This document shows, in pieces, positions 1-64,000 of a stretch of 64,000 nt of DNA. The notes below the pieces were generated by a model. That model saw only the letters and a program-made list of their open reading frames with translations, searched no databases and was not told the origin of the DNA. This DNA comes from Psychrobacter sp. Choline-02u-9 (GTDB lineage Bacteria > Pseudomonadota > Gammaproteobacteria > Pseudomonadales > Moraxellaceae): the NCBI RefSeq assembly GCF_002836505.1, contig NZ_PJBF01000040.1:310001-374000 (forward strand), in the 5' to 3' direction. Made by a program: the position numbers and the translations under genes. Position 1 is the stretch's first letter. Each line of letters opens with the position of its first letter.

Positions 1-585
1 ATCGATATATCCTTGGAAGCTGCGCTCATCAAAGTTTTTGAAAAATCCTTTGTGCCGCATTTTTTCGTACGCTTCTGCTCGGCTGTCCCACACATCACGG
101 CGATGCTTAGAGATACCCGCTGGTGACAATTTATCCATCAAACGCTTACTCGTTAGAGGCAATTTATCTACTGTCTTTGCCAAATGCCATAACAAGCTAA
201 CTTTGCCATAGATCCAAGGCGGATCCATAAGCACTACTTGAGCAAACAGCTTAGGCTCACGGTACGCTGCTTGCAATGTACACATGGCGCCAAGTGAGTG
301 CCCCACGCCCACCACCTGACTGACGCTATGCTTCTCGCAGGCGGTTTTTACGCTATCGATCACCTGCTGTGTCAGACTGCGCCAATGATTATCCACTGGA
401 TAATCGGGCGTATCACCCAACATGGCAATATATTCAATCGTAAAAAATGCGGACAATCCTGCAAAAAACGGCTCATAGACAGCACTTGGCATGCCATTGG
501 CATGGGCAAAATGTAATACAGGCTTTTTTGTTATCTTGGAGACAGGTAGCGCAGCAAAGGTCTGCAAATTGATTTCATCACTCAT
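1..585 (-). CDS. alpha/beta hydrolase, 3' end cut off by window edge
   Basis: The reading frame is open for 195 codons from an ATG at 585 down to base 1, so the C-terminus lies outside the window. The start is preceded by GAGAG. The protein begins MSDEINLQTF and reads through an HANGMPSAVY segment (typical oxyanion-hole region) to GVGHSLGAM, the nucleophile elbow with the serine of the GxSxG motif. DPPWIYG follows the elbow. This supports a cytoplasmic serine hydrolase of the alpha/beta fold; there is no signal peptide. The acid and histidine of the triad would be beyond the edge or not identifiable here. Substrate unknown. Confidence 0.8.
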   Translation of the reverse strand, partial: MSDEINLQTFAALPVSKITKKPVLHFAHANGMPSAVYEPFFAGLSAFFTIEYIAMLGDTPDYPVDNHWRSLTQQVIDSVKTACEKHSVSQVVGVGHSLGAMCTLQAAYREPKLFAQVVLMDPPWIYGKVSLLWHLAKTVDKLPLTSKRLMDKLSPAGISKHRRDVWDSRAEAYEKMRHKGFFKNFDERSFQGYID

Positions 586-675
586 AATAGGCTCTCGTGG
601 GATGGTTTATATATTATTTTTAATAATTCAACTGTATTTCATATTAAGGTAGTTTTTAGCACTATATACAATTAA

Positions 676-701
676 GGCTGAGCATAATTATATGCTCAGC
701 C
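676..701 (-). terminator. hairpin downstream of the SppA-type peptidase gene
   Basis: A perfect 11-bp stem (GGCTGAGCATA and its complement) with a 4-base ATTA loop lies 39 bases beyond the stop of the gene ending at 740. On the minus strand it is followed only by a mixed TTAATT tract, so termination may be weak. Confidence 0.55.
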
Positions 702-739
702 CCAACAATCATACACAGTATATCTAAAATATTAAACGC

Positions 740-1795
740 TTAACGCATTTTTGCATTACCTTCTTCTTGGGGCAAAAACCCATCAAGACTCACGCTAGAG
801 CCAATACCTGCACCTAATTTCACTGCAAAACGGTCCATAAACATTTGGAACGGATCAGTTGGGCTATAGCTAATGATAGTATCAAGATCTAGTTGCTTAC
901 TTAGACTTGTGATACTACCTGTTTTGTCTGTTAGGCCTAGCTCAATAGACTGCTCACCTGTCCAGAATAACCCTGAGAACAGTTTGTTTTGTTCAGGATT
1001 TTTCAAGCGATCACCGCGGCCTTCTTTGACGGCATTGATGAAATGCTTGTGCGTATTAGCAAGCACACCTTCGACATGTTTTTCTTCGTAGTCAGTCAAT
1101 GGACGCGACAAACTCAAGATGTCTTTGTACTCACCCGCAGTGATAGTACGATCTTCTACGCCGACCTTGTCCATTAGGCCTTTGACATTGTAACTTGGCA
1201 TAATGACACCGATAGAGCCGACCAGACTTGAAGGATTGACATAAATCTCATCTGCGGCAGACGCAATATAATAAGCACCTGACGCACCGATATCACCAAT
1301 CACCGCATAAAGCTTTTTGTCTGGGTACTCTTGGCGTAAGTCCATCATGGTCTGCCAAATCTCATCAGACTGTACCGGTGAACCGCCAGGTGAATTGATA
1401 TCTAAGGCCACTGCTTTTGAGTTACTGTTTGCAAAAGCGTCTCTCAAGGCTTCATTGACATCATATGCATTAGCCACATCGTCATTACTGATGACGCCTT
1501 GCAGCTCAACCACTGCTAAATGTGGATCGCTAGTATCGACTGCGTCCATACCTGTTGGCGCGCTACTGCAACCACGACCAAGGGTCAAAAATATCAATAA
1601 GATATAACCAAAGGTCAATAGTTTAAAAAAGATACTCCAGCGACGAGCGCGGCGCTGCTCAACCACACTCGCTAATAACGTGTTTTCCAGCACCTTCCAT
1701 TCTTGTCCACTTGGCGGGCTTGGTTGCTGCAGTTGCGTTGGCTGATTTGCCGAGTTATCAGGACGTTTGTTAGGGTCTGGTGGCCAGTTGGGCAT
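740..1795 (-). CDS. sppA: S49 family signal peptide peptidase (short SppA type)
   Basis: 351-residue inner-membrane serine protease that cleaves remnant signal peptides or other membrane-associated peptides. An N-terminal cytoplasmic segment rich in proline and glutamine precedes one membrane segment at about residues 56-73. The S49 core follows. Ser172 in GDIGASGAYY and Lys224 in AGEYKD form the expected Ser-Lys dyad; their spacing of 52 equals that of the Bacillus SppA pair. The length fits the short, single-domain SppA class, not the 67-kDa E. coli type. The ATG start is preceded by AGGAAG. The gene stands alone between hairpins. The alternative name SohB is less likely because the catalytic region is closer to short SppA. 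Confidence 0.88.
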   Translation of the reverse strand: MPNWPPDPNKRPDNSANQPTQLQQPSPPSGQEWKVLENTLLASVVEQRRARRWSIFFKLLTFGYILLIFLTLGRGCSSAPTGMDAVDTSDPHLAVVELQGVISNDDVANAYDVNEALRDAFANSNSKAVALDINSPGGSPVQSDEIWQTMMDLRQEYPDKKLYAVIGDIGASGAYYIASAADEIYVNPSSLVGSIGVIMPSYNVKGLMDKVGVEDRTITAGEYKDILSLSRPLTDYEEKHVEGVLANTHKHFINAVKEGRGDRLKNPEQNKLFSGLFWTGEQSIELGLTDKTGSITSLSKQLDLDTIISYSPTDPFQMFMDRFAVKLGAGIGSSVSLDGFLPQEEGNAKMR

Positions 1796-1879
1796 ATAAC
1801 TTCCTAAGTTAGAAACAATCTAAAACAATGAAATGAGGTTGTCGAGAAATACAGCTAGAACAGTGGTGTATACCTGACT

Positions 1880-1898
1880 GATACTGTCTCACAGTATC
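1880..1898. promoter_or_regulatory. inverted repeat upstream of sppA
   Basis: GATACTGT and ACAGTATC form perfect 8-bp arms around a 3-base CTC centre, 85 bases upstream of the sppA start. It may be an operator or part of the 5' leader; no known regulator motif is recognised. Confidence 0.25.
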
Positions 1899-2059
1899 TG
1901 TGACCTGTATTAATAGGCTGCTAAGTATGGTGGTATTTCGATAATGGTTCAATAGTATAACTGTGAAATATCACTATATTGTAACACTGATAATATAAGC
2001 CTTATTTTTGAGGGTTAGTAGTTTCGGCATTGGGAGTGCTATCAATGTTATTTAGCGAT

Positions 2060-4984
2060 TTAGTTGTTTAGCAATAATGCCGCGTCTAAGGGTTTATTAT
2101 CATAGGTTATAACTTCATCGACTCTTTGACGACTTATGGCATCAGCTGTAATTTGCGAGGTACTATGACCAAGCCAACGTGTATTTTTGAATAGCATGTC
2201 ATCATTATTCGATTCAACTGAACATAGTAATGACCACATTTGCCAAACGCGTTGATGAGTAGCAGTATCTAGAATCAAACGCGACTGGGAAGACGCTGAC
2301 TGTTTGCTAGTTAAATGATTGGCGACTATGTGTGCTTGAGGGCTAACAGGTGAATTGGCAGGTAACGAATTGAGTGGATCTGCCGCATTGTATCTCAGAA
2401 CTCGTATAGGCAGATTAGTATCAAGAGCAATCGTACAGTCCCAAACGCTGGTATCACCTATCTCGGTCCAACCAGTGATGGCTTGTACTGACAACTCATC
2501 ATTGGCCGACTGCCATATTTTGCCTTGCTCACAACGCTGAGTGCTGATAGTAGGCGTATCTACAGACTGCTTAACTGTTTTATAGGCTTGCTGAAATGTA
2601 GACCAACGATCAGAGCGTCCTGCTTGCCAATATTGGCTAATGGCTAACCGGTCATTTAATTGAGCAACAATCATCGGTAGTAATTCAGAATTTTTGGTAT
2701 TAGCAATATTCTTATCGTCAGGAATTAATGTATCAGTCAGGCCGACACTGCTACTCTGCACGACAATGCTCTCTAACTTATTGACAGATAAACGGCCCAG
2801 TTGCTGCTTTAAATTTTCAGATAAATTGTCTGCTGTCAGGCTGCTTGGCATCGTTCGTGTAGAGGCTGGTCTATGATCAGCTAAGAACAACCAATTGGTA
2901 CTGTCTTCATTGACGGTAGGATATTGTAGCAATGCCGCCGTTATATACGAATCACCTGTCGGCAAAATATATAGGGTCGGCATCGTGACAAATGACTGCT
3001 GATTGGCATACACCGTCATCATCAGCAACGTTAATGGTGGCAACGTCAACCAACGGCTGAGTAAACCTCGTGGTAGCAGCAAAGGCAATGCACTTAGCAA
3101 AGCCATCGATAGTATCGCGATATTAACTGGTGTATAGAGCCACGCATCTGAGAGCGCTGGCAATGACGTCAGCCAACTCATCAAATCGTGAAGGTTACCA
3201 ACTATCGTACTAATAACCATCCAGAGAATATCAGCGATACTCGGCACCAAAAGATAACACAGCCCGGCTAATAAATTGAGCGGTACAATCACCCAACCAA
3301 ATAGCCCGATAGCAAATAAATTGATGAAAAGGCCCCATAACGATGCCTTACCAAATAGAAGCAACGTAACGGGTAATAAAGTAAGAAACAGCCAAAACTG
3401 TAATTTAAACACATGCTTGACCATTCGCCAAACACGGTTAGATAGCGCGTTATTGATATGAGTACGTGGCTTACTATCGTGTACAGTCGTTGCAGCAGTA
3501 GTCTGATGCTGATACGACGTATCGTCATACTTGAGTAATAACGCCACTGCAATAAAAGATAGCCAGTAACCTGCCTGCCACAATACGTAAGGGTCATGCC
3601 AGGCCATCAACACAGCCAGTGCCAATAGCACGCGCGTCGTACTAATAGGAAGCAATGTTAGTCTGATAAATCCAATCGCCAATAACATCCAAGCCGTACG
3701 AGCAGCAGGTACGTCAAAACCAGTAAATAGCGCATAAATAAAAGCAGCACCAATCATTACCCACCAGCGCACTTGCCAACGCGGAATACGACGATAAATC
3801 GCTGAATAATTACGATCAAACAGCAGTACAACTATGCCTGCCAATACAATAGCCAAAAACAGTACGTGCGTGCCTGAAATAGCGAGCAGATGTGAGATAC
3901 CCGCCAGTTGATATAAGTCCTTAGTATCACGATTAATCAAGCTACGATCACCCGTGAGAAGACTTAATGTCACGGCTTTTGCTTGTTGCTCTGCTGTCGT
4001 TTGTGCTGACCAGTCTTGATAGAAATGCTGTCGTAATCGCCAACGCCCCTGATCGATACGAGTACGAAAGCGCTGAAGATATGAATCAGAGTCTAGCGAC
4101 TGCTTCGAATATTTTTTATCGCTGATTTCATTGCTAATTTCGCTACTATTTACCAATGTAGGGCTAACGGCCAAAATATTTGCAACGCCATCAATATGCC
4201 GACCTCGTAACCAGCGATAACTGTCAAAGCCAGTAGGGTTATTGACTGCTTGCTCAGAAGTAGCTAACGGCGCCAGTGCTAGGCTCATGAATATCTCATC
4301 ACCGGGCTGCAAATCGTTTAAGGATGTAAGCTGATTATCATTTTCAGACTTTCTTGGATAGGCGTTAAGTAAGACTCGGTGTTCGCTGACTCTGATATTA
4401 ACTTCATTGGAACTAACATCGTAATTGCTGCTTAGGCTATTTTTATTCACCTCTAAGTAGTCGGATGTTTTGGTTGCTAACTCTTGGGGCGTTAGCGCAA
4501 CGGCCAATGGAGCGATGTTCGTTATCACTACTACTTGTCTATAACCGCTGTCTGTAGTGGCATCATAAACACTGTCGCTCAACCCTTCGATACGCACGAG
4601 TGCTTGTACTCGTATTGGAGCGGTAATTTCAGTGGTTTCTGCTTGTTGATGAGTAACCAAAGCTTGCAGTGCGCTGCCTATCACTAACGCAGTCGCTAAC
4701 AAAGCTAAGACCAAGTGTCTAATAATACGGAAAGGAAGTTTAGTATGGCGAGATGTGTTGTTAGAGGTATTGCTATCAGCGTTGTGGCTGTCTATCGAGG
4801 GTATGTTAAATTGAGCAGAAGCCAACAGAAACTTAGCAAATACAATAAGCGCCAAAGACAGATTGGACGGATCAATCATATCTAGCAAAGATAAGTCGGT
4901 TGGCATTATCACATTATCTGCGACTGCCAATACGCCCATCATAACTATAATTATGAGACTACCAATCAACCAGTACACCAGCAC
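2060..4984 (-). CDS. comEC: ComEC/Rec2-type DNA uptake channel
   Basis: 974-residue polytopic inner-membrane protein of the ComEC family, which passes one DNA strand into the cytoplasm during natural transformation. An N-terminal hydrophobic pair (about residues 1-60), a soluble OB-like region with LQPGDEIFMSLALAP, and the competence membrane domain with SHLLAISGTHVLFL (the family's most conserved motif) are visible, followed by a C-terminal region of about 300 residues. That region occupies the place of the metallo-beta-lactamase-like domain but shows no HxHxDH motif. The start is GTG; with AAGGAG directly before it, a GTG two codons downstream at 4978 is better spaced. The DUF2062 neighbour is a common comEC companion in gammaproteobacteria. 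Confidence 0.88.
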   Translation of the reverse strand: MLVYWLIGSLIIIVMMGVLAVADNVIMPTDLSLLDMIDPSNLSLALIVFAKFLLASAQFNIPSIDSHNADSNTSNNTSRHTKLPFRIIRHLVLALLATALVIGSALQALVTHQQAETTEITAPIRVQALVRIEGLSDSVYDATTDSGYRQVVVITNIAPLAVALTPQELATKTSDYLEVNKNSLSSNYDVSSNEVNIRVSEHRVLLNAYPRKSENDNQLTSLNDLQPGDEIFMSLALAPLATSEQAVNNPTGFDSYRWLRGRHIDGVANILAVSPTLVNSSEISNEISDKKYSKQSLDSDSYLQRFRTRIDQGRWRLRQHFYQDWSAQTTAEQQAKAVTLSLLTGDRSLINRDTKDLYQLAGISHLLAISGTHVLFLAIVLAGIVVLLFDRNYSAIYRRIPRWQVRWWVMIGAAFIYALFTGFDVPAARTAWMLLAIGFIRLTLLPISTTRVLLALAVLMAWHDPYVLWQAGYWLSFIAVALLLKYDDTSYQHQTTAATTVHDSKPRTHINNALSNRVWRMVKHVFKLQFWLFLTLLPVTLLLFGKASLWGLFINLFAIGLFGWVIVPLNLLAGLCYLLVPSIADILWMVISTIVGNLHDLMSWLTSLPALSDAWLYTPVNIAILSMALLSALPLLLPRGLLSRWLTLPPLTLLMMTVYANQQSFVTMPTLYILPTGDSYITAALLQYPTVNEDSTNWLFLADHRPASTRTMPSSLTADNLSENLKQQLGRLSVNKLESIVVQSSSVGLTDTLIPDDKNIANTKNSELLPMIVAQLNDRLAISQYWQAGRSDRWSTFQQAYKTVKQSVDTPTISTQRCEQGKIWQSANDELSVQAITGWTEIGDTSVWDCTIALDTNLPIRVLRYNAADPLNSLPANSPVSPQAHIVANHLTSKQSASSQSRLILDTATHQRVWQMWSLLCSVESNNDDMLFKNTRWLGHSTSQITADAISRQRVDEVITYDNKPLDAALLLNN

Positions 4985-5205
4985 TCCTTGCTTGATGACT
5001 TAAATATTATTCGGCCAAATATGGTTACTTACTATAGCAAATGACACGCGATGCAATAGCATTTATATTTATATTACCCTATACTGAGGTAACGTATTAG
5101 GTGGTAACTATCTGACACCACCATTCTGTGTGTTCTAACCTTTATCCTACTCACCATATATTACTTTATACCAGATTCTCAATACCATTGAGTAGACTGT
5201 AGTTA

Positions 5206-5799
5206 ATGATTAAAGGCGATCCTGTGCCCCAAAAACGTCTAAAAGACCTACTTCCTACACCAGAGAAAATCTTAGAAAGTCGCACTTTAAAGCTGTTTGC
5301 ACCGCACTTGGCTGATCCAAGGTTATGGCATTTCAATCGACACAGCCTAAATAAGGCCGTCTATATCGGTGTACTAAGTGCATTTTTTCCGCTGCCAGGA
5401 CAGATGTTACTGGCACTTATTGGCTCGCTTATTTTTCGTGCCAATGTTCCTATGGCGCTTGGTTTGACATGGATTACCAACCCAGTCACTAGCTTGCCCA
5501 TCTTTTATGCTGGATACTATATCGGCGCAAAAATCATTGATGCACCTGTGATTAGCTTGCGATTCATCGGTAGAATGATTGCTGATTTTAGCTTATGGGC
5601 ATTATCAAACGGCGCCAATCCGTTCATTACTTATCGCGGTACAGTATCACTTGCTGCATTTTGTATCGGGCTAACGATTTTAGCCGTAGTCACCAGTCTT
5701 ATTTGCGGTTTGGCATTTAAGGCCATTTGGCGTTATAAGACCGTGGCGAGCTGGCAGAAACGTCAGCAAAAACCTTCTGATGAATCTGACAAATTATAA
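5206..5799 (+). CDS. DUF2062 membrane protein
   Basis: 197-residue protein of the DUF2062 family. After about 50 polar residues come hydrophobic segments carrying the family motifs, for example SAFFPLPGQML and TWITNPVTSLPIFYAGYYIG, and a final membrane segment near residues 145-170; the tail is basic. Function unknown. DUF2062 genes sit next to comEC and the lol genes in Pseudomonas and relatives, and the same order holds here with comEC divergent and lolCD downstream on the other strand. It is read outward from comEC with its own promoter region. Confidence 0.85.
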   Translation: MIKGDPVPQKRLKDLLPTPEKILESRTLKLFAPHLADPRLWHFNRHSLNKAVYIGVLSAFFPLPGQMLLALIGSLIFRANVPMALGLTWITNPVTSLPIFYAGYYIGAKIIDAPVISLRFIGRMIADFSLWALSNGANPFITYRGTVSLAAFCIGLTILAVVTSLICGLAFKAIWRYKTVASWQKRQQKPSDESDKL

Positions 5800-5838
5800 G
5801 GCAATCTATCTTCATTACACGGCTATAACGCTTACGCC

Positions 5839-5861
5839 CTAGCTAAACTAAGCTTAGCTAG
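5839..5861. repeat. short inverted repeat between convergent genes
   Basis: CTAGCTAA and TTAGCTAG (8-bp arms, 7-base loop) lie between the DUF2062 gene and the convergent small gene. There is no T-tract, so a terminator role is only possible. Confidence 0.25.
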
Positions 5862-5867
5862 CAAAGC

Positions 5868-6173
5868 TTATTCTTCTTTACTGTTCTCTATAGCATTTAA
5901 GACTTTGTCAGTGAAATCTCTATCCATCGGTACGATCTCAATGACTTCATCATTTTTACAGAGCGTATAACGCTTACCTGTCGCGCTGTCTTGAACTTTT
6001 AGGTCGTAATCAACCCCAGCCAAAGTGATGGCATCAAACACAGGTGTCAGTAGCTCCGTTTGCGCTTGTCTATCAAGTGTTTCAAACAAAGTTGGATCGA
6101 TGTAAGGCTTTAACGGCTCATCACCCTCTTCTGCACTGCCAAAAGCCGCAATTGGATTATCATCTTCACGCAT
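5868..6173 (-). CDS. small acidic protein of unknown function
   Basis: 101 residues from the ATG at 6173, chosen because AAGGA lies 8 bases before it; an ATG nine bases upstream abuts the same ribosome site. The protein is acidic and soluble, with no signal peptide or membrane segment. A compact segment DYDLKVQDSATGKRYTL followed by VIEIVPMDRDFTDKVL suggests a small alpha/beta fold. No family is recognised. Codon use and the good ribosome site support a real gene. It lies downstream of lolD on the same strand, 180 bases away, and may be transcribed with it. Confidence 0.65.
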   Translation of the reverse strand: MREDDNPIAAFGSAEEGDEPLKPYIDPTLFETLDRQAQTELLTPVFDAITLAGVDYDLKVQDSATGKRYTLCKNDEVIEIVPMDRDFTDKVLNAIENSKEE

Positions 6174-6351
6174 TTTACGCATCCTTATAAAATAGATAAG
6201 GCGGCTGGCTCACAACCGCTTAATCGCTAGTTTCTATGATATATTTTATTAATAATACAACAATAACTTTTCAATATGATAGCCATCACATCCATGACAG
6301 ACGCCAATAAATGGCGTTTCGGTCAGTTTTTCGACCTAATATAAAAAATTA

Positions 6352-7032
6352 TTAATACTGTTCCCAATGCCCATTGCGTAGCAACAACTGACGATCAGCA
6401 AGAGCCGCTAAATTACGATCATGCGTCACCATAAGTAGCGCCGTTTGCATGGTGCTTTGTAGCTCTGACAACAAGCCAAAGACGCTTTGTGCATTGTCGT
6501 AGTCCAAGTTACCTGTTGGCTCATCTGCCAAGATAAGCGATGGCTTAGTCACTAGCGCGCGTGCAATCGCTACACGTTGACGCTCGCCACCTGATAGCTC
6601 ACCTGGTCTATGCATCAAACGATGCTCCAGACCGACATTTTCTAGAATCTCAACCGCTTGCTTACGAGCATCAGTCGTTGATACTTCTGGACGCATCAGC
6701 AATGGCATGGCTACGTTTTCGATTGCTGTAAATTCTGCCAAAAGGTGGTGAAACTGATAAATAAAGCCCAAATGCTTGTTGCGCATAGCTCCACGCTCAG
6801 TTTCATTCATGCTATTTAATAACTGACCATGTAACCAAACCTCACCACTGGTTGGCGTATCTAGACCACCAAGCAAATGTAGCAGTGTACTTTTACCTGA
6901 ACCACTGGTTCCAACGATAGCGATGCGTTCACCCGCATGAACAGTCAGATCAAGACCAGTCAATACTTGTGTACTGACCGCGCCTTCATCATATATCTTA
7001 TTGATATTGGTCGCCTCTAAAATGGCAGACAT
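6352..7032 (-). CDS. lolD: lipoprotein-releasing system ATPase LolD
   Basis: 226-residue ABC ATPase that powers release of outer-membrane lipoproteins from the inner membrane to LolA. Walker [10 protein letters not shown] (residues 41-49), Q-loop region [12 protein letters not shown] (a typical LolD feature), signature [15 protein letters not shown] and Walker [13 protein letters not shown] are all intact. Length is usual for LolD. AAAGGA precedes the ATG. It starts 57 bases after the permease gene stops and is certainly in the same operon. Related MacB-type ATPases are possible, but the permease partner and the lipoprotein-type Q-loop favour LolD. Confidence 0.93.
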
Positions 7033-7089
7033 AGCGCTTCCTTTATTTTATTTATTTCGGTATTTATTTCGATGTTTAGGCGTTTGCGA

Positions 7090-8325
7090 TTACTCATAGC
7101 GTAGCGTTTGAGCAGGCTGAATCTTAGCCGCTCGGCGTGCTGGATAAATCGTTGCCAAAAAGCTCAGTACAAACGATGCACCTGTGATTAATACCACATC
7201 TAACAAACGCAACTGCGATGGCAAATAATTGACAAAATACGCATCAAATAGGTTTAGACCAAAGGCTTGGTTAATAAAGCCTAAAATATCGCTGACCGTA
7301 AGTGCAAATATCACACCCAGTATCGTACCAGCGATAGTACCGATAACACCGATGACCACACCTTGGACCATAAAGACTTGCGTAATCAAACGAGGAGACG
7401 CACCAAAGGTTTTTAAGATTGCGATATCTGCTTTTTTATCGGTCACTAGCATGACCAGACTTGAAACAATGTTAAAAGCGGCCACTAAAATAATCAAAAA
7501 TAGTAATAGGCCGACCATGGCTTTTTCCATTTGAATTGCCCCAAACAGATTGCCATGGGTCTGTGTCCAGTCATTTGGATATAGCTTCTCAGGTGCGATA
7601 GCAGCCGCTTTTTCCGCAGCTATCGGCGCAGTAAAGATATCGTTAACCTTCATGCGTACGCCCTGCGCGCCTTCTGGCAAACGCAGTAATTTTGCCGCAT
7701 CTCCCATCGGGATAAACGCCATGAGACTGTCTACTTCTGGGCTGATCGTAAAGATGCCTGTCAGAGTAAACCGCTTAAATCGCGGTATCACACCTGCTGG
7801 TGATGGTGACGCTTCTGGCAATACCAGCGTCACTTTATCCCCTATTTGCAGACCCAAAGACTGCACCATCTCCTCGCCCAACACGATACTGAAATCGCCA
7901 CTTTTCAGGGTGTCAATACTACCTTCAATCATATGCTCATTGATGATGGAGACGTTTTTTTCGTATTCAGGCTCGACACCTGTCACCATGATACCTGCGA
8001 CCTGACCATTTGATGTCAGCATCCCTTGCAGTTGAATGAATGGTGCCACAGCTGCCACTTCTGGGTCTTCTTTGATCTGATCGGCTAGCTGCTCCCAGTT
8101 GCCAATAATTTCTGATGAGACCACAGTAGCCTGCGGTACCATTCCCAAAATACGGGTTTTCAGTTCACGGTCAAAGCCGTTCATCACTGATAGCACCGTA
8201 ATCAATACGGCAACCCCAAGCGTCAGACCAATCATCGAGATGAGTGATATAAAGGAGATAAAGCCATTACTACGTTCTGCTCGGGTATATCGTAAGCCGA
8301 TAAATAACGCTAAAGGACGAAACAT
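7090..8325 (-). CDS. lolC: lipoprotein-releasing system permease (LolC/LolE/LolF type)
   Basis: 411 residues from ATG 8325; an in-frame TTG two codons upstream is less likely. Four membrane segments are visible, one near residues 20-45 (GFISFISLISMIGLTLGVAVLI) and three in the C-terminal third (around 270-300, 315-350, 375-400), with a large periplasmic MacB-core domain between. The C-terminal YPARRAAKIQPAQTLRYE is the usual LolC/E ending. It extracts mature lipoproteins and hands them to LolA. Only one permease gene accompanies lolD here, with no second one on the other side, so the complex may be a LolF-like homodimer as proposed for LolDF bacteria, unless lolE is elsewhere. Confidence 0.88.
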   Translation of the reverse strand: MFRPLALFIGLRYTRAERSNGFISFISLISMIGLTLGVAVLITVLSVMNGFDRELKTRILGMVPQATVVSSEIIGNWEQLADQIKEDPEVAAVAPFIQLQGMLTSNGQVAGIMVTGVEPEYEKNVSIINEHMIEGSIDTLKSGDFSIVLGEEMVQSLGLQIGDKVTLVLPEASPSPAGVIPRFKRFTLTGIFTISPEVDSLMAFIPMGDAAKLLRLPEGAQGVRMKVNDIFTAPIAAEKAAAIAPEKLYPNDWTQTHGNLFGAIQMEKAMVGLLLFLIILVAAFNIVSSLVMLVTDKKADIAILKTFGASPRLITQVFMVQGVVIGVIGTIAGTILGVIFALTVSDILGFINQAFGLNLFDAYFVNYLPSQLRLLDVVLITGASFVLSFLATIYPARRAAKIQPAQTLRYE

Positions 8326-8768
8326 ATTCAAACTCTTTATCTTATCTACGTGCGACTTTATATAGGTTGCATAACGAGCAGTAGTAAATGCATCATACAG
8401 TTGCTACTACTCACATATAAATCAAACACAAAAACAGGGGGTCAGACGAGCCAATAACAGCTGTCAAAAGGGAGCTAGTTTGACACAAACTAGCTGATAT
8501 GTGCCAGTCATTAGCAACAACTGAGAGTATTTTTTACCAAAAAACTGGGTTTTGTTATTATTTTTTATAGGGGGCTTGCTATTAGCTGTACCAATACCTA
8601 TATATTATATGCTAAAGACAATTGTCATTAACCCCTCATTGAGGTTTCTGATCTTTTACTGGCTAGGCTTCTGACCATCATAAACCAATCATTTAAAATG
8701 TTGGATGGTACACAAGCAAACACAGTATTAGATACAAACCTCACGCTGACTTAATTTTGAGTATTTTC
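8326..8768. other. intergenic region with a perfect inverted repeat
   Basis: Divergent spacer between the lol operon and the next + strand gene. I see no gene. It holds the 10-bp-arm inverted repeat described separately at 8473-8495 and an AT-rich tract (8530-8620) likely to carry promoters. Confidence 0.5.
8473..8495. repeat. perfect inverted repeat, 10-bp arms
   Basis: AGCTAGTTTG and CAAACTAGCT flank a 3-base ACA. It lies between divergent genes and has no T-tract, which fits an operator or cruciform-forming dyad better than a terminator. No known binding consensus is recognised. Confidence 0.4.
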
Positions 8769-9743
8769 ATGACCATAAATTATCAATACAAAAACATTCA
8801 ATCTCCTACCAAGATCACGTTGACCGATGAGCAGTCTGCAGGTCACGCCGATCACTGGCGTATTCTGACCGATGATATGAGTCATGATGTGCCTGAGTGG
8901 CTACAAAAAATGATCGAAGTCGCTGCTATGCCTAAAGGCCTGAATAACAACGTCAGTGCAAAAGACAGCTGCCTACTTCTATCAGAAGATCAGCCTTGCC
9001 ATATTAATCAAGTGCTCGCGATGAAGGATGGTAAGCCAGAATGCTTTATCAATGCCTATCCTTGTGTCGATAGTCCTTACGGATTGACCTGCAAAATTGA
9101 GCGTGTCATCGCCAATGACAACTCACATGATGCCGTGTTGCGCTTACGTACTGCTGATGGCAGTATCATTTATGCGTTTGATCAACTCTATACGACCAAC
9201 CGCCATCTCTATCAACGCGACACCTCTTACTATGTGAACTTTAGTGCTTGGGCGCACGAAATTAAGCTAAGCGAGCAAAACGAAGTCATCATGGTCGAAG
9301 ACCAAGAGTCTATCCGTTATCACCGTGCCTTTAACGACATCGTGGCGGCAAATGACGGAAAAATCCCTGATGACCTACAAGAGCAAATCAGCGAATGGAA
9401 ACCTGAAACCAAAGAACAAATGGCACCTGTCGAGATTAACTTAGGCCATATGTGCGCTTACTTGTTTGGTGATACGCTAGGACAAGAAGACGAGGCTTGG
9501 TGTCAGGGGCAAGTGCTTGGCAAGCAAGAAACCGTATTTAATGGTAAATCTATCATATTATTTGACGTGGTGACGCTACGTGAGCAGGATGCAGATCCGT
9601 TTGTAGTGCGTATTGGTGCGCTTAATACTGCTGAGACTAATAGCATCAAAGTACATGACTACGTCCAAGCCAACGTATGGCTACAAGCAGCAATATACAA
9701 AGAAAACCAATCAAATGCGACGCAGCAATCAAAAGCTAGCTAA
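8769..9743 (+). CDS. conserved-type protein of unknown function
   Basis: 324 residues from ATG 8769; the frame extends to a TTG at 8757 but neither has a clear ribosome site. A soluble protein with no signal peptide. The N-terminal half contains FINAYPCVDSPYGLTCKIERV and YQRDTSYYVNFSAWAHEIKL; the C-terminal half has EINLGHMCAYLFGDTLGQEDEAWCQGQV and ends with a short beta-rich part. I recognise no family and assign no function. Its composition matches neighbouring core genes, so it is probably a lineage-specific cytoplasmic protein. Confidence 0.75.
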   Translation: MTINYQYKNIQSPTKITLTDEQSAGHADHWRILTDDMSHDVPEWLQKMIEVAAMPKGLNNNVSAKDSCLLLSEDQPCHINQVLAMKDGKPECFINAYPCVDSPYGLTCKIERVIANDNSHDAVLRLRTADGSIIYAFDQLYTTNRHLYQRDTSYYVNFSAWAHEIKLSEQNEVIMVEDQESIRYHRAFNDIVAANDGKIPDDLQEQISEWKPETKEQMAPVEINLGHMCAYLFGDTLGQEDEAWCQGQVLGKQETVFNGKSIILFDVVTLREQDADPFVVRIGALNTAETNSIKVHDYVQANVWLQAAIYKENQSNATQQSKAS

Positions 9744-9800
9744 CCTGTTTGAAAGACTTTTTACAGCTTTTTATGCTATTACTTATGTAAGTACCCAATA

Positions 9801-9832
9801 AAAAAGCCCCTAATATGAATTAGGGGCTTTTC
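9801..9832. terminator. bidirectional rho-independent terminator
   Basis: AAAAGCCCCTAAT and ATTAGGGGCTTTT form a long stem with a 1-3 base loop between two convergent genes, with A/T tracts on both sides. Confidence 0.85.
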
Positions 9833-9890
9833 TGTGTCTTATGAATTCTTTCAATGCAAAACGTAACGTAAAAATCGTATAGGTATATGA

Positions 9891-10280
9891 TTAAGCCATC
9901 GTCGTCATTGATTTGATGCGAGTATATAGCTCTTTTTGCTCTGCGCTTGGACGTGCAGTCTGTACGGCCATTAGCTGTGACATATCGCCTTCGACACGGA
10001 TTTTGCCACTCATAAACGCACCCATGATTTGGTTGGTATCAAAATCAGTGATGATAGACTGTAGAATATCGCGATCTAGTAGCAGTGTCGTTGTTGCATT
10101 ATCGTTTAAGCCGCGATGCAGCAAACCATTTGCAAAATTGGCTTCGATAGTTTTATCAGCTTCAGCCACTTTTAAGTTGACGACCATATTGGCAAGTACT
10201 GGCGGTAAGTTTAACTCACCTGCTTCGTTGCCCATTTTTTCTACTTGCTCAAACCATTCATCTGTCAAAAAAACTGCCAT
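9891..10280 (-). CDS. SCP2 sterol-transfer family protein
   Basis: 129-residue soluble protein with the SCP2 fold pattern: an N-terminal helix (EWFEQVEKMGNE), beta strands with VVNLKVAEADKTIEANFANGLLHRG, TTLLLDRDILQSIITD, and the ending MGAFMSGKIRVEGDMSQLMAV, the typical SCP2 closing segment. Such proteins bind lipids or acyl-CoA; the ligand here is unknown. AAGGAT precedes the ATG. The gene is alone, converging on the unknown gene across a shared terminator. Confidence 0.82.
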   Translation of the reverse strand: MAVFLTDEWFEQVEKMGNEAGELNLPPVLANMVVNLKVAEADKTIEANFANGLLHRGLNDNATTTLLLDRDILQSIITDFDTNQIMGAFMSGKIRVEGDMSQLMAVQTARPSAEQKELYTRIKSMTTMA

Positions 10281-11146
10281 ATTATATTATCCTTAATTGA
10301 TATTCTATCAGGCCAATATCCCTTGAAGTATTATTAGCCTAACTATTAGAATTATTAAAATGATTGCTATCAATAGACCTATGCAATACATAGCCATTAA
10401 TGACGTTCAGCCTCATTATAAAGGGCGACTTGATAAGAAGTAAAACCTATTTATCGGCTCAGCAATGTTATTGTTACAAAACTTCTTTGCAAGCCTACGC
10501 TTATGTCTAGCGAGCGCTTCCCCTATTCAATCAAAATAAGCATCTAGAATAGTGACAAAATTGTGTATAAAATAGAGGAGTAGCACAGCAATAATAAGTT
10601 GCTCGCTAACATTTATACCAAAGAGTTTGTATTTTGGCGCATAGTTCTGATGATATTTAATTAGGATTGCGTTACAATACCCTTAAACAGAGTCGGGAGT
10701 TTTAACCAAACATTACATAATCGTGTTTTTTGTCAGCCGCCGCTAGCATACATCTATGGTCAATGCGTTTTAATAGCCCTATAGATATGGGTATCTATCT
10801 TCATTAGTACAGATTTTTTCGTAATAATTAAGATACATATTTAGCCTTATGAGATGTTTGATGCTCAAAACGGCGCGTCTTCTTATTTACCTTGATGATC
10901 TATTAACAATCCTACTATCGATTGACTTTAAGTAAAGTGTATGAAATGCCTATTTCTATTTATTAGTATTAACTAATAGACAGTAAGGGCCTAAATCGAT
11001 AGTTAATGACGTCATTGCGCTAAATAAGCCAAAAAACAACATGTGTTGGCGCTAGTATAAATACAAATTTGAGAGTATTTATAGTGCAGACAACATAGAT
11101 TGTTGGTTAATTCTGTTGATAATTCGGGCTGTAAAGGAATCATCCA
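10281..11146. other. long intergenic region upstream of ccoN
   Basis: 866 bases with no convincing gene. It contains an FNR/ANR-like sequence at 10360-10373 (nearer the SCP2 gene than ccoN), an inverted repeat at 10961-10978 (TATTAGT/ACTAATA), a perfect 12-bp palindrome AATGACGTCATT at 11005-11016, and an AT-rich TATAAA element near 11057. It is unusually long for a single divergent promoter region and could hide a small RNA; none can be shown from sequence alone. Confidence 0.5.
10360..10373. promoter_or_regulatory. possible FNR/ANR-like box
   Basis: ATGATTGCTATCAA matches TTGAT-N4-ATCAA at nine of ten conserved positions. It is 80 bases upstream of the SCP2 gene start and 773 bases upstream of ccoN, so its target is unclear. 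Confidence 0.25.
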
Positions 11147-12628
11147 ATGAGTTTACAAAACACAGCAGTCGCCCCAGTTGACCGTGAGTATGAAATTACT
11201 ATCGTAAGATTTTTTACGATCATGGCTGTCGTTTGGGGCATCGTCGGCATGAGTCTTGGTGTGTTCATTGCTTCACAGTTAGCATGGCCAGCACTCAACT
11301 TTGACATTCCATGGCTGACCTTTAGTCGTTTAAGACCACTGCATACCAATGCGGTGATTTTTGCGTTCGGTGGCTCTGCCCTGTTCGCAACGTCTTACTA
11401 CATCGTTCAGCGTACCTGTAAGACGCGTTTATTTGCGCCATATTTGGCTTGGTTTACCTTTTGGGGTTGGCAAGCGGTTATCGTATCCGCTGTTATTACC
11501 CTTCCTCTAGGTTTGACCTCAACTAAAGAATACGCTGAGCTTGAGTGGCCGATCGATATCCTAATTGCCTTGGTATGGATCTCTTATGCCATTGTATTTT
11601 TTGGTACGCTCATCAAACGTAAAACCTCACATATCTATGTGGCTAACTGGTTCTTTGCCGCTTTCATCATTACGATTGCATTACTACACATCGTAAACAG
11701 CATGGCGATTCCAGTTAGTGCGTTCAAATCTTACTCGCTATTTGGCGGTGCAACTGATGCGATGGTGCAGTGGTGGTACGGGCATAACGCGGTAGGTTTT
11801 TACTTAACGGCAGCCTTCCTTGGAATGATGTATTATTTCGTTCCTGTACAGATTGGCCGTCCTATCTATTCTTATCGTTTGTCTATCGTTCACTTTTGGG
11901 CATTGATTGCTTCATATATGTGGGCCGGTGGTCACCATTTGCATTATTCAGCGCTTCCTGATTGGACGCAGTCTCTTGCTATGGTATTCTCAATCATCCT
12001 GTTTGCACCATCTTGGGGTGGTATGATTAACGGTGTACTAACGCTATCAGGTAGTTGGGATAAGCTGCGTACCGATCCAATCATTCGCTTTATGATTGTT
12101 GCATTGTCGTTCTACGCGATGTCGACGTTCGAAGGCCCAATGATGTCTATCAAAACAGTGAATGCGCTATCGCATAATACTGATTGGACAGTTGGTCACG
12201 TACACTCAGGCGCACTTGGCTGGGTTGGTATGATTACCATTGGTTCGCTATACGTACTGTTACCACGTATTTATAACAAACCGAAGATGTACTCTATCAG
12301 CTTAATCACCACGCATTTCTGGCTTGCGACTGCAGGAACGATCTTCTATATCGTGTCTATGTGGATCTCAGGTATTGGCCAAGGCATGATGTGGCTTGCT
12401 ACTAACCCAGACGGTACTTTGGTATATAGCTTCGTTGATACTGTTGAATTCTCGCATTTCCCATATATTGGCCGTGCATTTGGTGGCTTCTTATATGTAT
12501 CGGGTATGTTTGTTATGGCTTATAACTGCTATAAAACACTCAAAATGCCAGAAGGTAAGCCTGTAGATGTCGCTGATCCAACGGATCATGAACCTAGTGT
12601 CGAAAAACCTTCGACAGCTAACGTATAA
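11147..12628 (+). CDS. ccoN: cbb3-type cytochrome c oxidase subunit I
   Basis: 493-residue catalytic subunit of the high-affinity cbb3 terminal oxidase, which reduces oxygen to water and pumps protons in the inner membrane. Twelve membrane segments are expected and seen as hydrophobic stretches. Heme and CuB ligands sit in [32 protein letters not shown] and [15 protein letters not shown] lies 8 bases before the ATG. It is the first gene of ccoNOQP; ccoO follows after 9 bases. Low-oxygen regulation is expected for the family, but no convincing box lies close to the start. Confidence 0.97.
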
Positions 12629-12637
12629 GGAGCGATC

Positions 12638-13276
12638 ATGGCTGGTACACCGCATGAAATTATTGAAAAAAATACAGGCTTGTTAGTCATTGGTATCGTG
12701 ATTGCTATTAGTTTTGCAACGCTAGTTGAAATCGTGCCATTGATCTATGACAACAAGGGTCCTGAAGAAGGTGGGGTGAACGCTCCCCTTCCTGCCATGG
12801 AGCCTTGGACAGCGCTTGAATTTGAAGGTCGTGATATTTATATCCGTGAAGGATGTCACGTTTGTCATACTCAAATGGTTCGCCCATTACGTGCAGAAGT
12901 TGAACGTTATGGACCATATTCACGTGCCGCCGAGTCGACGTGGGATCATCCATTCTTATGGGGATCGAAACGTACTGGACCAGATTTAGCACGTGTTGGT
13001 GGCCGTTATTCTGAAGATTGGCAAAAGCAACATTTGATCAATCCACGTTCGCTAGTGCCTGAGTCAGTTATGCCAGGTTTCCCTTGGTTAGCGACTAACG
13101 AAGTAGATGGCGAAAACGTTCAAGCTAAAATGCGTCTATTCCGCGATCGCTTCGGTGTTCCTTATACTGAAGAAGATATTGAAGGCGCTCCAGATGCAGT
13201 GCTTGGCGCTACTGAGCTTGACGCTTTGGTCGCCTATCTACAGCAGTTAGGTACCGCAATGGAAGGACAGCGCTAA
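12638..13276 (+). CDS. ccoO: cbb3-type cytochrome c oxidase subunit II (monoheme)
   Basis: 212-residue membrane-anchored c-type cytochrome passing electrons from CcoP to the CcoN active site. One N-terminal membrane segment (about 14-36) anchors the periplasmic domain. The heme motif CHVCH is at residues 73-77, and the likely methionine ligand lies in [16 protein letters not shown] precedes the ATG. The stop codon overlaps the ccoQ start by one base, indicating translational coupling. Confidence 0.96.
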
Positions 13277-13458
13277 TGGGTATTGGTGAATTACAAACAA
13301 TTGCGACCGTTTCTGCCTTTGTTGCCTTTGTAGGCGTTGCATGGTGGGCGTATTCGCCAAAAAACAAAAAACGCTTCGAAGAAGATGCACAACTTGCGCT
13401 TGATGACGAGGATATAAAGTCTCTGTCTGAAGAGCAGCGCAATAAGGATAAACGATGA
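13276..13458 (+). CDS. ccoQ: cbb3 oxidase small subunit CcoQ
   Basis: 60-residue protein with a single membrane segment (residues 8-26) and a charged C-terminal tail, typical of CcoQ, which stabilises the oxidase complex. Its start overlaps the ccoO stop by one base and its stop overlaps the ccoP start (ATGA). A motif such as WWAYSPKNKKRFEEDA just after the membrane segment is characteristic of the family. Confidence 0.92.
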   Translation: MGIGELQTIATVSAFVAFVGVAWWAYSPKNKKRFEEDAQLALDDEDIKSLSEEQRNKDKR

Positions 13459-14603
13459 CATTTTTTTGGAGTTCTTGGATCACTGTATTTAGTTTTGCTT
13501 GTTGGCTATTTATTCTTGGCGTCCTTTTGATGGTTCTAAAGTACAAGCCAGAAGTAGAAGAAGACGGTACAACAGGTCATGAATATGATGGCATCCGAGA
13601 ATACGACAAACCCCTGCCCAAGTGGTGGTTAGTGATATTTTTTGGCTCAATCGTCTGGGGCATCGCTTACTGGGTGTTTTTCCCAGCCATGTTCCCTAAG
13701 CATTGGGACGGTATTGCCACAGTAGAAGTCGATGGCGAAACGGTACCTTGGACCTCTAAAAACGAGTTGTTCAGTGAACTTGAAAGCAACAACAAAGTAT
13801 TTACCGATAACTTTGAAAAAAGCATTTTGGTAAAAGCAGATGCTGCAGGCGCGACTGCGACACTTGGTACGCTAAACGAGTTACAAGCGACCATGCGTCG
13901 TAGCGAAAACCCACCAGCAGATCTACAGACTAAAATTGACGAAAAAGTTGCAGAACTTGCTCCTTATGTCGAAAAATTGTCTGAAAATCCAAATGCTTTA
14001 AAGGTTGGTAGCCGCTTGTTCCTACAGAACTGTTCTGTATGTCATGGCTCTAACGCTAAAGGTGCGACAGGCTACCCTAACCTAACAGACAATGATTGGT
14101 TATATGGCGGCGAAGCTAGCAACATTCTGACCACGCTACATAATGGTCGTATTGGCGGTATGCCTGCTTGGCGCGATCAGATCGGCGAAGACGGTGTACG
14201 TGCAGCTTCTGAATATGTATTGTCACTATCTCCAAACAACGGTAGTAAGAGTAACGGTGAACTTGACCAAACTTTGGTTAATCAAGGCGAAGCGATCTTT
14301 AAGCAACAGTGTGCACTATGTCACTCTGAAAGCGGTAAAGGTATGATTTCAGCAGGTGCACCAAACTTGACTGACAACATCTGGTTATATGGCGGTGAGC
14401 GTGAGACTGTACGTAATACATTACGTTATGGCCGTGCTGGCGTTATGCCTCAGTGGGAAACTAAGCTAGGTAATGAGCGCATCATGCTACTTGCTGCTTA
14501 TATCTACTCACTATCAGATAAAACAGGCAAATCACCTGAAGCAGCACCGGTTACTGCTGCAGCTACTCAGCCTGTAGCAACTGAAGAAGCAACTGCTAAC
14601 TAA
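13455..14603 (+). CDS. ccoP: cbb3-type cytochrome c oxidase subunit III (diheme)
   Basis: 382-residue diheme cytochrome c that feeds electrons to the oxidase. Two N-terminal membrane segments (about 10-28 and 57-78), longer than the one-helix CcoP of some bacteria, precede two cytochrome c domains with CSVCH (193-197) and CALCH (286-290). Each domain has a downstream methionine ligand in GGMPAW and GVMPQW. The Ala/Thr-rich C-terminal tail is an extension. It ends the ccoNOQP operon; a strong terminator follows 37 bases later. Confidence 0.96.
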   Translation: MTFFWSSWITVFSFACWLFILGVLLMVLKYKPEVEEDGTTGHEYDGIREYDKPLPKWWLVIFFGSIVWGIAYWVFFPAMFPKHWDGIATVEVDGETVPWTSKNELFSELESNNKVFTDNFEKSILVKADAAGATATLGTLNELQATMRRSENPPADLQTKIDEKVAELAPYVEKLSENPNALKVGSRLFLQNCSVCHGSNAKGATGYPNLTDNDWLYGGEASNILTTLHNGRIGGMPAWRDQIGEDGVRAASEYVLSLSPNNGSKSNGELDQTLVNQGEAIFKQQCALCHSESGKGMISAGAPNLTDNIWLYGGERETVRNTLRYGRAGVMPQWETKLGNERIMLLAAYIYSLSDKTGKSPEAAPVTAAATQPVATEEATAN

Positions 14604-15129
14604 GACGTTGTTACTGTACTGAATATGGACGAGATTTAATGAAGGGAGAACTGTTATTGCAGTTCTCCCTTTTGCGTATGGCGGTATTGATTTTCATTTA
14701 GAAATGACAATGATGAGCAGCTATAAACACTAGAAAACGTTCTCATATATTCGTTGATTTTTATGATTATCACCCCATTATTAGTAGGGAGAATGTTAGA
14801 ATAGCTATTTTTAAAATAGTCTATTAGTCATAGCTTTATATCGCTCTGACTCAATCACATAACACGATAGTCAACTTCACATAAATTAGATGCAGGTTTG
14901 TTTAGTCTACTATTTGTAGTACCTTCACTCCCCTTTGCTTGTATCAAGATTATGTTGAACCGACTATATTTACAATCGATCATTTGGTAAGCAGATTAGA
15001 AAGTTTTTTATCGAATTTTTTATCCGCTATTTACTGACATTGATAACATCATACACTCATATACCTCGACGCTAGAGGTGTTTGTTCATCATGCCAGCAG
15101 ACTGATTCTTTTTTTAAAGAGGCACGTTT
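14604..15129. other. intergenic region between ccoP and ccoG
   Basis: 526 bases without a gene. It starts with the ccoP terminator (14641-14673); the rest is AT-rich and must carry the ccoG promoter. I found no good FNR box. The copper ATPase gene ccoI, often nearby, is not here. Confidence 0.5.
14641..14673 (+). terminator. terminator after ccoNOQP
   Basis: AAGGGAGAACTG and CAGTTCTCCCTT form a perfect 12-bp stem with a 6-base loop, followed by TTTT. Confidence 0.85.
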
Positions 15130-16539
15130 ATGTCAGCACAACAACCCAATAAAATTCCTGTACAACAAGTCGATCTTGATGCAACCAAGCATCGTGTACA
15201 CCCAAGGTTTGTCACAGGTTTTTATCAAAATATTCGTGTCATCACGATGTATGCTCTTTTGGCGGCTTTTTTACTTTTGCCATGGCTGCGCTATAATGAT
15301 AGACAAGCGATATGGTTTGATGTGCCATCGCAGCATTACTATATTTTTGGCATGACGTTTTTGACGCAAGATTTCTATTTTATTGCTGCATTTGCCATTA
15401 TTGCCGCGTTTACGCTGTTTATGGTGACGGTATATGCTGGACGCGTTTGGTGCGGTTACGCCTGTCCTCAAACGATATGGACGCATCTATACCAATATGT
15501 TGAAAAATGGGTAATTGGCGATCGTAATAAACGTATCAAGTTTGATAAAGCACCGTTAAGTGCGAGCAAAGTGTTCAAACGCACGGTTGTTTATTCAATT
15601 TGGTTTTTACTTTCTGTGATTACAGCGGCGACCTTTGTTAGTTATGTAGCAGGGACAGATTCTCTATATCATAGCTGGCAGTCAATAGGAGTGATTCCCT
15701 TCCCTGACTGGCCAACATGGGTATGGGTCTCAATGTTTATCTTCACCTTTGCTACTTATGCCAATGCAGGCTATATGCGTGAGCAAATGTGTGTACAGAT
15801 TTGCCCCTATGGCCGCTTTCAGAGTGTGATGTTTGATAAAGACACATTGATCGTATCTTATGATTATGAGCGCGGTGAGCCGCGCGGTGCCCGTAAAAAA
15901 GGCACAAATCCAGAGCACCTGGGCGACTGCATTGAATGTACCATGTGTGTGCAGGTCTGCCCTACTGGTATCGATATTCGTGATGGTTTGCAAGTTGGCT
16001 GTATCCAGTGTGCAGCTTGTATTGATGCCTGTAACGAAGTGATGGATAAGGTCGGCTATCCGCGTGGACTGATTCGTTATACAACCGAACGTCAGCTGGC
16101 AGAAAAAGAGCCAAGCCGCGTACTACGCCCACGATTATTTGCTTATTTGACGTTATTAGCTGTGCTATGTGGCGGTGTTATATATGCGCTGACCGATCGC
16201 GTGCCCTTAGAGATTGATATCCGCCGTGACCGTAATCAGTTGTCGTCTATCAACAATCAAGGCATGATCGAAAACAGCTATATCGTCAAGCTAACCAATA
16301 AGACGCAGGATGCTCATACCTACACGATAACACTAGCACCGCAAAAAGGGCTGAGCTTAGAGCTACGCTTTAACGATGTACCATTAGAAGCTGGCGAAAG
16401 CTTTGATATGCCAGTCAGTATTTATGGTGATCCTGATGTAATAGAGTTTGGCCAAACGCCTGTCACGCTAAATGTGAGCAGCGAAAACGGTAAGTATAAG
16501 GTAAGTAAGCAAAATATCTTTACGACCCAAGGTCAGTAA
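15130..16539 (+). CDS. ccoG: cbb3 oxidase assembly protein CcoG (FixG/RdxA)
   Basis: 469-residue inner-membrane iron-sulfur protein implicated in copper reduction and delivery for cbb3 oxidase assembly. Several membrane segments occupy the first 210 residues with the CGYACPQTIWTH motif. The ferredoxin-like domain has CIECTMCVQVCPTG and CIQCAACIDACNEV, ligands for two 4Fe-4S clusters, and ends in YPRGLIRY. A last membrane segment near 340-358 precedes a periplasmic IgG-like domain. AAAGAGG precedes the ATG. ccoH follows after about 220 bases, probably in one transcript. Confidence 0.95.
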   Translation: MSAQQPNKIPVQQVDLDATKHRVHPRFVTGFYQNIRVITMYALLAAFLLLPWLRYNDRQAIWFDVPSQHYYIFGMTFLTQDFYFIAAFAIIAAFTLFMVTVYAGRVWCGYACPQTIWTHLYQYVEKWVIGDRNKRIKFDKAPLSASKVFKRTVVYSIWFLLSVITAATFVSYVAGTDSLYHSWQSIGVIPFPDWPTWVWVSMFIFTFATYANAGYMREQMCVQICPYGRFQSVMFDKDTLIVSYDYERGEPRGARKKGTNPEHLGDCIECTMCVQVCPTGIDIRDGLQVGCIQCAACIDACNEVMDKVGYPRGLIRYTTERQLAEKEPSRVLRPRLFAYLTLLAVLCGGVIYALTDRVPLEIDIRRDRNQLSSINNQGMIENSYIVKLTNKTQDAHTYTITLAPQKGLSLELRFNDVPLEAGESFDMPVSIYGDPDVIEFGQTPVTLNVSSENGKYKVSKQNIFTTQGQ

Positions 16540-16757
16540 ATGATTAGCAGACCTATTGTTTAATTTCATGTATATCATTCGGTAGTCTGTAGCTAGTGCA
16601 AGTAGTTAAATAACTAATTGTTATAGCGAAAGGCTATTGGATACACGTTTTATCATTAAACTGGCAGCGCTTAGCCGCCAAATTATCCGTTGATACCATT
16701 TGTAGATATCTAATGAACAGCTATCTATTGAATGCGTATCTGATGCATAGGTATTTT

Positions 16758-17339
16758 ATGTCTACTCCAGCACCGAACTTTAAACATCAAGATAAGCAGC
16801 CATGGTATAAAAATTACATGGTCGTTATCTTTGTGATTGGCATGCCTGCTGCGGTCGTGATCGCTTGTATTTGGTTTGTTTATTACTCTTACCAGATCCG
16901 TGATAGCGTAGTACGTGACGACTGGTATATGGATGGCAAAACGCTCTATCATGATGTGTCTCGTGACAAGCTCACGTATGACTTAGATTTGCATGGACAA
17001 ATGCAGTTTGCAGAAAATGGCGATATTGTGTTTTATCTTAACTACCCTGAGCAAAGCGTCCAGTCAGGCAAGCTGCTAAACGGCACACCACTTACCTATC
17101 CTGATACGTTGGAGCTGTCTATTTCTCATGCAACGGATATCAAAAAAGACCGCGATGTTGTCCTTAAGCATGTTGAGGGCAATAGATACAGTGCACAAGT
17201 CGATATTGATCCTGTAAAAGCCAAGTATTACCTACAGGTTAGCAACGACGGTAAAGATGATTGGCGTATGCAAGATGTCGCAAAATTGCCTCGTTCAAAG
17301 GTCAGCTTTGACCCATTACCAGTTTTTGCTAAGAGTTAA
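16758..17339 (+). CDS. ccoH: FixH/CcoH family assembly protein
   Basis: 193 residues from ATG 16758; the frame also opens at 16713, but those 15 extra residues look unlike the family and neither start has a strong ribosome site. One membrane segment (about residues 20-45) follows PWYKNYMVVIFVIGMPAAVV, the FixH hallmark, and the remainder is periplasmic with YYSYQIRDSVVRDDWYMDGK. CcoH is a single-span protein required for stable cbb3 oxidase assembly. Position after ccoG and before a strong terminator supports this. ccoI and ccoS, the usual next genes, are absent from this site. Confidence 0.85.
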   Translation: MSTPAPNFKHQDKQPWYKNYMVVIFVIGMPAAVVIACIWFVYYSYQIRDSVVRDDWYMDGKTLYHDVSRDKLTYDLDLHGQMQFAENGDIVFYLNYPEQSVQSGKLLNGTPLTYPDTLELSISHATDIKKDRDVVLKHVEGNRYSAQVDIDPVKAKYYLQVSNDGKDDWRMQDVAKLPRSKVSFDPLPVFAKS

Positions 17340-17362
17340 TGCTGTTAGTAGCATCCAGACAT

Positions 17363-17404
17363 AAAAAAAACCAGCCACTCGTCAGAGATCGGCTGGTTTT
17401 TTTT
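17363..17404. terminator. bidirectional terminator after ccoH / ttcA
   Basis: AAACCAGCC and GGCTGGTTT form the stem, with an A-run upstream and an eight-T run downstream, between convergent genes. Confidence 0.88.
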
Positions 17405-17466
17405 GAGCTATTTAATAGCCTAATAATTAATAGGTATTATCTAATATAGCTTTAATCCATCAACTA

Positions 17467-18636
17467 CTAAATCACTGGGTTAATCGTTGGAATTTTCTGT
17501 GTTTTACGCTCATTTTGCGCGGCTTTATCCGTCTCTGTCGAATAAGGCTTGTCACTAGCAAACTTAGGATTGAACGTTTGCGTCATTGGTGATACCGGTA
17601 AACCAATCTCAGCCAAACTATCTGTCTGCCCAGCTTGAATATTGTCGCCTTCAAATAAACGCTCATTATTATCACGGTCAAGACTGAGTGTTTCAAAATC
17701 AAAAAGCTCACGATCAGCTAATTGTGATGGCGCAACGTTTTGCATTGCCTTAAAGATCGAAGCCAAACGCTGCGGGTGAGCATTATCCCATTCACGGAGC
17801 ATATCGTTGATAATAGCACGTTGTAGGTTGGTCTGGCTGCCACATAGGTTACAAGGAATGATTGGGAATTCCTTTAATTTGGCATATTCAATAATGTCTT
17901 TTTCTTCGACATAGGCCAATGGGCGAATCAGCATATTTTGCTTGTCATCACTTAGTAGCTTGGGCGGCATGGATTTAAGCGCACCACCATGGAATAAGTT
18001 CAAAAAGAAGGTCGCCAGCATATCATCACGATGATGACCAAGGGCAATCTTAGTCGCACCAATCTGTTTGGCAAAGCCATATAGTGAACCGCGGCGCAGA
18101 CGTGAGCATGCAGAGCAATAAGTCTTGCCTTCTGGCACCACGCTTTTGACGATGCTATAGGTGTCTTTTTCTAAAATATAGTGAGCGATGCCCTGCTCGT
18201 TTAGATACGCAGGTAAAATATCTTCCGGATAGCCTGGCTGCTTTTGGTCGAGATTGACCGCGACAATATCAAAATGAATCGGTGCAATGCGTTTTAGCAG
18301 CAATAAAATATCGAGTAAGGTATAGCTGTCTTTACCACCCGAAACACAGACCATCACCACATCGCCATCTTCGATCATATTAAAATCGCGGATTGCCCAA
18401 GAAACTTGGCGACGCAGCTTCTTTTGTAGTTTACGAAAGTACGCTGATTCGGTAGGTGCTTGCGCATCGGCAAACTGCTCGTCAATCATGTCCTCATCAC
18501 TGCCATCTTCAGAGACGTCATCGTACTCTCTACTATCAGTATCGGTGTCCATAGCCTGACTATCAAAGCTCGTTGCATCAGATACATCATCAGCTTGAGA
18601 AGGAATATTTGGCGTAAATAAGGTTGCTGCGGTCAT
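17467..18636 (-). CDS. ttcA: tRNA 2-thiocytidine biosynthesis protein TtcA
   Basis: 389-residue cytoplasmic enzyme that installs 2-thiocytidine at position 32 of some tRNAs using ATP and an iron-sulfur cluster. The PP-loop SGGKDS is at residues 99-104, and [10 protein letters not shown] and [12 protein letters not shown] supply the conserved cysteines. The core is flanked by a roughly 60-residue acidic N-terminal extension (rich in Asp, Ser, Glu) and a C-terminal tail of about 80 residues, making it longer than the E. coli protein of about 310. Divergent from queC, another tRNA modification gene, across 287 bases. Confidence 0.93.
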
Positions 18637-18923
18637 AAGTTACTCAATATCTTTATAAGGGTGATTTTACTATAAAGCGATTTGCGATAAAGCTTTTAAA
18701 GCATTATCACCGATGTCAGGTGACTGATACTTTAAAAGCTGCGATTATAACAAATATTGCTAACAGATTGAAAAGATGACAGTAATACCGACTTTATTTT
18801 ATTACGATGCTGTTTAAATTTGCTTTGGCAGCTTAGTGACGGGTGATTGGTCGCTTCGTGGTTCTGTAGTAGACGTATTTTTGCTAAAATAGCCGTTTTC
18901 GTAAACCAATAATAGATATCACT

Positions 18924-19700
18924 ATGACTAACGTTACTTTGCAAAACACCCCCAATCAAGTATCAGATGCTGATTTAGCTGCTCTTACCAAAAGCCAAAA
19001 TGCGGTTGTCCTTTTATCTGGCGGTCTCGATTCGGTGACTTGCTTATATTGGGCAAAAGCGCGCTATGCATCAGTGACAGCAGTCAGCTTTAACTATGGT
19101 CAACGTCATAATAGTGAACTTGTGGCCGCAAAGACCATCGCTGAGACAGCAGGCGTCAATCATAGAATCATTGATATTGATATCGCACAACTGGGTGGCT
19201 CTTCACTGACAGACCACAGTATGATCGTGCCAGATGGTGATTCGGACAAATTCCCTAGCAAAAAACGCGATGAGATTGATAACGACGCTATCCCGAATAC
19301 CTACGTGCCTGCGCGTAACACTATCTTCTTATCATACGCGTTAGCAGTCGCCGAAGTCGCTGATGCCAATCATATCGTCATCGGTGTCAGCTCAGTTGAT
19401 TACTCGGGCTACCCTGATTGTCGCCCAGAGTATATAGCTGCCTTCGAACATATGGCCAATCTCGCGACAAAAGCAGGCGTTACTGGTCATCGCTTATCGA
19501 TTCAAACGCCATTACAGCAACTGTCAAAAGCCCAAACCATTGAGCTTGGTCTGTCATTAGGTGTCGATTACGGACAGACGATTTCTTGTTATCGCGCAGA
19601 TGCCAATGGTCTTGCTTGCGGTGTTTGTGATAGCTGCGCATTACGTCGTCAGGGCTTCGCCCAAGCTGGCGTCACCGACCCTACTCACTATCAGTCTTAA
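18924..19700 (+). CDS. queC: 7-cyano-7-deazaguanine synthase QueC
   Basis: 258-residue ATP-dependent enzyme converting 7-carboxy-7-deazaguanine to preQ0 in queuosine biosynthesis. The PP-loop SGGLDS lies at residues 32-37, [14 protein letters not shown] and the C-terminal zinc-binding cysteines in [14 protein letters not shown] are intact. About 25 residues precede the usual start of the fold. TGCTAAAAT about 32 bases upstream resembles an extended -10. No preQ1 riboswitch was recognised in the short leader. Confidence 0.94.
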
Positions 19701-20026
19701 TTAATTTTAGTCAGTTCTGTATAAATTAGATACGGTATAAGGCGCGCTTATTCCGCTATCCTTCCTTATGATTAAATCATATCGAACTGATTATGCATTA
19801 ATACTAAATATTGCGTGGAATGACGATACCCATCAACATTCGCGCAACATTCGCTTGCATTAACACAGCACGTCGTTCTTGTATTCTAATCGACATACTT
19901 GCTATCGTATGAACGATTATATTTATCGAAAGATGTACATGACGATATCGGTCACTCATATATTGATGAGTTGACTTTGCATTGAGAAAAAGATAAAAAA
20001 TTGACGCTACCCGTAAGAGGAAATTT
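19701..20026. other. intergenic region between queC and the secreted protein gene
   Basis: 326 bases, no convincing gene on either strand. A TTGACT element near 19970 followed 17 bases later by TAAAAA could be the promoter of the next gene. Confidence 0.4.
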
Positions 20027-20356
20027 ATGAAGTTGTTGCCAGTACTACCCCTAGCCTTAGCGGCCCTGTTTGCCATGCCACAAGCCAACGCTGCTGACAT
20101 TAAGCAAGACAATATCAATTCATGTGTCAATGGCGCAGTCAAATACAAAGTCGCTGACAAAAGCAACGCAACCAAACTATGTAACTGTACTATTGGTGTA
20201 CGCAGCAACATGACTATCGGTCAAATGTGGGAAATCGAAAGCTACGCGCAAGATAAGAAAGACCCTTCTAATTTGCCATATGTGAAAGCGATGCAAAAAG
20301 ATTTACAGCAGTGCACCGTTGGCTTAGATTTAAAGAAGCCACAAAAACCTGCTTAA
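20027..20356 (+). CDS. small secreted four-cysteine protein, unknown function
   Basis: 109 residues with a clear signal peptide, hydrophobic core at about residues 3-17 and probable cleavage after QANA near residue 23. The mature part has four cysteines (SCVNGA, LCNCT, QQCTVG) that could form two disulfides in the periplasm, and a lysine/proline-rich tail. AGAGGAAA precedes the ATG. It is flanked by its own terminator, so it is a one-gene unit. No family is recognised. Confidence 0.75.
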   Translation: MKLLPVLPLALAALFAMPQANAADIKQDNINSCVNGAVKYKVADKSNATKLCNCTIGVRSNMTIGQMWEIESYAQDKKDPSNLPYVKAMQKDLQQCTVGLDLKKPQKPA

Positions 20357-20376
20357 TCTCTAATCGTTTGATATAC

Positions 20377-20405
20377 AAAAGACTGGCTATTGCCAGTCTT
20401 TTTTG
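20377..20405 (+). terminator. terminator after the secreted protein gene
   Basis: AAAGACTGGC and GCCAGTCTTT form a 10-bp stem with a 4-base loop and a following T-run. Confidence 0.88.
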
Positions 20406-20531
20406 TTGCCAATGAATGGGCAAAGTGTAAAACTGATTATTTATTTCTACTAATCTGCCTATAATAAGAACACTATAAATAGAACCATCATTAAGCCAAT
20501 ACACATAACTAAAATTAATAAGGATTTTACA

Positions 20532-21029
20532 ATGGCCAAGCCAACAACAGAAACCATTCACCTACCTGATTTTCCAGTAACCATAGTACGCAAACTTGCT
20601 GGTAACTTTATTCATGATGAAATCAATCTAAAAGAAATGGTCGCCAATACCGATAAAGGCCTTATCCTTTATTTTTATCCCAAAGACAACACGCCAGGCT
20701 GCACCACACAGGCAACAGAGTTTACCTCGCACCTTCATGACTTCGATGAATTGGGCTACGACATCATCGGCGTCTCTCGTGATAGTGTTGAATCTCATGA
20801 AAAATTTATCGACAAATATGACTTACAGATTCCACTCATCAGTGACGCTGATGAAAAGCTATGCCAGTATTTTGACGTTATCAAAGAAAAAAATATGTAT
20901 GGCAAAGTTACGCTAGGTCTTGTACGTTCGGCATTTGTATTCGATAAAAACAGTGGGCTGACTCATGCTCAGCGTAACTTACGTGCTAAAGACTATACCA
21001 GTCGTTTACTGACTATATTAGCGCCGTAA
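20532..21029 (+). CDS. bcp: Bcp/PrxQ-type thiol peroxidase
   Basis: 165-residue thioredoxin-fold peroxiredoxin that reduces hydrogen peroxide and organic hydroperoxides. The peroxidatic Cys57 lies in TPGCTTQATEF. The resolving cysteine found five residues later in E. coli Bcp is replaced by Thr62; Cys111 in KLCQYF is the only other cysteine and may take that role. The Arg in LVRSAFVFD fits the active-site arginine. TAAGGA lies before the ATG. Monocistronic in appearance, followed by a flavoprotein gene on the same strand. Confidence 0.9.
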   Translation: MAKPTTETIHLPDFPVTIVRKLAGNFIHDEINLKEMVANTDKGLILYFYPKDNTPGCTTQATEFTSHLHDFDELGYDIIGVSRDSVESHEKFIDKYDLQIPLISDADEKLCQYFDVIKEKNMYGKVTLGLVRSAFVFDKNSGLTHAQRNLRAKDYTSRLLTILAP

Positions 21030-21169
21030 TCACTGGTTCTGTAAGTCAGTATTATTGACGTTATAATTAAATCAGTATTGATCATAAGAACAATAAAAAC
21101 CGAATAAAAAATATAAGCCAAGCATTCAGTCTATCACTGAATATAACTTTGCCCCTATTAGAGAATAAT

Positions 21170-22660
21170 ATGAATAAACCATCTGACACGACCACCGACG
21201 ATACGCCGAAAGAAGTCACGCGCAAAGTATCTGTCGCTATTATTGGCGCGGGTACCGCAGGTCAAAACGCTTTTCGCCAAGCGAGTAAAATCAAAGATGA
21301 CGTGGTCATTATTAATGAAGGATTTTGGACCACGACCTGTATTGCGGTCGGCTGTATGCCTAGTAAGCTGTTAATTGCAGCGGCGGATCGCGCACATGAT
21401 GCCAACCATTCTGCTGAATTTGGTATTCATGCAACAGCGAAAATTGATGGCAAACGAGTCATGGAGCGTGTGCGTGACGAACGCAGTCATTTTGCTAGCT
21501 ACATCAAAAAGCAAGTAGACAGCTGGCCTGATCATAAGAAAATCGACGGTCGTGCTCGTATCAATGAGCAAGGGCTAATCGAGGTCAATGATGAGCTGAT
21601 TGCTGCTGAGCAAATCATTGTCGCCACAGGTAGCTCGCCGTTTATTCCTGATGGGTGGGCGGATAAGCTTGGTGATACCATGCTCACTTCTGATAGTGTC
21701 TTTGAGCTTGAAGACTTACCAAAAACGATGGCTGTCGTCGGTGCTGGTGCCATCGGTCTAGAGCTTGCGCAAGCATTTACACGTTTAGGTGTGGAAGTTA
21801 CGCTGCTAAACCGTGCCAAACAAGTGGCTGGTCTAAAAGATGATGATATCAATAATAAAGCGATCGATTGCTTAGGTCATGAATTGACCATGCATCTAGG
21901 CAGCGAAATTACCGACGTAGGCACAACAGCAGATGGAGGTAATAAAAGTGCATTTATCGAGTATGAAGATAGTGCTGGTGAGTCTCAGCAATGGCAAGGT
22001 GAGTATGTCTTAGTTGCTACTGGTCGTCGCAACAATATTAAGCAGCTGGGTGTCGAAAACTTAGGTGTCGAGCTAGACGATAAGAACCGCCCAAAAAACT
22101 TGAGTAAAAAAACAGGTCAAATTGGTGACTTAAACGTTTATATCGTTGGTGATGCCAATGCTAATATTCCGTTATTGCATGTGGCCAGCGATGAGGGCTA
22201 TAGTGCGGGCAGTATGGTCTGCGAAAACACAGAAGCGGCCTATATTCGCCCACCTGCGACGCCGTTTTCTATCGTATTTTGCTCACCGCAAATCGTCAAT
22301 GTTGGTATGTCGCTACCAGAGATTCAAAAAGATTCAGAACTCGAATTTGTTATCGGTAGCGTAAGCTTTGATAATCAAGGACGTAGCCGTGTAATGGGTG
22401 TCAATTGCGGATTGCTACATATCTATGGCTGCAAAAAGACAGACAGAATTTTAGGCGCCAGTATGGTCGGTCCTGATGCTGAATATATCGGTCATATACT
22501 TGCCACCGCGATTACCAATGATTTGAGTATTAAAGATATGCTCGACACCCCTTTTTATCATCCGACGATACTAGAGGGACTACGTACGGCGTTACGTGAT
22601 GTGCAGTATAAAATGGAGATACCTTTCCAATCTCTAGATACCCAAAAGGATACTTCTTAA
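21170..22660 (+). CDS. dihydrolipoyl dehydrogenase-like flavoprotein
   Basis: 496 residues from ATG 21170; an in-frame TTG at 21149 is less likely. The protein is a class I pyridine nucleotide-disulfide oxidoreductase: FAD-binding GAGTAGQNAF near the N-terminus, redox pair in CIAVGCMPSK, NAD-binding GAGAIGLELAQ, the second FAD motif in VYIVGDANA, and HPTILEGLR for the C-terminal base. These fit lipoamide dehydrogenase relatives. No pyruvate or 2-oxoglutarate dehydrogenase subunits are adjacent, so it is probably a stand-alone paralogue; its disulfide substrate is unknown. Glutathione or mercuric reductase roles are less consistent with the motifs. Confidence 0.85.
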   Translation: MNKPSDTTTDDTPKEVTRKVSVAIIGAGTAGQNAFRQASKIKDDVVIINEGFWTTTCIAVGCMPSKLLIAAADRAHDANHSAEFGIHATAKIDGKRVMERVRDERSHFASYIKKQVDSWPDHKKIDGRARINEQGLIEVNDELIAAEQIIVATGSSPFIPDGWADKLGDTMLTSDSVFELEDLPKTMAVVGAGAIGLELAQAFTRLGVEVTLLNRAKQVAGLKDDDINNKAIDCLGHELTMHLGSEITDVGTTADGGNKSAFIEYEDSAGESQQWQGEYVLVATGRRNNIKQLGVENLGVELDDKNRPKNLSKKTGQIGDLNVYIVGDANANIPLLHVASDEGYSAGSMVCENTEAAYIRPPATPFSIVFCSPQIVNVGMSLPEIQKDSELEFVIGSVSFDNQGRSRVMGVNCGLLHIYGCKKTDRILGASMVGPDAEYIGHILATAITNDLSIKDMLDTPFYHPTILEGLRTALRDVQYKMEIPFQSLDTQKDTS

Positions 22661-22808
22661 TCGACCCTTTAGCTAAGTCCTCAATTCAGCAATGCCTTTA
22701 AATTAATAGTAACTAGTCTTAACTGTTGCTTTATTTGATTGCTTTGACGACTTGAGGTAATTTATAAATGTATATTCGTTTACAACTTTTTGTACAAACA
22801 CATCCTGC

Positions 22809-24005
22809 ATGGACGAAAAAATGCCAATCGCTAGTGTTACCGACTTTTTTAAAGAGATCATTCGCGACTTACATACTAGCCTATATCTTGCTCTAGGCGG
22901 CTCTATAGATGAAGAGTCACTTAATTGGTCCTCTCAAGCAGTAGAATTGGCGAGCACTGGCATCAAAATCCTAATACTGCTTGCGGTATTGGGATTTTTT
23001 TATTGGTTGGCCAATTATATCCTTAAGCAAAGCCGTGCCAAAATTCGATTAAATGAGCGCCGCACCAAGATTGTCCGTTCAACGCTACGTTACGTTTGGA
23101 TTGTCGCCAGTCTGATAGCGATTATGAGTCAGATAAACTTTGAACCAGAGACCATCAAAGCCACCGCGAAGGCAAGCACTTGGGCAGGTATCTATTACGT
23201 ACTTTGGGCATCATCAGGACAAATCATTCACAGAGTCCTACAGCATTATGGTCTCAATGCTTCCATAGAGCAGCTCCTCAAAAATATTTTATCTGTACTA
23301 CTATTGGTACTCGGGCTTGCCAGCGTCATGGCGCAATTTGGCTTCGACATTGTATCGTTAGTGGCGGGTTTAGGTATTGTTGGTTTGGCGGTTGGTTTCG
23401 CCGCTCAGTCTACCCTTGCCAATTTTATCGCTGGTATCACGATTTTGCTTGAGCAGTCTTTTCAAGTCGGTGACTGGATTCATATCAATGATAATGAAGG
23501 ACGCGTGGTACTTATCGCGTTGCGCACCACTCATATCCTCACTCGAGACAATATCACTGTCATTATTCCAAACTCTAATGTTGCCTCCTCCGAGGTGATT
23601 AACCTGACTTCCAAGAACTTTATCCGTTTTGATATTCGTGTACGTATCGCGTTCGAAGATGATATTGAGACAGCTCGTAAGGAAATCTTGCAAGTGCTCA
23701 GCAATACCGATGCTGTGCTTAATCGTCCTGAGACCTCAGCGACTGTGGCAGAAATTGGTGAATACGGGGTGTTCTTTATCGTACGCTTTTGGGTCAAACC
23801 AGCGGCCGTTGCCCGTATCCCCAAAATTAAAGAAGTGCTGCAAGAAGAGATTAAGGTTGCATTTGATGCGGCTAATATTTCTACGCCCTATCCTCATATG
23901 CGATTGCTGATGCCAAAAGATGTTGATTACCCTATCGCAACCAAGCCCTTTGCGACCACCACTCAAATCGTCCCAGAGGAATTACCACTGACGAAGGGTG
24001 AGTAG
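22809..24005 (+). CDS. MscS family mechanosensitive channel
   Basis: 398-residue inner-membrane channel releasing solutes on osmotic downshock. Hydrophobic segments lie at about 52-72, 95-113 and 130-215, and the pore-lining region GLAVGFAAQSTLANFIAGI is followed by LLEQSFQVGDWI, the hallmark of MscS. A beta-rich cytoplasmic domain follows. The second ATG at 22821 has GGA eight bases upstream and may be the actual start. Larger than E. coli MscS (286 residues) because of an N-terminal extension and longer tail. Confidence 0.9.
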   Translation: MDEKMPIASVTDFFKEIIRDLHTSLYLALGGSIDEESLNWSSQAVELASTGIKILILLAVLGFFYWLANYILKQSRAKIRLNERRTKIVRSTLRYVWIVASLIAIMSQINFEPETIKATAKASTWAGIYYVLWASSGQIIHRVLQHYGLNASIEQLLKNILSVLLLVLGLASVMAQFGFDIVSLVAGLGIVGLAVGFAAQSTLANFIAGITILLEQSFQVGDWIHINDNEGRVVLIALRTTHILTRDNITVIIPNSNVASSEVINLTSKNFIRFDIRVRIAFEDDIETARKEILQVLSNTDAVLNRPETSATVAEIGEYGVFFIVRFWVKPAAVARIPKIKEVLQEEIKVAFDAANISTPYPHMRLLMPKDVDYPIATKPFATTTQIVPEELPLTKGE

Positions 24006-24155
24006 AGAATTTATTGTCACGTATTTAGCTATCACATCTTAAAATCTTAAACACGGCTACTTTGAACCATCCTACTCTGAATTATGGTAAAATTGCCGGT
24101 TACACCGATTATCTTATTATTTGCTTTTTTGTCAATTTAGCCCACAGGTACCCGT

Positions 24156-26462
24156 ATGACCGAACAAACCGCGCCCGCATCTCTAACAGCAGCTTCACCA
24201 GAGTTGTCGCTTGATCTTATTATTACCTGTGCCGATGGGCTTGAGGCACCACTGCAGACTGAGCTAACCAGTTTTGGTATTGACAGCGAAATCAAAAGTA
24301 CTGGCCGTCTAGCTGTAACTGGTGGCTTGCGTGAGCTATATACTATCTGCCTATGGTCACGCGTGGCCTCGCGGGTATTGATGCTGATTAAACGTAAAAA
24401 CATCAATGCAGAATACGACGTTGCAGAGCAGCTATATGGCTTGGCAAAATCGGTCAATTGGACTGAGCAGTTTAGCCTAGAGCAAACCTTTGCTATTCGT
24501 CTGTCTGTCGATAAGCGTGTCGCCGTCAGTCAGCAATTTGCCATGCTACGTATCAAAGATGCGATTGCCGATACGTTTAACGAAGTTTACGACAGCCGTC
24601 CTAACGTCGATAGTAAAAACCCAGACTTCTCTGTTTTTGCAACTATCAATGATAAGCAAGCAGAGCTGTATCTAGATTTATCAGGTACCAGTTTGCATCG
24701 CCGTGGTTATCGCGTGGCCATGACAGAAGCGCCATTAAAAGAAAACTTGGCAGCTGCCCTACTTTATAGTGCTGGTTGGCACAAGAAAAATGAAGCTGGC
24801 GACGCACCTTTTTATAATGCGTTAATCGACCCAATGTGCGGCTCTGGAACGTTCCTTATCGAAGCGTTATTGATGCATTGCGACTATGCCGTGGGCATCG
24901 ACAAAGCTGCCAATCAATTTGGCTTTTACCAGTGGCAGCATCATGACGAGACGTTATGGCAAGAAATGATCGATGATGCTCAAACGCGTTTCCGCGAAGC
25001 ATTAGAAATTGCCAACGAGCAACCTGATACGTTGCCACTTATGCTAGGCTTTGATGCTGATAGTGGTGCGATCCTCGCCACAGAAAAAAACTTAATTGCC
25101 GCAGGTTTACAAGACCTTTTACCATTACTCGATATCGAACATCGTGCGCTTGACCAGCTCAGCAACGTGCTCAAGCCATTAGTCAATGATGGTCGATTGA
25201 GCAATCCTTTAGTCATTACCAACCCACCGTATGGTGAGCGTTTGGGTGATGAAGAAATGATTAAGCCGTTATATCAAGCAATTGGGCTGATATTGCAAGA
25301 CAGCTTTGCCGGTAGTGGCATTGACCCGATGCTTGGCATATTGGCCTCTCATGTTGAACAAGTAGATATTCTACCGATTAAAGAACCAAAAACCTTACGC
25401 TGTCATAATGGTGCCATCACTGTCTATTTCCGCTACGGAACGCTCATCGCTGGGCAAACGGGCAATCTTGTTAGTCGTTTTGAGAAACGCGAGATTGAAG
25501 TAGAAGATGGTCAAGACTTCATTAACCGTCTGCAAAAAAACCTTGCTAAGCTCAAGAAACTGGCCAAAAAAGACAATGTAAGCAACATTCGTGTTTACGA
25601 TGCTGATTTACCTGATTTCAAAGTCGCGATCGACTTGTACGGTGATTATGCGCATGTGCAAGAATATGCGCCGCCAAAGACTATCCCACCTGAGACTGCA
25701 AAGAAACGCTTTAACTTGGCATTGATGGGTATCCGTGAAGTCTTTGATATTAACCGTGAACAGATCTTTATCAAAACGCGTGCCCGTCAGTCTGGCAACG
25801 ATCAGTACAGCAAGCAGAACACCACAGAAAAACGTGGCAAGTTTCATGTTGCGCGCGAAGATGGCGCCTATCTGTATGTCAATTTTACAGATTACTTAGA
25901 TACTGGTCTGTTTATCGATCACCGTAATATGCGTGCTCGTATCAAGGACAACAGCCGCGGTAAAGCCGTACTTAACCTGTTTGCTTATACTTGTACCGCA
26001 AGTGTGCATGCAGCGCTTGCTGGTGCGAAAAAAGTCACTAGCGTTGATTTGTCACAGAACTATCTAGATTGGGGCAAACAAAACTTTGTCTTGAACGGTT
26101 TGGACGTTAGCCGCAATAAGTACCAGTTCGTTGCTGCCGATATCTTTGAGTGGATAAAAGACAATACCGAACAGTTCGATGTTATCTTTATTGATCCACC
26201 GACCTTCTCAAATTCTAAGAAGTTTCAAGGTACTTTTGATGTGCAACGTGACCATGCTGCATTGATTAATCGTGCCATGAACCGCCTCACCTCTGATGGC
26301 GTCTTGTACTTTTCTAACAACTTTACGCGTTTTGAGTTAGATGAGCAGTTGACTCAGCGTTATGACATCATTGATATCACGCAAAAAACCATTGGCTTTG
26401 ATTTCAATATCAAAAAGCCGATTCATCAAAGCTTTGAGATTCGTCATCGTCAAAGTCTATAA
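24156..26462 (+). CDS. rlmL: fused 23S rRNA methyltransferase RlmKL
   Basis: 768 residues with two SAM methyltransferase domains. The N-terminal half (RlmL) has a THUMP domain, then DPMCGSGTFLIEALL and NPPYGERLG for N2-methylation of G2445. The C-terminal half (RlmK) has VLNLFAYTCTASVHAA and IDPPTFSNSKKF for m7G2069. The length is slightly above the E. coli fusion of about 702. A TGGTAAAAT element upstream near 24085 resembles an extended -10. Monocistronic with its own terminator. Confidence 0.94.
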   Translation: MTEQTAPASLTAASPELSLDLIITCADGLEAPLQTELTSFGIDSEIKSTGRLAVTGGLRELYTICLWSRVASRVLMLIKRKNINAEYDVAEQLYGLAKSVNWTEQFSLEQTFAIRLSVDKRVAVSQQFAMLRIKDAIADTFNEVYDSRPNVDSKNPDFSVFATINDKQAELYLDLSGTSLHRRGYRVAMTEAPLKENLAAALLYSAGWHKKNEAGDAPFYNALIDPMCGSGTFLIEALLMHCDYAVGIDKAANQFGFYQWQHHDETLWQEMIDDAQTRFREALEIANEQPDTLPLMLGFDADSGAILATEKNLIAAGLQDLLPLLDIEHRALDQLSNVLKPLVNDGRLSNPLVITNPPYGERLGDEEMIKPLYQAIGLILQDSFAGSGIDPMLGILASHVEQVDILPIKEPKTLRCHNGAITVYFRYGTLIAGQTGNLVSRFEKREIEVEDGQDFINRLQKNLAKLKKLAKKDNVSNIRVYDADLPDFKVAIDLYGDYAHVQEYAPPKTIPPETAKKRFNLALMGIREVFDINREQIFIKTRARQSGNDQYSKQNTTEKRGKFHVAREDGAYLYVNFTDYLDTGLFIDHRNMRARIKDNSRGKAVLNLFAYTCTASVHAALAGAKKVTSVDLSQNYLDWGKQNFVLNGLDVSRNKYQFVAADIFEWIKDNTEQFDVIFIDPPTFSNSKKFQGTFDVQRDHAALINRAMNRLTSDGVLYFSNNFTRFELDEQLTQRYDIIDITQKTIGFDFNIKKPIHQSFEIRHRQSL

Positions 26463-26540
26463 TTCGAAGTTTTAGATTTATAAGGGCAATATAAGTATCT
26501 GAAACTTCTGTTTTTTGCCGAATGTATATGAAATATAACA

Positions 26541-26574
26541 ATGGCCCAATCAGCTTTGATTGGGTCATTTTTTG
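26541..26574 (+). terminator. terminator after rlmKL
   Basis: ATGGCCCAATCA and TGATTGGGTCAT pair with one wobble, followed by a run of Ts. Confidence 0.85.
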
Positions 26575-26685
26575 TTGCTATGATAGAGCGTTACTAGGCG
26601 ATGGATTTGCGCAGTTATTGCGTAAGCATCGCCTTTTTTCGATGACCTTATAAAACCACTAACGTCTAATAAAAAGGATAACACC

Positions 26686-27261
26686 ATGGCTTTATCACTT
26701 AATAAAGGCGGTAATTTATCGCTAACGAAAACTGACCCAAATTTAACCAAACTACTTATCGGTCTTGGTTGGGATGAGCGCGCCACTTCTGGTGCTGAGT
26801 TCGACCTTGATGCTAGCGTATTTTTGCTAAATGGCGCAGGTAAAGTGCGCGGCGATCATGACTTTATCTTTTATAATCAGCTGAAGTCTGACAATGGCGC
26901 TGTCGAGCATACTGGCGACAACCGTACTGGCGAAGGCGACGGTGATGATGAAGTTATCAAAGTAAACCTCACTCAAGTACCTGCAGACGTAGATAAAGTA
27001 GTCGTGACAGTGACTATTCATGACGCGGCTGCGCGTAGCCAGAACTTTGGTCAAGTCGCAAACGCCTTTATCCGCGTCGTCAATGAGGAAACAGGCACTG
27101 AAGTGGTACGTTTTGATTTAGCAGAAGACTATTCTGTTGAGACAGCAATGGTGTTTGGCGAAGTATATCGTCACAATGGCGAATGGAAATTCCGTGCTGT
27201 TGGTCAAGGCTATTCAGGCGGCTTGCAAGCGATGTGTCAGCAATACGGTGTTGATATCTAA
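26686..27261 (+). CDS. terD: TerD family stress protein (first copy)
   Basis: 191-residue cytoplasmic protein. Residues 3-20 follow the family opening ([16 protein letters not shown]). The calcium-binding motifs [10 protein letters not shown] and [13 protein letters not shown] are intact, and the protein ends [17 protein letters not shown]. TerD proteins bind Ca2+ and take part in tellurite, oxidative and phage-related stress responses; exact activity is unknown. AAGGA precedes the ATG. It opens the Ter island, followed after a terminator by the TerC-like gene. TerE is an alternative name that sequence alone cannot exclude. Confidence 0.93.
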
Positions 27262-27402
27262 AACCATTATTTACTGGTATTTAGTCAGTTATTAGTCACC
27301 GTCATCACGTCCAAAATAGCAAACCGCCATCGTTGCAAATAGTCACAATTTTTAATGGCCAAATGACTAGTAATGCTTTACGTTTCGTTTAAAATTATGC
27401 AT

Positions 27403-27431
27403 AAAAAGTGGTTAGTAATAACCGCTTTTTT
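27403..27431 (+). terminator. terminator after first terD
   Basis: AAAAAGTGGTTA and TAACCGCTTTTT form a stem with one G-T pair and a 4-base loop. Confidence 0.75.
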
Positions 27432-27488
27432 GCGGTTCATGCCTATACTAGGTAGACCTTAGCTTTACGCAACCATACAGGATGTGTC

Positions 27489-28556
27489 ATGAGACATTTT
27501 TATTTAGACTTTATCTTCACCGCAATTGCTTTGGCAATAGCAGCATGGTGGGGATATTCACATGGTGGTATGGGTGGCATGATAGCCACTCTTTCTATTA
27601 CCGCTATTTTGGCCGTCATGGAGATTTCATTATCTTTTGATAATGCGGTGGTCAATGCTTCAGTCCTTAAGGGCTGGGACGAATTTTGGAAAAAGATATT
27701 TTTAACCGTTGGTATCCTAATCGCCGTATTCGGTATGCGATTGGTCTTCCCTATTGTCATCGTCGCGGTTACTGCTGACCTTGGTATGATGGAAGTTATC
27801 AACTTGGCTTTATATAGCCCTGAAGAGTACTCAGCAAGACTGATGGCACACCATGCAGAAATCTCAGCATTCGGTGGTATCTTCTTACTATTGGTATTCT
27901 TGAACTTTATTTTTGATGACAAAGACGTACATTGGTTTGACTGGCTTGAGAGCCGTTTAGCCAAGCTAGGTAAAGTCGATGCTATGAGCGTATTTGTAGC
28001 GCTTATCGTCTTGATGATCGCGGTATCATGGGCCAATGCAGAGCAGTCAAGCGCTGTCCTAATCGCAGGTGTTTGGGGTATCTTGGTTTATCTGGGCGTA
28101 CAGGTTGTATCGGGTATGCTTGAGGGCGATCTGGAAGAAGACCTAGAGAACGAAGAGAATGGTTCGGGCGCTGCAGCGACAAGTGCCATTATGAAAGGCG
28201 GTATCATTGGTTTCTTATACTTAGAAGTCCTAGATGCTTCATTCAGTTTTGATGGTGTGATTGGGGCATTTGCAATTACCAATGACGTGATTGTTATCAT
28301 GTTAGGTCTTGCGATTGGTGCGATGTTCGTACGTTCTATGACTATCTTCTTGGTAGACAAAGGCACGCTTGACGAGTTCATCTATCTTGAGCATGGCGCA
28401 CATTATGCCATCGGCGCATTGGCACTGATTATGCTATTGTCAGTGAAGTTCCATGTACCAGAGATTATAACTGGTCTGATTGGTATTGCCTTTATTGGTT
28501 GGGCGCTGCTAGCGTCACTTCAGCATCGTAAGGCTGAAAGAGCCACTCTGAACTAA
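27489..28556 (+). CDS. DUF475 membrane protein, TerC superfamily
   Basis: 355 residues with about nine hydrophobic segments. The N-terminal part has MEISLSFDNAVVNASVL and the second half VLDASFSFDGVIGAFAI, the duplicated acidic motif (SxDN / SFDG) of the TerC-like superfamily. The spacing and overall sequence fit DUF475 rather than classical TerC. TerC-like proteins are integral membrane partners of TerD-type proteins and are linked with metal (manganese) export or sensing. AGGA precedes the ATG. Its place directly after terD supports a Ter role. Confidence 0.88.
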   Translation: MRHFYLDFIFTAIALAIAAWWGYSHGGMGGMIATLSITAILAVMEISLSFDNAVVNASVLKGWDEFWKKIFLTVGILIAVFGMRLVFPIVIVAVTADLGMMEVINLALYSPEEYSARLMAHHAEISAFGGIFLLLVFLNFIFDDKDVHWFDWLESRLAKLGKVDAMSVFVALIVLMIAVSWANAEQSSAVLIAGVWGILVYLGVQVVSGMLEGDLEEDLENEENGSGAAATSAIMKGGIIGFLYLEVLDASFSFDGVIGAFAITNDVIVIMLGLAIGAMFVRSMTIFLVDKGTLDEFIYLEHGAHYAIGALALIMLLSVKFHVPEIITGLIGIAFIGWALLASLQHRKAERATLN

Positions 28557-28601
28557 AGCCCTTTGTAGGCGCAGTACGCTTTGTATTTAGTTATTATTCG
28601 A

Positions 28602-28636
28602 GCAGGTCATATCATCAGGTATGGCCTGTTTTTTTG
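28602..28636 (+). terminator. terminator after the DUF475 gene
   Basis: CAGGTCATA and TATGGCCTG (one wobble) with an 8-base loop precede a seven-T run. Confidence 0.82.
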
Positions 28637-28807
28637 TCATATTATTTCGCCATACTGCTAGGTCATATTGAAGCCCCAAGATATCGAAATGACCCATAAT
28701 TGAGACAATCAATGGTTAAAACTACGTTTGCCCTGTTACTATTACCCTATCTTCAGTTAAAATCCTCGTCCTTAAATAACTTGTCGAAATAAGACCCTAT
28801 AAACGAT

Positions 28808-29728
28808 ATGCAAAAAATTCTTGATGATATTGCTGCAGAGATGGCAAGAGAAACTGACCGCGGCAAAGTCGCAGATTATATCCCTCAATTGGCTCATATT
28901 GATCCTAATCAGTTCGGTATAGCCGTAGCGACTCCTGATGGGCATATGTATGCAGCAGGTGATGCAAGCACTCTGTTTTCCATCCAAAGTATCTCTAAGG
29001 TATTTACCTTAACCATTGGTCTTGGCAAGCTAGGCGATACACTTTGGACACACGTCGGACGCGAACCATCTGGCGATCCTTTTAATTCAATTGTGATGCT
29101 CGAGCATGAGTCTGGCCGACCGCGCAACCCATTTATCAATGCTGGTGCCATTGCCGTGGTGGATGCTATTATGATGGGGCATAAACCTAAAGAAACACTG
29201 GGTGAAATCCTGCAGTTTGTTCACCTCATTGCAGATGATGAGTCAATTCGCTTTGATCATAAAGTAGCGGCTTCTGAGATGGCGCACAAGGACCGAAATG
29301 CCTCTCTGGCGCACTTTATGAAATCCTTTGGTCGTTTAAAACACGATGTGGATAATGTATTAGGTACGTATTTTCATCAGTGCTCGATTGCAATGAACTG
29401 TCAACAGCTGGCTAGTGCCGGTCTTTATTTAGTGTCTAACGGAGTTGATAAGCACTCAGGAGTACGTGTAATCAATGAAAAAAGAGCACGCCGTATTAAC
29501 TCATTGATGATGATGTGTGGTCATTATGATGGTTCTGGCGAATTTGCTTACCGTGTGGGCTTACCAGGCAAAAGTGGTGTTGGTGGCGGTATTTTGACGA
29601 TAGCACCTGGTAAAGGGTCTATCGCTGTCTGGTCGCCAGGGCTTGATCATGTAGGTAACTCTAAGCTTGGACTAAAAGCACTAGAGCGCTTCGTACAAAA
29701 AACTGGCTGGTCGGTTTTTGCAGAATAA
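28808..29728 (+). CDS. glsA: glutaminase A
   Basis: 306-residue serine-dependent beta-lactamase-like glutaminase hydrolysing glutamine to glutamate and ammonia. FSIQSISK places the catalytic pair at Ser61 and Lys64; [13 protein letters not shown], and [18 protein letters not shown] are conserved. Length equals that of the E. coli enzymes. Glutaminase release of ammonia supports acid tolerance in enterics. The gene lies inside the Ter island between the TerC-like gene and the second terD but with its own flanking spacers, so a functional link is only suggested by position. No strong ribosome site precedes the ATG. Confidence 0.93.
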
Positions 29729-30182
29729 GAGATACATGTCTATTTGTCTAAATAGGTTTTTTATATAATGCCAAGCTCTCATACTAGCTGCGAAGCATAC
29801 CTAAGCCATGAGTTAGTTTGTTCTAAGCCCATATAGTCAGTCGGTGCTTTTTAAAGCGATTGTTTTATCTAAGCTACCTTTGTGCTAAATCCCTTTTGTA
29901 TGAAACATTACTTTTCATAACAATATCTTAACGACTATTGCTAAGTTGATTAGAAATTATCAAAGATACAGAAGTATTATGTCCCTTAGTAAGCATATAG
30001 TAAGCGCACAAAATACGCCTTGCTTAGTGAGCAAACGCTTAGTATAGTAAAACGTAATGATATGCAGGGCATAGCGTACAGGTAAGTTTTTATTATTTGC
30101 TCTGAGATATCAGTCACTGCACAACTTTTAGTTTATTTTTTATCAATCAATCCACTTAACTATTAATCCAAAGGATATTTGT
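29729..30182. other. intergenic region upstream of second terD
   Basis: 454 AT-rich bases without a convincing gene. It contains a dyad TTGAT-N8-ATCAA at 29946-29963, whose 8-base spacing is not the FNR spacing. The terD promoter should lie here. Confidence 0.45.
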
Positions 30183-30758
30183 ATGGCTATTAGCTTAACA
30201 AAAGGCGGCAACGTAAACTTATCAAAAGAAGCGCCAGGTTTAACTAACATTACAGTCGGTCTAGGCTGGGATCCACGTGCCACTGACGGCCAAGAGTTTG
30301 ACTTAGATGCAATCGGTTTCTTGATTAACGAAGCAGGCAAAGTCCGTAACGACCAAGATTTTATCTTTTTCAATAACCTAAAATCAGACAACGGCGCTGT
30401 TGAGCATACTGGTGATAACCGTACTGGCGAAGGCGATGGCGATGATGAGAAAATCAAAATCAATCTTGCGAGCATTCCAGCTGACGTCAACAAAGTAGCT
30501 ATCTGTGCCATCATCTATGAAGGCCAAGCACGTAACCAAAACTTCGGTCAAGTTGGTGATGCTTATATTCGCGTTGTAAACGACAATGGCGAATCTGAAA
30601 TCGCTCGTTATGACCTATCAGAAGACGGCAGCACTGAAACAGCGATGATTTTCGGTGAATTATATCGTCACAGCGGTGATTGGAAATTCCGTGCGGTCGG
30701 TCAAGGCTTCAGCGGTGGTCTTGGACCATTAGCAGCCTCTTATGGCGTAAATGTTTAA
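30183..30758 (+). CDS. terD: TerD family stress protein (second copy)
   Basis: 191 residues, collinear with the copy at 26686 ([13 protein letters not shown] start, [23 protein letters not shown] calcium motif, [19 protein letters not shown] end). Both copies keep the acidic Ca2+-binding residues. AAGGATA precedes the ATG. It begins a + strand run with the AIM24-type gene and the third terD. Which copy corresponds to TerD and which to TerE of plasmid operons cannot be told from sequence by eye. Confidence 0.93.
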
Positions 30759-30793
30759 CGTTAAGACCAACGTAAACGTTTAGCAAGCCAATT

Positions 30794-30819
30794 ATCATAA
30801 TCAGACGTCTGGTTATGAT
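30794..30819. repeat. 26-bp near-perfect palindrome downstream of second terD
   Basis: The two 13-base halves (beginning ATCATAATCAGAC) pair completely except for one T-G pair, with no loop. It lies 36 bases after the terD stop and before a weaker hairpin. It could be an operator or a structure in the mRNA. Confidence 0.4.
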
Positions 30820-30825
30820 CTAATG

Positions 30826-30862
30826 AGCCATCAAGTGTGCCCCTTTAACGCATTTGATGGCT
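30826..30862 (+). terminator. possible terminator after second terD
   Basis: AGCCATCAA and TTGATGGCT form a perfect 9-bp stem with a 19-base loop followed by TTAAATTTAAT. The large loop makes it weak. Confidence 0.5.
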
Positions 30863-30964
30863 TTAAATTTAATTGGCTTATCATTAAAAGCTATAGAGCA
30901 CATAAAAGCACACGCACACATTAAGAGCATTCAACAAAGATATTAGAATAAGGATTTGCAAGCC

Positions 30965-31717
30965 ATGGCCGCAACATTCAGTTTAATCGGTACTATTGAA
31001 CCTTTTTTGCATTGTAATCTTAAAAAAGGCGATTCAATTTATTGTGAGGCCAATGCGATGGTAATGATGGAGTCCAATCTTGAGCTGAAAGGTAAGCTAC
31101 AAGGTGGGCTGATGCAGTCACTGATGCGCCGCTTTGCAAACGATGAATCGTTGTTCCAACAGCAGATTGAGGCAGTTAATGGTGAAGGCGACTGTTTGCT
31201 TGCGCCCACGCTCGATGGTGATATGCAAATCATAGAAGTTGGTAAGCAGCAGTATACATTGAGTGATGGTGCGTTTGTCGCGGCTCAAACTGGCGTCGAT
31301 ATCAGAGCCAATATTCAGCGCAATTTAGGCGGTGCAGTGTTTGGTGATACAGGCGGCTTTATGGTGATGCAGACCCAAGGTCAAGGCCAAGTCGTGGTAT
31401 CTGGTTTTGGCTCGTTGTTTGAGATTGATGTTACACCAGACAAAGACGTCATTATTGATAACGGTCATGTGGTCTGCTGGGATTCGAACCTTGAATACAA
31501 GTTGTCAGTTTCGACCAGTAAGAAAAAAGGCATCATGAGCAATATTATTAACTCTGTCACCAGTGGTGAAGGTATGGTTCTGAACTTCTCAGGAAGTGGC
31601 AAAGTCATTATTTGCTCGCGCAATCGTGACAGTTATCAAGGTTGGATACAAAGCGTCCTAGGTAGTAGCTCAGGCGGACGTGGCGGCGGTGGTGGCTTTT
31701 TAGACAATATCTTATAG
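30965..31717 (+). CDS. AIM24 family protein (TIGR00266 type)
   Basis: 250 residues from ATG 30965, selected because AAGGA lies 10 bases before it; a TTG three codons upstream is less likely. The protein is beta-rich with the AIM24 pattern: an N-terminal jelly-roll half (KKGDSIYCEANAMVMME), then GGFMVMQTQGQGQVVVSGFG and VIDNGHVVCWDSNLEYK, and a glycine-rich tail of about 15 residues (SSSGGRGGGGGF). Such proteins commonly occur next to TerD genes; molecular function is unknown. It lies between two terD genes on one strand, and is probably a component of the same stress system. Confidence 0.85.
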   Translation: MAATFSLIGTIEPFLHCNLKKGDSIYCEANAMVMMESNLELKGKLQGGLMQSLMRRFANDESLFQQQIEAVNGEGDCLLAPTLDGDMQIIEVGKQQYTLSDGAFVAAQTGVDIRANIQRNLGGAVFGDTGGFMVMQTQGQGQVVVSGFGSLFEIDVTPDKDVIIDNGHVVCWDSNLEYKLSVSTSKKKGIMSNIINSVTSGEGMVLNFSGSGKVIICSRNRDSYQGWIQSVLGSSSGGRGGGGGFLDNIL

Positions 31718-31793
31718 TGCATTTCGCAATTTATCACACTCTTTAGCATTATTTTTAAACGGTTTTATTCACAATTATTATAAGGATACTCAC

Positions 31794-32402
31794 ATGGCAG
31801 TTAGTCTTCAAAAAGGTCAAAAAATCTCCCTAAGCAAAGAAGCTGGTGGCGAGCTAACTCAAGTTAAACTAGGTCTAGGCTGGGATGTCGCGCAAGGGCC
31901 ACAGGATAAAAAAGGTGGCTTCTTAGGAAAATTATTCGGCGGCGGTTCTGGCGGCGACTCTATCGATTTAGATGCTTCATGCATCATGTTCGATGCTAAC
32001 AAGCAAGCGGTCGATGCCATTTGGTTCAGTCAGCTAAAATCGAAAGATGGCAGTATCGTGCATACTGGTGACAACCGTACTGGCGACGGTGATGGCGATG
32101 ATGAAGTCATCAACGTCGATCTCTCAAGAGTACCTGCCAATGTGGTCTCATTGGTATTTACGGTCAATAGCTTTACCGGTCAAACGTTTGAAACGGTAGA
32201 AAATGCGTTTTGCCGTATCGTTAATGCCAATAATAATAGCGAAGTAGCACGTTATAATTTGTCTGCACAAGGTGGACATACAGCGATGGTAATGGCAAAG
32301 GTCTATCGTCATAACAATGAATGGAAAATGCATGCGATTGGCGAGACAGCTTCTGGCCGTACTTTCCACGACTTAATGCCTGCTATTACTCCGCATGCAT
32401 AA
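31794..32402 (+). CDS. TerD family stress protein with glycine-rich insert (third copy)
   Basis: 202-residue TerD-domain protein. It keeps SIDLDASCIMFD and the calcium motif GDNRTGDGDGDDE, but has an insert at about residues 35-55 (KKGGFLGKLFGGGSGG) between the first strands and the acidic motif, and its C-terminus (GETASGRTFHDLMPAI) differs from the other two. The insert is like that of TerZ or TerX-type family members. AAGGATA precedes the ATG, and it starts 76 bases after the AIM24 gene, likely co-transcribed. Confidence 0.9.
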   Translation: MAVSLQKGQKISLSKEAGGELTQVKLGLGWDVAQGPQDKKGGFLGKLFGGGSGGDSIDLDASCIMFDANKQAVDAIWFSQLKSKDGSIVHTGDNRTGDGDGDDEVINVDLSRVPANVVSLVFTVNSFTGQTFETVENAFCRIVNANNNSEVARYNLSAQGGHTAMVMAKVYRHNNEWKMHAIGETASGRTFHDLMPAITPHA

Positions 32403-32414
32403 TGGACTTGAGAC

Positions 32415-32444
32415 TTTAACTAGATTATTACCAATCTAGTTAAA
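32415..32444. repeat. perfect 12-bp-stem hairpin after the third TerD gene
   Basis: TTTAACTAGATT and AATCTAGTTAAA flank a 6-base loop, 13 bases after the stop. It stands immediately before a second, GC-rich hairpin (32455-32497), giving a tandem pair between convergent genes. Confidence 0.6.
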
Positions 32445-32454
32445 TAGTTTATTT

Positions 32455-32497
32455 CAAAAAAGAGCGGCCCATCTATCAGTAGATGGGCCGCTCTTTT
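32455..32497. terminator. strong bidirectional terminator between terD and terA-like genes
   Basis: AAAGAGCGGCCCATCTA and TAGATGGGCCGCTCTTT form a 17-bp perfect stem with a 4-base loop and A/T tracts on both sides. Confidence 0.92.
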
Positions 32498-32525
32498 ATG
32501 TTTATTATTTAGATCTTAAAAAACA

Positions 32526-33800
32526 CTATTTACGTCCACGCTTCCAGCTAAAGCCCCAATTAAACGCTTTGTCCATCTCTTGATGACCTTTGAAATATTG
32601 GTTGATACGCTCAACATTGATACTGCCTTGTTGATTGACCAAACGGGCAATGGCACACATCGGTAAGTTACCAGCACCTTCGGTCAAACGTGTCTCAATC
32701 GGTGATTGCTCTGGCACATGGATAGTCACGACCCCATCGGTTTTTTCCCAGTTAGGTGCGCCTTCGTAGATAAATGCAAAGATAAATACCTCTTCAATCT
32801 GCGACCATTGCTGACCATTGATATCCAGCCATTCACCGCCACTTACCTGCCCCGTTCTATCATCCGCACGTAGGCAAACATAAGGCGCTGATTGTAAACT
32901 ACCAAAGCGATTACCTAACGCTTGAATCAGGGTTTTTTCACCATTTTTTAGATGAATCATAGCGCCGACATCTAGATCGATACTGCTTGATTGATGCTGC
33001 TTAAATAAATCACCCAGTATGCCTTTCTTGGGCGCTGCTTTATCATTTTGCGGGCGTTGATTCCAATCTAAATTGACCGAAATTTTGCCGAAATCATCAC
33101 GTTTCTTAAGATTGATGCTAGATTGGTTTTTGGTTAAGGTTATTTTACTTAAGTTAATCGAAGGACTGGCAGGAATCGGTGGTGGGTTGTTAGTTTGAGA
33201 CGTGTTGCCTGCTTTCTGCGTATTGATTGGTCGCTGCGTGTTGATAGGTTGAGTTTGGCTTTGTGCAGGGTTATGATTTTGAGCAGGTGCGTCATCAGCG
33301 ATTTCCACACCAAAATGCTCAGATAAAGGTTTTAACCCTCCCTCAAATCCTTGGGCGATAAAACGAAATTTCCAGCTTCCTTGTCTTCGATAGCATTCAG
33401 CCAATATAATGGCTTTTTCATTACGTCCAGCACTACTCAGTTGACAGGTCATTAGCACCTGACTACCCTGTAAGACTTGAATGTCCACATCGCCAACTTG
33501 TGATAATGTTTGCGCACTAGAGAACGCTAGGGCAATTTTCTCAATAGTTGCAGGCTGTGCAGACAAATTGACATCAAAAAAACCATCACTGTCATGACCA
33601 CGGAAGCTAACACTACCATCATCGCTACGTGTCTGACCATAAAATATCATGTCACCATCACCGCGCACTTTGCCGTCATTAGTCAGGCGATAAGCAGCAC
33701 AATCGATAGCATTTTGGCTTAAAATACGAATGCTAATATTGTCAGTCGGTAGTGGCGCATTGGCACCTGCAATTAGTTTTTGAGGTTGGTTTTGACTCAT
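32526..33800 (-). CDS. TerA-like protein with two divergent TerD-type domains
   Basis: 424 residues from the ATG at 33800, which is better spaced from AAAGGA than the ATG one codon earlier. Domain 1 (about residues 10-170) follows the TerD pattern but its calcium loop is degenerate (GQTRSDDGSVSFRGHDSDG) and it ends GQGFEGGLKPLSEHFGVEI. A Gln/Pro/Thr-rich linker (170-215, repeated PINTQ) joins domain 2 (215-424), which has SSIDLDVGAMIHL and RADDRTG and ends in NWGFSWKRGRK, as TerA proteins do. It is on the opposite strand from the TerD genes and converges on them. A name such as TerA or generic TerD family protein is equally defensible. Confidence 0.82.
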   Translation of the reverse strand: MSQNQPQKLIAGANAPLPTDNISIRILSQNAIDCAAYRLTNDGKVRGDGDMIFYGQTRSDDGSVSFRGHDSDGFFDVNLSAQPATIEKIALAFSSAQTLSQVGDVDIQVLQGSQVLMTCQLSSAGRNEKAIILAECYRRQGSWKFRFIAQGFEGGLKPLSEHFGVEIADDAPAQNHNPAQSQTQPINTQRPINTQKAGNTSQTNNPPPIPASPSINLSKITLTKNQSSINLKKRDDFGKISVNLDWNQRPQNDKAAPKKGILGDLFKQHQSSSIDLDVGAMIHLKNGEKTLIQALGNRFGSLQSAPYVCLRADDRTGQVSGGEWLDINGQQWSQIEEVFIFAFIYEGAPNWEKTDGVVTIHVPEQSPIETRLTEGAGNLPMCAIARLVNQQGSINVERINQYFKGHQEMDKAFNWGFSWKRGRK

Positions 33801-34088
33801 CATACGTCCTTTAGATTATTTATTATGCTGTTGTCATTGTCATGCTGACTGTCGTCATATAGTAGCATGGATATTATGAAAATTTTGAACCAGACAATCG
33901 CGATATAAGCGCTAAAGTCGTCCTTACAAATCCCTATGACTATTTTATTAGAGGCGTTTATAACGCATATCATTTGTATATAATACGTCCTATTAAACCG
34001 TATACCTTTGCTAATATTACTACTAGATTTGCAGTAGCAATATTGACTTGCCCATTCCCCTACACCTAATGATAACGCTGAGAGAATT

Positions 34089-35240
34089 ATGAATAATCTT
34101 GCTGACAATAGTAACCCTTCAATGCCAGTAGCGGCGTGGTTAGCTGAAGGTCAATCTAGCCAGCGTGATATGTTGGAGAGCTTACAAAGTCTAAAGAGCA
34201 AATCAAACAGTCCTTCAAACAACCCTTTTCAAGTTATTGCCTCACATCGTCATGATAGGCCTGAGATTTTCGAATTCGCCGATATGGTTTATCGCGAGCC
34301 ATCTGACTCGATTATAGATACTGATATCCAAATGACTGATGAAACTGCCATACCACGCTGGCAGTTCGTATTGGAGCAAGCTCAAAAGCATAACGTAAAA
34401 GTACTGCTGACTGGGCGCAATGGTATTGATTATGAAGTGCATCGTGAGAAATTTGACGCTGCTGGTATTCGCTTATTGACGGGCGCAACCAGCGTAACAG
34501 CACTAGAATCAATCGATGATAAATTTGCTTTTATGCAGCATTGTCACACTCATAACATTCCAGCGGCAGACGCATGGCGTTTTAATAATACGGCGGAGCT
34601 TGAGGATTTATTAGCCAAATATGGTGACCAACCTCTATGCGTGAAACCTGTTGTCGGTATTTTTGCACAAGGGTTTTGGCGACTAGACACTGGTAAAGAA
34701 TATGACGAGCAGTACGATAGCTTTGAGCACTTATATTTCACTGAAGAGAAAAAAATCAACACAGCTCAGTTTGTGAATGCCTATACCAACAGCCAAATGG
34801 TACACGAGCGCCCTATTCCAATGCTGCTAATGCCTTATCTGTCAGGGCAAGAGTACTCTATCGATGTAGTCTGTGAATATGGCGAAGTCCTAGCTGCTGT
34901 CACTCGTCATAAAACAGGAAAGATACAACACGTTGGTTATGAGCAGTCTGTCATGGATGTCGTAATCCCACTGATTAGGGCTTTTGGCTGTGATGGCATC
35001 GTCAGTGTACAAACCAAAGCTGATGATAGTGGTCAACACCGAGTTCTTGAGATTAATAGCCGTCCATCAGGTGGTATTGGTTATACTTCTCATAGTGGGA
35101 TCGACTTAACGCAAGTCGGATTTTCTTATTGGTTGGGGCTATCAGAGAAACCTAACTTAGAGACCAATATTCAGCATATTGAACCATGCCAAGTACGCTC
35201 TATTATGATGAGTGTCAAAATTGAAAAGGATGACGAATGA
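34089..35240 (+). CDS. ATP-grasp enzyme of the Ter biosynthetic module
   Basis: 383 residues. After an N-terminal Rossmann-like part (about residues 1-140, with LLTGRNGIDYEVH) comes the ATP-grasp fold: SIDDKFAFMQHCHTHNIP, PLCVKPVVGIFAQGFWRL (nucleotide-binding lysine), MPYLSGQEYSIDVV, and RVLEINSRPSGGIGYTSHSGIDL containing the metal-binding E-x-N. These enzymes ligate a carboxylate to an amine or thiol via an acyl phosphate. In Ter clusters an ATP-grasp protein accompanies PRTases, HAD and CitE-like enzymes. Divergent from the TerA-like gene across 288 bases; GAGAG precedes the ATG. Substrate unknown. Confidence 0.85.
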   Translation: MNNLADNSNPSMPVAAWLAEGQSSQRDMLESLQSLKSKSNSPSNNPFQVIASHRHDRPEIFEFADMVYREPSDSIIDTDIQMTDETAIPRWQFVLEQAQKHNVKVLLTGRNGIDYEVHREKFDAAGIRLLTGATSVTALESIDDKFAFMQHCHTHNIPAADAWRFNNTAELEDLLAKYGDQPLCVKPVVGIFAQGFWRLDTGKEYDEQYDSFEHLYFTEEKKINTAQFVNAYTNSQMVHERPIPMLLMPYLSGQEYSIDVVCEYGEVLAAVTRHKTGKIQHVGYEQSVMDVVIPLIRAFGCDGIVSVQTKADDSGQHRVLEINSRPSGGIGYTSHSGIDLTQVGFSYWLGLSEKPNLETNIQHIEPCQVRSIMMSVKIEKDDE

Positions 35241-35287
35241 ATGGTCCGCTAGGCATGCACGTGGTTAGTAAATGATTTGAATAGGCA

Positions 35288-35328
35288 CAAAAAAAGGTTT
35301 TTAGATTAATATCTAAAAACCTTTTTTA
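35288..35328. terminator. bidirectional terminator between ATP-grasp and MHYT genes
   Basis: AAAAAAGGTTTTTAGAT and ATCTAAAAACCTTTTTT form a 17-bp stem with a TAAT loop between convergent genes. Confidence 0.88.
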
Positions 35329-35370
35329 CTATCTTCATTCTTGAAAAGTATCAAAAATGAGCGTTTAAAA

Positions 35371-36111
35371 TTACTCGCCAAAGGCTAGTGTCGCTTGCTT
35401 AGGTGCATTTTTAGAAGCAATGACCCATAGTAAGCTCAATACGATTGCTGAACCGATGAAGATCATAATAGATGAAGAGATGGCACCTGCATGGGTATAA
35501 TCCATAGGCATTGTGTGATCAGTCATCGTCATTTCCATCGCGGCTATACCAGTGTAATGCATACCACAAACGGCAAGACCCATGATGAAGGCACTACCAA
35601 AACGCTGTAATGTACCACGTAGATTGAATGCCAACCATAGCGCAGCGATAGCAGCTGCGATAGCAATCACAATCGATAGGATAAGCAGCGGTATATTGTA
35701 CGACATGGTAGCGTCCATCTGCATAGAGGCCATACCGGTATAATGCATGGCTGCAACACCCAGTCCAGTAAGTACGCCGCCACCGATTAGCTTAGCAACG
35801 CTTGGCTCACCGCGACCTACGATGACAATACCGACTGCAACGAAACAAATCGCGAGTAGCATTGAGACAATTGTTAACCCTAAGTCATAGGTCACAGGCA
35901 TTTTCATATCTACTGCCATCATACCGATATAGTGCATAGACCAAATCGCACCACCGATAGCAATCGATGATAGCGCTACCCAAAAATACAAATCTGTTCC
36001 TGGCTTGGCAGAAGGTACTCGAATGGCAAGGTTTAAGCCAACATAAGAACCAAATACTGCAATGGCGTATGAGACCAACACCAAAAGTAAGTTATATTCA
36101 ACTTCCATCAT
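35371..36111 (-). CDS. stand-alone MHYT-domain membrane sensor
   Basis: 246-residue protein with seven hydrophobic segments and three copies of the MHYT signature (WSMHYIGMM, AAMHYTGMA, CGMHYTGIA), which are thought to bind a metal, perhaps copper, and sense oxygen, CO or NO. There is no GGDEF, EAL or kinase domain attached, unlike many MHYT proteins, so any output must come through a partner. The most likely partner is the V4R-like protein encoded 122 bases upstream on the same strand. The first of two ATGs is preceded by AAAGGC. Confidence 0.85.
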   Translation of the reverse strand: MMEVEYNLLLVLVSYAIAVFGSYVGLNLAIRVPSAKPGTDLYFWVALSSIAIGGAIWSMHYIGMMAVDMKMPVTYDLGLTIVSMLLAICFVAVGIVIVGRGEPSVAKLIGGGVLTGLGVAAMHYTGMASMQMDATMSYNIPLLILSIVIAIAAAIAALWLAFNLRGTLQRFGSAFIMGLAVCGMHYTGIAAMEMTMTDHTMPMDYTHAGAISSSIMIFIGSAIVLSLLWVIASKNAPKQATLAFGE

Positions 36112-36233
36112 TTTTTTGCCTTTTATCTATCATAAGAATTGAGTCAAATAACGTTACTTTTATTGCAACACGGTGCGTCATTCACTCGTTGATTTTTTTG
36201 CATAGACATGAAATTATCTACACACAGTTTTTC

Positions 36234-36941
36234 TTACCCAATGGTAAATTCGCAAATATTGGTACTGCCTGCGCCGCAGTTAGTCTCTTCAACTTGAACC
36301 ACATCTATAGCAGGGTTGCTTGCCAAAAAGCCTTCTATATAACCTACAATAAAATGGCATCCTGAGTGAGTATGATCTGACGACTTACAGAACGGACATT
36401 TGATTAAATAAATTACATTGTTTTTTGCTTTAACTTTAGATAGGCCTTTTAGTGCTGGCACAAGCTCACGAGTAATCGTAGTAGGCATCTTCAGTGGACT
36501 ACCAAGTGAATAATCACGCTGGTAAATGCCGCCACCAACCTTACGACCCAATTCTTGCAATGCCGTCACACGTCGCTCAATAGGCAAACTATCTTCATAC
36601 TGGCTGACAATATCTGCTATTTTAGGGTAATAAGCACCAATGGCTGATAAGACGCTTTTCTCATCCAATGTCTTTTTTGCAGGGGCAGCTGACGATCCGC
36701 CTTCTTCTTCTATTTCTAGATTAAAAAGCGTACAACCTTCAATTGAAGACAAGTCATCGATTAGATCTTCCTGCGTTTTAGAGCCCAGGCTTCTTGCGAT
36801 CACATGAATGATATTACCACCATTCTCTGAAGGTTCTTGCTTTTGGGAGACTAGCTGATAACCTGCTTTGATAAGCGGCGAAATAACATTGACCAGACGA
36901 ATACGTTCAGAAGACGTTTCTAATGCACAAGAGAATTTCAC
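36234..36941 (-). CDS. V4R-like domain protein, probable sensor
   Basis: 235 residues from GTG 36941, with AGGAG six bases before it. The N-terminal part (1-85) resembles a small alpha/beta regulatory domain. The C-terminal 150 residues follow the V4R pattern: YYPKIADIVSQYEDSL, LGRKVGGGIYQRD, then CPFC at about 180, SGCHFIVGYIEGFLA, and the terminal VEETNCGAGSTNICEFTIG, where V4R proteins carry the conserved cysteines. V4R domains bind small molecules, often via metal or heme. The assignment rests on this C-terminal pattern only. Likely co-transcribed with the MHYT gene. Confidence 0.6.
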   Translation of the reverse strand: MKFSCALETSSERIRLVNVISPLIKAGYQLVSQKQEPSENGGNIIHVIARSLGSKTQEDLIDDLSSIEGCTLFNLEIEEEGGSSAAPAKKTLDEKSVLSAIGAYYPKIADIVSQYEDSLPIERRVTALQELGRKVGGGIYQRDYSLGSPLKMPTTITRELVPALKGLSKVKAKNNVIYLIKCPFCKSSDHTHSGCHFIVGYIEGFLASNPAIDVVQVEETNCGAGSTNICEFTIG

Positions 36942-37662
36942 AGAGCACTCCTTTTCTTAAAATACTGTTACGCTTTCTTATATCAAGCTATCTAGATAAG
37001 CTAATGTGAATAACGTTTCAAAGGTCCACCAACTGACTTTCTCACAATATAAAAAATATTCAGACATCAACCACACAATAGTTTTTGTATATCTTTTATA
37101 TTATAAGAAATGAACTATATTCAGTAGATGAAATTTCGATTTTTATAGTTATTAAGCATACAAGTGCTCTAACTACTAGAAATTCATTAATCGCGAAACA
37201 GTAACAAGCTTGAAAATAAGATTAGAATTAATAGTTTTGAATCAGATCCTATTTTTAAACTTTACAGATAACATTTGGTCACAGTAGAGTTACTAAATAG
37301 CAATAGATTTTGATTGTATTATCACCGGAATCCTGTTTTGTAGCAATACACTATATGGCTTTGTCCGATAAGTGGCTCCATTAGCCGACAAATGGCTAGA
37401 CTATAAAACCCCATCATTATTTTCTAAAAGTAATTAATTATTAAAAGGAATTCCAAAACTATTTAAACCTATATATCTTGATATATCTATTATGCAATTA
37501 ATCTTAACTGTATATTAAAACATCTATTAATGTTTTCTCTTTGTAGAATGGTAGGTTCGAAATAAAATCAAAAACCTTTGTATAGTCAGACTTTAGTCTC
37601 AAGGATAAAATCATTAAACAATAAAAATAATTATAATCACGCAAATAAACTAAGGAAATGTG
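36942..37662. other. long AT-rich intergenic region upstream of the TerD-protease operon
   Basis: About 720 bases, markedly AT-rich, divergent, with no convincing gene. It has a tandem 13-base near-repeat at 37366-37397 and AT-rich stretches where promoters for both directions must lie. Its size and composition stand out from other spacers here. Confidence 0.5.
37366..37397. repeat. tandem direct repeat, 19-base period
   Basis: CCGATAAGTGGCT and CCGACAAATGGCT (11 of 13 identical) start 19 bases apart, about two helical turns, 270-300 bases upstream of the TerD-protease operon. Possible regulator-binding pair. Confidence 0.35.
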
Positions 37663-38889
37663 ATGTTGAAGCAAGTCGAATTAGTGCTAGGAGCCAATAC
37701 GGTTATCGAAAATACAAAGTGTTCGATCGCATTTTCTACTACTAAATCATTAGAGTTTGGACAGCAGCTTGGACTATTGTGGTTGCCATTAGATGCCAAT
37801 CGTAAAGCAGTTTGTAGTCCTGCTTATTTACATGAGTCTAAAGACTGGGCTCAGCTCGATAGCAAGGATAATCCAAGTACATGGCAGTTAGATTTACCCC
37901 AGTTATTTGATAAAAATAATGTTAGTTTCTTACAACTGATTGCTTATGTTTATCATGATCCAAGCCTAAACTTGCCAGCGGTAGAGTTAAATGACGTAAG
38001 CCTCACGCTCAACAACGGGGATATTCGCTATAACTTCACAACGAACGAGCGGCATGTCAAAGCGGCGATTATATTAGAAATATATCAACGTAATAGACAT
38101 TTCAAATGTCGTGCGCTTGGCGAGGCATCAACCCAAGGCTTAGCGAGCCTTGAACATCATGTACAGGTTAGTCTGGATATTCGTCCACCTAGCACACATA
38201 CACTTATTCAAGAAGCGCAACAGCAGCAGCGTACTCAACCAAACAACGAAGCTCGCCCTCCCCGTCATGTACAAGCAGGCGAGACTTGGACAGGAACAGC
38301 GTTTGCTATTGATCCCTATCATCTGCTGACCTGCTATCATGTGATTGAGTCAGCAGCAATGGTTGGCATACGTCAGCAAGGTCAGCCTGATCGCGAGGCA
38401 CAAGTCGTATTCAGCGATATCGGAAGCGATTCAGCTATTATTAAAGTTAGCGACCCTTTGCCTAGCTACCTCCCATTGGCGCAGCAATGTGTTGATATAT
38501 TGGGTGAGACCATTACCACACTGGGGTTTCCGTTATCAGGACTGAGTAGCCAACTGCAAGTCACTCAAGGCTGTATATCAGGATTGACAGGTTTAAATAA
38601 CGATATCCGTCATATACAGTTCACCGCACCCATTCAGCCTGGATCTAGTGGTAGTCCTTTATTATTGCTGACTGGAGAGGTAGTCGGTATGGTCACATCA
38701 AGTCTGGTTCATGAACATGCACAAAATATGAACTATGCGGTGAAATTTCAGTTATTATCTGCCCTACTGGCGAGCGCTGGCATCAGTTTGGAGAACACGA
38801 CTGATTTGACCAGTTCTACGCCTCTTACAACACCTCAGCTAAGCAAGCAAAGTCGCAGTGCCTTATGGCTAGTTGGCTGTCAGGGTTAA
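37663..38889 (+). CDS. TerD-like/trypsin-like serine protease fusion
   Basis: 408 residues from ATG 37663, with TAAGGA seven bases ahead; a GTG one codon earlier is possible. Residues 1-172 follow the TerD scaffold, ending RHFKCRALGEASTQGLASLEHHVQV, but lack both calcium motifs (GLLWLPLDANRKAV stands where DLDAS is expected). After a Gln-rich linker comes a trypsin-like domain (about 200-385) with all three catalytic residues: His226 in TCYHVIE, Asp256 in GSDSAII and Ser329 in QPGSSGSPLL. There is no signal peptide, so it should be a cytoplasmic protease. First gene of the five-gene operon reaching 43513; ends 42 bases before the PRTase gene. Confidence 0.85.
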   Translation: MLKQVELVLGANTVIENTKCSIAFSTTKSLEFGQQLGLLWLPLDANRKAVCSPAYLHESKDWAQLDSKDNPSTWQLDLPQLFDKNNVSFLQLIAYVYHDPSLNLPAVELNDVSLTLNNGDIRYNFTTNERHVKAAIILEIYQRNRHFKCRALGEASTQGLASLEHHVQVSLDIRPPSTHTLIQEAQQQQRTQPNNEARPPRHVQAGETWTGTAFAIDPYHLLTCYHVIESAAMVGIRQQGQPDREAQVVFSDIGSDSAIIKVSDPLPSYLPLAQQCVDILGETITTLGFPLSGLSSQLQVTQGCISGLTGLNNDIRHIQFTAPIQPGSSGSPLLLLTGEVVGMVTSSLVHEHAQNMNYAVKFQLLSALLASAGISLENTTDLTSSTPLTTPQLSKQSRSALWLVGCQG

Positions 38890-38931
38890 AAATCTACGAC
38901 GACATACAAATAAAAGCGCCAAGGAATATGA

Positions 38932-40263
38932 ATGTTAAATGAGCAACACAGTACGACCATCACCCTACCCCGTGGTACGCTAGATCTGACTTACCAAACC
39001 AATTCAGCCACTAATAAATCAGTCACTAATAAAAATGGCGTAGAACAACGCGACCGTTATCAATTAGAAGATTTGCTAGGATTTGCACAGCGTATTAATC
39101 CAAAACGGGCGTTTCTGTTTGTCTCAAAAGTGCTAGGTCGTCATATTCCCGTTGCGCCAAGCACTATGCGAAACGCATTTACTGATTTGGCTGATTTAGT
39201 GCCTAGTGACTTGGCCGAACCAGTGCTAGTCATTGGTATGGCAGAGACCGCTGTTGGTCTATCTGCTGGTGTCCATCAAGCGCTACAAACGCGCTATCCT
39301 CAAGCTCTGCTATTGAACTCTACGCGTCATGCACAGCACGATGAGAGTAACAATGCAAATGGTAGTGATGCCAATGATACCGACTCTTTACTGACGACGT
39401 TTTGTGAAGATCACAGCCATGCCAGCCAGCATTTGATTTATCAGAGCAAAGATAGCGTTACTCAAGCGCAGCTACTGGCCAGTAAAACACTAATTATGGT
39501 CGATGATGAAGCCTCAACGGGTAATACCTGTGTGAATGTCGTCACGGCCCTACGTGAAGCAGGATTGAACCAGTTAGAGCAAGTGCATCTAACAACATTG
39601 GTCGACTGGTCATTAGATCAAGAAAAACCTCACCCACAGTCAGATGCTAAGCCTGCACGTATGGCCGATCGTCTCGCTAGTATTGAGTTTCATCGCCATC
39701 ATTTATTGTCTGGTGCCTGGCAATGGACAGATGCACCCAATCCTGAACCCATCACGATGCCATCGGTTGATACTACTGCCGCTGGTAGTCAGGCGCTCGG
39801 TGATACGGGCAACTGGGGGCGTTTTCCAACGCTAGACAGTACAGAGGGTTTTGCTAACTATCTTTCAAGTTTTCAGACTGCATTTACGCGCTTCGATGGC
39901 CAAGAAAACTTTGATGTTACTCAGCTACCAAAAAGAATCTTAGTATTGGGTAGCAATGAGTTTGTTTGGTTGCCATTTTTATTGGCTCAATGGCTTGAAA
40001 CAGAGTCAGACAAACTCAACGACGATACAGCGTCCATGGTTAATTTTAGCGCTTTAACCCGCTCACCGATTGCGCTTGGTGGAGCGATTACTACGATGCT
40101 AAGCTTTAGCGACAATTACGGGCTTGGTATGACCAATTTTGCTTATAACGTTGAGCCTAGTGATTGGGATTTGATAGTGTTGTGTGTAGAAACATCAGCT
40201 GATAGTGTGGATGCTATGTGGCGAGGTTTGGATAACGTGCTGGTGGTGAGCCCTAGTCTTTAA
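38932..40263 (+). CDS. phosphoribosyltransferase with TRSP domain
   Basis: 443 residues. The PRTase half has VLVIGMAETAVGLSAGV and the PRPP-binding motif LIMVDDEASTGNT (acidic pair at residues 191-192). The C-terminal half contains TRSP (376-379) in SALTRSPIALG, diagnostic of the TRSP domain found with these PRTases, and FAYNVEPSDWDLIVLCVET near the end. AAGGA precedes the ATG. PRTases use PRPP to glycosylate or exchange a base. In Ter clusters this protein is one of two PRTases predicted to build a nucleoside-like compound; no biochemical activity is known to me. Confidence 0.88.
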   Translation: MLNEQHSTTITLPRGTLDLTYQTNSATNKSVTNKNGVEQRDRYQLEDLLGFAQRINPKRAFLFVSKVLGRHIPVAPSTMRNAFTDLADLVPSDLAEPVLVIGMAETAVGLSAGVHQALQTRYPQALLLNSTRHAQHDESNNANGSDANDTDSLLTTFCEDHSHASQHLIYQSKDSVTQAQLLASKTLIMVDDEASTGNTCVNVVTALREAGLNQLEQVHLTTLVDWSLDQEKPHPQSDAKPARMADRLASIEFHRHHLLSGAWQWTDAPNPEPITMPSVDTTAAGSQALGDTGNWGRFPTLDSTEGFANYLSSFQTAFTRFDGQENFDVTQLPKRILVLGSNEFVWLPFLLAQWLETESDKLNDDTASMVNFSALTRSPIALGGAITTMLSFSDNYGLGMTNFAYNVEPSDWDLIVLCVETSADSVDAMWRGLDNVLVVSPSL

Positions 40264-40305
40264 ATTGCTCTCTAACTTTCAAACCTATTATTTACGGACG
40301 ACACC

Positions 40306-41136
40306 ATGACTACCTCATTTTTTAAAGCTAGCCCAGACATTATTAAGCCTTATGCCTTGATGGATTTGGATGATACGTTATTCCAAACCCAGCGCAAAAT
40401 CGACGCTTGGGATTTGCTCACTACTGAGCCTGAATCTTTGGTATGTGCAACAGTCAATAAGCAAGACGAGCCTTTGAGCTTTATGAGCCAGCGCCAAGCA
40501 ACCTTTTTTAATTGGTTACTTGCTAGCACTGAATTAATTGTAGTGACGGCACGGGATCGTAGTGAAATCAAACGCGTTAAGCTGCCCTTTGATAGTTGGC
40601 AAGTATTAACTCATGGGGCGATTATTTTAACGTCTGATGGAGCGCTGCTAAGCAGTTGGCAGCAGCATATGTATAGTAAGCTCGCGCCATTGCAAAATAA
40701 GCTTAATAAGTTAAGCGAATTATTTGCCAGTCATAGTCAAAGCGAGCAAAGTCATTTAGTATTCACACCGCATATCGATAGCTTTAACAATGGTTCTGTT
40801 GATGAAGAGCTAACCATTTATCTGGCTGTCAAACATGCGCAGAAAGATCATCAAGCGCTCGTAGATTTAGCTGAGAAACTGCCCACTCTGATACGTGATT
40901 TTGATCAAGATTTCTATGTTCATGTGAATGCCAATAACCTAGCGATATTGCCCCATGCGGTTCATAAGCGTCATGCGGTACAGTTTTTATTAGAGCATCA
41001 TTTAGACCATCAGCGTCCCAGTTTTGGTTTTGGTGATAGCTTAGCTGACCTGCCTTTCTTACAGTTATTGGACTGGTACGGTATGCCCAATCATGGCCAA
41101 TTGCATGAGCAATACCAGTCTAAATTGTCAGGCTAA
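40306..41136 (+). CDS. HAD superfamily hydrolase
   Basis: 276 residues. LMDLDDTLF at residues 18-25 is HAD motif I, with nucleophile Asp20 and general acid Asp22. VVTARDRSE carries the motif II threonine and FGFGDSLADLPFLQLLDWYG is motif IV with its acidic residues. The cap region lies at about 100-215. It is most like sugar-phosphate or nucleotide phosphatases. It sits between the two PRTase-type genes with 42- and 65-base spacers, so it probably removes a phosphate from an intermediate of the same pathway. Substrate unknown. Confidence 0.88.
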   Translation: MTTSFFKASPDIIKPYALMDLDDTLFQTQRKIDAWDLLTTEPESLVCATVNKQDEPLSFMSQRQATFFNWLLASTELIVVTARDRSEIKRVKLPFDSWQVLTHGAIILTSDGALLSSWQQHMYSKLAPLQNKLNKLSELFASHSQSEQSHLVFTPHIDSFNNGSVDEELTIYLAVKHAQKDHQALVDLAEKLPTLIRDFDQDFYVHVNANNLAILPHAVHKRHAVQFLLEHHLDHQRPSFGFGDSLADLPFLQLLDWYGMPNHGQLHEQYQSKLSG

Positions 41137-41201
41137 ACCACGAGTTTAAACTGCAGCCACGCAAATCCACTGTTATCATCAAGAGTGCTACTATTCATAC
41201 T

Positions 41202-42383
41202 ATGACTTTACCTAATATACAGATAAAAAGAGCCGATTTAAAAAACTATGGCTCAGGCAGCTATCTTGCAAGCGATGTCACTGTCCTACTCGATATGGTA
41301 GATAAGGACGCGGTTGCCGATGTGCCCGTCAGTCAAAAAGAAGCACTTATCCAAAGCGGACAACGCCATTACTCTGACATGCTGACCTTAGAGCAAGCAC
41401 CTACTGCAATGCATGAGCAGCTATACATACAGGCGTTAGAGCAAGGGTCAACAAGGACCGCGACTGATATCGCTCATTTGTCTCATACGCTACATCAGCT
41501 GTTCCAGCAGGACGTGAGTGATGAGCATCCACTGGTTTTGGTCAGTTTGGTGCGAGCTGGTCTGCCAATTGGTGTGTTATTGCAGCGTGCGCTGTCGGAT
41601 ACAGACAGTAGCTATCGCTTGCCAAGTGTACATTATGGCATCAGTATCATTCGCGATCGTGGTCTTGATCCAGTGGCCCTGCAAATGCTACTAGAGGCTT
41701 ATCCAAACAGTCCAGTCGTATTCGTCGATGGCTGGACAGGTAAAGGTGCCATATATCAAGAGTTGGCTCGCAGTCTAGAGACGTTTAGCGATTCTACTCA
41801 TGTTAATTTTGCCAACATTTTCCATCAAGGCGCTGACGTCATTCCGTTACTGACTCTTGCCGATCCGGCTGGCGTTGCTTGGCTCGCGGCAAGTGAAGAA
41901 GACTGGTTGATCCCATCGGGTTTGTTAAATAGCACCGTATCGGGATTAATTTCACGTAGCTTGTATACAGAGCCATCATCAGGCCTGCATCGCAGTGTCT
42001 TTTATGATGATTTAATTGAGGTAGATCACAGTTTGGCATTCGTCGAGCATATCGATGCCGCGAAACGATCATTGGCTACTACTCCAGTGCGTCTACCGAC
42101 TTACCAGCAGCCACGCTACCAGACTGCGGCGTTGATAGAGACGTTGGCCGCAGACTATAAGATTATCAATCGCAACCGTATTAAGCCGACTATTGCCGAG
42201 GCAACACGTGCCATATTACGCCGTGATCCAGAGCGTATATTGCTCGCCACTGCTGAGCACCCTGATACCGTACTGCTACGCCACTTATGTGCGCAACGAA
42301 ATATCACTATCAGTGTATTAGGTGATAGAATACTGCCTTATCAAGCCATCACGCTTATCAAGCAGCGCTCCCAAGACACTTAA
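41202..42383 (+). CDS. StiP-type PRTase-like protein with PELOTA RNA-binding domain
   Basis: 393 residues. SLVRAGLPIG (115-124) and FVDGWTGKG (about 174-182) form a PRTase-like nucleotide pocket. YGISIIRDRG lies between them. The C-terminal 100 residues (ARAILRRDPERILLATAEHP onward) match the PELOTA RNA-binding fold. Databases name relatives cysteine protease StiP, but the only cysteine here is Cys363, in the PELOTA part, so a cysteine protease role is not supported. A PRTase acting in the Ter biosynthetic module is favoured. No strong ribosome site; co-transcribed with its neighbours. Confidence 0.85.
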   Translation: MTLPNIQIKRADLKNYGSGSYLASDVTVLLDMVDKDAVADVPVSQKEALIQSGQRHYSDMLTLEQAPTAMHEQLYIQALEQGSTRTATDIAHLSHTLHQLFQQDVSDEHPLVLVSLVRAGLPIGVLLQRALSDTDSSYRLPSVHYGISIIRDRGLDPVALQMLLEAYPNSPVVFVDGWTGKGAIYQELARSLETFSDSTHVNFANIFHQGADVIPLLTLADPAGVAWLAASEEDWLIPSGLLNSTVSGLISRSLYTEPSSGLHRSVFYDDLIEVDHSLAFVEHIDAAKRSLATTPVRLPTYQQPRYQTAALIETLAADYKIINRNRIKPTIAEATRAILRRDPERILLATAEHPDTVLLRHLCAQRNITISVLGDRILPYQAITLIKQRSQDT

Positions 42384-42439
42384 TACATTTAACGGTATTA
42401 AATACTTTCTTTTTCGTTCTCTTATACTCTCTACTTATG

Positions 42440-43513
42440 ATGCCAATTATGTCAGATATGCTAAAAACCGAGTCAGACCTTTACAATGATACCCAATCTT
42501 ATGCGCATCTGATCACTGAGCGTCATGCGATGGTCAAACCACACACGCACCATCCATATCAGCTCGGTGCTAGCTTATACATGCCTGCGACTCGCCAAGA
42601 TATTTGGCAAGTCATCAAGCGAGATAAATTACCGACGATTAATAGTATTATTATCTGTCTAGAGGATGCGGTCAGTCAGCAGGATGTAGAGTTGGCGCTT
42701 GAGCGTTTGCGCACCCTGCTCGATACATGGGCTGAGCATGTGAATAGCATTAATGCGCCATCTAAATCGGCGAAAATTCATGCTCAGCACCCGACACGTC
42801 CATTGGTTTTTATACGTCCACGTAGCCCGATGATGCTACAGCAACTGGCTGACTACACCCATATCGATCTTATCGATGGTTTCGTTATGCCAAAAGTTGA
42901 TATGTATAGCTTATCTAACTGGCGCATGGCTTGTCAGAACCTAAAAGTAGATCAACTACTTATGCCGACGCTCGAAACCGCAGCGCTATTCAATCCGCAT
43001 CACAATCAAGAGCTTGCCATCGCTTTTAAAGAAGCGTTTAGCCAACCAGTTTTTGCATTGCGTATCGGCGGTAATGACTTATTCGCAGCACTGCGCTTAC
43101 GCCGCCCAAAGAACAGTATTGTCTATGAATCGCCTATCGGTACGTTGGCTTATCAAATGCTTGGCTGTTTTGTACCGCATGGTTTTTATCTTACCGCGCC
43201 AGTATTTGAGTACTTGGATCAGCCGACGCTGTTTATGCAAGAGCTGAACCGAGACGTCAGCTTAGGGATGGTAGGCAAAACTGTCATTCATCCAAGCCAA
43301 ATCGCCCTAGTACAGCAAGCTTATTGCGTGCCATTGAGTACACTGGATGAAGCACAAGCGATCCTTCACTCTGAGGCCAAAGCAGTGTTTAAGTACAATA
43401 ATACGATGCTAGAGCCTGCGACGCACCGTGCTTGGGCGACTGAAATTGTTAATCGTGCAGAAGCCTTTGGTACCATTGATGACGGACATAGCCAATACAG
43501 CTCACGAATGTAG
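42440..43513 (+). CDS. HpcH/HpaI aldolase, CitE-like
   Basis: 357 residues from ATG 42440; 42437 and 42449 are also possible starts. It is a TIM-barrel enzyme of the citrate lyase beta-subunit/aldolase superfamily: IICLEDAVSQQDVE (metal-binding glutamate and aspartate), FVMPKVDMYSL, LMPTLETAALF, FALRIGGNDLFAAL and VGKTVIHPSQIALVQ are conserved. No citrate lyase alpha, gamma or CitX genes are present, so fermentation is unlikely; such proteins recur in Ter biosynthetic modules. It is the last gene of the operon, followed by a strong terminator 50 bases on. Confidence 0.88.
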   Translation: MPIMSDMLKTESDLYNDTQSYAHLITERHAMVKPHTHHPYQLGASLYMPATRQDIWQVIKRDKLPTINSIIICLEDAVSQQDVELALERLRTLLDTWAEHVNSINAPSKSAKIHAQHPTRPLVFIRPRSPMMLQQLADYTHIDLIDGFVMPKVDMYSLSNWRMACQNLKVDQLLMPTLETAALFNPHHNQELAIAFKEAFSQPVFALRIGGNDLFAALRLRRPKNSIVYESPIGTLAYQMLGCFVPHGFYLTAPVFEYLDQPTLFMQELNRDVSLGMVGKTVIHPSQIALVQQAYCVPLSTLDEAQAILHSEAKAVFKYNNTMLEPATHRAWATEIVNRAEAFGTIDDGHSQYSSRM

Positions 43514-43562
43514 CTTTCATCTCTGATGATGGCTGACTGCCATTTAACAAATTGCACCATAC

Positions 43563-43598
43563 AAAAAGCCGCTATCAAATACAGGTAGCGGCTTTTTT
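43563..43598. terminator. terminator ending the Ter biosynthetic operon
   Basis: AAAAAGCCGCTA and TAGCGGCTTTTT form a 12-bp stem with an 11-base loop followed by Ts; it can also serve the convergent hydrolase gene. Confidence 0.88.
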
Positions 43599-43662
43599 AT
43601 ATAGAGATTTGCTTAGGACTTCTATAGATATAAGGCTTCAAAGCTCTCGAACAATATCTATA

Positions 43663-44475
43663 TTAAGCACAACTTTCCAAAAACTGACGAAGTACTTGGT
43701 TCACTTGATCAGGCTCTTCTACTGTCGATGTATGACCGGCACCTTTGATAATAGCAAGCTTGGACCCAGCGATAGCAAAATGCATGCGTTCAGATTTGGC
43801 ATAAGGCGTGGCGGCATCTTCATCACCAACCACAATCAGTGTTGGCGTTGTAATCTCACCCAGCTGCTCATAAGTACCTGTACGCTCAATCACGCCCATT
43901 GTTGCTTTGACCACGCCGCCTTTGCGATTGCTTTGTAGCATTGTTAGCCACTGCTTACGGTCAGATTTGCGCAGCTTGTCTGCCAAAAACGTACTGCCAA
44001 ACATGATTGGCATCACTTTGTTACTCACACGCTTCATACCTAGCCAGCGAATGGCTTTCACCAGCTTGCGATACTGAGGGATGTTTTTTGGATCTTCAGG
44101 GTCAGCAGAGGTTTCTAACAGCGTTAACGACAATAGCAGCTCAGGGCGTTTAAGCGCGATACGTTGAGCCACGAACCCGCCCATAGATAGCCCAACAAAA
44201 TGACATTTATCAATACCAAGCGCTGCAAGTAAGCCAAGCGTATCTTCAGTCAGCGTCTCCATATCATAGCCAGATTTGGTAACCTGAGACTGACCTTGCC
44301 CGCGAAAATCGAAAGCAATACAACGATAGTCTGTTTGAAAGTGCTCTACTTGCTTATCATACATCTGTGAGCTCCACAGTAGACCGTGAGCAAATACGAT
44401 AACGGGCTTTTGTGTGTCATTCGGTGCGCTGTCTTCGTAATAAATATCAGCGTTATTTACAGTGATAGTTGGCAT
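43663..44475 (-). CDS. alpha/beta hydrolase
   Basis: 270 residues from ATG 44475, with AAGGA seven bases upstream; a GTG two codons earlier is less suitable. FAHGLLWSS supplies the oxyanion hole, VGLSMGGFVA the nucleophile serine, VVGDEDAATP the acidic residue, and GAGHTSTVEEP the histidine. The set is that of small 3-oxoadipate enol-lactonase or esterase-like enzymes. Cytoplasmic, no signal peptide. Substrate cannot be assigned. It stands alone between terminator and spacer. Confidence 0.9.
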   Translation of the reverse strand: MPTITVNNADIYYEDSAPNDTQKPVIVFAHGLLWSSQMYDKQVEHFQTDYRCIAFDFRGQGQSQVTKSGYDMETLTEDTLGLLAALGIDKCHFVGLSMGGFVAQRIALKRPELLLSLTLLETSADPEDPKNIPQYRKLVKAIRWLGMKRVSNKVMPIMFGSTFLADKLRKSDRKQWLTMLQSNRKGGVVKATMGVIERTGTYEQLGEITTPTLIVVGDEDAATPYAKSERMHFAIAGSKLAIIKGAGHTSTVEEPDQVNQVLRQFLESCA

Positions 44476-44814
44476 AACCACATCCTTGTTTGATCAATGA
44501 AAAGTTCGAGCGTACCCTTGTGTCTTTTACGACTCTTTTACGCTCAACCTGGCATATTAGCATAATCCATTAGCCCCTTAGGTCATAGCCTTTTTACGAG
44601 CCAGTCGTTTTGTCTCATTAGCTAGCATCAGCTTTTACGATAGAATAGGAAAGTTTACCAGTATGTAGATGTGTCTTAAGCGCCCACAAAACACGCTTTT
44701 ATAATCATAGCAAGCTGCTATAGTAATCAGCATTGAACCATTTTTACCTTTATCTCAAAGTATTGTCATTGATACAGAATATTAAAACCGTCATTTAAAA
44801 TAAGGAAGTCTCAA
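44476..44814. other. intergenic region between hydrolase and enoyl-CoA hydratase genes
   Basis: 339 bases between divergent genes, no gene or repeat seen beyond a ribosome site AAGGA near 44802. Confidence 0.4.
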
Positions 44815-45612
44815 ATGTCACAGCCTCTCGTCGATTATCAAGTTGCAGAGCACATTGCTACCATTACCTTTAACGATCCAAAAAGCTTAAATGCCTTTGG
44901 CACACCCTTAAAAAACCAAGTCTTGATAGCGCTAGATAAAGCGGCCGCAGATGATCAAGTACGGGTGATTATTTTACAAGGGGCTGGTGGTAACTTCTCA
45001 AGCGGCGGCGATATAAAAGAGATGTTGTCTGAAGGATTAGACAAGGATATTGTTTCAAACAAATTAAGAGGCATGGTAGAAGGTGCAGGCGAAGTCAGCT
45101 TAAAATTACGTCATATCCATAAGCCGATTATTGCCAAATTAGAAGGTGCTGTGGCAGGTGCTGGCATGAACTTGGCGCTTACTTGTGACTTCCGCATTGC
45201 CGCAGACAATGCGAAGTTTGTACAAGCGTTTGTTAATATCGGCCTAGTTCCAGATGCTGGCGGTATTTACTTATTAAACCAATTGGTAGGTGCAGCAAAA
45301 GCCACTGAGCTTGTAATGCTAGGTGACAAATTAAAAGCAGAAGACATGGCGCGCTTAAACCTAGTGAACAACGTGGTAAGTGTTGACGAGCTAGAAGCCA
45401 CCGTACAAGCATTGGCGCTACGATTGAGCCAGCTGCCAGGCAAAGCATTGGCCGCTATGAAAGAGAGCTTCAACGTACACGCCTTCGCTGGTTTGAGCGC
45501 AGCGTTAGATACGGAAGTTGAGCAACAGACCGTAATGGCAAAAACCGATGACTTTATCGAAGGGGTTAGCGCCTTTATAGCAAAGCGTAAGCCTGTATAT
45601 CAAGGTAAATAA
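44815..45612 (+). CDS. enoyl-CoA hydratase/isomerase family protein
   Basis: 265-residue crotonase-fold enzyme. GAGGNFSSGGDIKEM forms the first oxyanion-hole region and KLEGAVAGAGMNLALTCDFRIA the CoA-binding loop. At the second catalytic position the sequence NIGLVPDAGGIYLLNQLVG has aspartate (VPDAG) as in phenylacetate PaaG-type isomerases rather than the classical hydratase pattern EAxxG. It probably acts on acyl-CoA in beta-oxidation or aromatic-acid degradation. AAGGA precedes the ATG. Monocistronic with its own terminator. Confidence 0.88.
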   Translation: MSQPLVDYQVAEHIATITFNDPKSLNAFGTPLKNQVLIALDKAAADDQVRVIILQGAGGNFSSGGDIKEMLSEGLDKDIVSNKLRGMVEGAGEVSLKLRHIHKPIIAKLEGAVAGAGMNLALTCDFRIAADNAKFVQAFVNIGLVPDAGGIYLLNQLVGAAKATELVMLGDKLKAEDMARLNLVNNVVSVDELEATVQALALRLSQLPGKALAAMKESFNVHAFAGLSAALDTEVEQQTVMAKTDDFIEGVSAFIAKRKPVYQGK

Positions 45613-45634
45613 TAACTTAAATAACGATACAATC

Positions 45635-45668
45635 AAAAAAGGGCTGCCAATATGGTAGCCCTTTTTTT
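45635..45668. terminator. bidirectional terminator
   Basis: AAAAAAGGGCTGCCA and TGGTAGCCCTTTTTT pair with one wobble and a 3-base loop, between convergent genes. Confidence 0.88.
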
Positions 45669-45682
45669 GTCAATGCCTTTAA

Positions 45683-46123
45683 TTAAGAAGCGGTAGCGGG
45701 TTTAGAATGATGAGGTAAAGTAAATATCTTGTCAAAAATCAGAGTAAACGTAAACGTATAAACTAAGAAAAACAGCAGTAGCGCCACTTCCATCATCAAG
45801 GCTTTTACTAGACCAACATCGTACCAAATCATATATAGTGGCAAGCAGATCAACACCAGCCCACCTTCAAAACCAAAAGCATGAACACTGCGTATCCATA
45901 ATGTGCGACGTACAATGCGCCTGCGACGTTCCCACGCTTCAAAAGCGGTATTATATATGAAGTTCCAAACGACGGCTGCTACCGACATCATTACGGCGAT
46001 TGGTAAAGATTCTGATGCATCACTGTGACTGAGTTTCATCAATATAAGGGTAGATAAGATAATCGCGATAATTTCGAAGGCGGTCACATAAATTAAGCGA
46101 CGTTTAAGCGGTGATAAGGTCAT
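45683..46123 (-). CDS. PACE family multidrug efflux pump
   Basis: 146 residues from ATG 46123, chosen for GGAG nine bases upstream; a TTG start at 46138 would add five residues. Four membrane segments (two BTP domains) carry the family motifs: WNFIYNTAFEAWE, RSVHAFGFEGG and WYDVGLVKALM. PACE transporters such as AceI of Acinetobacter export biguanides and other short-chain cationic compounds by proton antiport. Size and motif order fit. It lies next to the DUF805 gene on the same strand but 209 bases away. Confidence 0.88.
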   Translation of the reverse strand: MTLSPLKRRLIYVTAFEIIAIILSTLILMKLSHSDASESLPIAVMMSVAAVVWNFIYNTAFEAWERRRRIVRRTLWIRSVHAFGFEGGLVLICLPLYMIWYDVGLVKALMMEVALLLFFLVYTFTFTLIFDKIFTLPHHSKPATAS

Positions 46124-46331
46124 CAACCAAGACTCCAAAGCACCTGTATTTAAACAGCAAGGTGCGTATCAAAGTATCGGTCCGTCCCGAATTAGAAAAG
46201 ATAAATAAAGTACAGAGCCACGGTTTCCGCCTGCCCCTATATTATACAGAAACCAGACTCAAAAATCAGTGAGGACATTTGTAAACAGGCGTAAGCCGTT
46301 TTATTAACGATTACCGCCTGTTTTAACCGGA

Positions 46332-46775
46332 CTATTTCGCCGGTAGACCCCATTTATTGGTTTCAGGCTTGGTATCACTCACTAGAAATACCAGCAATAT
46401 AATAGAGCCTACAAGTGGCACTATCCCTATCAAAAACCACCATCCTGAGCGGCTAGTATCATGTAAGCGACGGATAGTCACGGCAAGACCAGGCAGAAAT
46501 AAACCAAGTGCCGCTACTATGTAAAATAAACCTGTCTCTGAGCTGAATATTATTGCGTCTAGCAGCATTGCAACGATCATCACCCCCATTTGCACTAGAA
46601 AAAAATACCAATATTCTTTACGGCGCGCACGACCAGAAAAATTCGTGTAATTTCTCATGCCCTTTTTAAACCAGTCAATGATGCCATAATTTGCTTCAGC
46701 GCTATGATTGTTAGCCATCGTAGATCTGGGCAATGGCGGCGGTGTTGCTTTATCGAGCTTAATATTATTTTCCAT
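46332..46775 (-). CDS. DUF805 membrane protein
   Basis: 147 residues. After a polar N-terminus of about 35 residues come YTNFSGRARRKEYWYFFL, the DUF805 hallmark, and hydrophobic segments at about 55-75, 83-100 and 115-133 with LAVTIRRLHDTSRSGWWFL. Function unknown; the family is widespread in bacteria as small inner-membrane proteins. It starts with an ATG and has no close partner. Confidence 0.86.
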   Translation of the reverse strand: MENNIKLDKATPPPLPRSTMANNHSAEANYGIIDWFKKGMRNYTNFSGRARRKEYWYFFLVQMGVMIVAMLLDAIIFSSETGLFYIVAALGLFLPGLAVTIRRLHDTSRSGWWFLIGIVPLVGSIILLVFLVSDTKPETNKWGLPAK

Positions 46776-46897
46776 AGGGCTTTTTATCTCAGTCGTGAAA
46801 AGTAGAAATAGTCAGTGAAAATTATCAACAATTGGCTTTGATTATAGATACTCAATAAAAGTTTGTAAATGAATACTAGTTTTCTTAGAGTCATTAA

Positions 46898-46938
46898 TAA
46901 AAAACCCCGCATCATGACGATACGGGGTTATTTTTTAT
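46898..46938. terminator. terminator after acnB
   Basis: AACCCCG and CGGGGTT form a 7-bp GC-rich stem with a 13-base loop; on the minus strand, downstream of acnB, a T-run follows. Confidence 0.75.
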
Positions 46939-46991
46939 GTATAAAGTTTTTAGTATAAAGCCTCTAATTTTAAAAGCTTATATACTCAAGA

Positions 46992-49595
46992 TTAGGTCAA
47001 CTGAGCAACGTTAATCTTGTCTGCTTCTTCAGTATAGTCTTCCATACGGTCGAAGTTCATGTATTGATAGACTTCATCACCCATGCTGTTTAGCATACCA
47101 GCATACTGCTGATACTCATCGTTAGTCGGCAATTTACCAAGTACCGCTGCGACTGCTGCAAGCTCTGCAGAAGCTAGGTATACGTTAGCGCCTTGACCTA
47201 GACGGTTCGGGAAGTTACGAGTTGAGGTCGATACCGCAGTAGATTTCGGTGCGATACGTGCTTGGTTACCCATACATAGTGAACAACCTGGCATTTCAGT
47301 ACGAGCGCCGGCTTGTGCATAAATGTTGTAGTACCCTTCTTCCATCAACTGACGTGCATCCATCTTAGTAGGTGGTGCAATCCATAGACGAGTCTTCAGG
47401 CTACCTGCTGGTACGTCTTGTAGCAATTTACCAGCGGCACGGAAGTGACCGATGTTAGTCATACATGAACCAATGAATACTTCATCAATCGTATCACCAG
47501 CCACGTCTGCTAGCGTTTTTGCATCATCTGGATCGTTCGGGCAGCACAGGATAGGCTCTTTGATTTCACTCATATCGATAGTGATGTCGATCGCGTATTC
47601 AGCATCGTCGTCAGCACGCATGAGGCTTGGGTTAGCCAACCACTCTTGCATTTGCTCAACACGGCGGCTGATCGTACGTGCATCGCCATAGCCTTCTGAG
47701 ATCATCCACTTAAGCAGCGTGATGTTTGAGTTTAGGTACTCAGTCACTGACGCTTCAGATAAAGTGATGGTACAACCAGCAGCACTACGCTCAGCTGAGG
47801 CATCAGACAATTCAAACGCTTGCTCAGCGGTCAAATCTTCTAGACCTTCGATTTCAAGAATACGGCCGTTGAACTCGTTGATTTTACCTTTCTTATCAAC
47901 CGTCAAGTAACCTTCTTTGATCGCTTGGTAAGGGATCGCATGTACTAGGTCACGTAGAGTGATACCAGCTTGACGCTCACCAACAAAACGAACACGAACA
48001 GATTCAGGCATATCAAGTGGCATTACACCAGTTGCCGCTGCGAAAGCAACTAGGCCAGAGCCCGCTGGGAACGAGATACCCATTGGGAAACGAGTATGCG
48101 AGTCACCACCAGTACCAACGGTATCTGGAAGTAGCATACGGTTCAACCATGAGTGAATGATACCATCACCTGGACGTAAGCTTACACCGCCACGGTTCAT
48201 GATAAAGTCAGGTAGTGTGTGCTGAGTCTCAACGTCAACTGGCTTTGGATAAGCCGCAGTATGACAGAATGACTGCATCACTAGGTCTGCTTGGAAGCCC
48301 AAACATGCCAAGTCTTTTAGCTCATCACGCGTCATCGGACCAGTGGTATCCTGAGAGCCGACAGTCGTCATCTTAGGCTCACAGTACATACCTGGACGTA
48401 CGCCTGTCAGACCACAAGCTTTACCAACCATTTTCTGTGCAAGCGTAAAGCCTTTACCAGTATCAGCTGGCTCTTCTGGCTTAGCAAAGATGTCTGAATG
48501 ACCAAGACCCATGTATTCACGAGCACGGTTAGTCAAACCACGACCAACGATCAATGGAATACGGCCGCCAGCACGAACTTCATCAAGCAATGTTGGTGAG
48601 TTTAGTGAGAACGTTGATAGTACTTCGTCAGAATCATGCTTAGTGATTTTGCCTTCGTATGGATAGATGTCAAATACATCACCCATGTTTAGGTTATCAA
48701 CTGCCACTTTTTCAATTGGCAATGCGCCAGAATCTTCCATGGTGTTGAAGAAGATAGGAGCGATATTGTTACCAAGTACGAGACCGCCGCCACGTTTGTT
48801 TGGCACGTTAGGGATATCTTCACCCATCAACCACAATACTGAGTTGGTCGCAGACTTACGGCTAGAACCAGTACCAACAACATCACCAACATAGGCTAGC
48901 GGATGGCCTTTTTCTTTCAGTGCTTCGATTTGCTTCATTGGGCCAACAACGCCCTCTTCGTCAGCATTGATGCCGTCGCGAGAGTTTTTGTGCATGGCTA
49001 GTGAATGCAATGGGATATCAGGACGGCTCCATGCGTCTTGCGCAGGTGATAAGTCATCCGTGTTGGTCTCGCCAGTGACTTTGAACGTCGTGTAAGTGGT
49101 TTTCTTTGGTACTTCAGGGCGATTCAAGAACCATTCTGCGTCAGCCCAAGATTGAACAACTTCTTTAGCAATGGTGTTGCCCGCTTCAGCTTTTTCAGTC
49201 ACGTCATTGAATGCGTCAAATACTAGCAAAGTTTTCTTTAGTGCTTCAGCAGCGTCTTGTGCAACTTCGCTATCATCTAGTGCAGCAACTAATGGCTGAA
49301 CGTTGTAGCCACCTTGCATAGTACCTAGAATTTCAACCGCTTTTTGTTTGCTGATAAGTGGTGATGATGTTTCACCCTTTAAGATAGCAGCCAAAAATGC
49401 CGCTTTAACGTATGCTGCTTGGTCAACACCAGCAGGAATACGGTTTTCTAATAGGTTCATCAAGAACGCATCTTCGCCTGCAGGCGGGTTCTTTAACAGT
49501 TCAACCAACTCTACTACTTGTTTTTCATTTAGTGGTAGGGGTACAGTTCCTAGCTCAGCACGTTCTTCGACATGTTTACGATAAGCTTCTAACAC
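46992..49595 (-). CDS. acnB: aconitate hydratase B
   Basis: 867-residue 4Fe-4S enzyme interconverting citrate and isocitrate in the TCA cycle, near identical in length to E. coli AcnB (865). The N-terminal HEAT-like domain ([15 protein letters not shown]) and swivelling domain precede the core with [29 protein letters not shown] and [12 protein letters not shown], holding cluster cysteines. The start is GTG with AGGA eight bases before it. The acnB/acnA choice rests on the domain order. Monocistronic. Confidence 0.95.
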
Positions 49596-50000
49596 AATAG
49601 TCGTCCTCGTCAGTTGGGGTGTAGCACATTACGTGGGTAGTCAGCATGACTGCCTGCGTCTATATACTATATGAAATAATTATCCGTGCAATCATAGCTT
49701 AAAACGCTTTAAATGTTAATGGCTCAGCTCTGAAAAGGCGCATAGTAAGGCCATATTGAACATTTATTATAAAAATAGTGCCATCAATAATATGATTGTA
49801 GTGCTCATTATAACTGGCATTTGTCTGATTACGCTTATCAATAAGCGCTTGCTTTATGACTGAGCAGACACCATATGACTGATATACGATTTTGTAAGAA
49901 ACAACTTCGATAAAATCTCGCTTAAAGAAATGTAGCAATATCGATGTATTAACAGTCGATTTGGTAAAAACATTTTGGTAAAAATATTAAGGACGACGAT
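49596..50000. other. intergenic region between acnB and the CMD-family gene
   Basis: 405 bases between divergent genes with AT-rich sequence, no convincing gene. Promoters for both neighbours should be here. Confidence 0.4.
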
Positions 50001-50411
50001 ATGACTGATAGCAATACGGACAACAATCCTAACTATGATAATGGTCTCAAGGTACGCACTGAGGTGATGGGTGAGCAGCATGTCAAACGCTCGCTTGATG
50101 CGGCCACAGGATTTACCCAACCGCTGCAAGACTGGATTATTGAACACGCTTGGGGCAGCACTTGGCAAGATGACTCAGTATTACCACGCAAGTATCGCTC
50201 ATTAATCACTATTGCCTTTTTAATTGCTCAAAAAAGCCCAAATGAGTTGAAAGGTCATATACGCGGTGCCATTAACAACGGGGCCAGTGTCGCCGAGATT
50301 AGAGAAGTGCTCATGCACAGCTTGCCGTACTGCGGTGCACCTGCTACTCAAGAAGCGTTTCGCGCTGCCATAGATATACTGAATGAGTTGGAAATCGATA
50401 TAGATATTTAA
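50001..50411 (+). CDS. carboxymuconolactone decarboxylase family protein
   Basis: 136-residue helical protein. KVRTEVMGEQHVKRSLDA at the start and HAWGSTWQDDSVLPRKYRSLI, then GHIRGAINNGASVAEIREVLMHSLPYCGAPATQEAF are characteristic of PcaC-type CMD proteins. The CxxC redox pair of AhpD is not present, so a decarboxylase or other gamma-carboxymuconolactone-type role is possible, though no protocatechuate genes are adjacent. AAGGA precedes the ATG. It lies 148 bases before lipA on the same strand. Confidence 0.86.
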   Translation: MTDSNTDNNPNYDNGLKVRTEVMGEQHVKRSLDAATGFTQPLQDWIIEHAWGSTWQDDSVLPRKYRSLITIAFLIAQKSPNELKGHIRGAINNGASVAEIREVLMHSLPYCGAPATQEAFRAAIDILNELEIDIDI

Positions 50412-50464
50412 AACTATGGTCGTCCGAGCAATCATAGTAATCTTAACAATATTGTTTAAAAATT

Positions 50465-50487
50465 GACGACCAAATTTCTGCTATAAT
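50465..50487 (+). promoter_or_regulatory. candidate promoter of lipA
   Basis: TGCTATAAT (extended -10, with TATAAT at 50482-50487) lies 72 bases before the lipA start. The upstream TTGACG at 50463 is only 13 bases away, so recognition would depend on the extended -10. Confidence 0.4.
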
Positions 50488-50559
50488 GTCTGCACTCATA
50501 AAACATTCTGATAATTCCATAAACCCTTATAATATAAAGGGTTAAGAGATAACTCCATT

Positions 50560-51603
50560 ATGACAACTGCCGTACAAACACATGTACCTGCTGCTAAGGC
50601 CAAACCAAAAAAAGCCATCCAAGGTGAAAAGCTACGTGGCTATGACAAAGTTGCCCGTATCCCAATTAAGGTGATCCCGACTGTCGAGGCAAAGAAAAAG
50701 CCTGATTGGATTCGGGTAAAAATGTCCTCGCCTGCTGAAGTCGCTCGTATCAAAGCAACCTTGCGTGAGCAAAAGCTTTATACCGTTTGTGAAGAAGCGG
50801 CCTGCCCTAACCTGCCACAGTGCTTCGCTGATGGTACAGCCACCTTTATGATTATGGGTGATATCTGTACGCGTCGCTGCCCGTTCTGTGATGTAGGCCA
50901 TGGTCGCCCTAATGAGCTAGACAAGGATGAGCCGCGTCATACTGCTGAGACCATTCAAGGTCTACAGCTTAAATATGCCGTAATCACCTCTGTCGATCGC
51001 GATGATCTAAAAGACGGCGGTGCGGGACATTTTGTGGAAGTGCTAAACGAGTCAAGAGCACTTAGCCCAAACTGCTTGATTGAAATCCTAGTACCAGATT
51101 TCCGTGGCCGTATGGATATCGCATTGGATTTATTGACAGAGACTGCACCAGATGTGTTTAACCACAATATCGAAACGGTGCCACGTCTATACAAAGCTTT
51201 CCGTCCGGGTTCTGATTATCAGCATTCGCTAGATTTGCTTAAGATTTATAAAGAGCGTCGTCCTGATATCGCCACCAAGTGCGGCTTTATGGTTGGTCTT
51301 GGTGAGACAGAAGAAGAGATCTATGCGCTACTCGATGATCTAAAAGCTCATGACGTGGATATGATCACGATTGGTCAGTATCTACAGCCTAGTAAAAACC
51401 ATGCGCCTGTCGATCGTTATGTCCATCCAGACGAGTTCCAACGCTATATGGACTACGGTAAAAAGATTGGCTTCTTTAGCATTTGGGCAGGTCCAATGGT
51501 ACGCTCAAGCTACTTTGCAGATCGTCAATACTATGGCGAAGATTGCCCAGCACCTATCCGTAGCAAAAAAGCATTAGAAGCTGAAGGCAAACTTGGCTGC
51601 TAA
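50560..51603 (+). CDS. lipA: lipoyl synthase
   Basis: 347-residue radical SAM enzyme inserting two sulfurs into octanoyl groups of lipoyl-domain proteins. The auxiliary cluster motif [12 protein letters not shown] and radical [16 protein letters not shown] are intact; the C-terminal [13 protein letters not shown] has the conserved serine needed for the auxiliary cluster. An N-terminal lysine-rich tail of about 30 residues extends before the catalytic part. lipB is not adjacent. Followed by a strong terminator. Confidence 0.96.
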
Positions 51604-51678
51604 TTTAGTAATAAAGTGATGTGAAAGTAATTGTGAAGAACAGTAGCTAAGACAGTTATTACGACATCTCGAGAATAT

Positions 51679-51719
51679 TAAAAAGGGTGAATAACAAATT
51701 TGTTATTCACCCTTTTTTT
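51679..51719. terminator. strong terminator after lipA
   Basis: AAAAAGGGTGAATAACAAA and its complement form a perfect stem of about 17-19 bp with almost no loop, followed by a T-run; the opposite side has an A-run for the convergent TRAP operon. Confidence 0.9.
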
Positions 51720-51757
51720 GAGCTTTGTTAGATTTAAGAATGATTAAACCTAACGCT

Positions 51758-53800
51758 TTACACGGTTAAAGTTGGCGTCGGCTTTCCAGCTGTTTTTATA
51801 TTGAATGCAGCAATACCAAGGACGATCACACCACCTGCGATACCAGTCGTAATCTCAGGATAAATCAATAGCAAAGCACCAATAGCTAAAATGACACGAG
51901 TCACCGTATTCATACCGCCTCTAAAGTAGCCTTCAAGTGCCGAGCTCAGCGCAATAACACCCGTTACCGAAGTCACTACCACTGTAATGATATCTACAAT
52001 AGGTGGCAGCGGGAAATCTTTTGCCGTAACTGCTAGGCCAGTTGGATCTATCATCAACATCGTTGGATTATAGATAAACATGAACGGCACGATGAATCCC
52101 GCGAGGGCAAGTTTGAGAGATAAGAACCCTGTTTTCATTGGATCTCCACCGGATATACCTGCACCCGCAAAGGCTGCAAGACACACAGGCGGTGTAATAT
52201 TGGCAAAGATACCAAAATAGAAAACAAACATGTGCGCTGACAAAATTGGAATATCAAAACCGGCCAATGCTGGCGCAGCCATGGTCGCCGTAATGATATA
52301 GGCAGGAATAGATGGTAATCCCATGCCTAAAACCATTGATGCCAACATCGTTAAGATAAGGGTAAAGAATAGCGATCCTGCTCCTAGCGTGACGATAGAT
52401 GACGTCATCACCGTACCAAAGCTGGTCAGACTCACCACCCCAATGATAATACCAACGACCGCACAAGCAGCCATAACCGCTAGCGACTGGCGCGCACCAT
52501 CTTCTAATGCACCTAAAATATCAGAAAAACTCATGCGCGTTTCGGCACGTAGCATACTGATAACAACAGTAAAACCAATGGTATAAGCTGCTGCATATCC
52601 TACAGGTACGTTTCTGATTAATAAGAAAATCAAGAAGACAATCGGCAATAGCATATGACCGCGGGCTTTTAATACTTCTTTTACCGCTGGTAGATTTTCT
52701 TTAGCAATACCTTTTAGATCACGACGTCCAGCGCGGAAATGCACCTGCGCGATGACGCCTAAATAGTACAATATCGCTGGTAATAATGCTGCTAAGGCAA
52801 TCGTGCTATACGGCAAGCCTGTTGTCTCAGCCATAATAAAGGCACTGGCACCCATAATCGGTGGCAAGATCTGTCCACCAACCGAAGCACTGGCCTCAAC
52901 TGCACCTGCGAAATCTTTATGATAGCCGACCTTTTTCATCAACGGAATGGTAAAGGCACCTGTACTAACCACATTCGATAAAGCTGAGCCATTGATACTA
53001 CCCATAAAACCACTAGAGATGACTGCTACTTTTGCAGGTCCGCCCTTTTTATGACCAGCGATGGCCAATGCCAAATCATTAAACAACTGCCCCATTCCCG
53101 AACGGGCTAAGAATGCACCGAAGAGAATGAATAAGAAGATAAAGGTGACCGATGCACCAATCGCAACAGAGTACAAACCTTCTGTTTTTAAGAATAATTG
53201 ACCAAAGATATCACCCATATCATAAGGACGAGTCAGTAGCCTATCGGGCATAAAGTCTAAATGGCTAACAAATGGATAGGCCAAAAATATGCCTGCCAAG
53301 ATTGGCAAAATCCAACCAGTGATACGGCGGCTGCCTTCTAGTACGCAGACTACCGTAATCAAGGAAAATATCACATCGACCTGATTGGCCATGCCGCCAC
53401 GCGAGGTCACGATATCTTGATATTCATAGATGAGATAACCCATACCGGATAGAGACAGGGCAAACCAAATCCAGTCATACCATGCCACTCGTTTGCGACT
53501 GCTTTTTTTGCTGGCTGGAAAAATTAGGAATATCAATGCAAAACCAACACCCACGTGCACAGAGCGCTGTAACAATGCTGGCATTGGATTAAAAGTGATG
53601 TATAAATGAAACAGTGAATAGAGTATACAAATGCCAGCGATAAAATACTTCACTGGTCCTTGAGTGATATGACGCGTGATTGACTCTCGGTCATATTTTT
53701 CCAATACTGCTCGGTTGACCGCATCCGCCTCAGCATCGTTATCAACTTGAGCATCTGGCATGGTAGTCACACTACCTTGATCCGTCACTTGGGAGTTCAT
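51758..53800 (-). CDS. TRAP transporter fused permease (TAXI type)
   Basis: 680 residues from ATG 53800, where AAGGA sits eight bases upstream; the frame opens at 53827, giving a longer overlap with the preceding gene. The N-terminal part fuses the small DctQ-like helices and the rest is the DctM-like pore with about 16-18 membrane segments in total; GSINGSALSNVVSTGAFTIPLMKKVGY and GLPSIPAYIITATMAAPAL are typical DctM signatures. Symports a solute, driven by sodium or proton. Third gene of the operon binding protein, DUF1850 protein, permease; substrate unknown. Confidence 0.92.
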   Translation of the reverse strand: MNSQVTDQGSVTTMPDAQVDNDAEADAVNRAVLEKYDRESITRHITQGPVKYFIAGICILYSLFHLYITFNPMPALLQRSVHVGVGFALIFLIFPASKKSSRKRVAWYDWIWFALSLSGMGYLIYEYQDIVTSRGGMANQVDVIFSLITVVCVLEGSRRITGWILPILAGIFLAYPFVSHLDFMPDRLLTRPYDMGDIFGQLFLKTEGLYSVAIGASVTFIFLFILFGAFLARSGMGQLFNDLALAIAGHKKGGPAKVAVISSGFMGSINGSALSNVVSTGAFTIPLMKKVGYHKDFAGAVEASASVGGQILPPIMGASAFIMAETTGLPYSTIALAALLPAILYYLGVIAQVHFRAGRRDLKGIAKENLPAVKEVLKARGHMLLPIVFLIFLLIRNVPVGYAAAYTIGFTVVISMLRAETRMSFSDILGALEDGARQSLAVMAACAVVGIIIGVVSLTSFGTVMTSSIVTLGAGSLFFTLILTMLASMVLGMGLPSIPAYIITATMAAPALAGFDIPILSAHMFVFYFGIFANITPPVCLAAFAGAGISGGDPMKTGFLSLKLALAGFIVPFMFIYNPTMLMIDPTGLAVTAKDFPLPPIVDIITVVVTSVTGVIALSSALEGYFRGGMNTVTRVILAIGALLLIYPEITTGIAGGVIVLGIAAFNIKTAGKPTPTLTV

Positions 53801-54335
53801 GACAAAAGTCCTTTTTAAATCTATCAATTAAATCATACGTCTTAGGCATGATCACCACTTCAGAATAGTCTGGCACCCACTGGTGAATCAAGACACGATG
53901 ACCACCATAATCCATTTCCCCTTTGGTCAGTCTAGATACGACCCAATTAAGGCGAGGCAGTTTTTCGTTGATTTGATAACCCAGATAGCCAGGCTTTTGT
54001 ATAGGAGCGAGCATTTCGGTGGAGGGTGTCCCCGCACCGAACGCTTCAAAATAGGTCGTGGTCAATAACAGCTCCGCACCTTCTGTACTGCTGCCGTCTA
54101 TGCGTTGATACTGCTCTTCCCACCACTGTTTTTCTACAGAATGTATCCAACGTAGCTGAAAGTCAGGCTCAGTGAAGTAACAAACCTTATCATCAGCACC
54201 GTCTACGCCTGCGACTCGCACTTCAACGACAGACTGAAGCGTAAAGCCTAACCATAGCGTAAAAAAAACCAGCGCTGCAATAAATGCCGCGCCAGTTGAT
54301 AACCATAATGAATTACTTGGCTGCTTGTTCGTCAT
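53772..54335 (-). CDS. DUF1850 protein of the TAXI-TRAP operon
   Basis: 187 residues with one N-terminal membrane segment (about 12-32) and a periplasmic domain containing FQLRWIHSVEKQWWEEQYQ, the DUF1850 core. The start overlaps the SBP stop by about 23 bases and the stop overlaps the permease start by about 29 bases, giving tight translational coupling. DUF1850 proteins accompany TAXI-type TRAP operons; a role in assembly or substrate transfer is presumed, not shown. Confidence 0.86.
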   Translation of the reverse strand: MTNKQPSNSLWLSTGAAFIAALVFFTLWLGFTLQSVVEVRVAGVDGADDKVCYFTEPDFQLRWIHSVEKQWWEEQYQRIDGSSTEGAELLLTTTYFEAFGAGTPSTEMLAPIQKPGYLGYQINEKLPRLNWVVSRLTKGEMDYGGHRVLIHQWVPDYSEVVIMPKTYDLIDRFKKDFCHELPSDGSR

Positions 54336-55320
54336 AGTACTTTTTAGCTCCAGGATGGATTGGGGCTACCATGCCATCACGAGCGGTTTCTAAACTGATA
54401 TCATTGGCCGCTTGGTGAGCTGTTTTTAGACCATCTAAATTATCAAACAATGCTTTGGTTAGTTTATAACCATCCGCTTCAGATAGATCAGAGCTAACCA
54501 ATAATGCATTCATGATTGCGGCAGTTGGTACGGCTGTTTCATTGCCATACGTGCCAGCAGGAATCTCAAAGGTTTTGAAGTAAGGCTTGGTCGCGATGAT
54601 TTCTTTTAGCTTGTCTTGGTTGATAGTGACAATCTGTAAATCTAAACCTTGCTCTAACTCCATCAAAGATGAGTTTGGTAGCCCACTACTAAAGAATGCC
54701 GCTTCGATCTTACCTGCTTTCATACCATCAGCAGCTTCAGCAAAGCCTAGATAATCAACGGTGACATCATCATACGTGATACCAAACCCTTCCAGTAAAG
54801 TACGAGCATTGACTTCTGTACCAGATCCTTGATCGCCTACCGCAATACGCTTGCCTCGTAAGTCTTCAATATTTTTGATACCAGATTTTTTCGAAGTCAC
54901 GATTTGCACCACATTAGGGTACAAAACAGCAATCTGCTGAATGTTAGTGATTGGCTGCTCAAAGTTGTTTTTACCTTCGACAGCATCCGTAACCACGTCA
55001 CTCAGTGCCAAGACCATGTCGACCTTGCCTTGGGTCAGTAGATTGACGTTTTCAACTGATGCGCCAGTGGTTTGAGTTTTTGAGTTTACGCCAAAGGTTT
55101 TGACATAGACTTCAGACAATGAAGTACCAATGATGTTATAAGGGCCAGACGCACCGCCAGTAGCGATGGTCAAAAACTTAGTATCAAGCTTATCTGTTGC
55201 CGCGCTATCTGCAGATGCAGTATCACTGCCCTCTGAGCTTGGAGATGAGCATGCAGTTAGACCTAACGCAGCACTCAACATAGCTGACAAAAGTAATGGG
55301 GATTTTAAAGAATTAAGCAT
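54313..55320 (-). CDS. TAXI family TRAP transporter substrate-binding lipoprotein
   Basis: 335 residues from ATG 55320, which has AAGGA eight bases upstream; the frame opens up to 55419 but only this start gives a lipoprotein signal. LTAC at residues 21-24 is the lipobox, so Cys24 would be lipidated. The mature protein has TIATGGASGPYNIIG, the TAXI substrate-binding motif, and TVDYLGFAEAADGMKAGKIEAAFFSSG. First gene of the three-gene operon. Substrate cannot be inferred from context. Confidence 0.92.
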   Translation of the reverse strand: MLNSLKSPLLLSAMLSAALGLTACSSPSSEGSDTASADSAATDKLDTKFLTIATGGASGPYNIIGTSLSEVYVKTFGVNSKTQTTGASVENVNLLTQGKVDMVLALSDVVTDAVEGKNNFEQPITNIQQIAVLYPNVVQIVTSKKSGIKNIEDLRGKRIAVGDQGSGTEVNARTLLEGFGITYDDVTVDYLGFAEAADGMKAGKIEAAFFSSGLPNSSLMELEQGLDLQIVTINQDKLKEIIATKPYFKTFEIPAGTYGNETAVPTAAIMNALLVSSDLSEADGYKLTKALFDNLDGLKTAHQAANDISLETARDGMVAPIHPGAKKYYDEQAAK

Positions 55321-55787
55321 TGAATTCATCCTTGAAGTAATCGGTTTTATACGTTTAACAATATCCGTATTTATACATAAATACGTTACAGACGAGTAAT
55401 AATATAGCAATTCTGTCAATAAATAAACCTTAGCTTACTTTCTATTTTTCTTTCAATACCTTATATTTAAAGCTATTAGAGAAAATATAGGTCATTCATC
55501 AATTGTACTAATATATATGTATGTTTTGCTATGCGAAACAAAGTTTCATTTAATAAATATTAAAACAAAAATTGTCGCTATTGTAAACCTTTATCGATAT
55601 CTAGCAAATATCGCCATATCGCATTATTTCTTAGGAATTTTTAGATATAGCAAATTAATGAGAATTCTCGATTTATAACTATAAGGGCAAAAGTTCTGCT
55701 ATATTTTATCTGAGCTATTTTTTGGTTCAGGATATTACATGGCACTAGCCTGTGTCTCTCTTTTATTAACCCATTCGGATAGTCCTT
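55321..55787. other. intergenic region between TRAP operon and phosphorylase gene
   Basis: 467 AT-rich bases, divergent. No gene recognised; only weak ribosome sites. Promoters for both directions are expected. Confidence 0.4.
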
Positions 55788-56681
55788 ATGACAATACCCC
55801 ACACGGAAGTACTGGCAACGTTATCTGCTGATATTGCTATCATCGGTGGCAGCGGTCTCTACCAAATGTCATCACTGACCAACAAACGCAGTATAACGAT
55901 ACAGACGCCTTATGGTAGTCCATCTGATGATATTGTCTTAGGTGAGCTTGAGGGAGTGACCGTCGCATTTCTAACACGGCATGGTCAGGGCCACAGACTG
56001 ACCCCGTCCGAAGTGCCTTATCGTGCCAATATCTATGCGCTAAAAACGCTTGGGGTACGCTATATCGTATCCGTATCAGCAGTTGGCTCATTGCAAGCGC
56101 ATCTTAAGCCACTAGATATGGTCGTGCCTGATCAAATGATCGATATGACCAAGCAGCGAGTGAGTACCTTTTTTGGTGAAGGTGCCGTCGCTCATGTGTC
56201 GATGGCTGACCCGCTTTGTCCTGCCCTAGCAGACATCTTGACGCGCGCTTATGACCAAGCAGATATTGCAGAAGCTAGCAGTCATTCTAAAGCAACTTAT
56301 GTCTGCATCGAAGGCCCTCAGTTCTCAACTCGGGCAGAGTCAGAATGGTATCGTCAGATGGAGGCAGATATCATTGGCATGACCAATATGCCAGAAGCCA
56401 AATTGGCACGTGAAGCCAGTATTGCTTATGCCACGTTAGCTCTGGTGACAGACTTCGACTGCTGGCATCCGACGGAAGAAGCCGTTAGTGCCGACTATGC
56501 TATACAGAACCTAATGAAAAATGCGGACAATGCTCAAAAAGTGATACGAGAAGCAGTGACTTTAATTGCTGCCGAATTACCTGAGTCAATCGCTCACAAT
56601 GCTATCGCACAAGCATTAGTCACACCTATAGATGCGATGGACGAACATACCAAGATCAGACTGGCCGCCTTACTAACATGA
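55788..56681 (+). CDS. MTA/purine nucleoside phosphorylase family protein
   Basis: 297-residue phosphorylase. AIIGGSGLYQMSS (phosphate binding), FLTRHGQGHRLTPSEVPYRANIYALK, SVSAVGSL, YVCIEGPQFSTRAES and GMTNMPEAKLARE match MTAP/MTIP enzymes, which cleave 5'-methylthioadenosine or -inosine with phosphate to the base and 5-methylthioribose 1-phosphate. The DCWH after VTDF resembles MTAP rather than plain PNP. It converges on the arsM-like gene and could act on the adenosine arsenical made by ArsS; this is inference. Ribosome site weak. Confidence 0.88.
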   Translation: MTIPHTEVLATLSADIAIIGGSGLYQMSSLTNKRSITIQTPYGSPSDDIVLGELEGVTVAFLTRHGQGHRLTPSEVPYRANIYALKTLGVRYIVSVSAVGSLQAHLKPLDMVVPDQMIDMTKQRVSTFFGEGAVAHVSMADPLCPALADILTRAYDQADIAEASSHSKATYVCIEGPQFSTRAESEWYRQMEADIIGMTNMPEAKLAREASIAYATLALVTDFDCWHPTEEAVSADYAIQNLMKNADNAQKVIREAVTLIAAELPESIAHNAIAQALVTPIDAMDEHTKIRLAALLT

Positions 56682-56758
56682 TTGTAATGCGTCTTTTCCA
56701 TTTTAAACTAATTACTGCTAATCGGTTCAATTTTAATCAAGCTGTTTCCCATTGAATC

Positions 56759-56792
56759 AAAAAAGGCCATTATCTAAAATAATGGCCTTTTT
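56759..56792. terminator. bidirectional terminator between phosphorylase and arsM-like genes
   Basis: AAAAAGGCCATTAT and ATAATGGCCTTTTT form a 14-bp stem with a small loop. Confidence 0.88.
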
Positions 56793-56842
56793 CATAATTA
56801 AGCATATATATTTAAATTTATGCTAAATACACCACTTTAATG

Positions 56843-57886
56843 TTAGCAACAACCACCTGCACCAGATGCCAGCATCATAGGTTGATTAAATGGCATTAAT
56901 TCACCGCAACCTGCAAAAATACCGTAGTGACGACTGTCATCACCGATAAACTCAAAGTGCGGCGCAAAGCGCGACTCTTTCAGCATTCGAAACGTATTGC
57001 CACATACTGGAAATACCCGACCAGCTTCGATAGCATGATGTTTATCTAAATCAAACCGATGCGGTGACTGCTCGATAGTTCCTTTGTATATCACCGCTTG
57101 TCCATGATCTTCGCAAGCATCCTCAAGCGAGTCGATTTTAAATAAGCGATAAGTCGCAGAGAAAAATTGAATATCACCAATTTTGGCTGCTAAAGCAGGA
57201 TCTGTAATCTCAAGTGGGCGATCTTCAACCAAACGTACGTCTAAGAATCCTGCATCTCGTGACAAACGGTTGAAATCATTCCAATACAATGCACCGCTTA
57301 AACACTCACCATATAAGACTGGGTCATCGATTAAGTGTCGCGGGATACGGCGGTCGGCATAGACGTCAGAAAAATAAAACTCCCCACCAGGTTTCAGCAA
57401 ACGCTGTACACTGGCCATAACCGCGGCTTTATCTGGTGATAGATTGATAACGCAATTGGAGACGATAATATCAAAGCTATTAGCCTCAAGTTCTAGTTCA
57501 TCTAGTTTCTCGATATAGCCGTGCAAAAATGTCACATTATCATAGCCAAACTTATCAACATGATAGGCTTGATGCTGTCTGGCAACGGCTAGCTGCTCAT
57601 CGGTCATATCAACACCGACTACGTGGCCACTCTCACCAACCAGTTGCGCCAATGCGTAGACATCTCGGCCTGAGCCACTGCCCAAATCTAAAATTCGGCA
57701 GCCTTCGAGCAGTGCTGGACACACCAGACCACAGCCGTAATATCGATTCAATACTTCATCGTGAATATTTGCGAGTAAGGGCTTGAGCCACTCAGGCATA
57801 TTGCTAATATCACAACAAGCCGAGGTCTTTAGATCATTGGTACTCTGTAACTCTTTTCCATAGTAATTTTGCACGACGTCATGCAT
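56843..57886 (-). CDS. arsM: arsenite methyltransferase (ArsM type)
   Basis: 347-residue cytosolic SAM methyltransferase. RILDLGSGSGRDVYAL (residues 64-79) and GVDMTDEQLAVAR form the SAM pocket. Cys52 in YYGCGLVCP, Cys145 in SNCVINLSP and Cys195 in GECLSGALYW match the three arsenite-binding cysteines of algal ArsM, whose last two are also 50 apart. A further CC at residues 24-25 and GGCC at the end add thiols. It methylates As(III) in arsenic detoxification or feeds arsenosugar synthesis. Last gene of the minus-strand cluster; AAGGAT precedes the ATG. Confidence 0.92.
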   Translation of the reverse strand: MHDVVQNYYGKELQSTNDLKTSACCDISNMPEWLKPLLANIHDEVLNRYYGCGLVCPALLEGCRILDLGSGSGRDVYALAQLVGESGHVVGVDMTDEQLAVARQHQAYHVDKFGYDNVTFLHGYIEKLDELELEANSFDIIVSNCVINLSPDKAAVMASVQRLLKPGGEFYFSDVYADRRIPRHLIDDPVLYGECLSGALYWNDFNRLSRDAGFLDVRLVEDRPLEITDPALAAKIGDIQFFSATYRLFKIDSLEDACEDHGQAVIYKGTIEQSPHRFDLDKHHAIEAGRVFPVCGNTFRMLKESRFAPHFEFIGDDSRHYGIFAGCGELMPFNQPMMLASGAGGCC

Positions 57887-57994
57887 AACAATATCCTTAT
57901 TGAATGTGCCATCCAGTTAAAATTCTTAGTGAATCATCTTAGAATATGCAACTACATTAGTGAGTTTATCAACCTAGTTGTCACTTATCGGTTA

Positions 57995-58663
57995 TCAGTA
58001 GTTATCCACTTTGATATTAATATTGATGTAAGAATCTAGCCAGCCTGACGGCAAATGTACTAGATCTTTAGGCTCATCAATATCGTGCAAAGGGTCAAAT
58101 AGTGCAAGTGTCCAGTCTAATGCCGCCATGCGCTGCTTGGTGACAGCGGCTACACTAGCCGTACTCCAAACAATGTCCGAAAACATGCTGTCATTAACTT
58201 GTTTAAATCCTAACAACACATACCCACCATCAGTTGCTGGAATCATAACCGCATCGTGTTGATTTAGCTGCTGTACCGATGTCTGAATACGTGCTGTCGT
58301 AAGACTAGGACAGTCCGTACCAATTAACACAACCTTGTCAAAATGTTGCAATGCGCGCTGACTGGCTATCAACATACGCAAACCCAAATCCCCTTCGGCC
58401 TGCGCAGACCAGCGCAACGAGTCAGGCAAATCAAGCGCCTGCCAACATGGATCTGTTGGTGCTGGACTCACACATAGCTCGACAGCAAAGCCCGTATCAA
58501 CGGCCTGCTCAATACTATGCAGTAAGAGTTGCCTTGCCATACGTGCAGCGCCATCTACCCCTAGCGCTGGCTGCAAACGGGTTTTTGCCTTATTGCGCGC
58601 TGGATATTTTGCAAAAAGAATGATGCAGGTATCTTGCTGTCTTGCAGATAAATCAGCTGTCAC
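57995..58663 (-). CDS. TIGR04282-type (DUF2064) glycosyltransferase-like protein
   Basis: 222 residues. The N-terminal Rossmann part CIILFAKYPARNKAKTRLQ and IGTDCPSLTTARIQTSV, ATDGGYVLLGF and DPLHDIDEPKDLV match the rSAM-associated DUF2064 family, of nucleotidyltransferase/GT-A fold. It is recorded as an arsenosugar biosynthesis protein by its neighbourhood rather than by assay. Start GTG at 58663, no clear ribosome site. It lies between the GT2 and arsM genes, 109 bases from arsM and 84 from the GT2. Confidence 0.86.
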   Translation of the reverse strand: MTADLSARQQDTCIILFAKYPARNKAKTRLQPALGVDGAARMARQLLLHSIEQAVDTGFAVELCVSPAPTDPCWQALDLPDSLRWSAQAEGDLGLRMLIASQRALQHFDKVVLIGTDCPSLTTARIQTSVQQLNQHDAVMIPATDGGYVLLGFKQVNDSMFSDIVWSTASVAAVTKQRMAALDWTLALFDPLHDIDEPKDLVHLPSGWLDSYININIKVDNY

Positions 58664-58747
58664 TATAACGGTCTCTCAATTGGTCAAATGTACAAGGACG
58701 AGCTCTTTCTTCTTTTGTCTATCATATTTATAAATCAAACAATCTCA

Positions 58748-59467
58748 CTACTTATAATAACGTTGCTTTAAAACATTAGGCGATACGCCGCGCCAATAAT
58801 CAAAGCGCAACTGCCACATCAAAAAAATCGTCCGCCATGTACCATATTGCTGCCAACGCCGCGCGGATGTTATGACTTTACTTTTTAGACAAGCTGGTCG
58901 AGCAAACTTCTTTAGACGTTTACAGAGCTCAATATCTTCCATCAATGGCTGATCAGGATAGCCACCAATCTGCTCGAATATGGATTTTTTGATAAAAATT
59001 GCTTGATCGCCAGTGGCGATACTCATTAAGCGTGAGCGCTTATTTATCACGAACCCGACGATTTTTAACAATGGCTCACAGCTGTCTAAGCGCACATCAA
59101 ATCGTCCCCAGTCATACTGAGCTATTGCCTGCTGAACGTTATCTATCGCATCAGCTGGCAGCTCGGTATCGGCATGTAAAAATAGCAACACATCACCTGT
59201 TGCTAACATAGCGCCCGCATTCATTTGCTGTGCACGCCCTACCGTAGATTCGATAATATGCCAATCAATGATTGATTGAGCAATCTCTGTACTTTTGAGC
59301 ACACTTTTGGCGATAGCAACCGAACCATCCACTGAACCACCATCGACCAATATCACTTGCTGCGGTGCCGGATCGAGACTGGCAATATGAGCGATAAGCT
59401 CAGGCAAGTTGTCCGCTTCATTTAACAATGGAATGATGATGGAGAGTTTCAATGGATATACCGTCAC
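58748..59467 (-). CDS. TIGR04283-type GT2 glycosyltransferase
   Basis: 239-residue GT-A family 2 glycosyltransferase: LSIIIPLLNEADNLPELI, VILVDGGSVDGS, FLHADTELPADA (metal-binding acidic residues) and MEDIELCKRLKKFARPA near the C-terminus. It belongs to the rSAM/selenodomain-associated subfamily co-occurring with ArsS-type radical SAM proteins. Starts GTG. Together with the DUF2064 protein it could link the arsenic-bearing deoxyribose to a polar aglycone; that is inference. Confidence 0.88.
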   Translation of the reverse strand: MTVYPLKLSIIIPLLNEADNLPELIAHIASLDPAPQQVILVDGGSVDGSVAIAKSVLKSTEIAQSIIDWHIIESTVGRAQQMNAGAMLATGDVLLFLHADTELPADAIDNVQQAIAQYDWGRFDVRLDSCEPLLKIVGFVINKRSRLMSIATGDQAIFIKKSIFEQIGGYPDQPLMEDIELCKRLKKFARPACLKSKVITSARRWQQYGTWRTIFLMWQLRFDYWRGVSPNVLKQRYYK

Positions 59468-59497
59468 GTTAATCAGCGAGTAAGATTAAAAACTGGC

Positions 59498-60319
59498 TTA
59501 TTTTTTGTTCAAATTCCAGTTGTAGTCGGTATAGCTTATTTTTATCTTGCCTTGTTTTAGCTCTGCTGTCTGAGCTTTACTCAATCCTAGTGACGAGTTA
59601 TAACGACCCAAAAACCCTGCTAAATCTTTGGTGCCACGCCAGTTGGTTGCAAAATCCTCTTTATACCATTTAAAAATTGGTGATACTTTAAGCGTATCGC
59701 CTTTGAGACTGTTGCGGCTACTGTCTGCTAAAAACTTAGACGTTGCCTGCTCTAACTGACTGTCTAAACGCTTGCCAGTAAAGGCATCATCTTGCAGTGC
59801 TGGGCAACCAATACTGGCACAATTGACCGCAAAGTGAATGCGCGGATCGTTGTAACGTTTAGAACCACGAATCAGGTTGTGCTCAATATCATCAAGTGAG
59901 CGCGTCTTACCAAGTAGCGAAACAAACTCTTGCTTCCATGGTGACCCAAACAGTCCGCCGATATCTTTGATAGATTTAACATTTGGATATTTCGTTAATA
60001 CCAAATCTACCGTACCAGCGTTATAAACGTTGATTAAAAATGCTAACTGTTCATTTTTACTCCAACGATTGAACTCTGATTGAGATACCTTGCTTGTCGC
60101 TTCCAGATAGCTTGTCAGCTTACTTTGATCTGCTTTCATACCAGCATAATTGACCACTGAAGCTTTGCCACCGTTGGTCATGGTCACATGCTTATTTAAT
60201 AAGCTATCCCAGCTCTGATGGTTAAAGTCAGCATGAGCGGCCACGCTTGCTAATAAAATAGTCGTAGCAATCACTGGTTGGGCGAAAAATGTCTTCGCTG
60301 AAAAGTTAGATACTGACAT
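59498..60319 (-). CDS. DUF547 exported protein
   Basis: 273 residues with a signal peptide: hydrophobic core at about 15-28 and cleavage after VAAHA near residue 30. The mature part follows DUF547: SEFNRWSKNEQLAFLINVYNA, SLDDIEHNLIRGSKRYNDPRIHFAVNCASIGCPALQD, with two conserved cysteines (NCASIGC). Function unknown; genes of this family recur beside arsenosugar-type clusters. It lies 30 bases upstream of the GT2 gene and 78 bases downstream of arsS, hence one operon. Confidence 0.86.
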   Translation of the reverse strand: MSVSNFSAKTFFAQPVIATTILLASVAAHADFNHQSWDSLLNKHVTMTNGGKASVVNYAGMKADQSKLTSYLEATSKVSQSEFNRWSKNEQLAFLINVYNAGTVDLVLTKYPNVKSIKDIGGLFGSPWKQEFVSLLGKTRSLDDIEHNLIRGSKRYNDPRIHFAVNCASIGCPALQDDAFTGKRLDSQLEQATSKFLADSSRNSLKGDTLKVSPIFKWYKEDFATNWRGTKDLAGFLGRYNSSLGLSKAQTAELKQGKIKISYTDYNWNLNKK

Positions 60320-60397
60320 AAGGCTTACTCCGTTTATACTGATTGTTTTTTATCTATACCAAAAGTACTTATATTAAAAGCACTTACATTAGAACGG

Positions 60398-61390
60398 CTA
60401 AGGCGTGTCTGCTAGCACTGGCTCTACTGCCTCTTCTTCTAACGCGCCGCCACAACTACTGCCCTGTCCTGCTGTACAGCCATAGCAGTGCTCAGCAATG
60501 GCAATGTCATCACCAGACGGGTTTTGCGTTAACAAATCACTTAGGTGTCGCCGTGACTTGTTTGGGACAAGTATCTCTAACTGCTGATTGAAATCACAAT
60601 CAAACAGCTCACCCAACCAATTGACACTAATGGTCGAACGGCACATGACCTCGGCTAAATTGGCAGCCATATAATTAGCTTTGAGCAAATCCATATACGG
60701 GTGGAACTGGTTTTTTGCCAACAGCACCGCCCCAAAACGCTGAATCGGCATATTGGTTAGGGCAAATAAATGATTAAACTCAATATCAAAGTGCGCTTTT
60801 AACTCACGCTTATAGTCTGCTTCAAGCTGTTGTTGATTGGGCGGCAGCGTCGCGCCTTGTGGGTTGTAAACCAAGTTTAATGTTAAATTTGAATCAGGCT
60901 TGCCGTACCCTAACTGATTGAGCTTCTGTAATCCTAATATACTGTCGTCAAACGCGCCTTTACCGCGCTGTTTGTCTACATTTTCTAAGGAATAACAAGG
61001 CAAAGAAGCCACCACTTCCACTTGGTTATCTGCTAGAAACTGCGCCATACCCTCATAACCCTCTTCCATAAGGATAGTCAGATTACAGCGGTCTATTACT
61101 TTGACACCTAATGCCCGAACAGCCTTAACCAAATACTTAAAATCCTCATGCATTTCAGGCGCACCGCCGGTCAAATCAAGCATATCGATGTTTTGTGCTT
61201 GCAATACCTCTGGTATCAGCTCAACCAACTCACGTGACATCATTTCAGTACGATAAGGGCTTGCAGCCACATGACAATGTACGCAGGACATATTGCATAA
61301 GTAGCCCATATTGACTTGTAATATCGTCAATTGACGTCGTTTTATCGCTGGAAAATCAGTATGCTCAAGTAACTCGATAGTTGATTTCAT
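60398..61390 (-). CDS. arsS: arsenosugar biosynthesis radical SAM protein ArsS
   Basis: 330 residues. The radical SAM motif CNMSCVHC places cysteines at residues 32, 36 and 39. LDLTGGAPEMH and LTLNLVYNPQGA belong to the same family (TIGR04167 type). The C-terminal Cys-rich domain ends HCYGCTAGQGSSCGGA. In characterised relatives ArsS transfers a 5'-deoxyadenosyl group to a methylated arsenical. Some family members carry selenocysteine; here all residues are cysteine and no in-frame TGA is present. Operon position beside ArsM strongly supports the call. Confidence 0.9.
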   Translation of the reverse strand: MKSTIELLEHTDFPAIKRRQLTILQVNMGYLCNMSCVHCHVAASPYRTEMMSRELVELIPEVLQAQNIDMLDLTGGAPEMHEDFKYLVKAVRALGVKVIDRCNLTILMEEGYEGMAQFLADNQVEVVASLPCYSLENVDKQRGKGAFDDSILGLQKLNQLGYGKPDSNLTLNLVYNPQGATLPPNQQQLEADYKRELKAHFDIEFNHLFALTNMPIQRFGAVLLAKNQFHPYMDLLKANYMAANLAEVMCRSTISVNWLGELFDCDFNQQLEILVPNKSRRHLSDLLTQNPSGDDIAIAEHCYGCTAGQGSSCGGALEEEAVEPVLADTP

Positions 61391-61640
61391 GGTGGTCTAA
61401 AATCCTGTTAGCAGTACAACTAAAAAAGGATAGCAACGTAACATTAAATATTAGAAAACACAGATAGCGCATTGCTTTTACTGTTTATTTTCAAGTTTGA
61501 CAATGTAAAACCTGATTGCTCACTTTACGGTTTATCTAATCAATCATACCTGATTATCAATAAGCATTGACAACTAATCATATGGATTTTATGGTTTATT
61601 CTAAATGAGCATTAACCTTCGTTAGTTCTTATCAGCTTCG

Positions 61641-62831
61641 TCAATTCTTATCAACTTCGATAAAACGCTTATCGATATATTTCTTGAGATGCCATACCCA
61701 GCGACCTTGTAGGTTTACATTACCCCAACTACCAATGGCATATTTGTCACCGCAAGACAGCAGATATAGCGTGCGCGACTTTGGCTGATAACTCTTCATT
61801 ACGTTGTCACCCAGATAGGCCAATAAGTTATCAGCTTCGATAGCACCACCATGCACTGAGTGAACCCCCGAGTGCGCCACGTATTTATCGATTCGTGTCG
61901 CCACATCACCAACCGCAAACACATTAGAATGAGAGACGCTCTGTTGCTTATCGTTTACCGCGACAAACCCATCACCTTCTATCTCCAAATCCGTAGAAGC
62001 CGTCCATGCCGAGCCTATGACGCCAGTCGCAGCGATGACAGCATTTATGGGCAATGATTTATGGGTGGTCGATAATTTACCGTCACGATAATCGGTCGCT
62101 CGTTCTCGAATTATCGTAATGCCATGACGATGTAACTGCTTAATGACCCGTTGTCGAAAGCCTGAATTAAACCCTGACAATAGATTCTCACCGCATACTA
62201 ATGTCACCTGATGATTACGATTGATGTTCCGTAGCGCGACTTGAGCGGCCATCACCAATTCTATTGCCGCAGCGCCTGCCCCAATAATAGCCAATTGATA
62301 CCTTTCAGACTGTTGAGCATCTTTTAGAATCCGCTGCCATTGTGTGATGAATGTTGATAACGGTCGTATGACAATTACGTCGGTATTAGCAGCACCAGTA
62401 TTGTTATCGTCACTATCGCTTCTGTGCTCGTTGTAGTCATTGTGGCTACATAGCCAACGCATGTCTGTATCTGCGCCAGTATTTAAAGACAAGACATCGT
62501 AGTCAAAATCCGTTTGTTCATCGCCAGTCGTAACCACCTTGTTTGACGCTGCGTTTACTTTTACAAGCGACTGCTGAATAAAGCGCACGCCTGCTCGTAC
62601 ACAAAGCGATTTGATATCGATACTGATATCATGCAATTGATAATGTCCTGCCATCCAACCAGGTAACATGCCAGAATAAATAGTTTGCGGTTGCTCACTA
62701 ATTAAATGAATGTCTGCCTCTATCGTATCGGTGTCCTTTAAACGCGCTGTGCCAAGTCGGCGCAACATGCCAATGTGAGCATGACCTGCGCCTGCCAATA
62801 GTAGTGTCTTTTTCGATGAAAATTTTGTCAT
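61641..62831 (-). CDS. FAD oxidoreductase resembling the SelD N-terminal flavoprotein
   Basis: 396 residues from ATG 62831; a TTG five codons upstream is less likely. LLLAGAGHAHIGMLRR (FAD), TIYSGMLPGWMAGHYQLHDISIDI and VFAVGDVATRID follow the pyridine nucleotide-disulfide oxidoreductase family found fused to SelD in some bacteria (TIGR03169 type); LAIIGAGAAAIELVMA is a second nucleotide motif. No redox CxxxxC pair is present. SelD is not in this window. It is the first gene of the arsenosugar-type strand run, separated from arsS by 250 bases, so it may be independently transcribed. Confidence 0.82.
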   Translation of the reverse strand: MTKFSSKKTLLLAGAGHAHIGMLRRLGTARLKDTDTIEADIHLISEQPQTIYSGMLPGWMAGHYQLHDISIDIKSLCVRAGVRFIQQSLVKVNAASNKVVTTGDEQTDFDYDVLSLNTGADTDMRWLCSHNDYNEHRSDSDDNNTGAANTDVIVIRPLSTFITQWQRILKDAQQSERYQLAIIGAGAAAIELVMAAQVALRNINRNHQVTLVCGENLLSGFNSGFRQRVIKQLHRHGITIIRERATDYRDGKLSTTHKSLPINAVIAATGVIGSAWTASTDLEIEGDGFVAVNDKQQSVSHSNVFAVGDVATRIDKYVAHSGVHSVHGGAIEADNLLAYLGDNVMKSYQPKSRTLYLLSCGDKYAIGSWGNVNLQGRWVWHLKKYIDKRFIEVDKN

Positions 62832-63190
62832 AGATGATTTTATCAAGGCGGTTAGTTGCTATTAGTGTTTGATCGAATGTTGATTGATATAAATGACTTT
62901 AAAAACTCATTTAAAAGTATCATATAAATAAGACCAGTCTATTGCGGGTAAACAGTAAGAGCGTAAATGACTTATACGGATTCAGCGATAGTCACTGCGT
63001 CAACCGTTATTAGTAGAATGATATTTTGTACACCTGAATTAAAATCATAAAATAAGGTGAAATTATTTATCATCGCCCAGTACAATAGGACATTATAAGA
63101 GCCGCATGATAAATTGCGCTGCTTGACCCATTACTTGAGCAACATCGTCAAAAACGTTAATGAAAATTATAAGTAATCAAGGAACATTAC
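62832..63190. other. intergenic region between divergent genes
   Basis: 359 AT-rich bases with no gene recognised; a good ribosome site AAGGAA lies before the last gene. Confidence 0.4.
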
Positions 63191-64000
63191 ATGAGTACCA
63201 ATATCGATACCAGTAACGACCACATTTTGTCTTCTGACAATATTCACTACTTGCATCATAATTTTTTTGAACCAAGTAGCAAAGACGTCGAGATTAGCGC
63301 GACTTTATTGATTGTGCATGGCATGGCAGAGCACAGCGGTCGCTATAGCGATTTTGCACAGTTTTTGGCAGATAATGGTATTGCTGTGGCGACTTACGAT
63401 CATTTGGGTCATGGACAGACGATCAAGACTGAGGCCGATCTTGGGTTTTTTGGTGAGGAGCATCCGGTACAGTCACTTTTGAAAGACGTGATTGTGATGG
63501 CCGATAGCCTAAAAGACCGTCATCCAGACGTCCCGCATTTTGTGATGGGTCACTCGATGGGCTCATTTATCGTACGCAATGTACTCAAGCATCATGCGCA
63601 TAATTTCACAGGTGCCATCCTAATGGGTTCCGCAGACGCCAACCCACTGGCTAAGGTTTTATTACCTATTAACAAGCTACTGGCCAGAGTTGCTCCAAGA
63701 CAACCGAATACAATTTTTGCCAAGGTGATGAATAAAGTCCTTAACAGCCAACTATCTGATCGCAATTCGTCCTCACAGTTTGCGTGGCTCAGTGAAAATA
63801 CCGCAAACATTGAAGCCTATGAAGCCGATCCTAAGACTGGTTTTGACTTTACCAATAATGGCTTTATGACATTGTTCACGCTCATGGATACTGGATTAAA
63901 TAAAAATTGGGCTACCACTATTGCCAAAAACTTCCCAATGCTGTTTATCAGCGGTGAAGATGATCCGATTGGTGAAATGGGTCGCGGTATACGTAGGGTT
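63191..64000 (+). CDS. serine hydrolase of the monoacylglycerol lipase type, 3' end cut off
   Basis: The frame is open for 270 codons to the window edge. AAGGAA sits eight bases before the ATG. LLIVHGMAEHSGRY is the typical start of S33/monoacylglycerol lipase-like hydrolases, YDHLGHGQTIK follows, and VMGHSMGSFI has the nucleophile serine. LFISGEDDPIGEMG near the window end holds the acidic residue. The histidine lies beyond the edge. A lipase or lysophospholipase role is plausible. Confidence 0.87.
   Translation, partial: MSTNIDTSNDHILSSDNIHYLHHNFFEPSSKDVEISATLLIVHGMAEHSGRYSDFAQFLADNGIAVATYDHLGHGQTIKTEADLGFFGEEHPVQSLLKDVIVMADSLKDRHPDVPHFVMGHSMGSFIVRNVLKHHAHNFTGAILMGSADANPLAKVLLPINKLLARVAPRQPNTIFAKVMNKVLNSQLSDRNSSSQFAWLSENTANIEAYEADPKTGFDFTNNGFMTLFTLMDTGLNKNWATTIAKNFPMLFISGEDDPIGEMGRGIRRV

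Follow-up and report, generated by a model that had tools for sequence, protein, structure and literature searches.

A chromosomal Ter island in Psychrobacter with a conserved enzyme operon and a TerD-trypsin fusion

Gene content of the Ter island

The window analysed here, a stretch of 64,000 nucleotides from the chromosome of Psychrobacter sp. Choline-02u-9, carries Ter genes and associated enzyme genes in the following layout:

26686..27261, + strand, TerD (PF02342, 294 bits; motifs DLDA and GDNxTGxGDGDDE)
27489..28556, + strand, TerC-like membrane protein, DUF475 type (PF04332, 382 bits; PF03741, 57 bits)
28808..29728, + strand, glutaminase, between the TerC-like gene and a TerD gene (PF04960, 391 bits)
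30183..30758, + strand, TerD (PF02342, 282 bits)
30956..31717, + strand, AIM24-type protein (PF01987, 184 bits; TIGR00266, 147 bits)
31794..32402, + strand, TerD with a glycine-rich insertion (PF02342, 190 bits)
32526..33803, - strand, TerA-like protein (PF02342, the TerD family, 103 bits, residues 32-164)
34089..35240, + strand, ATP-grasp ligase, Ter type (ATPgrasp_Ter, PF15632, 113 bits)
35371..36111, - strand, MHYT gene (Pfam)
36234..36941, - strand, V4R gene (Pfam match under cut-off)
37660..38889, + strand, fusion of a TerD-like part with a DegS/HtrA-like trypsin domain (PF13365, 77.5 bits; PF02342, 23.1 bits)
38293..38691, + strand, trypsin domain of the fusion, residues 212-344 (Pfam; best fold match DegS)
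38932..40263, + strand, PRTase_2 with TRSP (PF15609, 169 bits; PF12500, 57 bits)
39502..39528, + strand, canonical PRPP motif DDEASTGNT of PRTase-TRSP
40306..41136, + strand, HAD phosphatase, orthologue of PDB 6d3v/6cj0 (2.5e-34 over residues 14-269)
41202..42383, + strand, StiP (predicted PRTase fold) with a PELOTA/L7Ae-like domain (Pfam, PELOTA)
41721..41753, + strand, FVDGWTGKGAI, divergent PRPP-binding-like loop of StiP, invariant in a 42-row alignment
42437..43513, + strand, CitE-like C-C bond lyase (C-C_Bond_Lyase, PF15617, 326 bits)

The three TerD proteins, the TerC-related, TerA-like and AIM24-type proteins and the five enzyme genes named in the initial annotation were all confirmed by their open reading frames and Pfam matches; that listing had omitted the glutaminase, the MHYT and V4R genes and the TerD-trypsin fusion. 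The AIM24 gene has a TTG start, with an in-frame ATG at 30965, and any link of the three TerD proteins to calcium would rest on their motif strings.

Conservation was surveyed over 83 related loci, 81 of them picked for StiP (80 being the best matches listed) and two for HAD, and counts over this sample test gene order and company, not frequency. Additional loci (L084-L103) are partly dependent on the first 83, since L087 and L089 repeat DNA already contained in L019 and L020. MHYT and V4R, both present in 7 of the 83 loci, and the glutaminase, present in 2 of the 83 (many loci stop short of its position), were on these counts rejected as pathway members, and we judge the MHYT/V4R block and the glutaminase to be accessory. 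The glutaminase occurs also in locus L098. In the window the MHYT/V4R block (35371..36941, - strand) splits the ATP-grasp gene from the other four enzyme genes, and the gap between the ATP-grasp gene and the fusion spans about 2416 bp in L004-L007; of 29 loci in which it was measured, 23 have a gap of only 40-158 bp.

No Rfam family scored above gathering in the window, and neither promoter-like sites (24 vs 17.3 expected) nor terminator-like sites (3 vs 6.0 expected) gave a usable signal between 36900 and 44600. PHROGs returned nothing for StiP, PRTase-TRSP, the lyase or ATP-grasp, its matches being to protease and membrane-protein families and one hydrolase.

The enzymes and their database names

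The PRTase, HAD, StiP and lyase genes are found at full length, in the same order and on one strand in 73 of the 83 loci, more than chance would give, and the presence of all five enzymes (ATP-grasp, PRTase-TRSP, HAD, StiP/PELOTA and CitE-like) together with TerD and TerC places the island in the Ter biosynthetic module. Catalytic residues are conserved. The canonical PRPP motif of phosphoribosyltransferases carries an acidic pair, and PRTase-TRSP, whose D191, D192, E193, G197 and T199 are kept in 79/79 aligned rows (T196 in 78/79), possesses this motif; in the C-C lyase, E76, D77, R127, E180 and D214 are kept in 78/78 aligned rows.

StiP is modelled with a PRTase fold, and its loop D176-G182 (DGWTGKG) is kept in 83/83 loci. 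This loop lacks the usual acidic pair, so that transferase activity of StiP is in doubt. The label of cysteine protease, under which the protein is filed, was rejected, given the predicted fold and the lack of an invariant cysteine: residues 19-284 of the window protein contain none, 18 of the 83 StiP domains have no cysteine at all and the best cysteine column reaches 54/83. A PDB search with the single StiP sequence returned only two antibody chains (E 0.6-0.8), and 18 of the 19 sequences listed for a StiP profile were L7Ae, eL8, S12 or Snu13, with a weak best E of 0.046.

Together with the PELOTA domain on StiP and with segment N325-R341, among the most conserved of the protein, these L7Ae-type matches would suit enzymes that modify RNA instead of producing a free metabolite: StiP would transfer phosphoribosyl to, or exchange a base on, a structured RNA, and its partner enzymes would complete this modification or undo it. 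A precedent exists in Rit1 of yeast, which is PRTase-like and adds phosphoribosyl to tRNA. The similarity to L7Ae is weak, however, Pfam finds no RNA-binding domain in PRTase-TRSP, and the ATP-grasp and C-C lyase enzymes fit the assembly of a small molecule better, so that we regard RNA modification as quite unlikely.

The signature of HAD phosphatases comprises the DxDxT, Thr, Lys and Asp motifs, and their counterparts in the window HAD (D20 and D22 in 82/83 loci, T24 in 81, T81 in 82, and K221, D244 and D248 in 83/83) mark it as a member of this group. By sequence comparison it is orthologous to the HADs of three P. aeruginosa structures (6d3v, 6d3w and 6cj0): a CP109686 gene that is 99.6% identical to residues 7-247 of 6d3v shares 85 of 250 aligned residues with the window HAD and has the same operon position. 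Both the deposition of these structures and the work on them treat the protein as an enzyme of trehalose metabolism, whereas the window HAD sits in a Ter enzyme operon; no paper joining the trehalose-phosphatase term with tellurite was among the literature matches listed. One HAD relative is likewise annotated as trehalose phosphatase, and the original structure paper reportedly described hydrolysis of T6P. Were the HAD a genuine trehalose-6-phosphate phosphatase, the island would serve trehalose metabolism, and OtsA does occur above cut-off in 21 of the 55 StiP-positive Psychrobacter genomes. Yet it is missing in the other 34, StiP and OtsA show no association (p 0.38), and both T6P synthase (PF00982) and PF02358 (Trehalose_PPase) are absent from the genome that carries the window, the E. 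coli control being positive for both. The window HAD has no match to PF02358 at E 0.001, and the plasmid HAD enzyme, which also lies in a Ter operon, has no Pfam match up to E 0.1, PF02358 included. A role in trehalose metabolism was thus rejected on the lack of any OtsA or OtsB match in the genome, and we consider it highly improbable. Our analysis shows that two database names, cysteine protease StiP and trehalose phosphatase, are misleading.

The pathway had also been described as complete. All five named enzymes are indeed present, but TerB and HAD-IB, the second phosphatase that follows the lyase in the plasmid systems, are missing: TerB (PF05099) has no match in the genome, with a positive E. 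coli control, and the best match there to HAD-IB, a family that clustering places in 30 of the 83 loci, is of 22 bits and 23% identity over 58-161. The companion claim that no product has been identified agrees with the open-licence papers listed, none of which showed one, but must be set beside crystal structures and assays of relatives of one of the enzymes, reported under the name trehalose phosphatase.

The TerD-trypsin fusion and the distribution of the system

The first gene of the enzyme operon encodes the TerD-trypsin fusion. Its TerD match falls under the cut-off in the window (23.1 bits vs 25.3) and reaches 33.2 bits in the orthologue from L002; the motif strings of the three window TerD proteins are absent from it. 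H227, D257 (and D253) and S330 are kept in 35/35 aligned rows and supply the His-Asp-Ser triad of HtrA/DegS proteases. The fusion thus looks like a member of this family, but we do not file it there, since no PDZ domain is found among its Pfam matches. Its predicted structure is only fair (pLDDT 73.8, pTM 0.49), and PADLOC matched the trypsin domain only, at E 5e-18 with RT-protease models and at 1e-5 with Ham models. The fusion is absent, or a mere remnant, in 17 of the 55 StiP-positive Psychrobacter genomes, and neither the Enterobacterales loci nor those of Acinetobacter, nor some of those of Pseudomonas, have it; hence, the pathway does not depend on it. A survey of 184 Gammaproteobacteria detected its N-terminal part in no more than 3 genomes; two of these matches were weak, and one of the weak ones lay on a contig apart from StiP. 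A protease-TerD fusion often heads the enzyme operon, and would likely act on the signal of the molecule.

StiP was found in 55 of 60 Psychrobacter genomes. Among the 184 Gammaproteobacteria, 6 of the 7 genomes with StiP above cut-off also have a strong C-C lyase (>240 bits), against none of the 177 others; weaker PF15617 matches, present in 52 of the 184, are probably other lyases. Co-occurrence of ATP-grasp is uninformative at class level, because PF15632 matches 175 of the 184 genomes, in many cases apparently through carbamoyl-phosphate-synthase-like proteins of ~1075 aa. On plasmids, StiP relatives appear in 2568 records and HAD relatives in 2554, compared as totals, and 1684 of the 2568 are typed conjugative.

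Such abundance on plasmids could suggest that a natural product or signal is made by the operon for export, with Ter proteins conferring self-protection. In five Psychrobacter loci (L011, L099, L101, L102 and L103), moreover, a dppABCDF-like ABC transporter lies between the PRTase and HAD genes on the same strand. Dpp-type systems, however, are importers, the binding protein of this transporter is found at high identity in just 5 of 103 loci plus the window, Pfam recognises no export gene in the window's operon, and presence in 55 of 60 Psychrobacter genomes is unlike the patchy distribution of a weapon, all of which makes an exported product decidedly improbable.

The proposed link between the enzymes and the Ter system holds as a gene neighbourhood, with at least one recognised Ter gene in 78 of the 83 loci. 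In the remaining five (L011, L024, L074, L076 and L081) the sequence retrieved contains no recognised Ter gene; L076 and L081 are contigs shorter than 9 kb. They would agree with a separate repair or salvage job for the enzymes, sharing only a stress regulon or a neighbourhood with Ter proteins, as would the observation, in the available text of the sources, that ter genes alone suffice for tellurite resistance without the enzymes, be it terZ-F in E. coli MG1655 (PMC8115787) or terCD in E. coli DH5alpha (PMC8779313). For this same reason tellurite is a weak test of the enzymes. On the other hand, Moraxellaceae, Pseudomonas, Burkholderia and Enterobacterales all retain the neighbourhood, and a jumbo phage has it in reduced form, and we thus find a separate job rather doubtful.

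A predicted signal and its closest known relatives

The reading we favour, to which we give about an even chance, is that of a chromosomal Ter stress island whose enzymes build a phosphoribosyl-derived, nucleoside-like molecule sensed by TerD-domain proteins, the TerD-trypsin protein being one likely effector. PRTase-TRSP and StiP would use PRPP, HAD would strip the ribose phosphate, and the lyase and the ATP-grasp enzyme would attach an acyl or amino-acyl part; the product would then bind TerD domains, with the fusion predicted to be one effector among TerD-domain sensors. This reading might be extended to a messenger-and-effector alarm, in which a nucleoside-like messenger, made by the two PRTase-fold enzymes and their partners, is read by TerD receptors and the operon head is a slot for executioners fused to TerD and activated by the messenger; the slot could hold a DegS-like protease, a NYN-LOTUS ribonuclease or the two together. 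A Psychrobacter relative encodes a NYN-LOTUS-TerD protein. This extension is speculative and, in our estimate, unlikely; if true, TerD would be the reader domain of a Ter equivalent of CBASS.

The Ter enzymes are widespread on plasmids and chromosomes, yet we found no report of their product in the open-licence literature. Relabelling the trehalose phosphatase gives one step of the pathway a structure that is already solved, as well as a phosphatase assay, and relabelling StiP places this protein among the PRTases. With TerD-hydrolase fusions the missing molecule could be read out directly, as the compound that alters the activity of a TerD-fused protease, and the chromosomal Psychrobacter copy is a convenient test bed for this.

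The Ter biosynthetic module was delineated by Anantharaman, Iyer and Aravind in 2012 (PMC4104200), and, as it is relayed in passages of later work (PMC7824862, PMC5512222, PMC8115787), was proposed to yield a nucleoside or nucleotide signal. Like the window, it comprises two PRTases and a phosphoesterase of the HAD type, along with TerD proteins that bind ligands and the membrane protein TerC. Unlike the module so relayed, the window lacks TerB, has no vWA/TelA gene recognised among the genes examined, and presents a DUF475-type TerC, a TerD-trypsin protein at the operon head and an ATP-grasp gene set apart behind inserted genes. The P. syringae TerD-trypsin protein YP_273108.1 has the same domain order as the window fusion; the portion available of the 2008 source (PMC2605481) states that it was not functionally characterised, and mentions neither an enzyme-operon position nor co-occurrence with StiP. 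In Klebsiella, putative biosynthetic genes lie beside terZABCDEF (excerpts of PMC8115787), as they do here. Two annotated plasmid stretches have the enzyme order of the window, but carry TerB, another TerC type and HAD-IB, whereas the window is without TerB and HAD-IB. Psychrobacter glacincola BNF20, too, has a Ter cluster (terACDEZ) in which terA is inverted, terB is lacking and AIM24 is present; the accessible sections of its description treat it as a tellurite-resistance cluster, with no discussion of the enzymes there (PMC5822837). Our locus L015 shares contig LIQB01000002.1 with that cluster and, like the window, contains the ATP-grasp gene, the TerD-trypsin fusion and the four enzymes.

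Gene content and order of the Ter island

The Ter genes and enzymes that the initial annotation had placed together at 26686-43513 are all present: three TerD proteins, a DUF475/TerC membrane protein, an AIM24 protein, a TerA-like protein and all five named enzymes, namely ATP-grasp, PRTase-TRSP, HAD, StiP-PELOTA and C-C lyase, joined by a TerD-like/trypsin fusion and by glutaminase, MHYT and V4R genes.

Within 26686-43513, minus strand: TerA-like protein
37660-38889, plus strand: TerD-like/trypsin fusion
38932-43513: PRTase-TRSP, HAD, StiP-PELOTA and C-C lyase

Among the matches listed, the closest StiP relatives from named genomes are Psychrobacter proteins (95-97% identity), which makes Psychrobacter the likely source genus. 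Searched for TerD, the complete genome yields seven matches: three are the TerD genes of the island, two are TerA and the fusion (the latter below cut-off), and two are TerD-domain genes on other contigs, one each (G000:C5:44191-44694 and G000:C34:94865-95281). At 36001-38000, in the area of the MHYT/V4R block and of the sequence preceding the fusion, GC content falls to 35%; every other 2-kb block of the window lies at 39-46%. The drop is consistent with later insertion.

Gene order was compared across 83 loci: 80 come from named genomes and were chosen by StiP (the best 80 of at least 586 matches), two are plasmid loci found through HAD and one is a phage locus found through StiP. HAD matches occur in all 83 loci; for PRTase-TRSP the count is 81, for the lyase 80 and for ATP-grasp 65. 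The predicted link between Ter genes and enzymes holds as gene neighbourhood, with at least one Ter gene in 78/83. Full-length PRTase-TRSP, HAD, StiP and lyase genes are found together in 74 loci, 73 of them in this order on a single strand, and all gaps among the four are below 300 bp in 69/83. Reading frames overlap at the three enzyme junctions in 53/73, 42/73 and 47/73 loci (start sites being chosen by alignment), which suggests that these genes are translationally coupled. On the same strand, ATP-grasp precedes these genes in 54/74 loci. The gap that parts it from the rest is 40 to 158 bp in 23 of the 29 loci measured, whereas L004-L007, which are of the window type, have about 2.4 kb with MHYT and V4R in between. 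Hence, the separation of ATP-grasp is likely recent, and we infer that the six-gene order is the older state. Deviant arrangements occur in Desulfovibrio (L077) and Mesorhizobium (L074). At class level, StiP exceeds the cut-off in 7 of 184 gammaproteobacterial genomes; strong lyase matches (>240 bits) are found in six of these seven and in 0/177 others (kinship ignored), and weaker PF15617 matches in 52/184.

Several loci carry additional genes. Some Psychrobacter loci have a further gene between PRTase and HAD, for an unnamed protein of about 230 aa that is membrane-bound by its look (L010:8429-9112, L086:6571-7266, L091:6657-7340). In P. glacincola, the gene at L015:6573-7661, between TerD-trypsin and PRTase, encodes a protein with a hydrophobic N-terminal stretch and a DnaJ domain that scores 28.1 bits against a cut-off of 27.8. 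The jumbo phage vB_AbaM_ME3 of Acinetobacter (L003) has TerC, TerD, PRTase, HAD and StiP; lyase and ATP-grasp were not recognised within the 17 kb examined. In five Psychrobacter loci a dipeptide ABC transporter separates PRTase-TRSP from HAD; it may transport a precursor or the product, or may have been inserted by chance.

L011:2471-8569 (also L099, L101, L102, L103), same strand as the operon: dppABCDF-like transporter

The HAD phosphatase and its trehalose label

PDB entries 6d3v, 6d3w and 6cj0, named 'Trehalose phosphatase', match the window HAD almost from end to end (2.5e-34). Residues 7-247 of the 6d3v chain are 99.6% identical to the product of a P. aeruginosa plasmid gene (CP109686.1:135550-136308) that sits inside a Ter operon, between the PRTase and StiP genes, and overlaps both; plasmid Rms139 has a 93.8% identical HAD gene with the same overlaps and Ter-operon setting. 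In the CP109686 locus, ATP-grasp and PRTase are separated by an IS1182 transposase gene (L001:5023-8871), and the TerD-trypsin match at this site is split in two. By sequence, the three entries belong to the Ter HAD family, and a solved structure thus exists under another name. The 'trehalose phosphatase' label has been carried over into plasmid annotations.

The available text of PMC6838324 reports that an 'extra-chromosomal' P. aeruginosa enzyme was assayed for phosphatase activity within a trehalose-phosphate phosphatase panel, and names trehalose 6-phosphate (T6P) as substrate for nematode enzymes and not for the bacterial panel. The cysteines it gives for that enzyme, Cys85 and Cys231, are spaced by 146 residues, as are those of the 6d3v chain (87 and 233 by count), and both are therefore likely of the same family. 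The window's genome shows no match to T6P synthase or to Trehalose_PPase. Among 60 Psychrobacter genomes, StiP is found in 55 and the T6P synthase OtsA, over cut-off, in 24; StiP occurs without OtsA in 34 and with it in 21, with no association between the two (p 0.38, kinship ignored). We take T6P to be a stand-in substrate for the HAD enzyme.

Fusion proteins heading the operon

The operon opens with a gene whose product joins a TerD-like domain to a C-terminal DegS/HtrA-like protease; the triad of the protease is intact in 35/35 aligned rows. The DLDA and GDNxTGxGDGDDE strings of TerD have a role in calcium binding; all three window TerDs have both, and the fusion has neither. K. pneumoniae TerD is described as a calcium binder in the accessible part of PMC8779313. 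TerD-like and trypsin domains share a single frame in 35/83 loci (Psychrobacter, Pseudomonas, Burkholderia), and the fusion lies at most 400 bp upstream of PRTase in 26 of the 33 fusion loci with four full enzymes. It is full-length in 38/60 Psychrobacter genomes, all 38 with StiP (kinship ignored), and three others (G002, G022, G038) retain only fragments on the StiP contig, within about 3 kb.

Seventeen StiP-positive Psychrobacter genomes lack the full fusion. A NYN-LOTUS-TerD gene directly precedes PRTase in four (L085, L086, L090, L093); in one other (L099), this position falls outside the stretch compared.

L008:1655-3325, L017:1660-2988, L025:6050-7747, next to the Ter enzyme operon: NYN-LOTUS-TerD fusion proteins, Psychrobacter

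The first 83 loci include five relatives (L008, L017, L021, L022, L025), each adjoining a TerD-trypsin gene, so that the two fusions are not strict alternatives. Pfam recognises NYN, OST-HTH and TerD in L017 and, with a weak TerD, in L008; the L021 piece has no TerD by Pfam, and the L022 piece has the TerD side only. A protein search listed 46 relatives, 44 with precomputed NYN and TerD domains, and no report with both terms was among the literature matches listed.

Function and relation to known Ter systems

According to the portions available of PMC8115787 and PMC8779313, terZ-F in E. coli MG1655 and terCD in DH5alpha, respectively, suffice for tellurite resistance. On these accounts the enzyme arm must serve something else or additional, and the evidence counts against a simple tellurite role. 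The loss of the protease where the enzymes are kept is what one would expect of a dispensable output, as opposed to a step of the biosynthesis, but equally of a plain accessory gene. The best-supported reading of these comparisons is still that of 2012, in which a predicted phosphoribosyl-derived metabolite is linked to TerD proteins, and our analysis adds to it a better anchored, if putative, phosphatase step and a candidate effector.

The corrected protein names are a useful outcome in themselves. The cluster type and its predicted pathway were already known, Psychrobacter ter clusters are described in the available text of PMC5822837, and that of a 2008 survey (PMC2605481) includes one P. 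syringae TerD-trypsin protein. What we rate as distinguishing the present island is the lack of TerB and HAD-IB, together with TerD-hydrolase fusions heading the operon.
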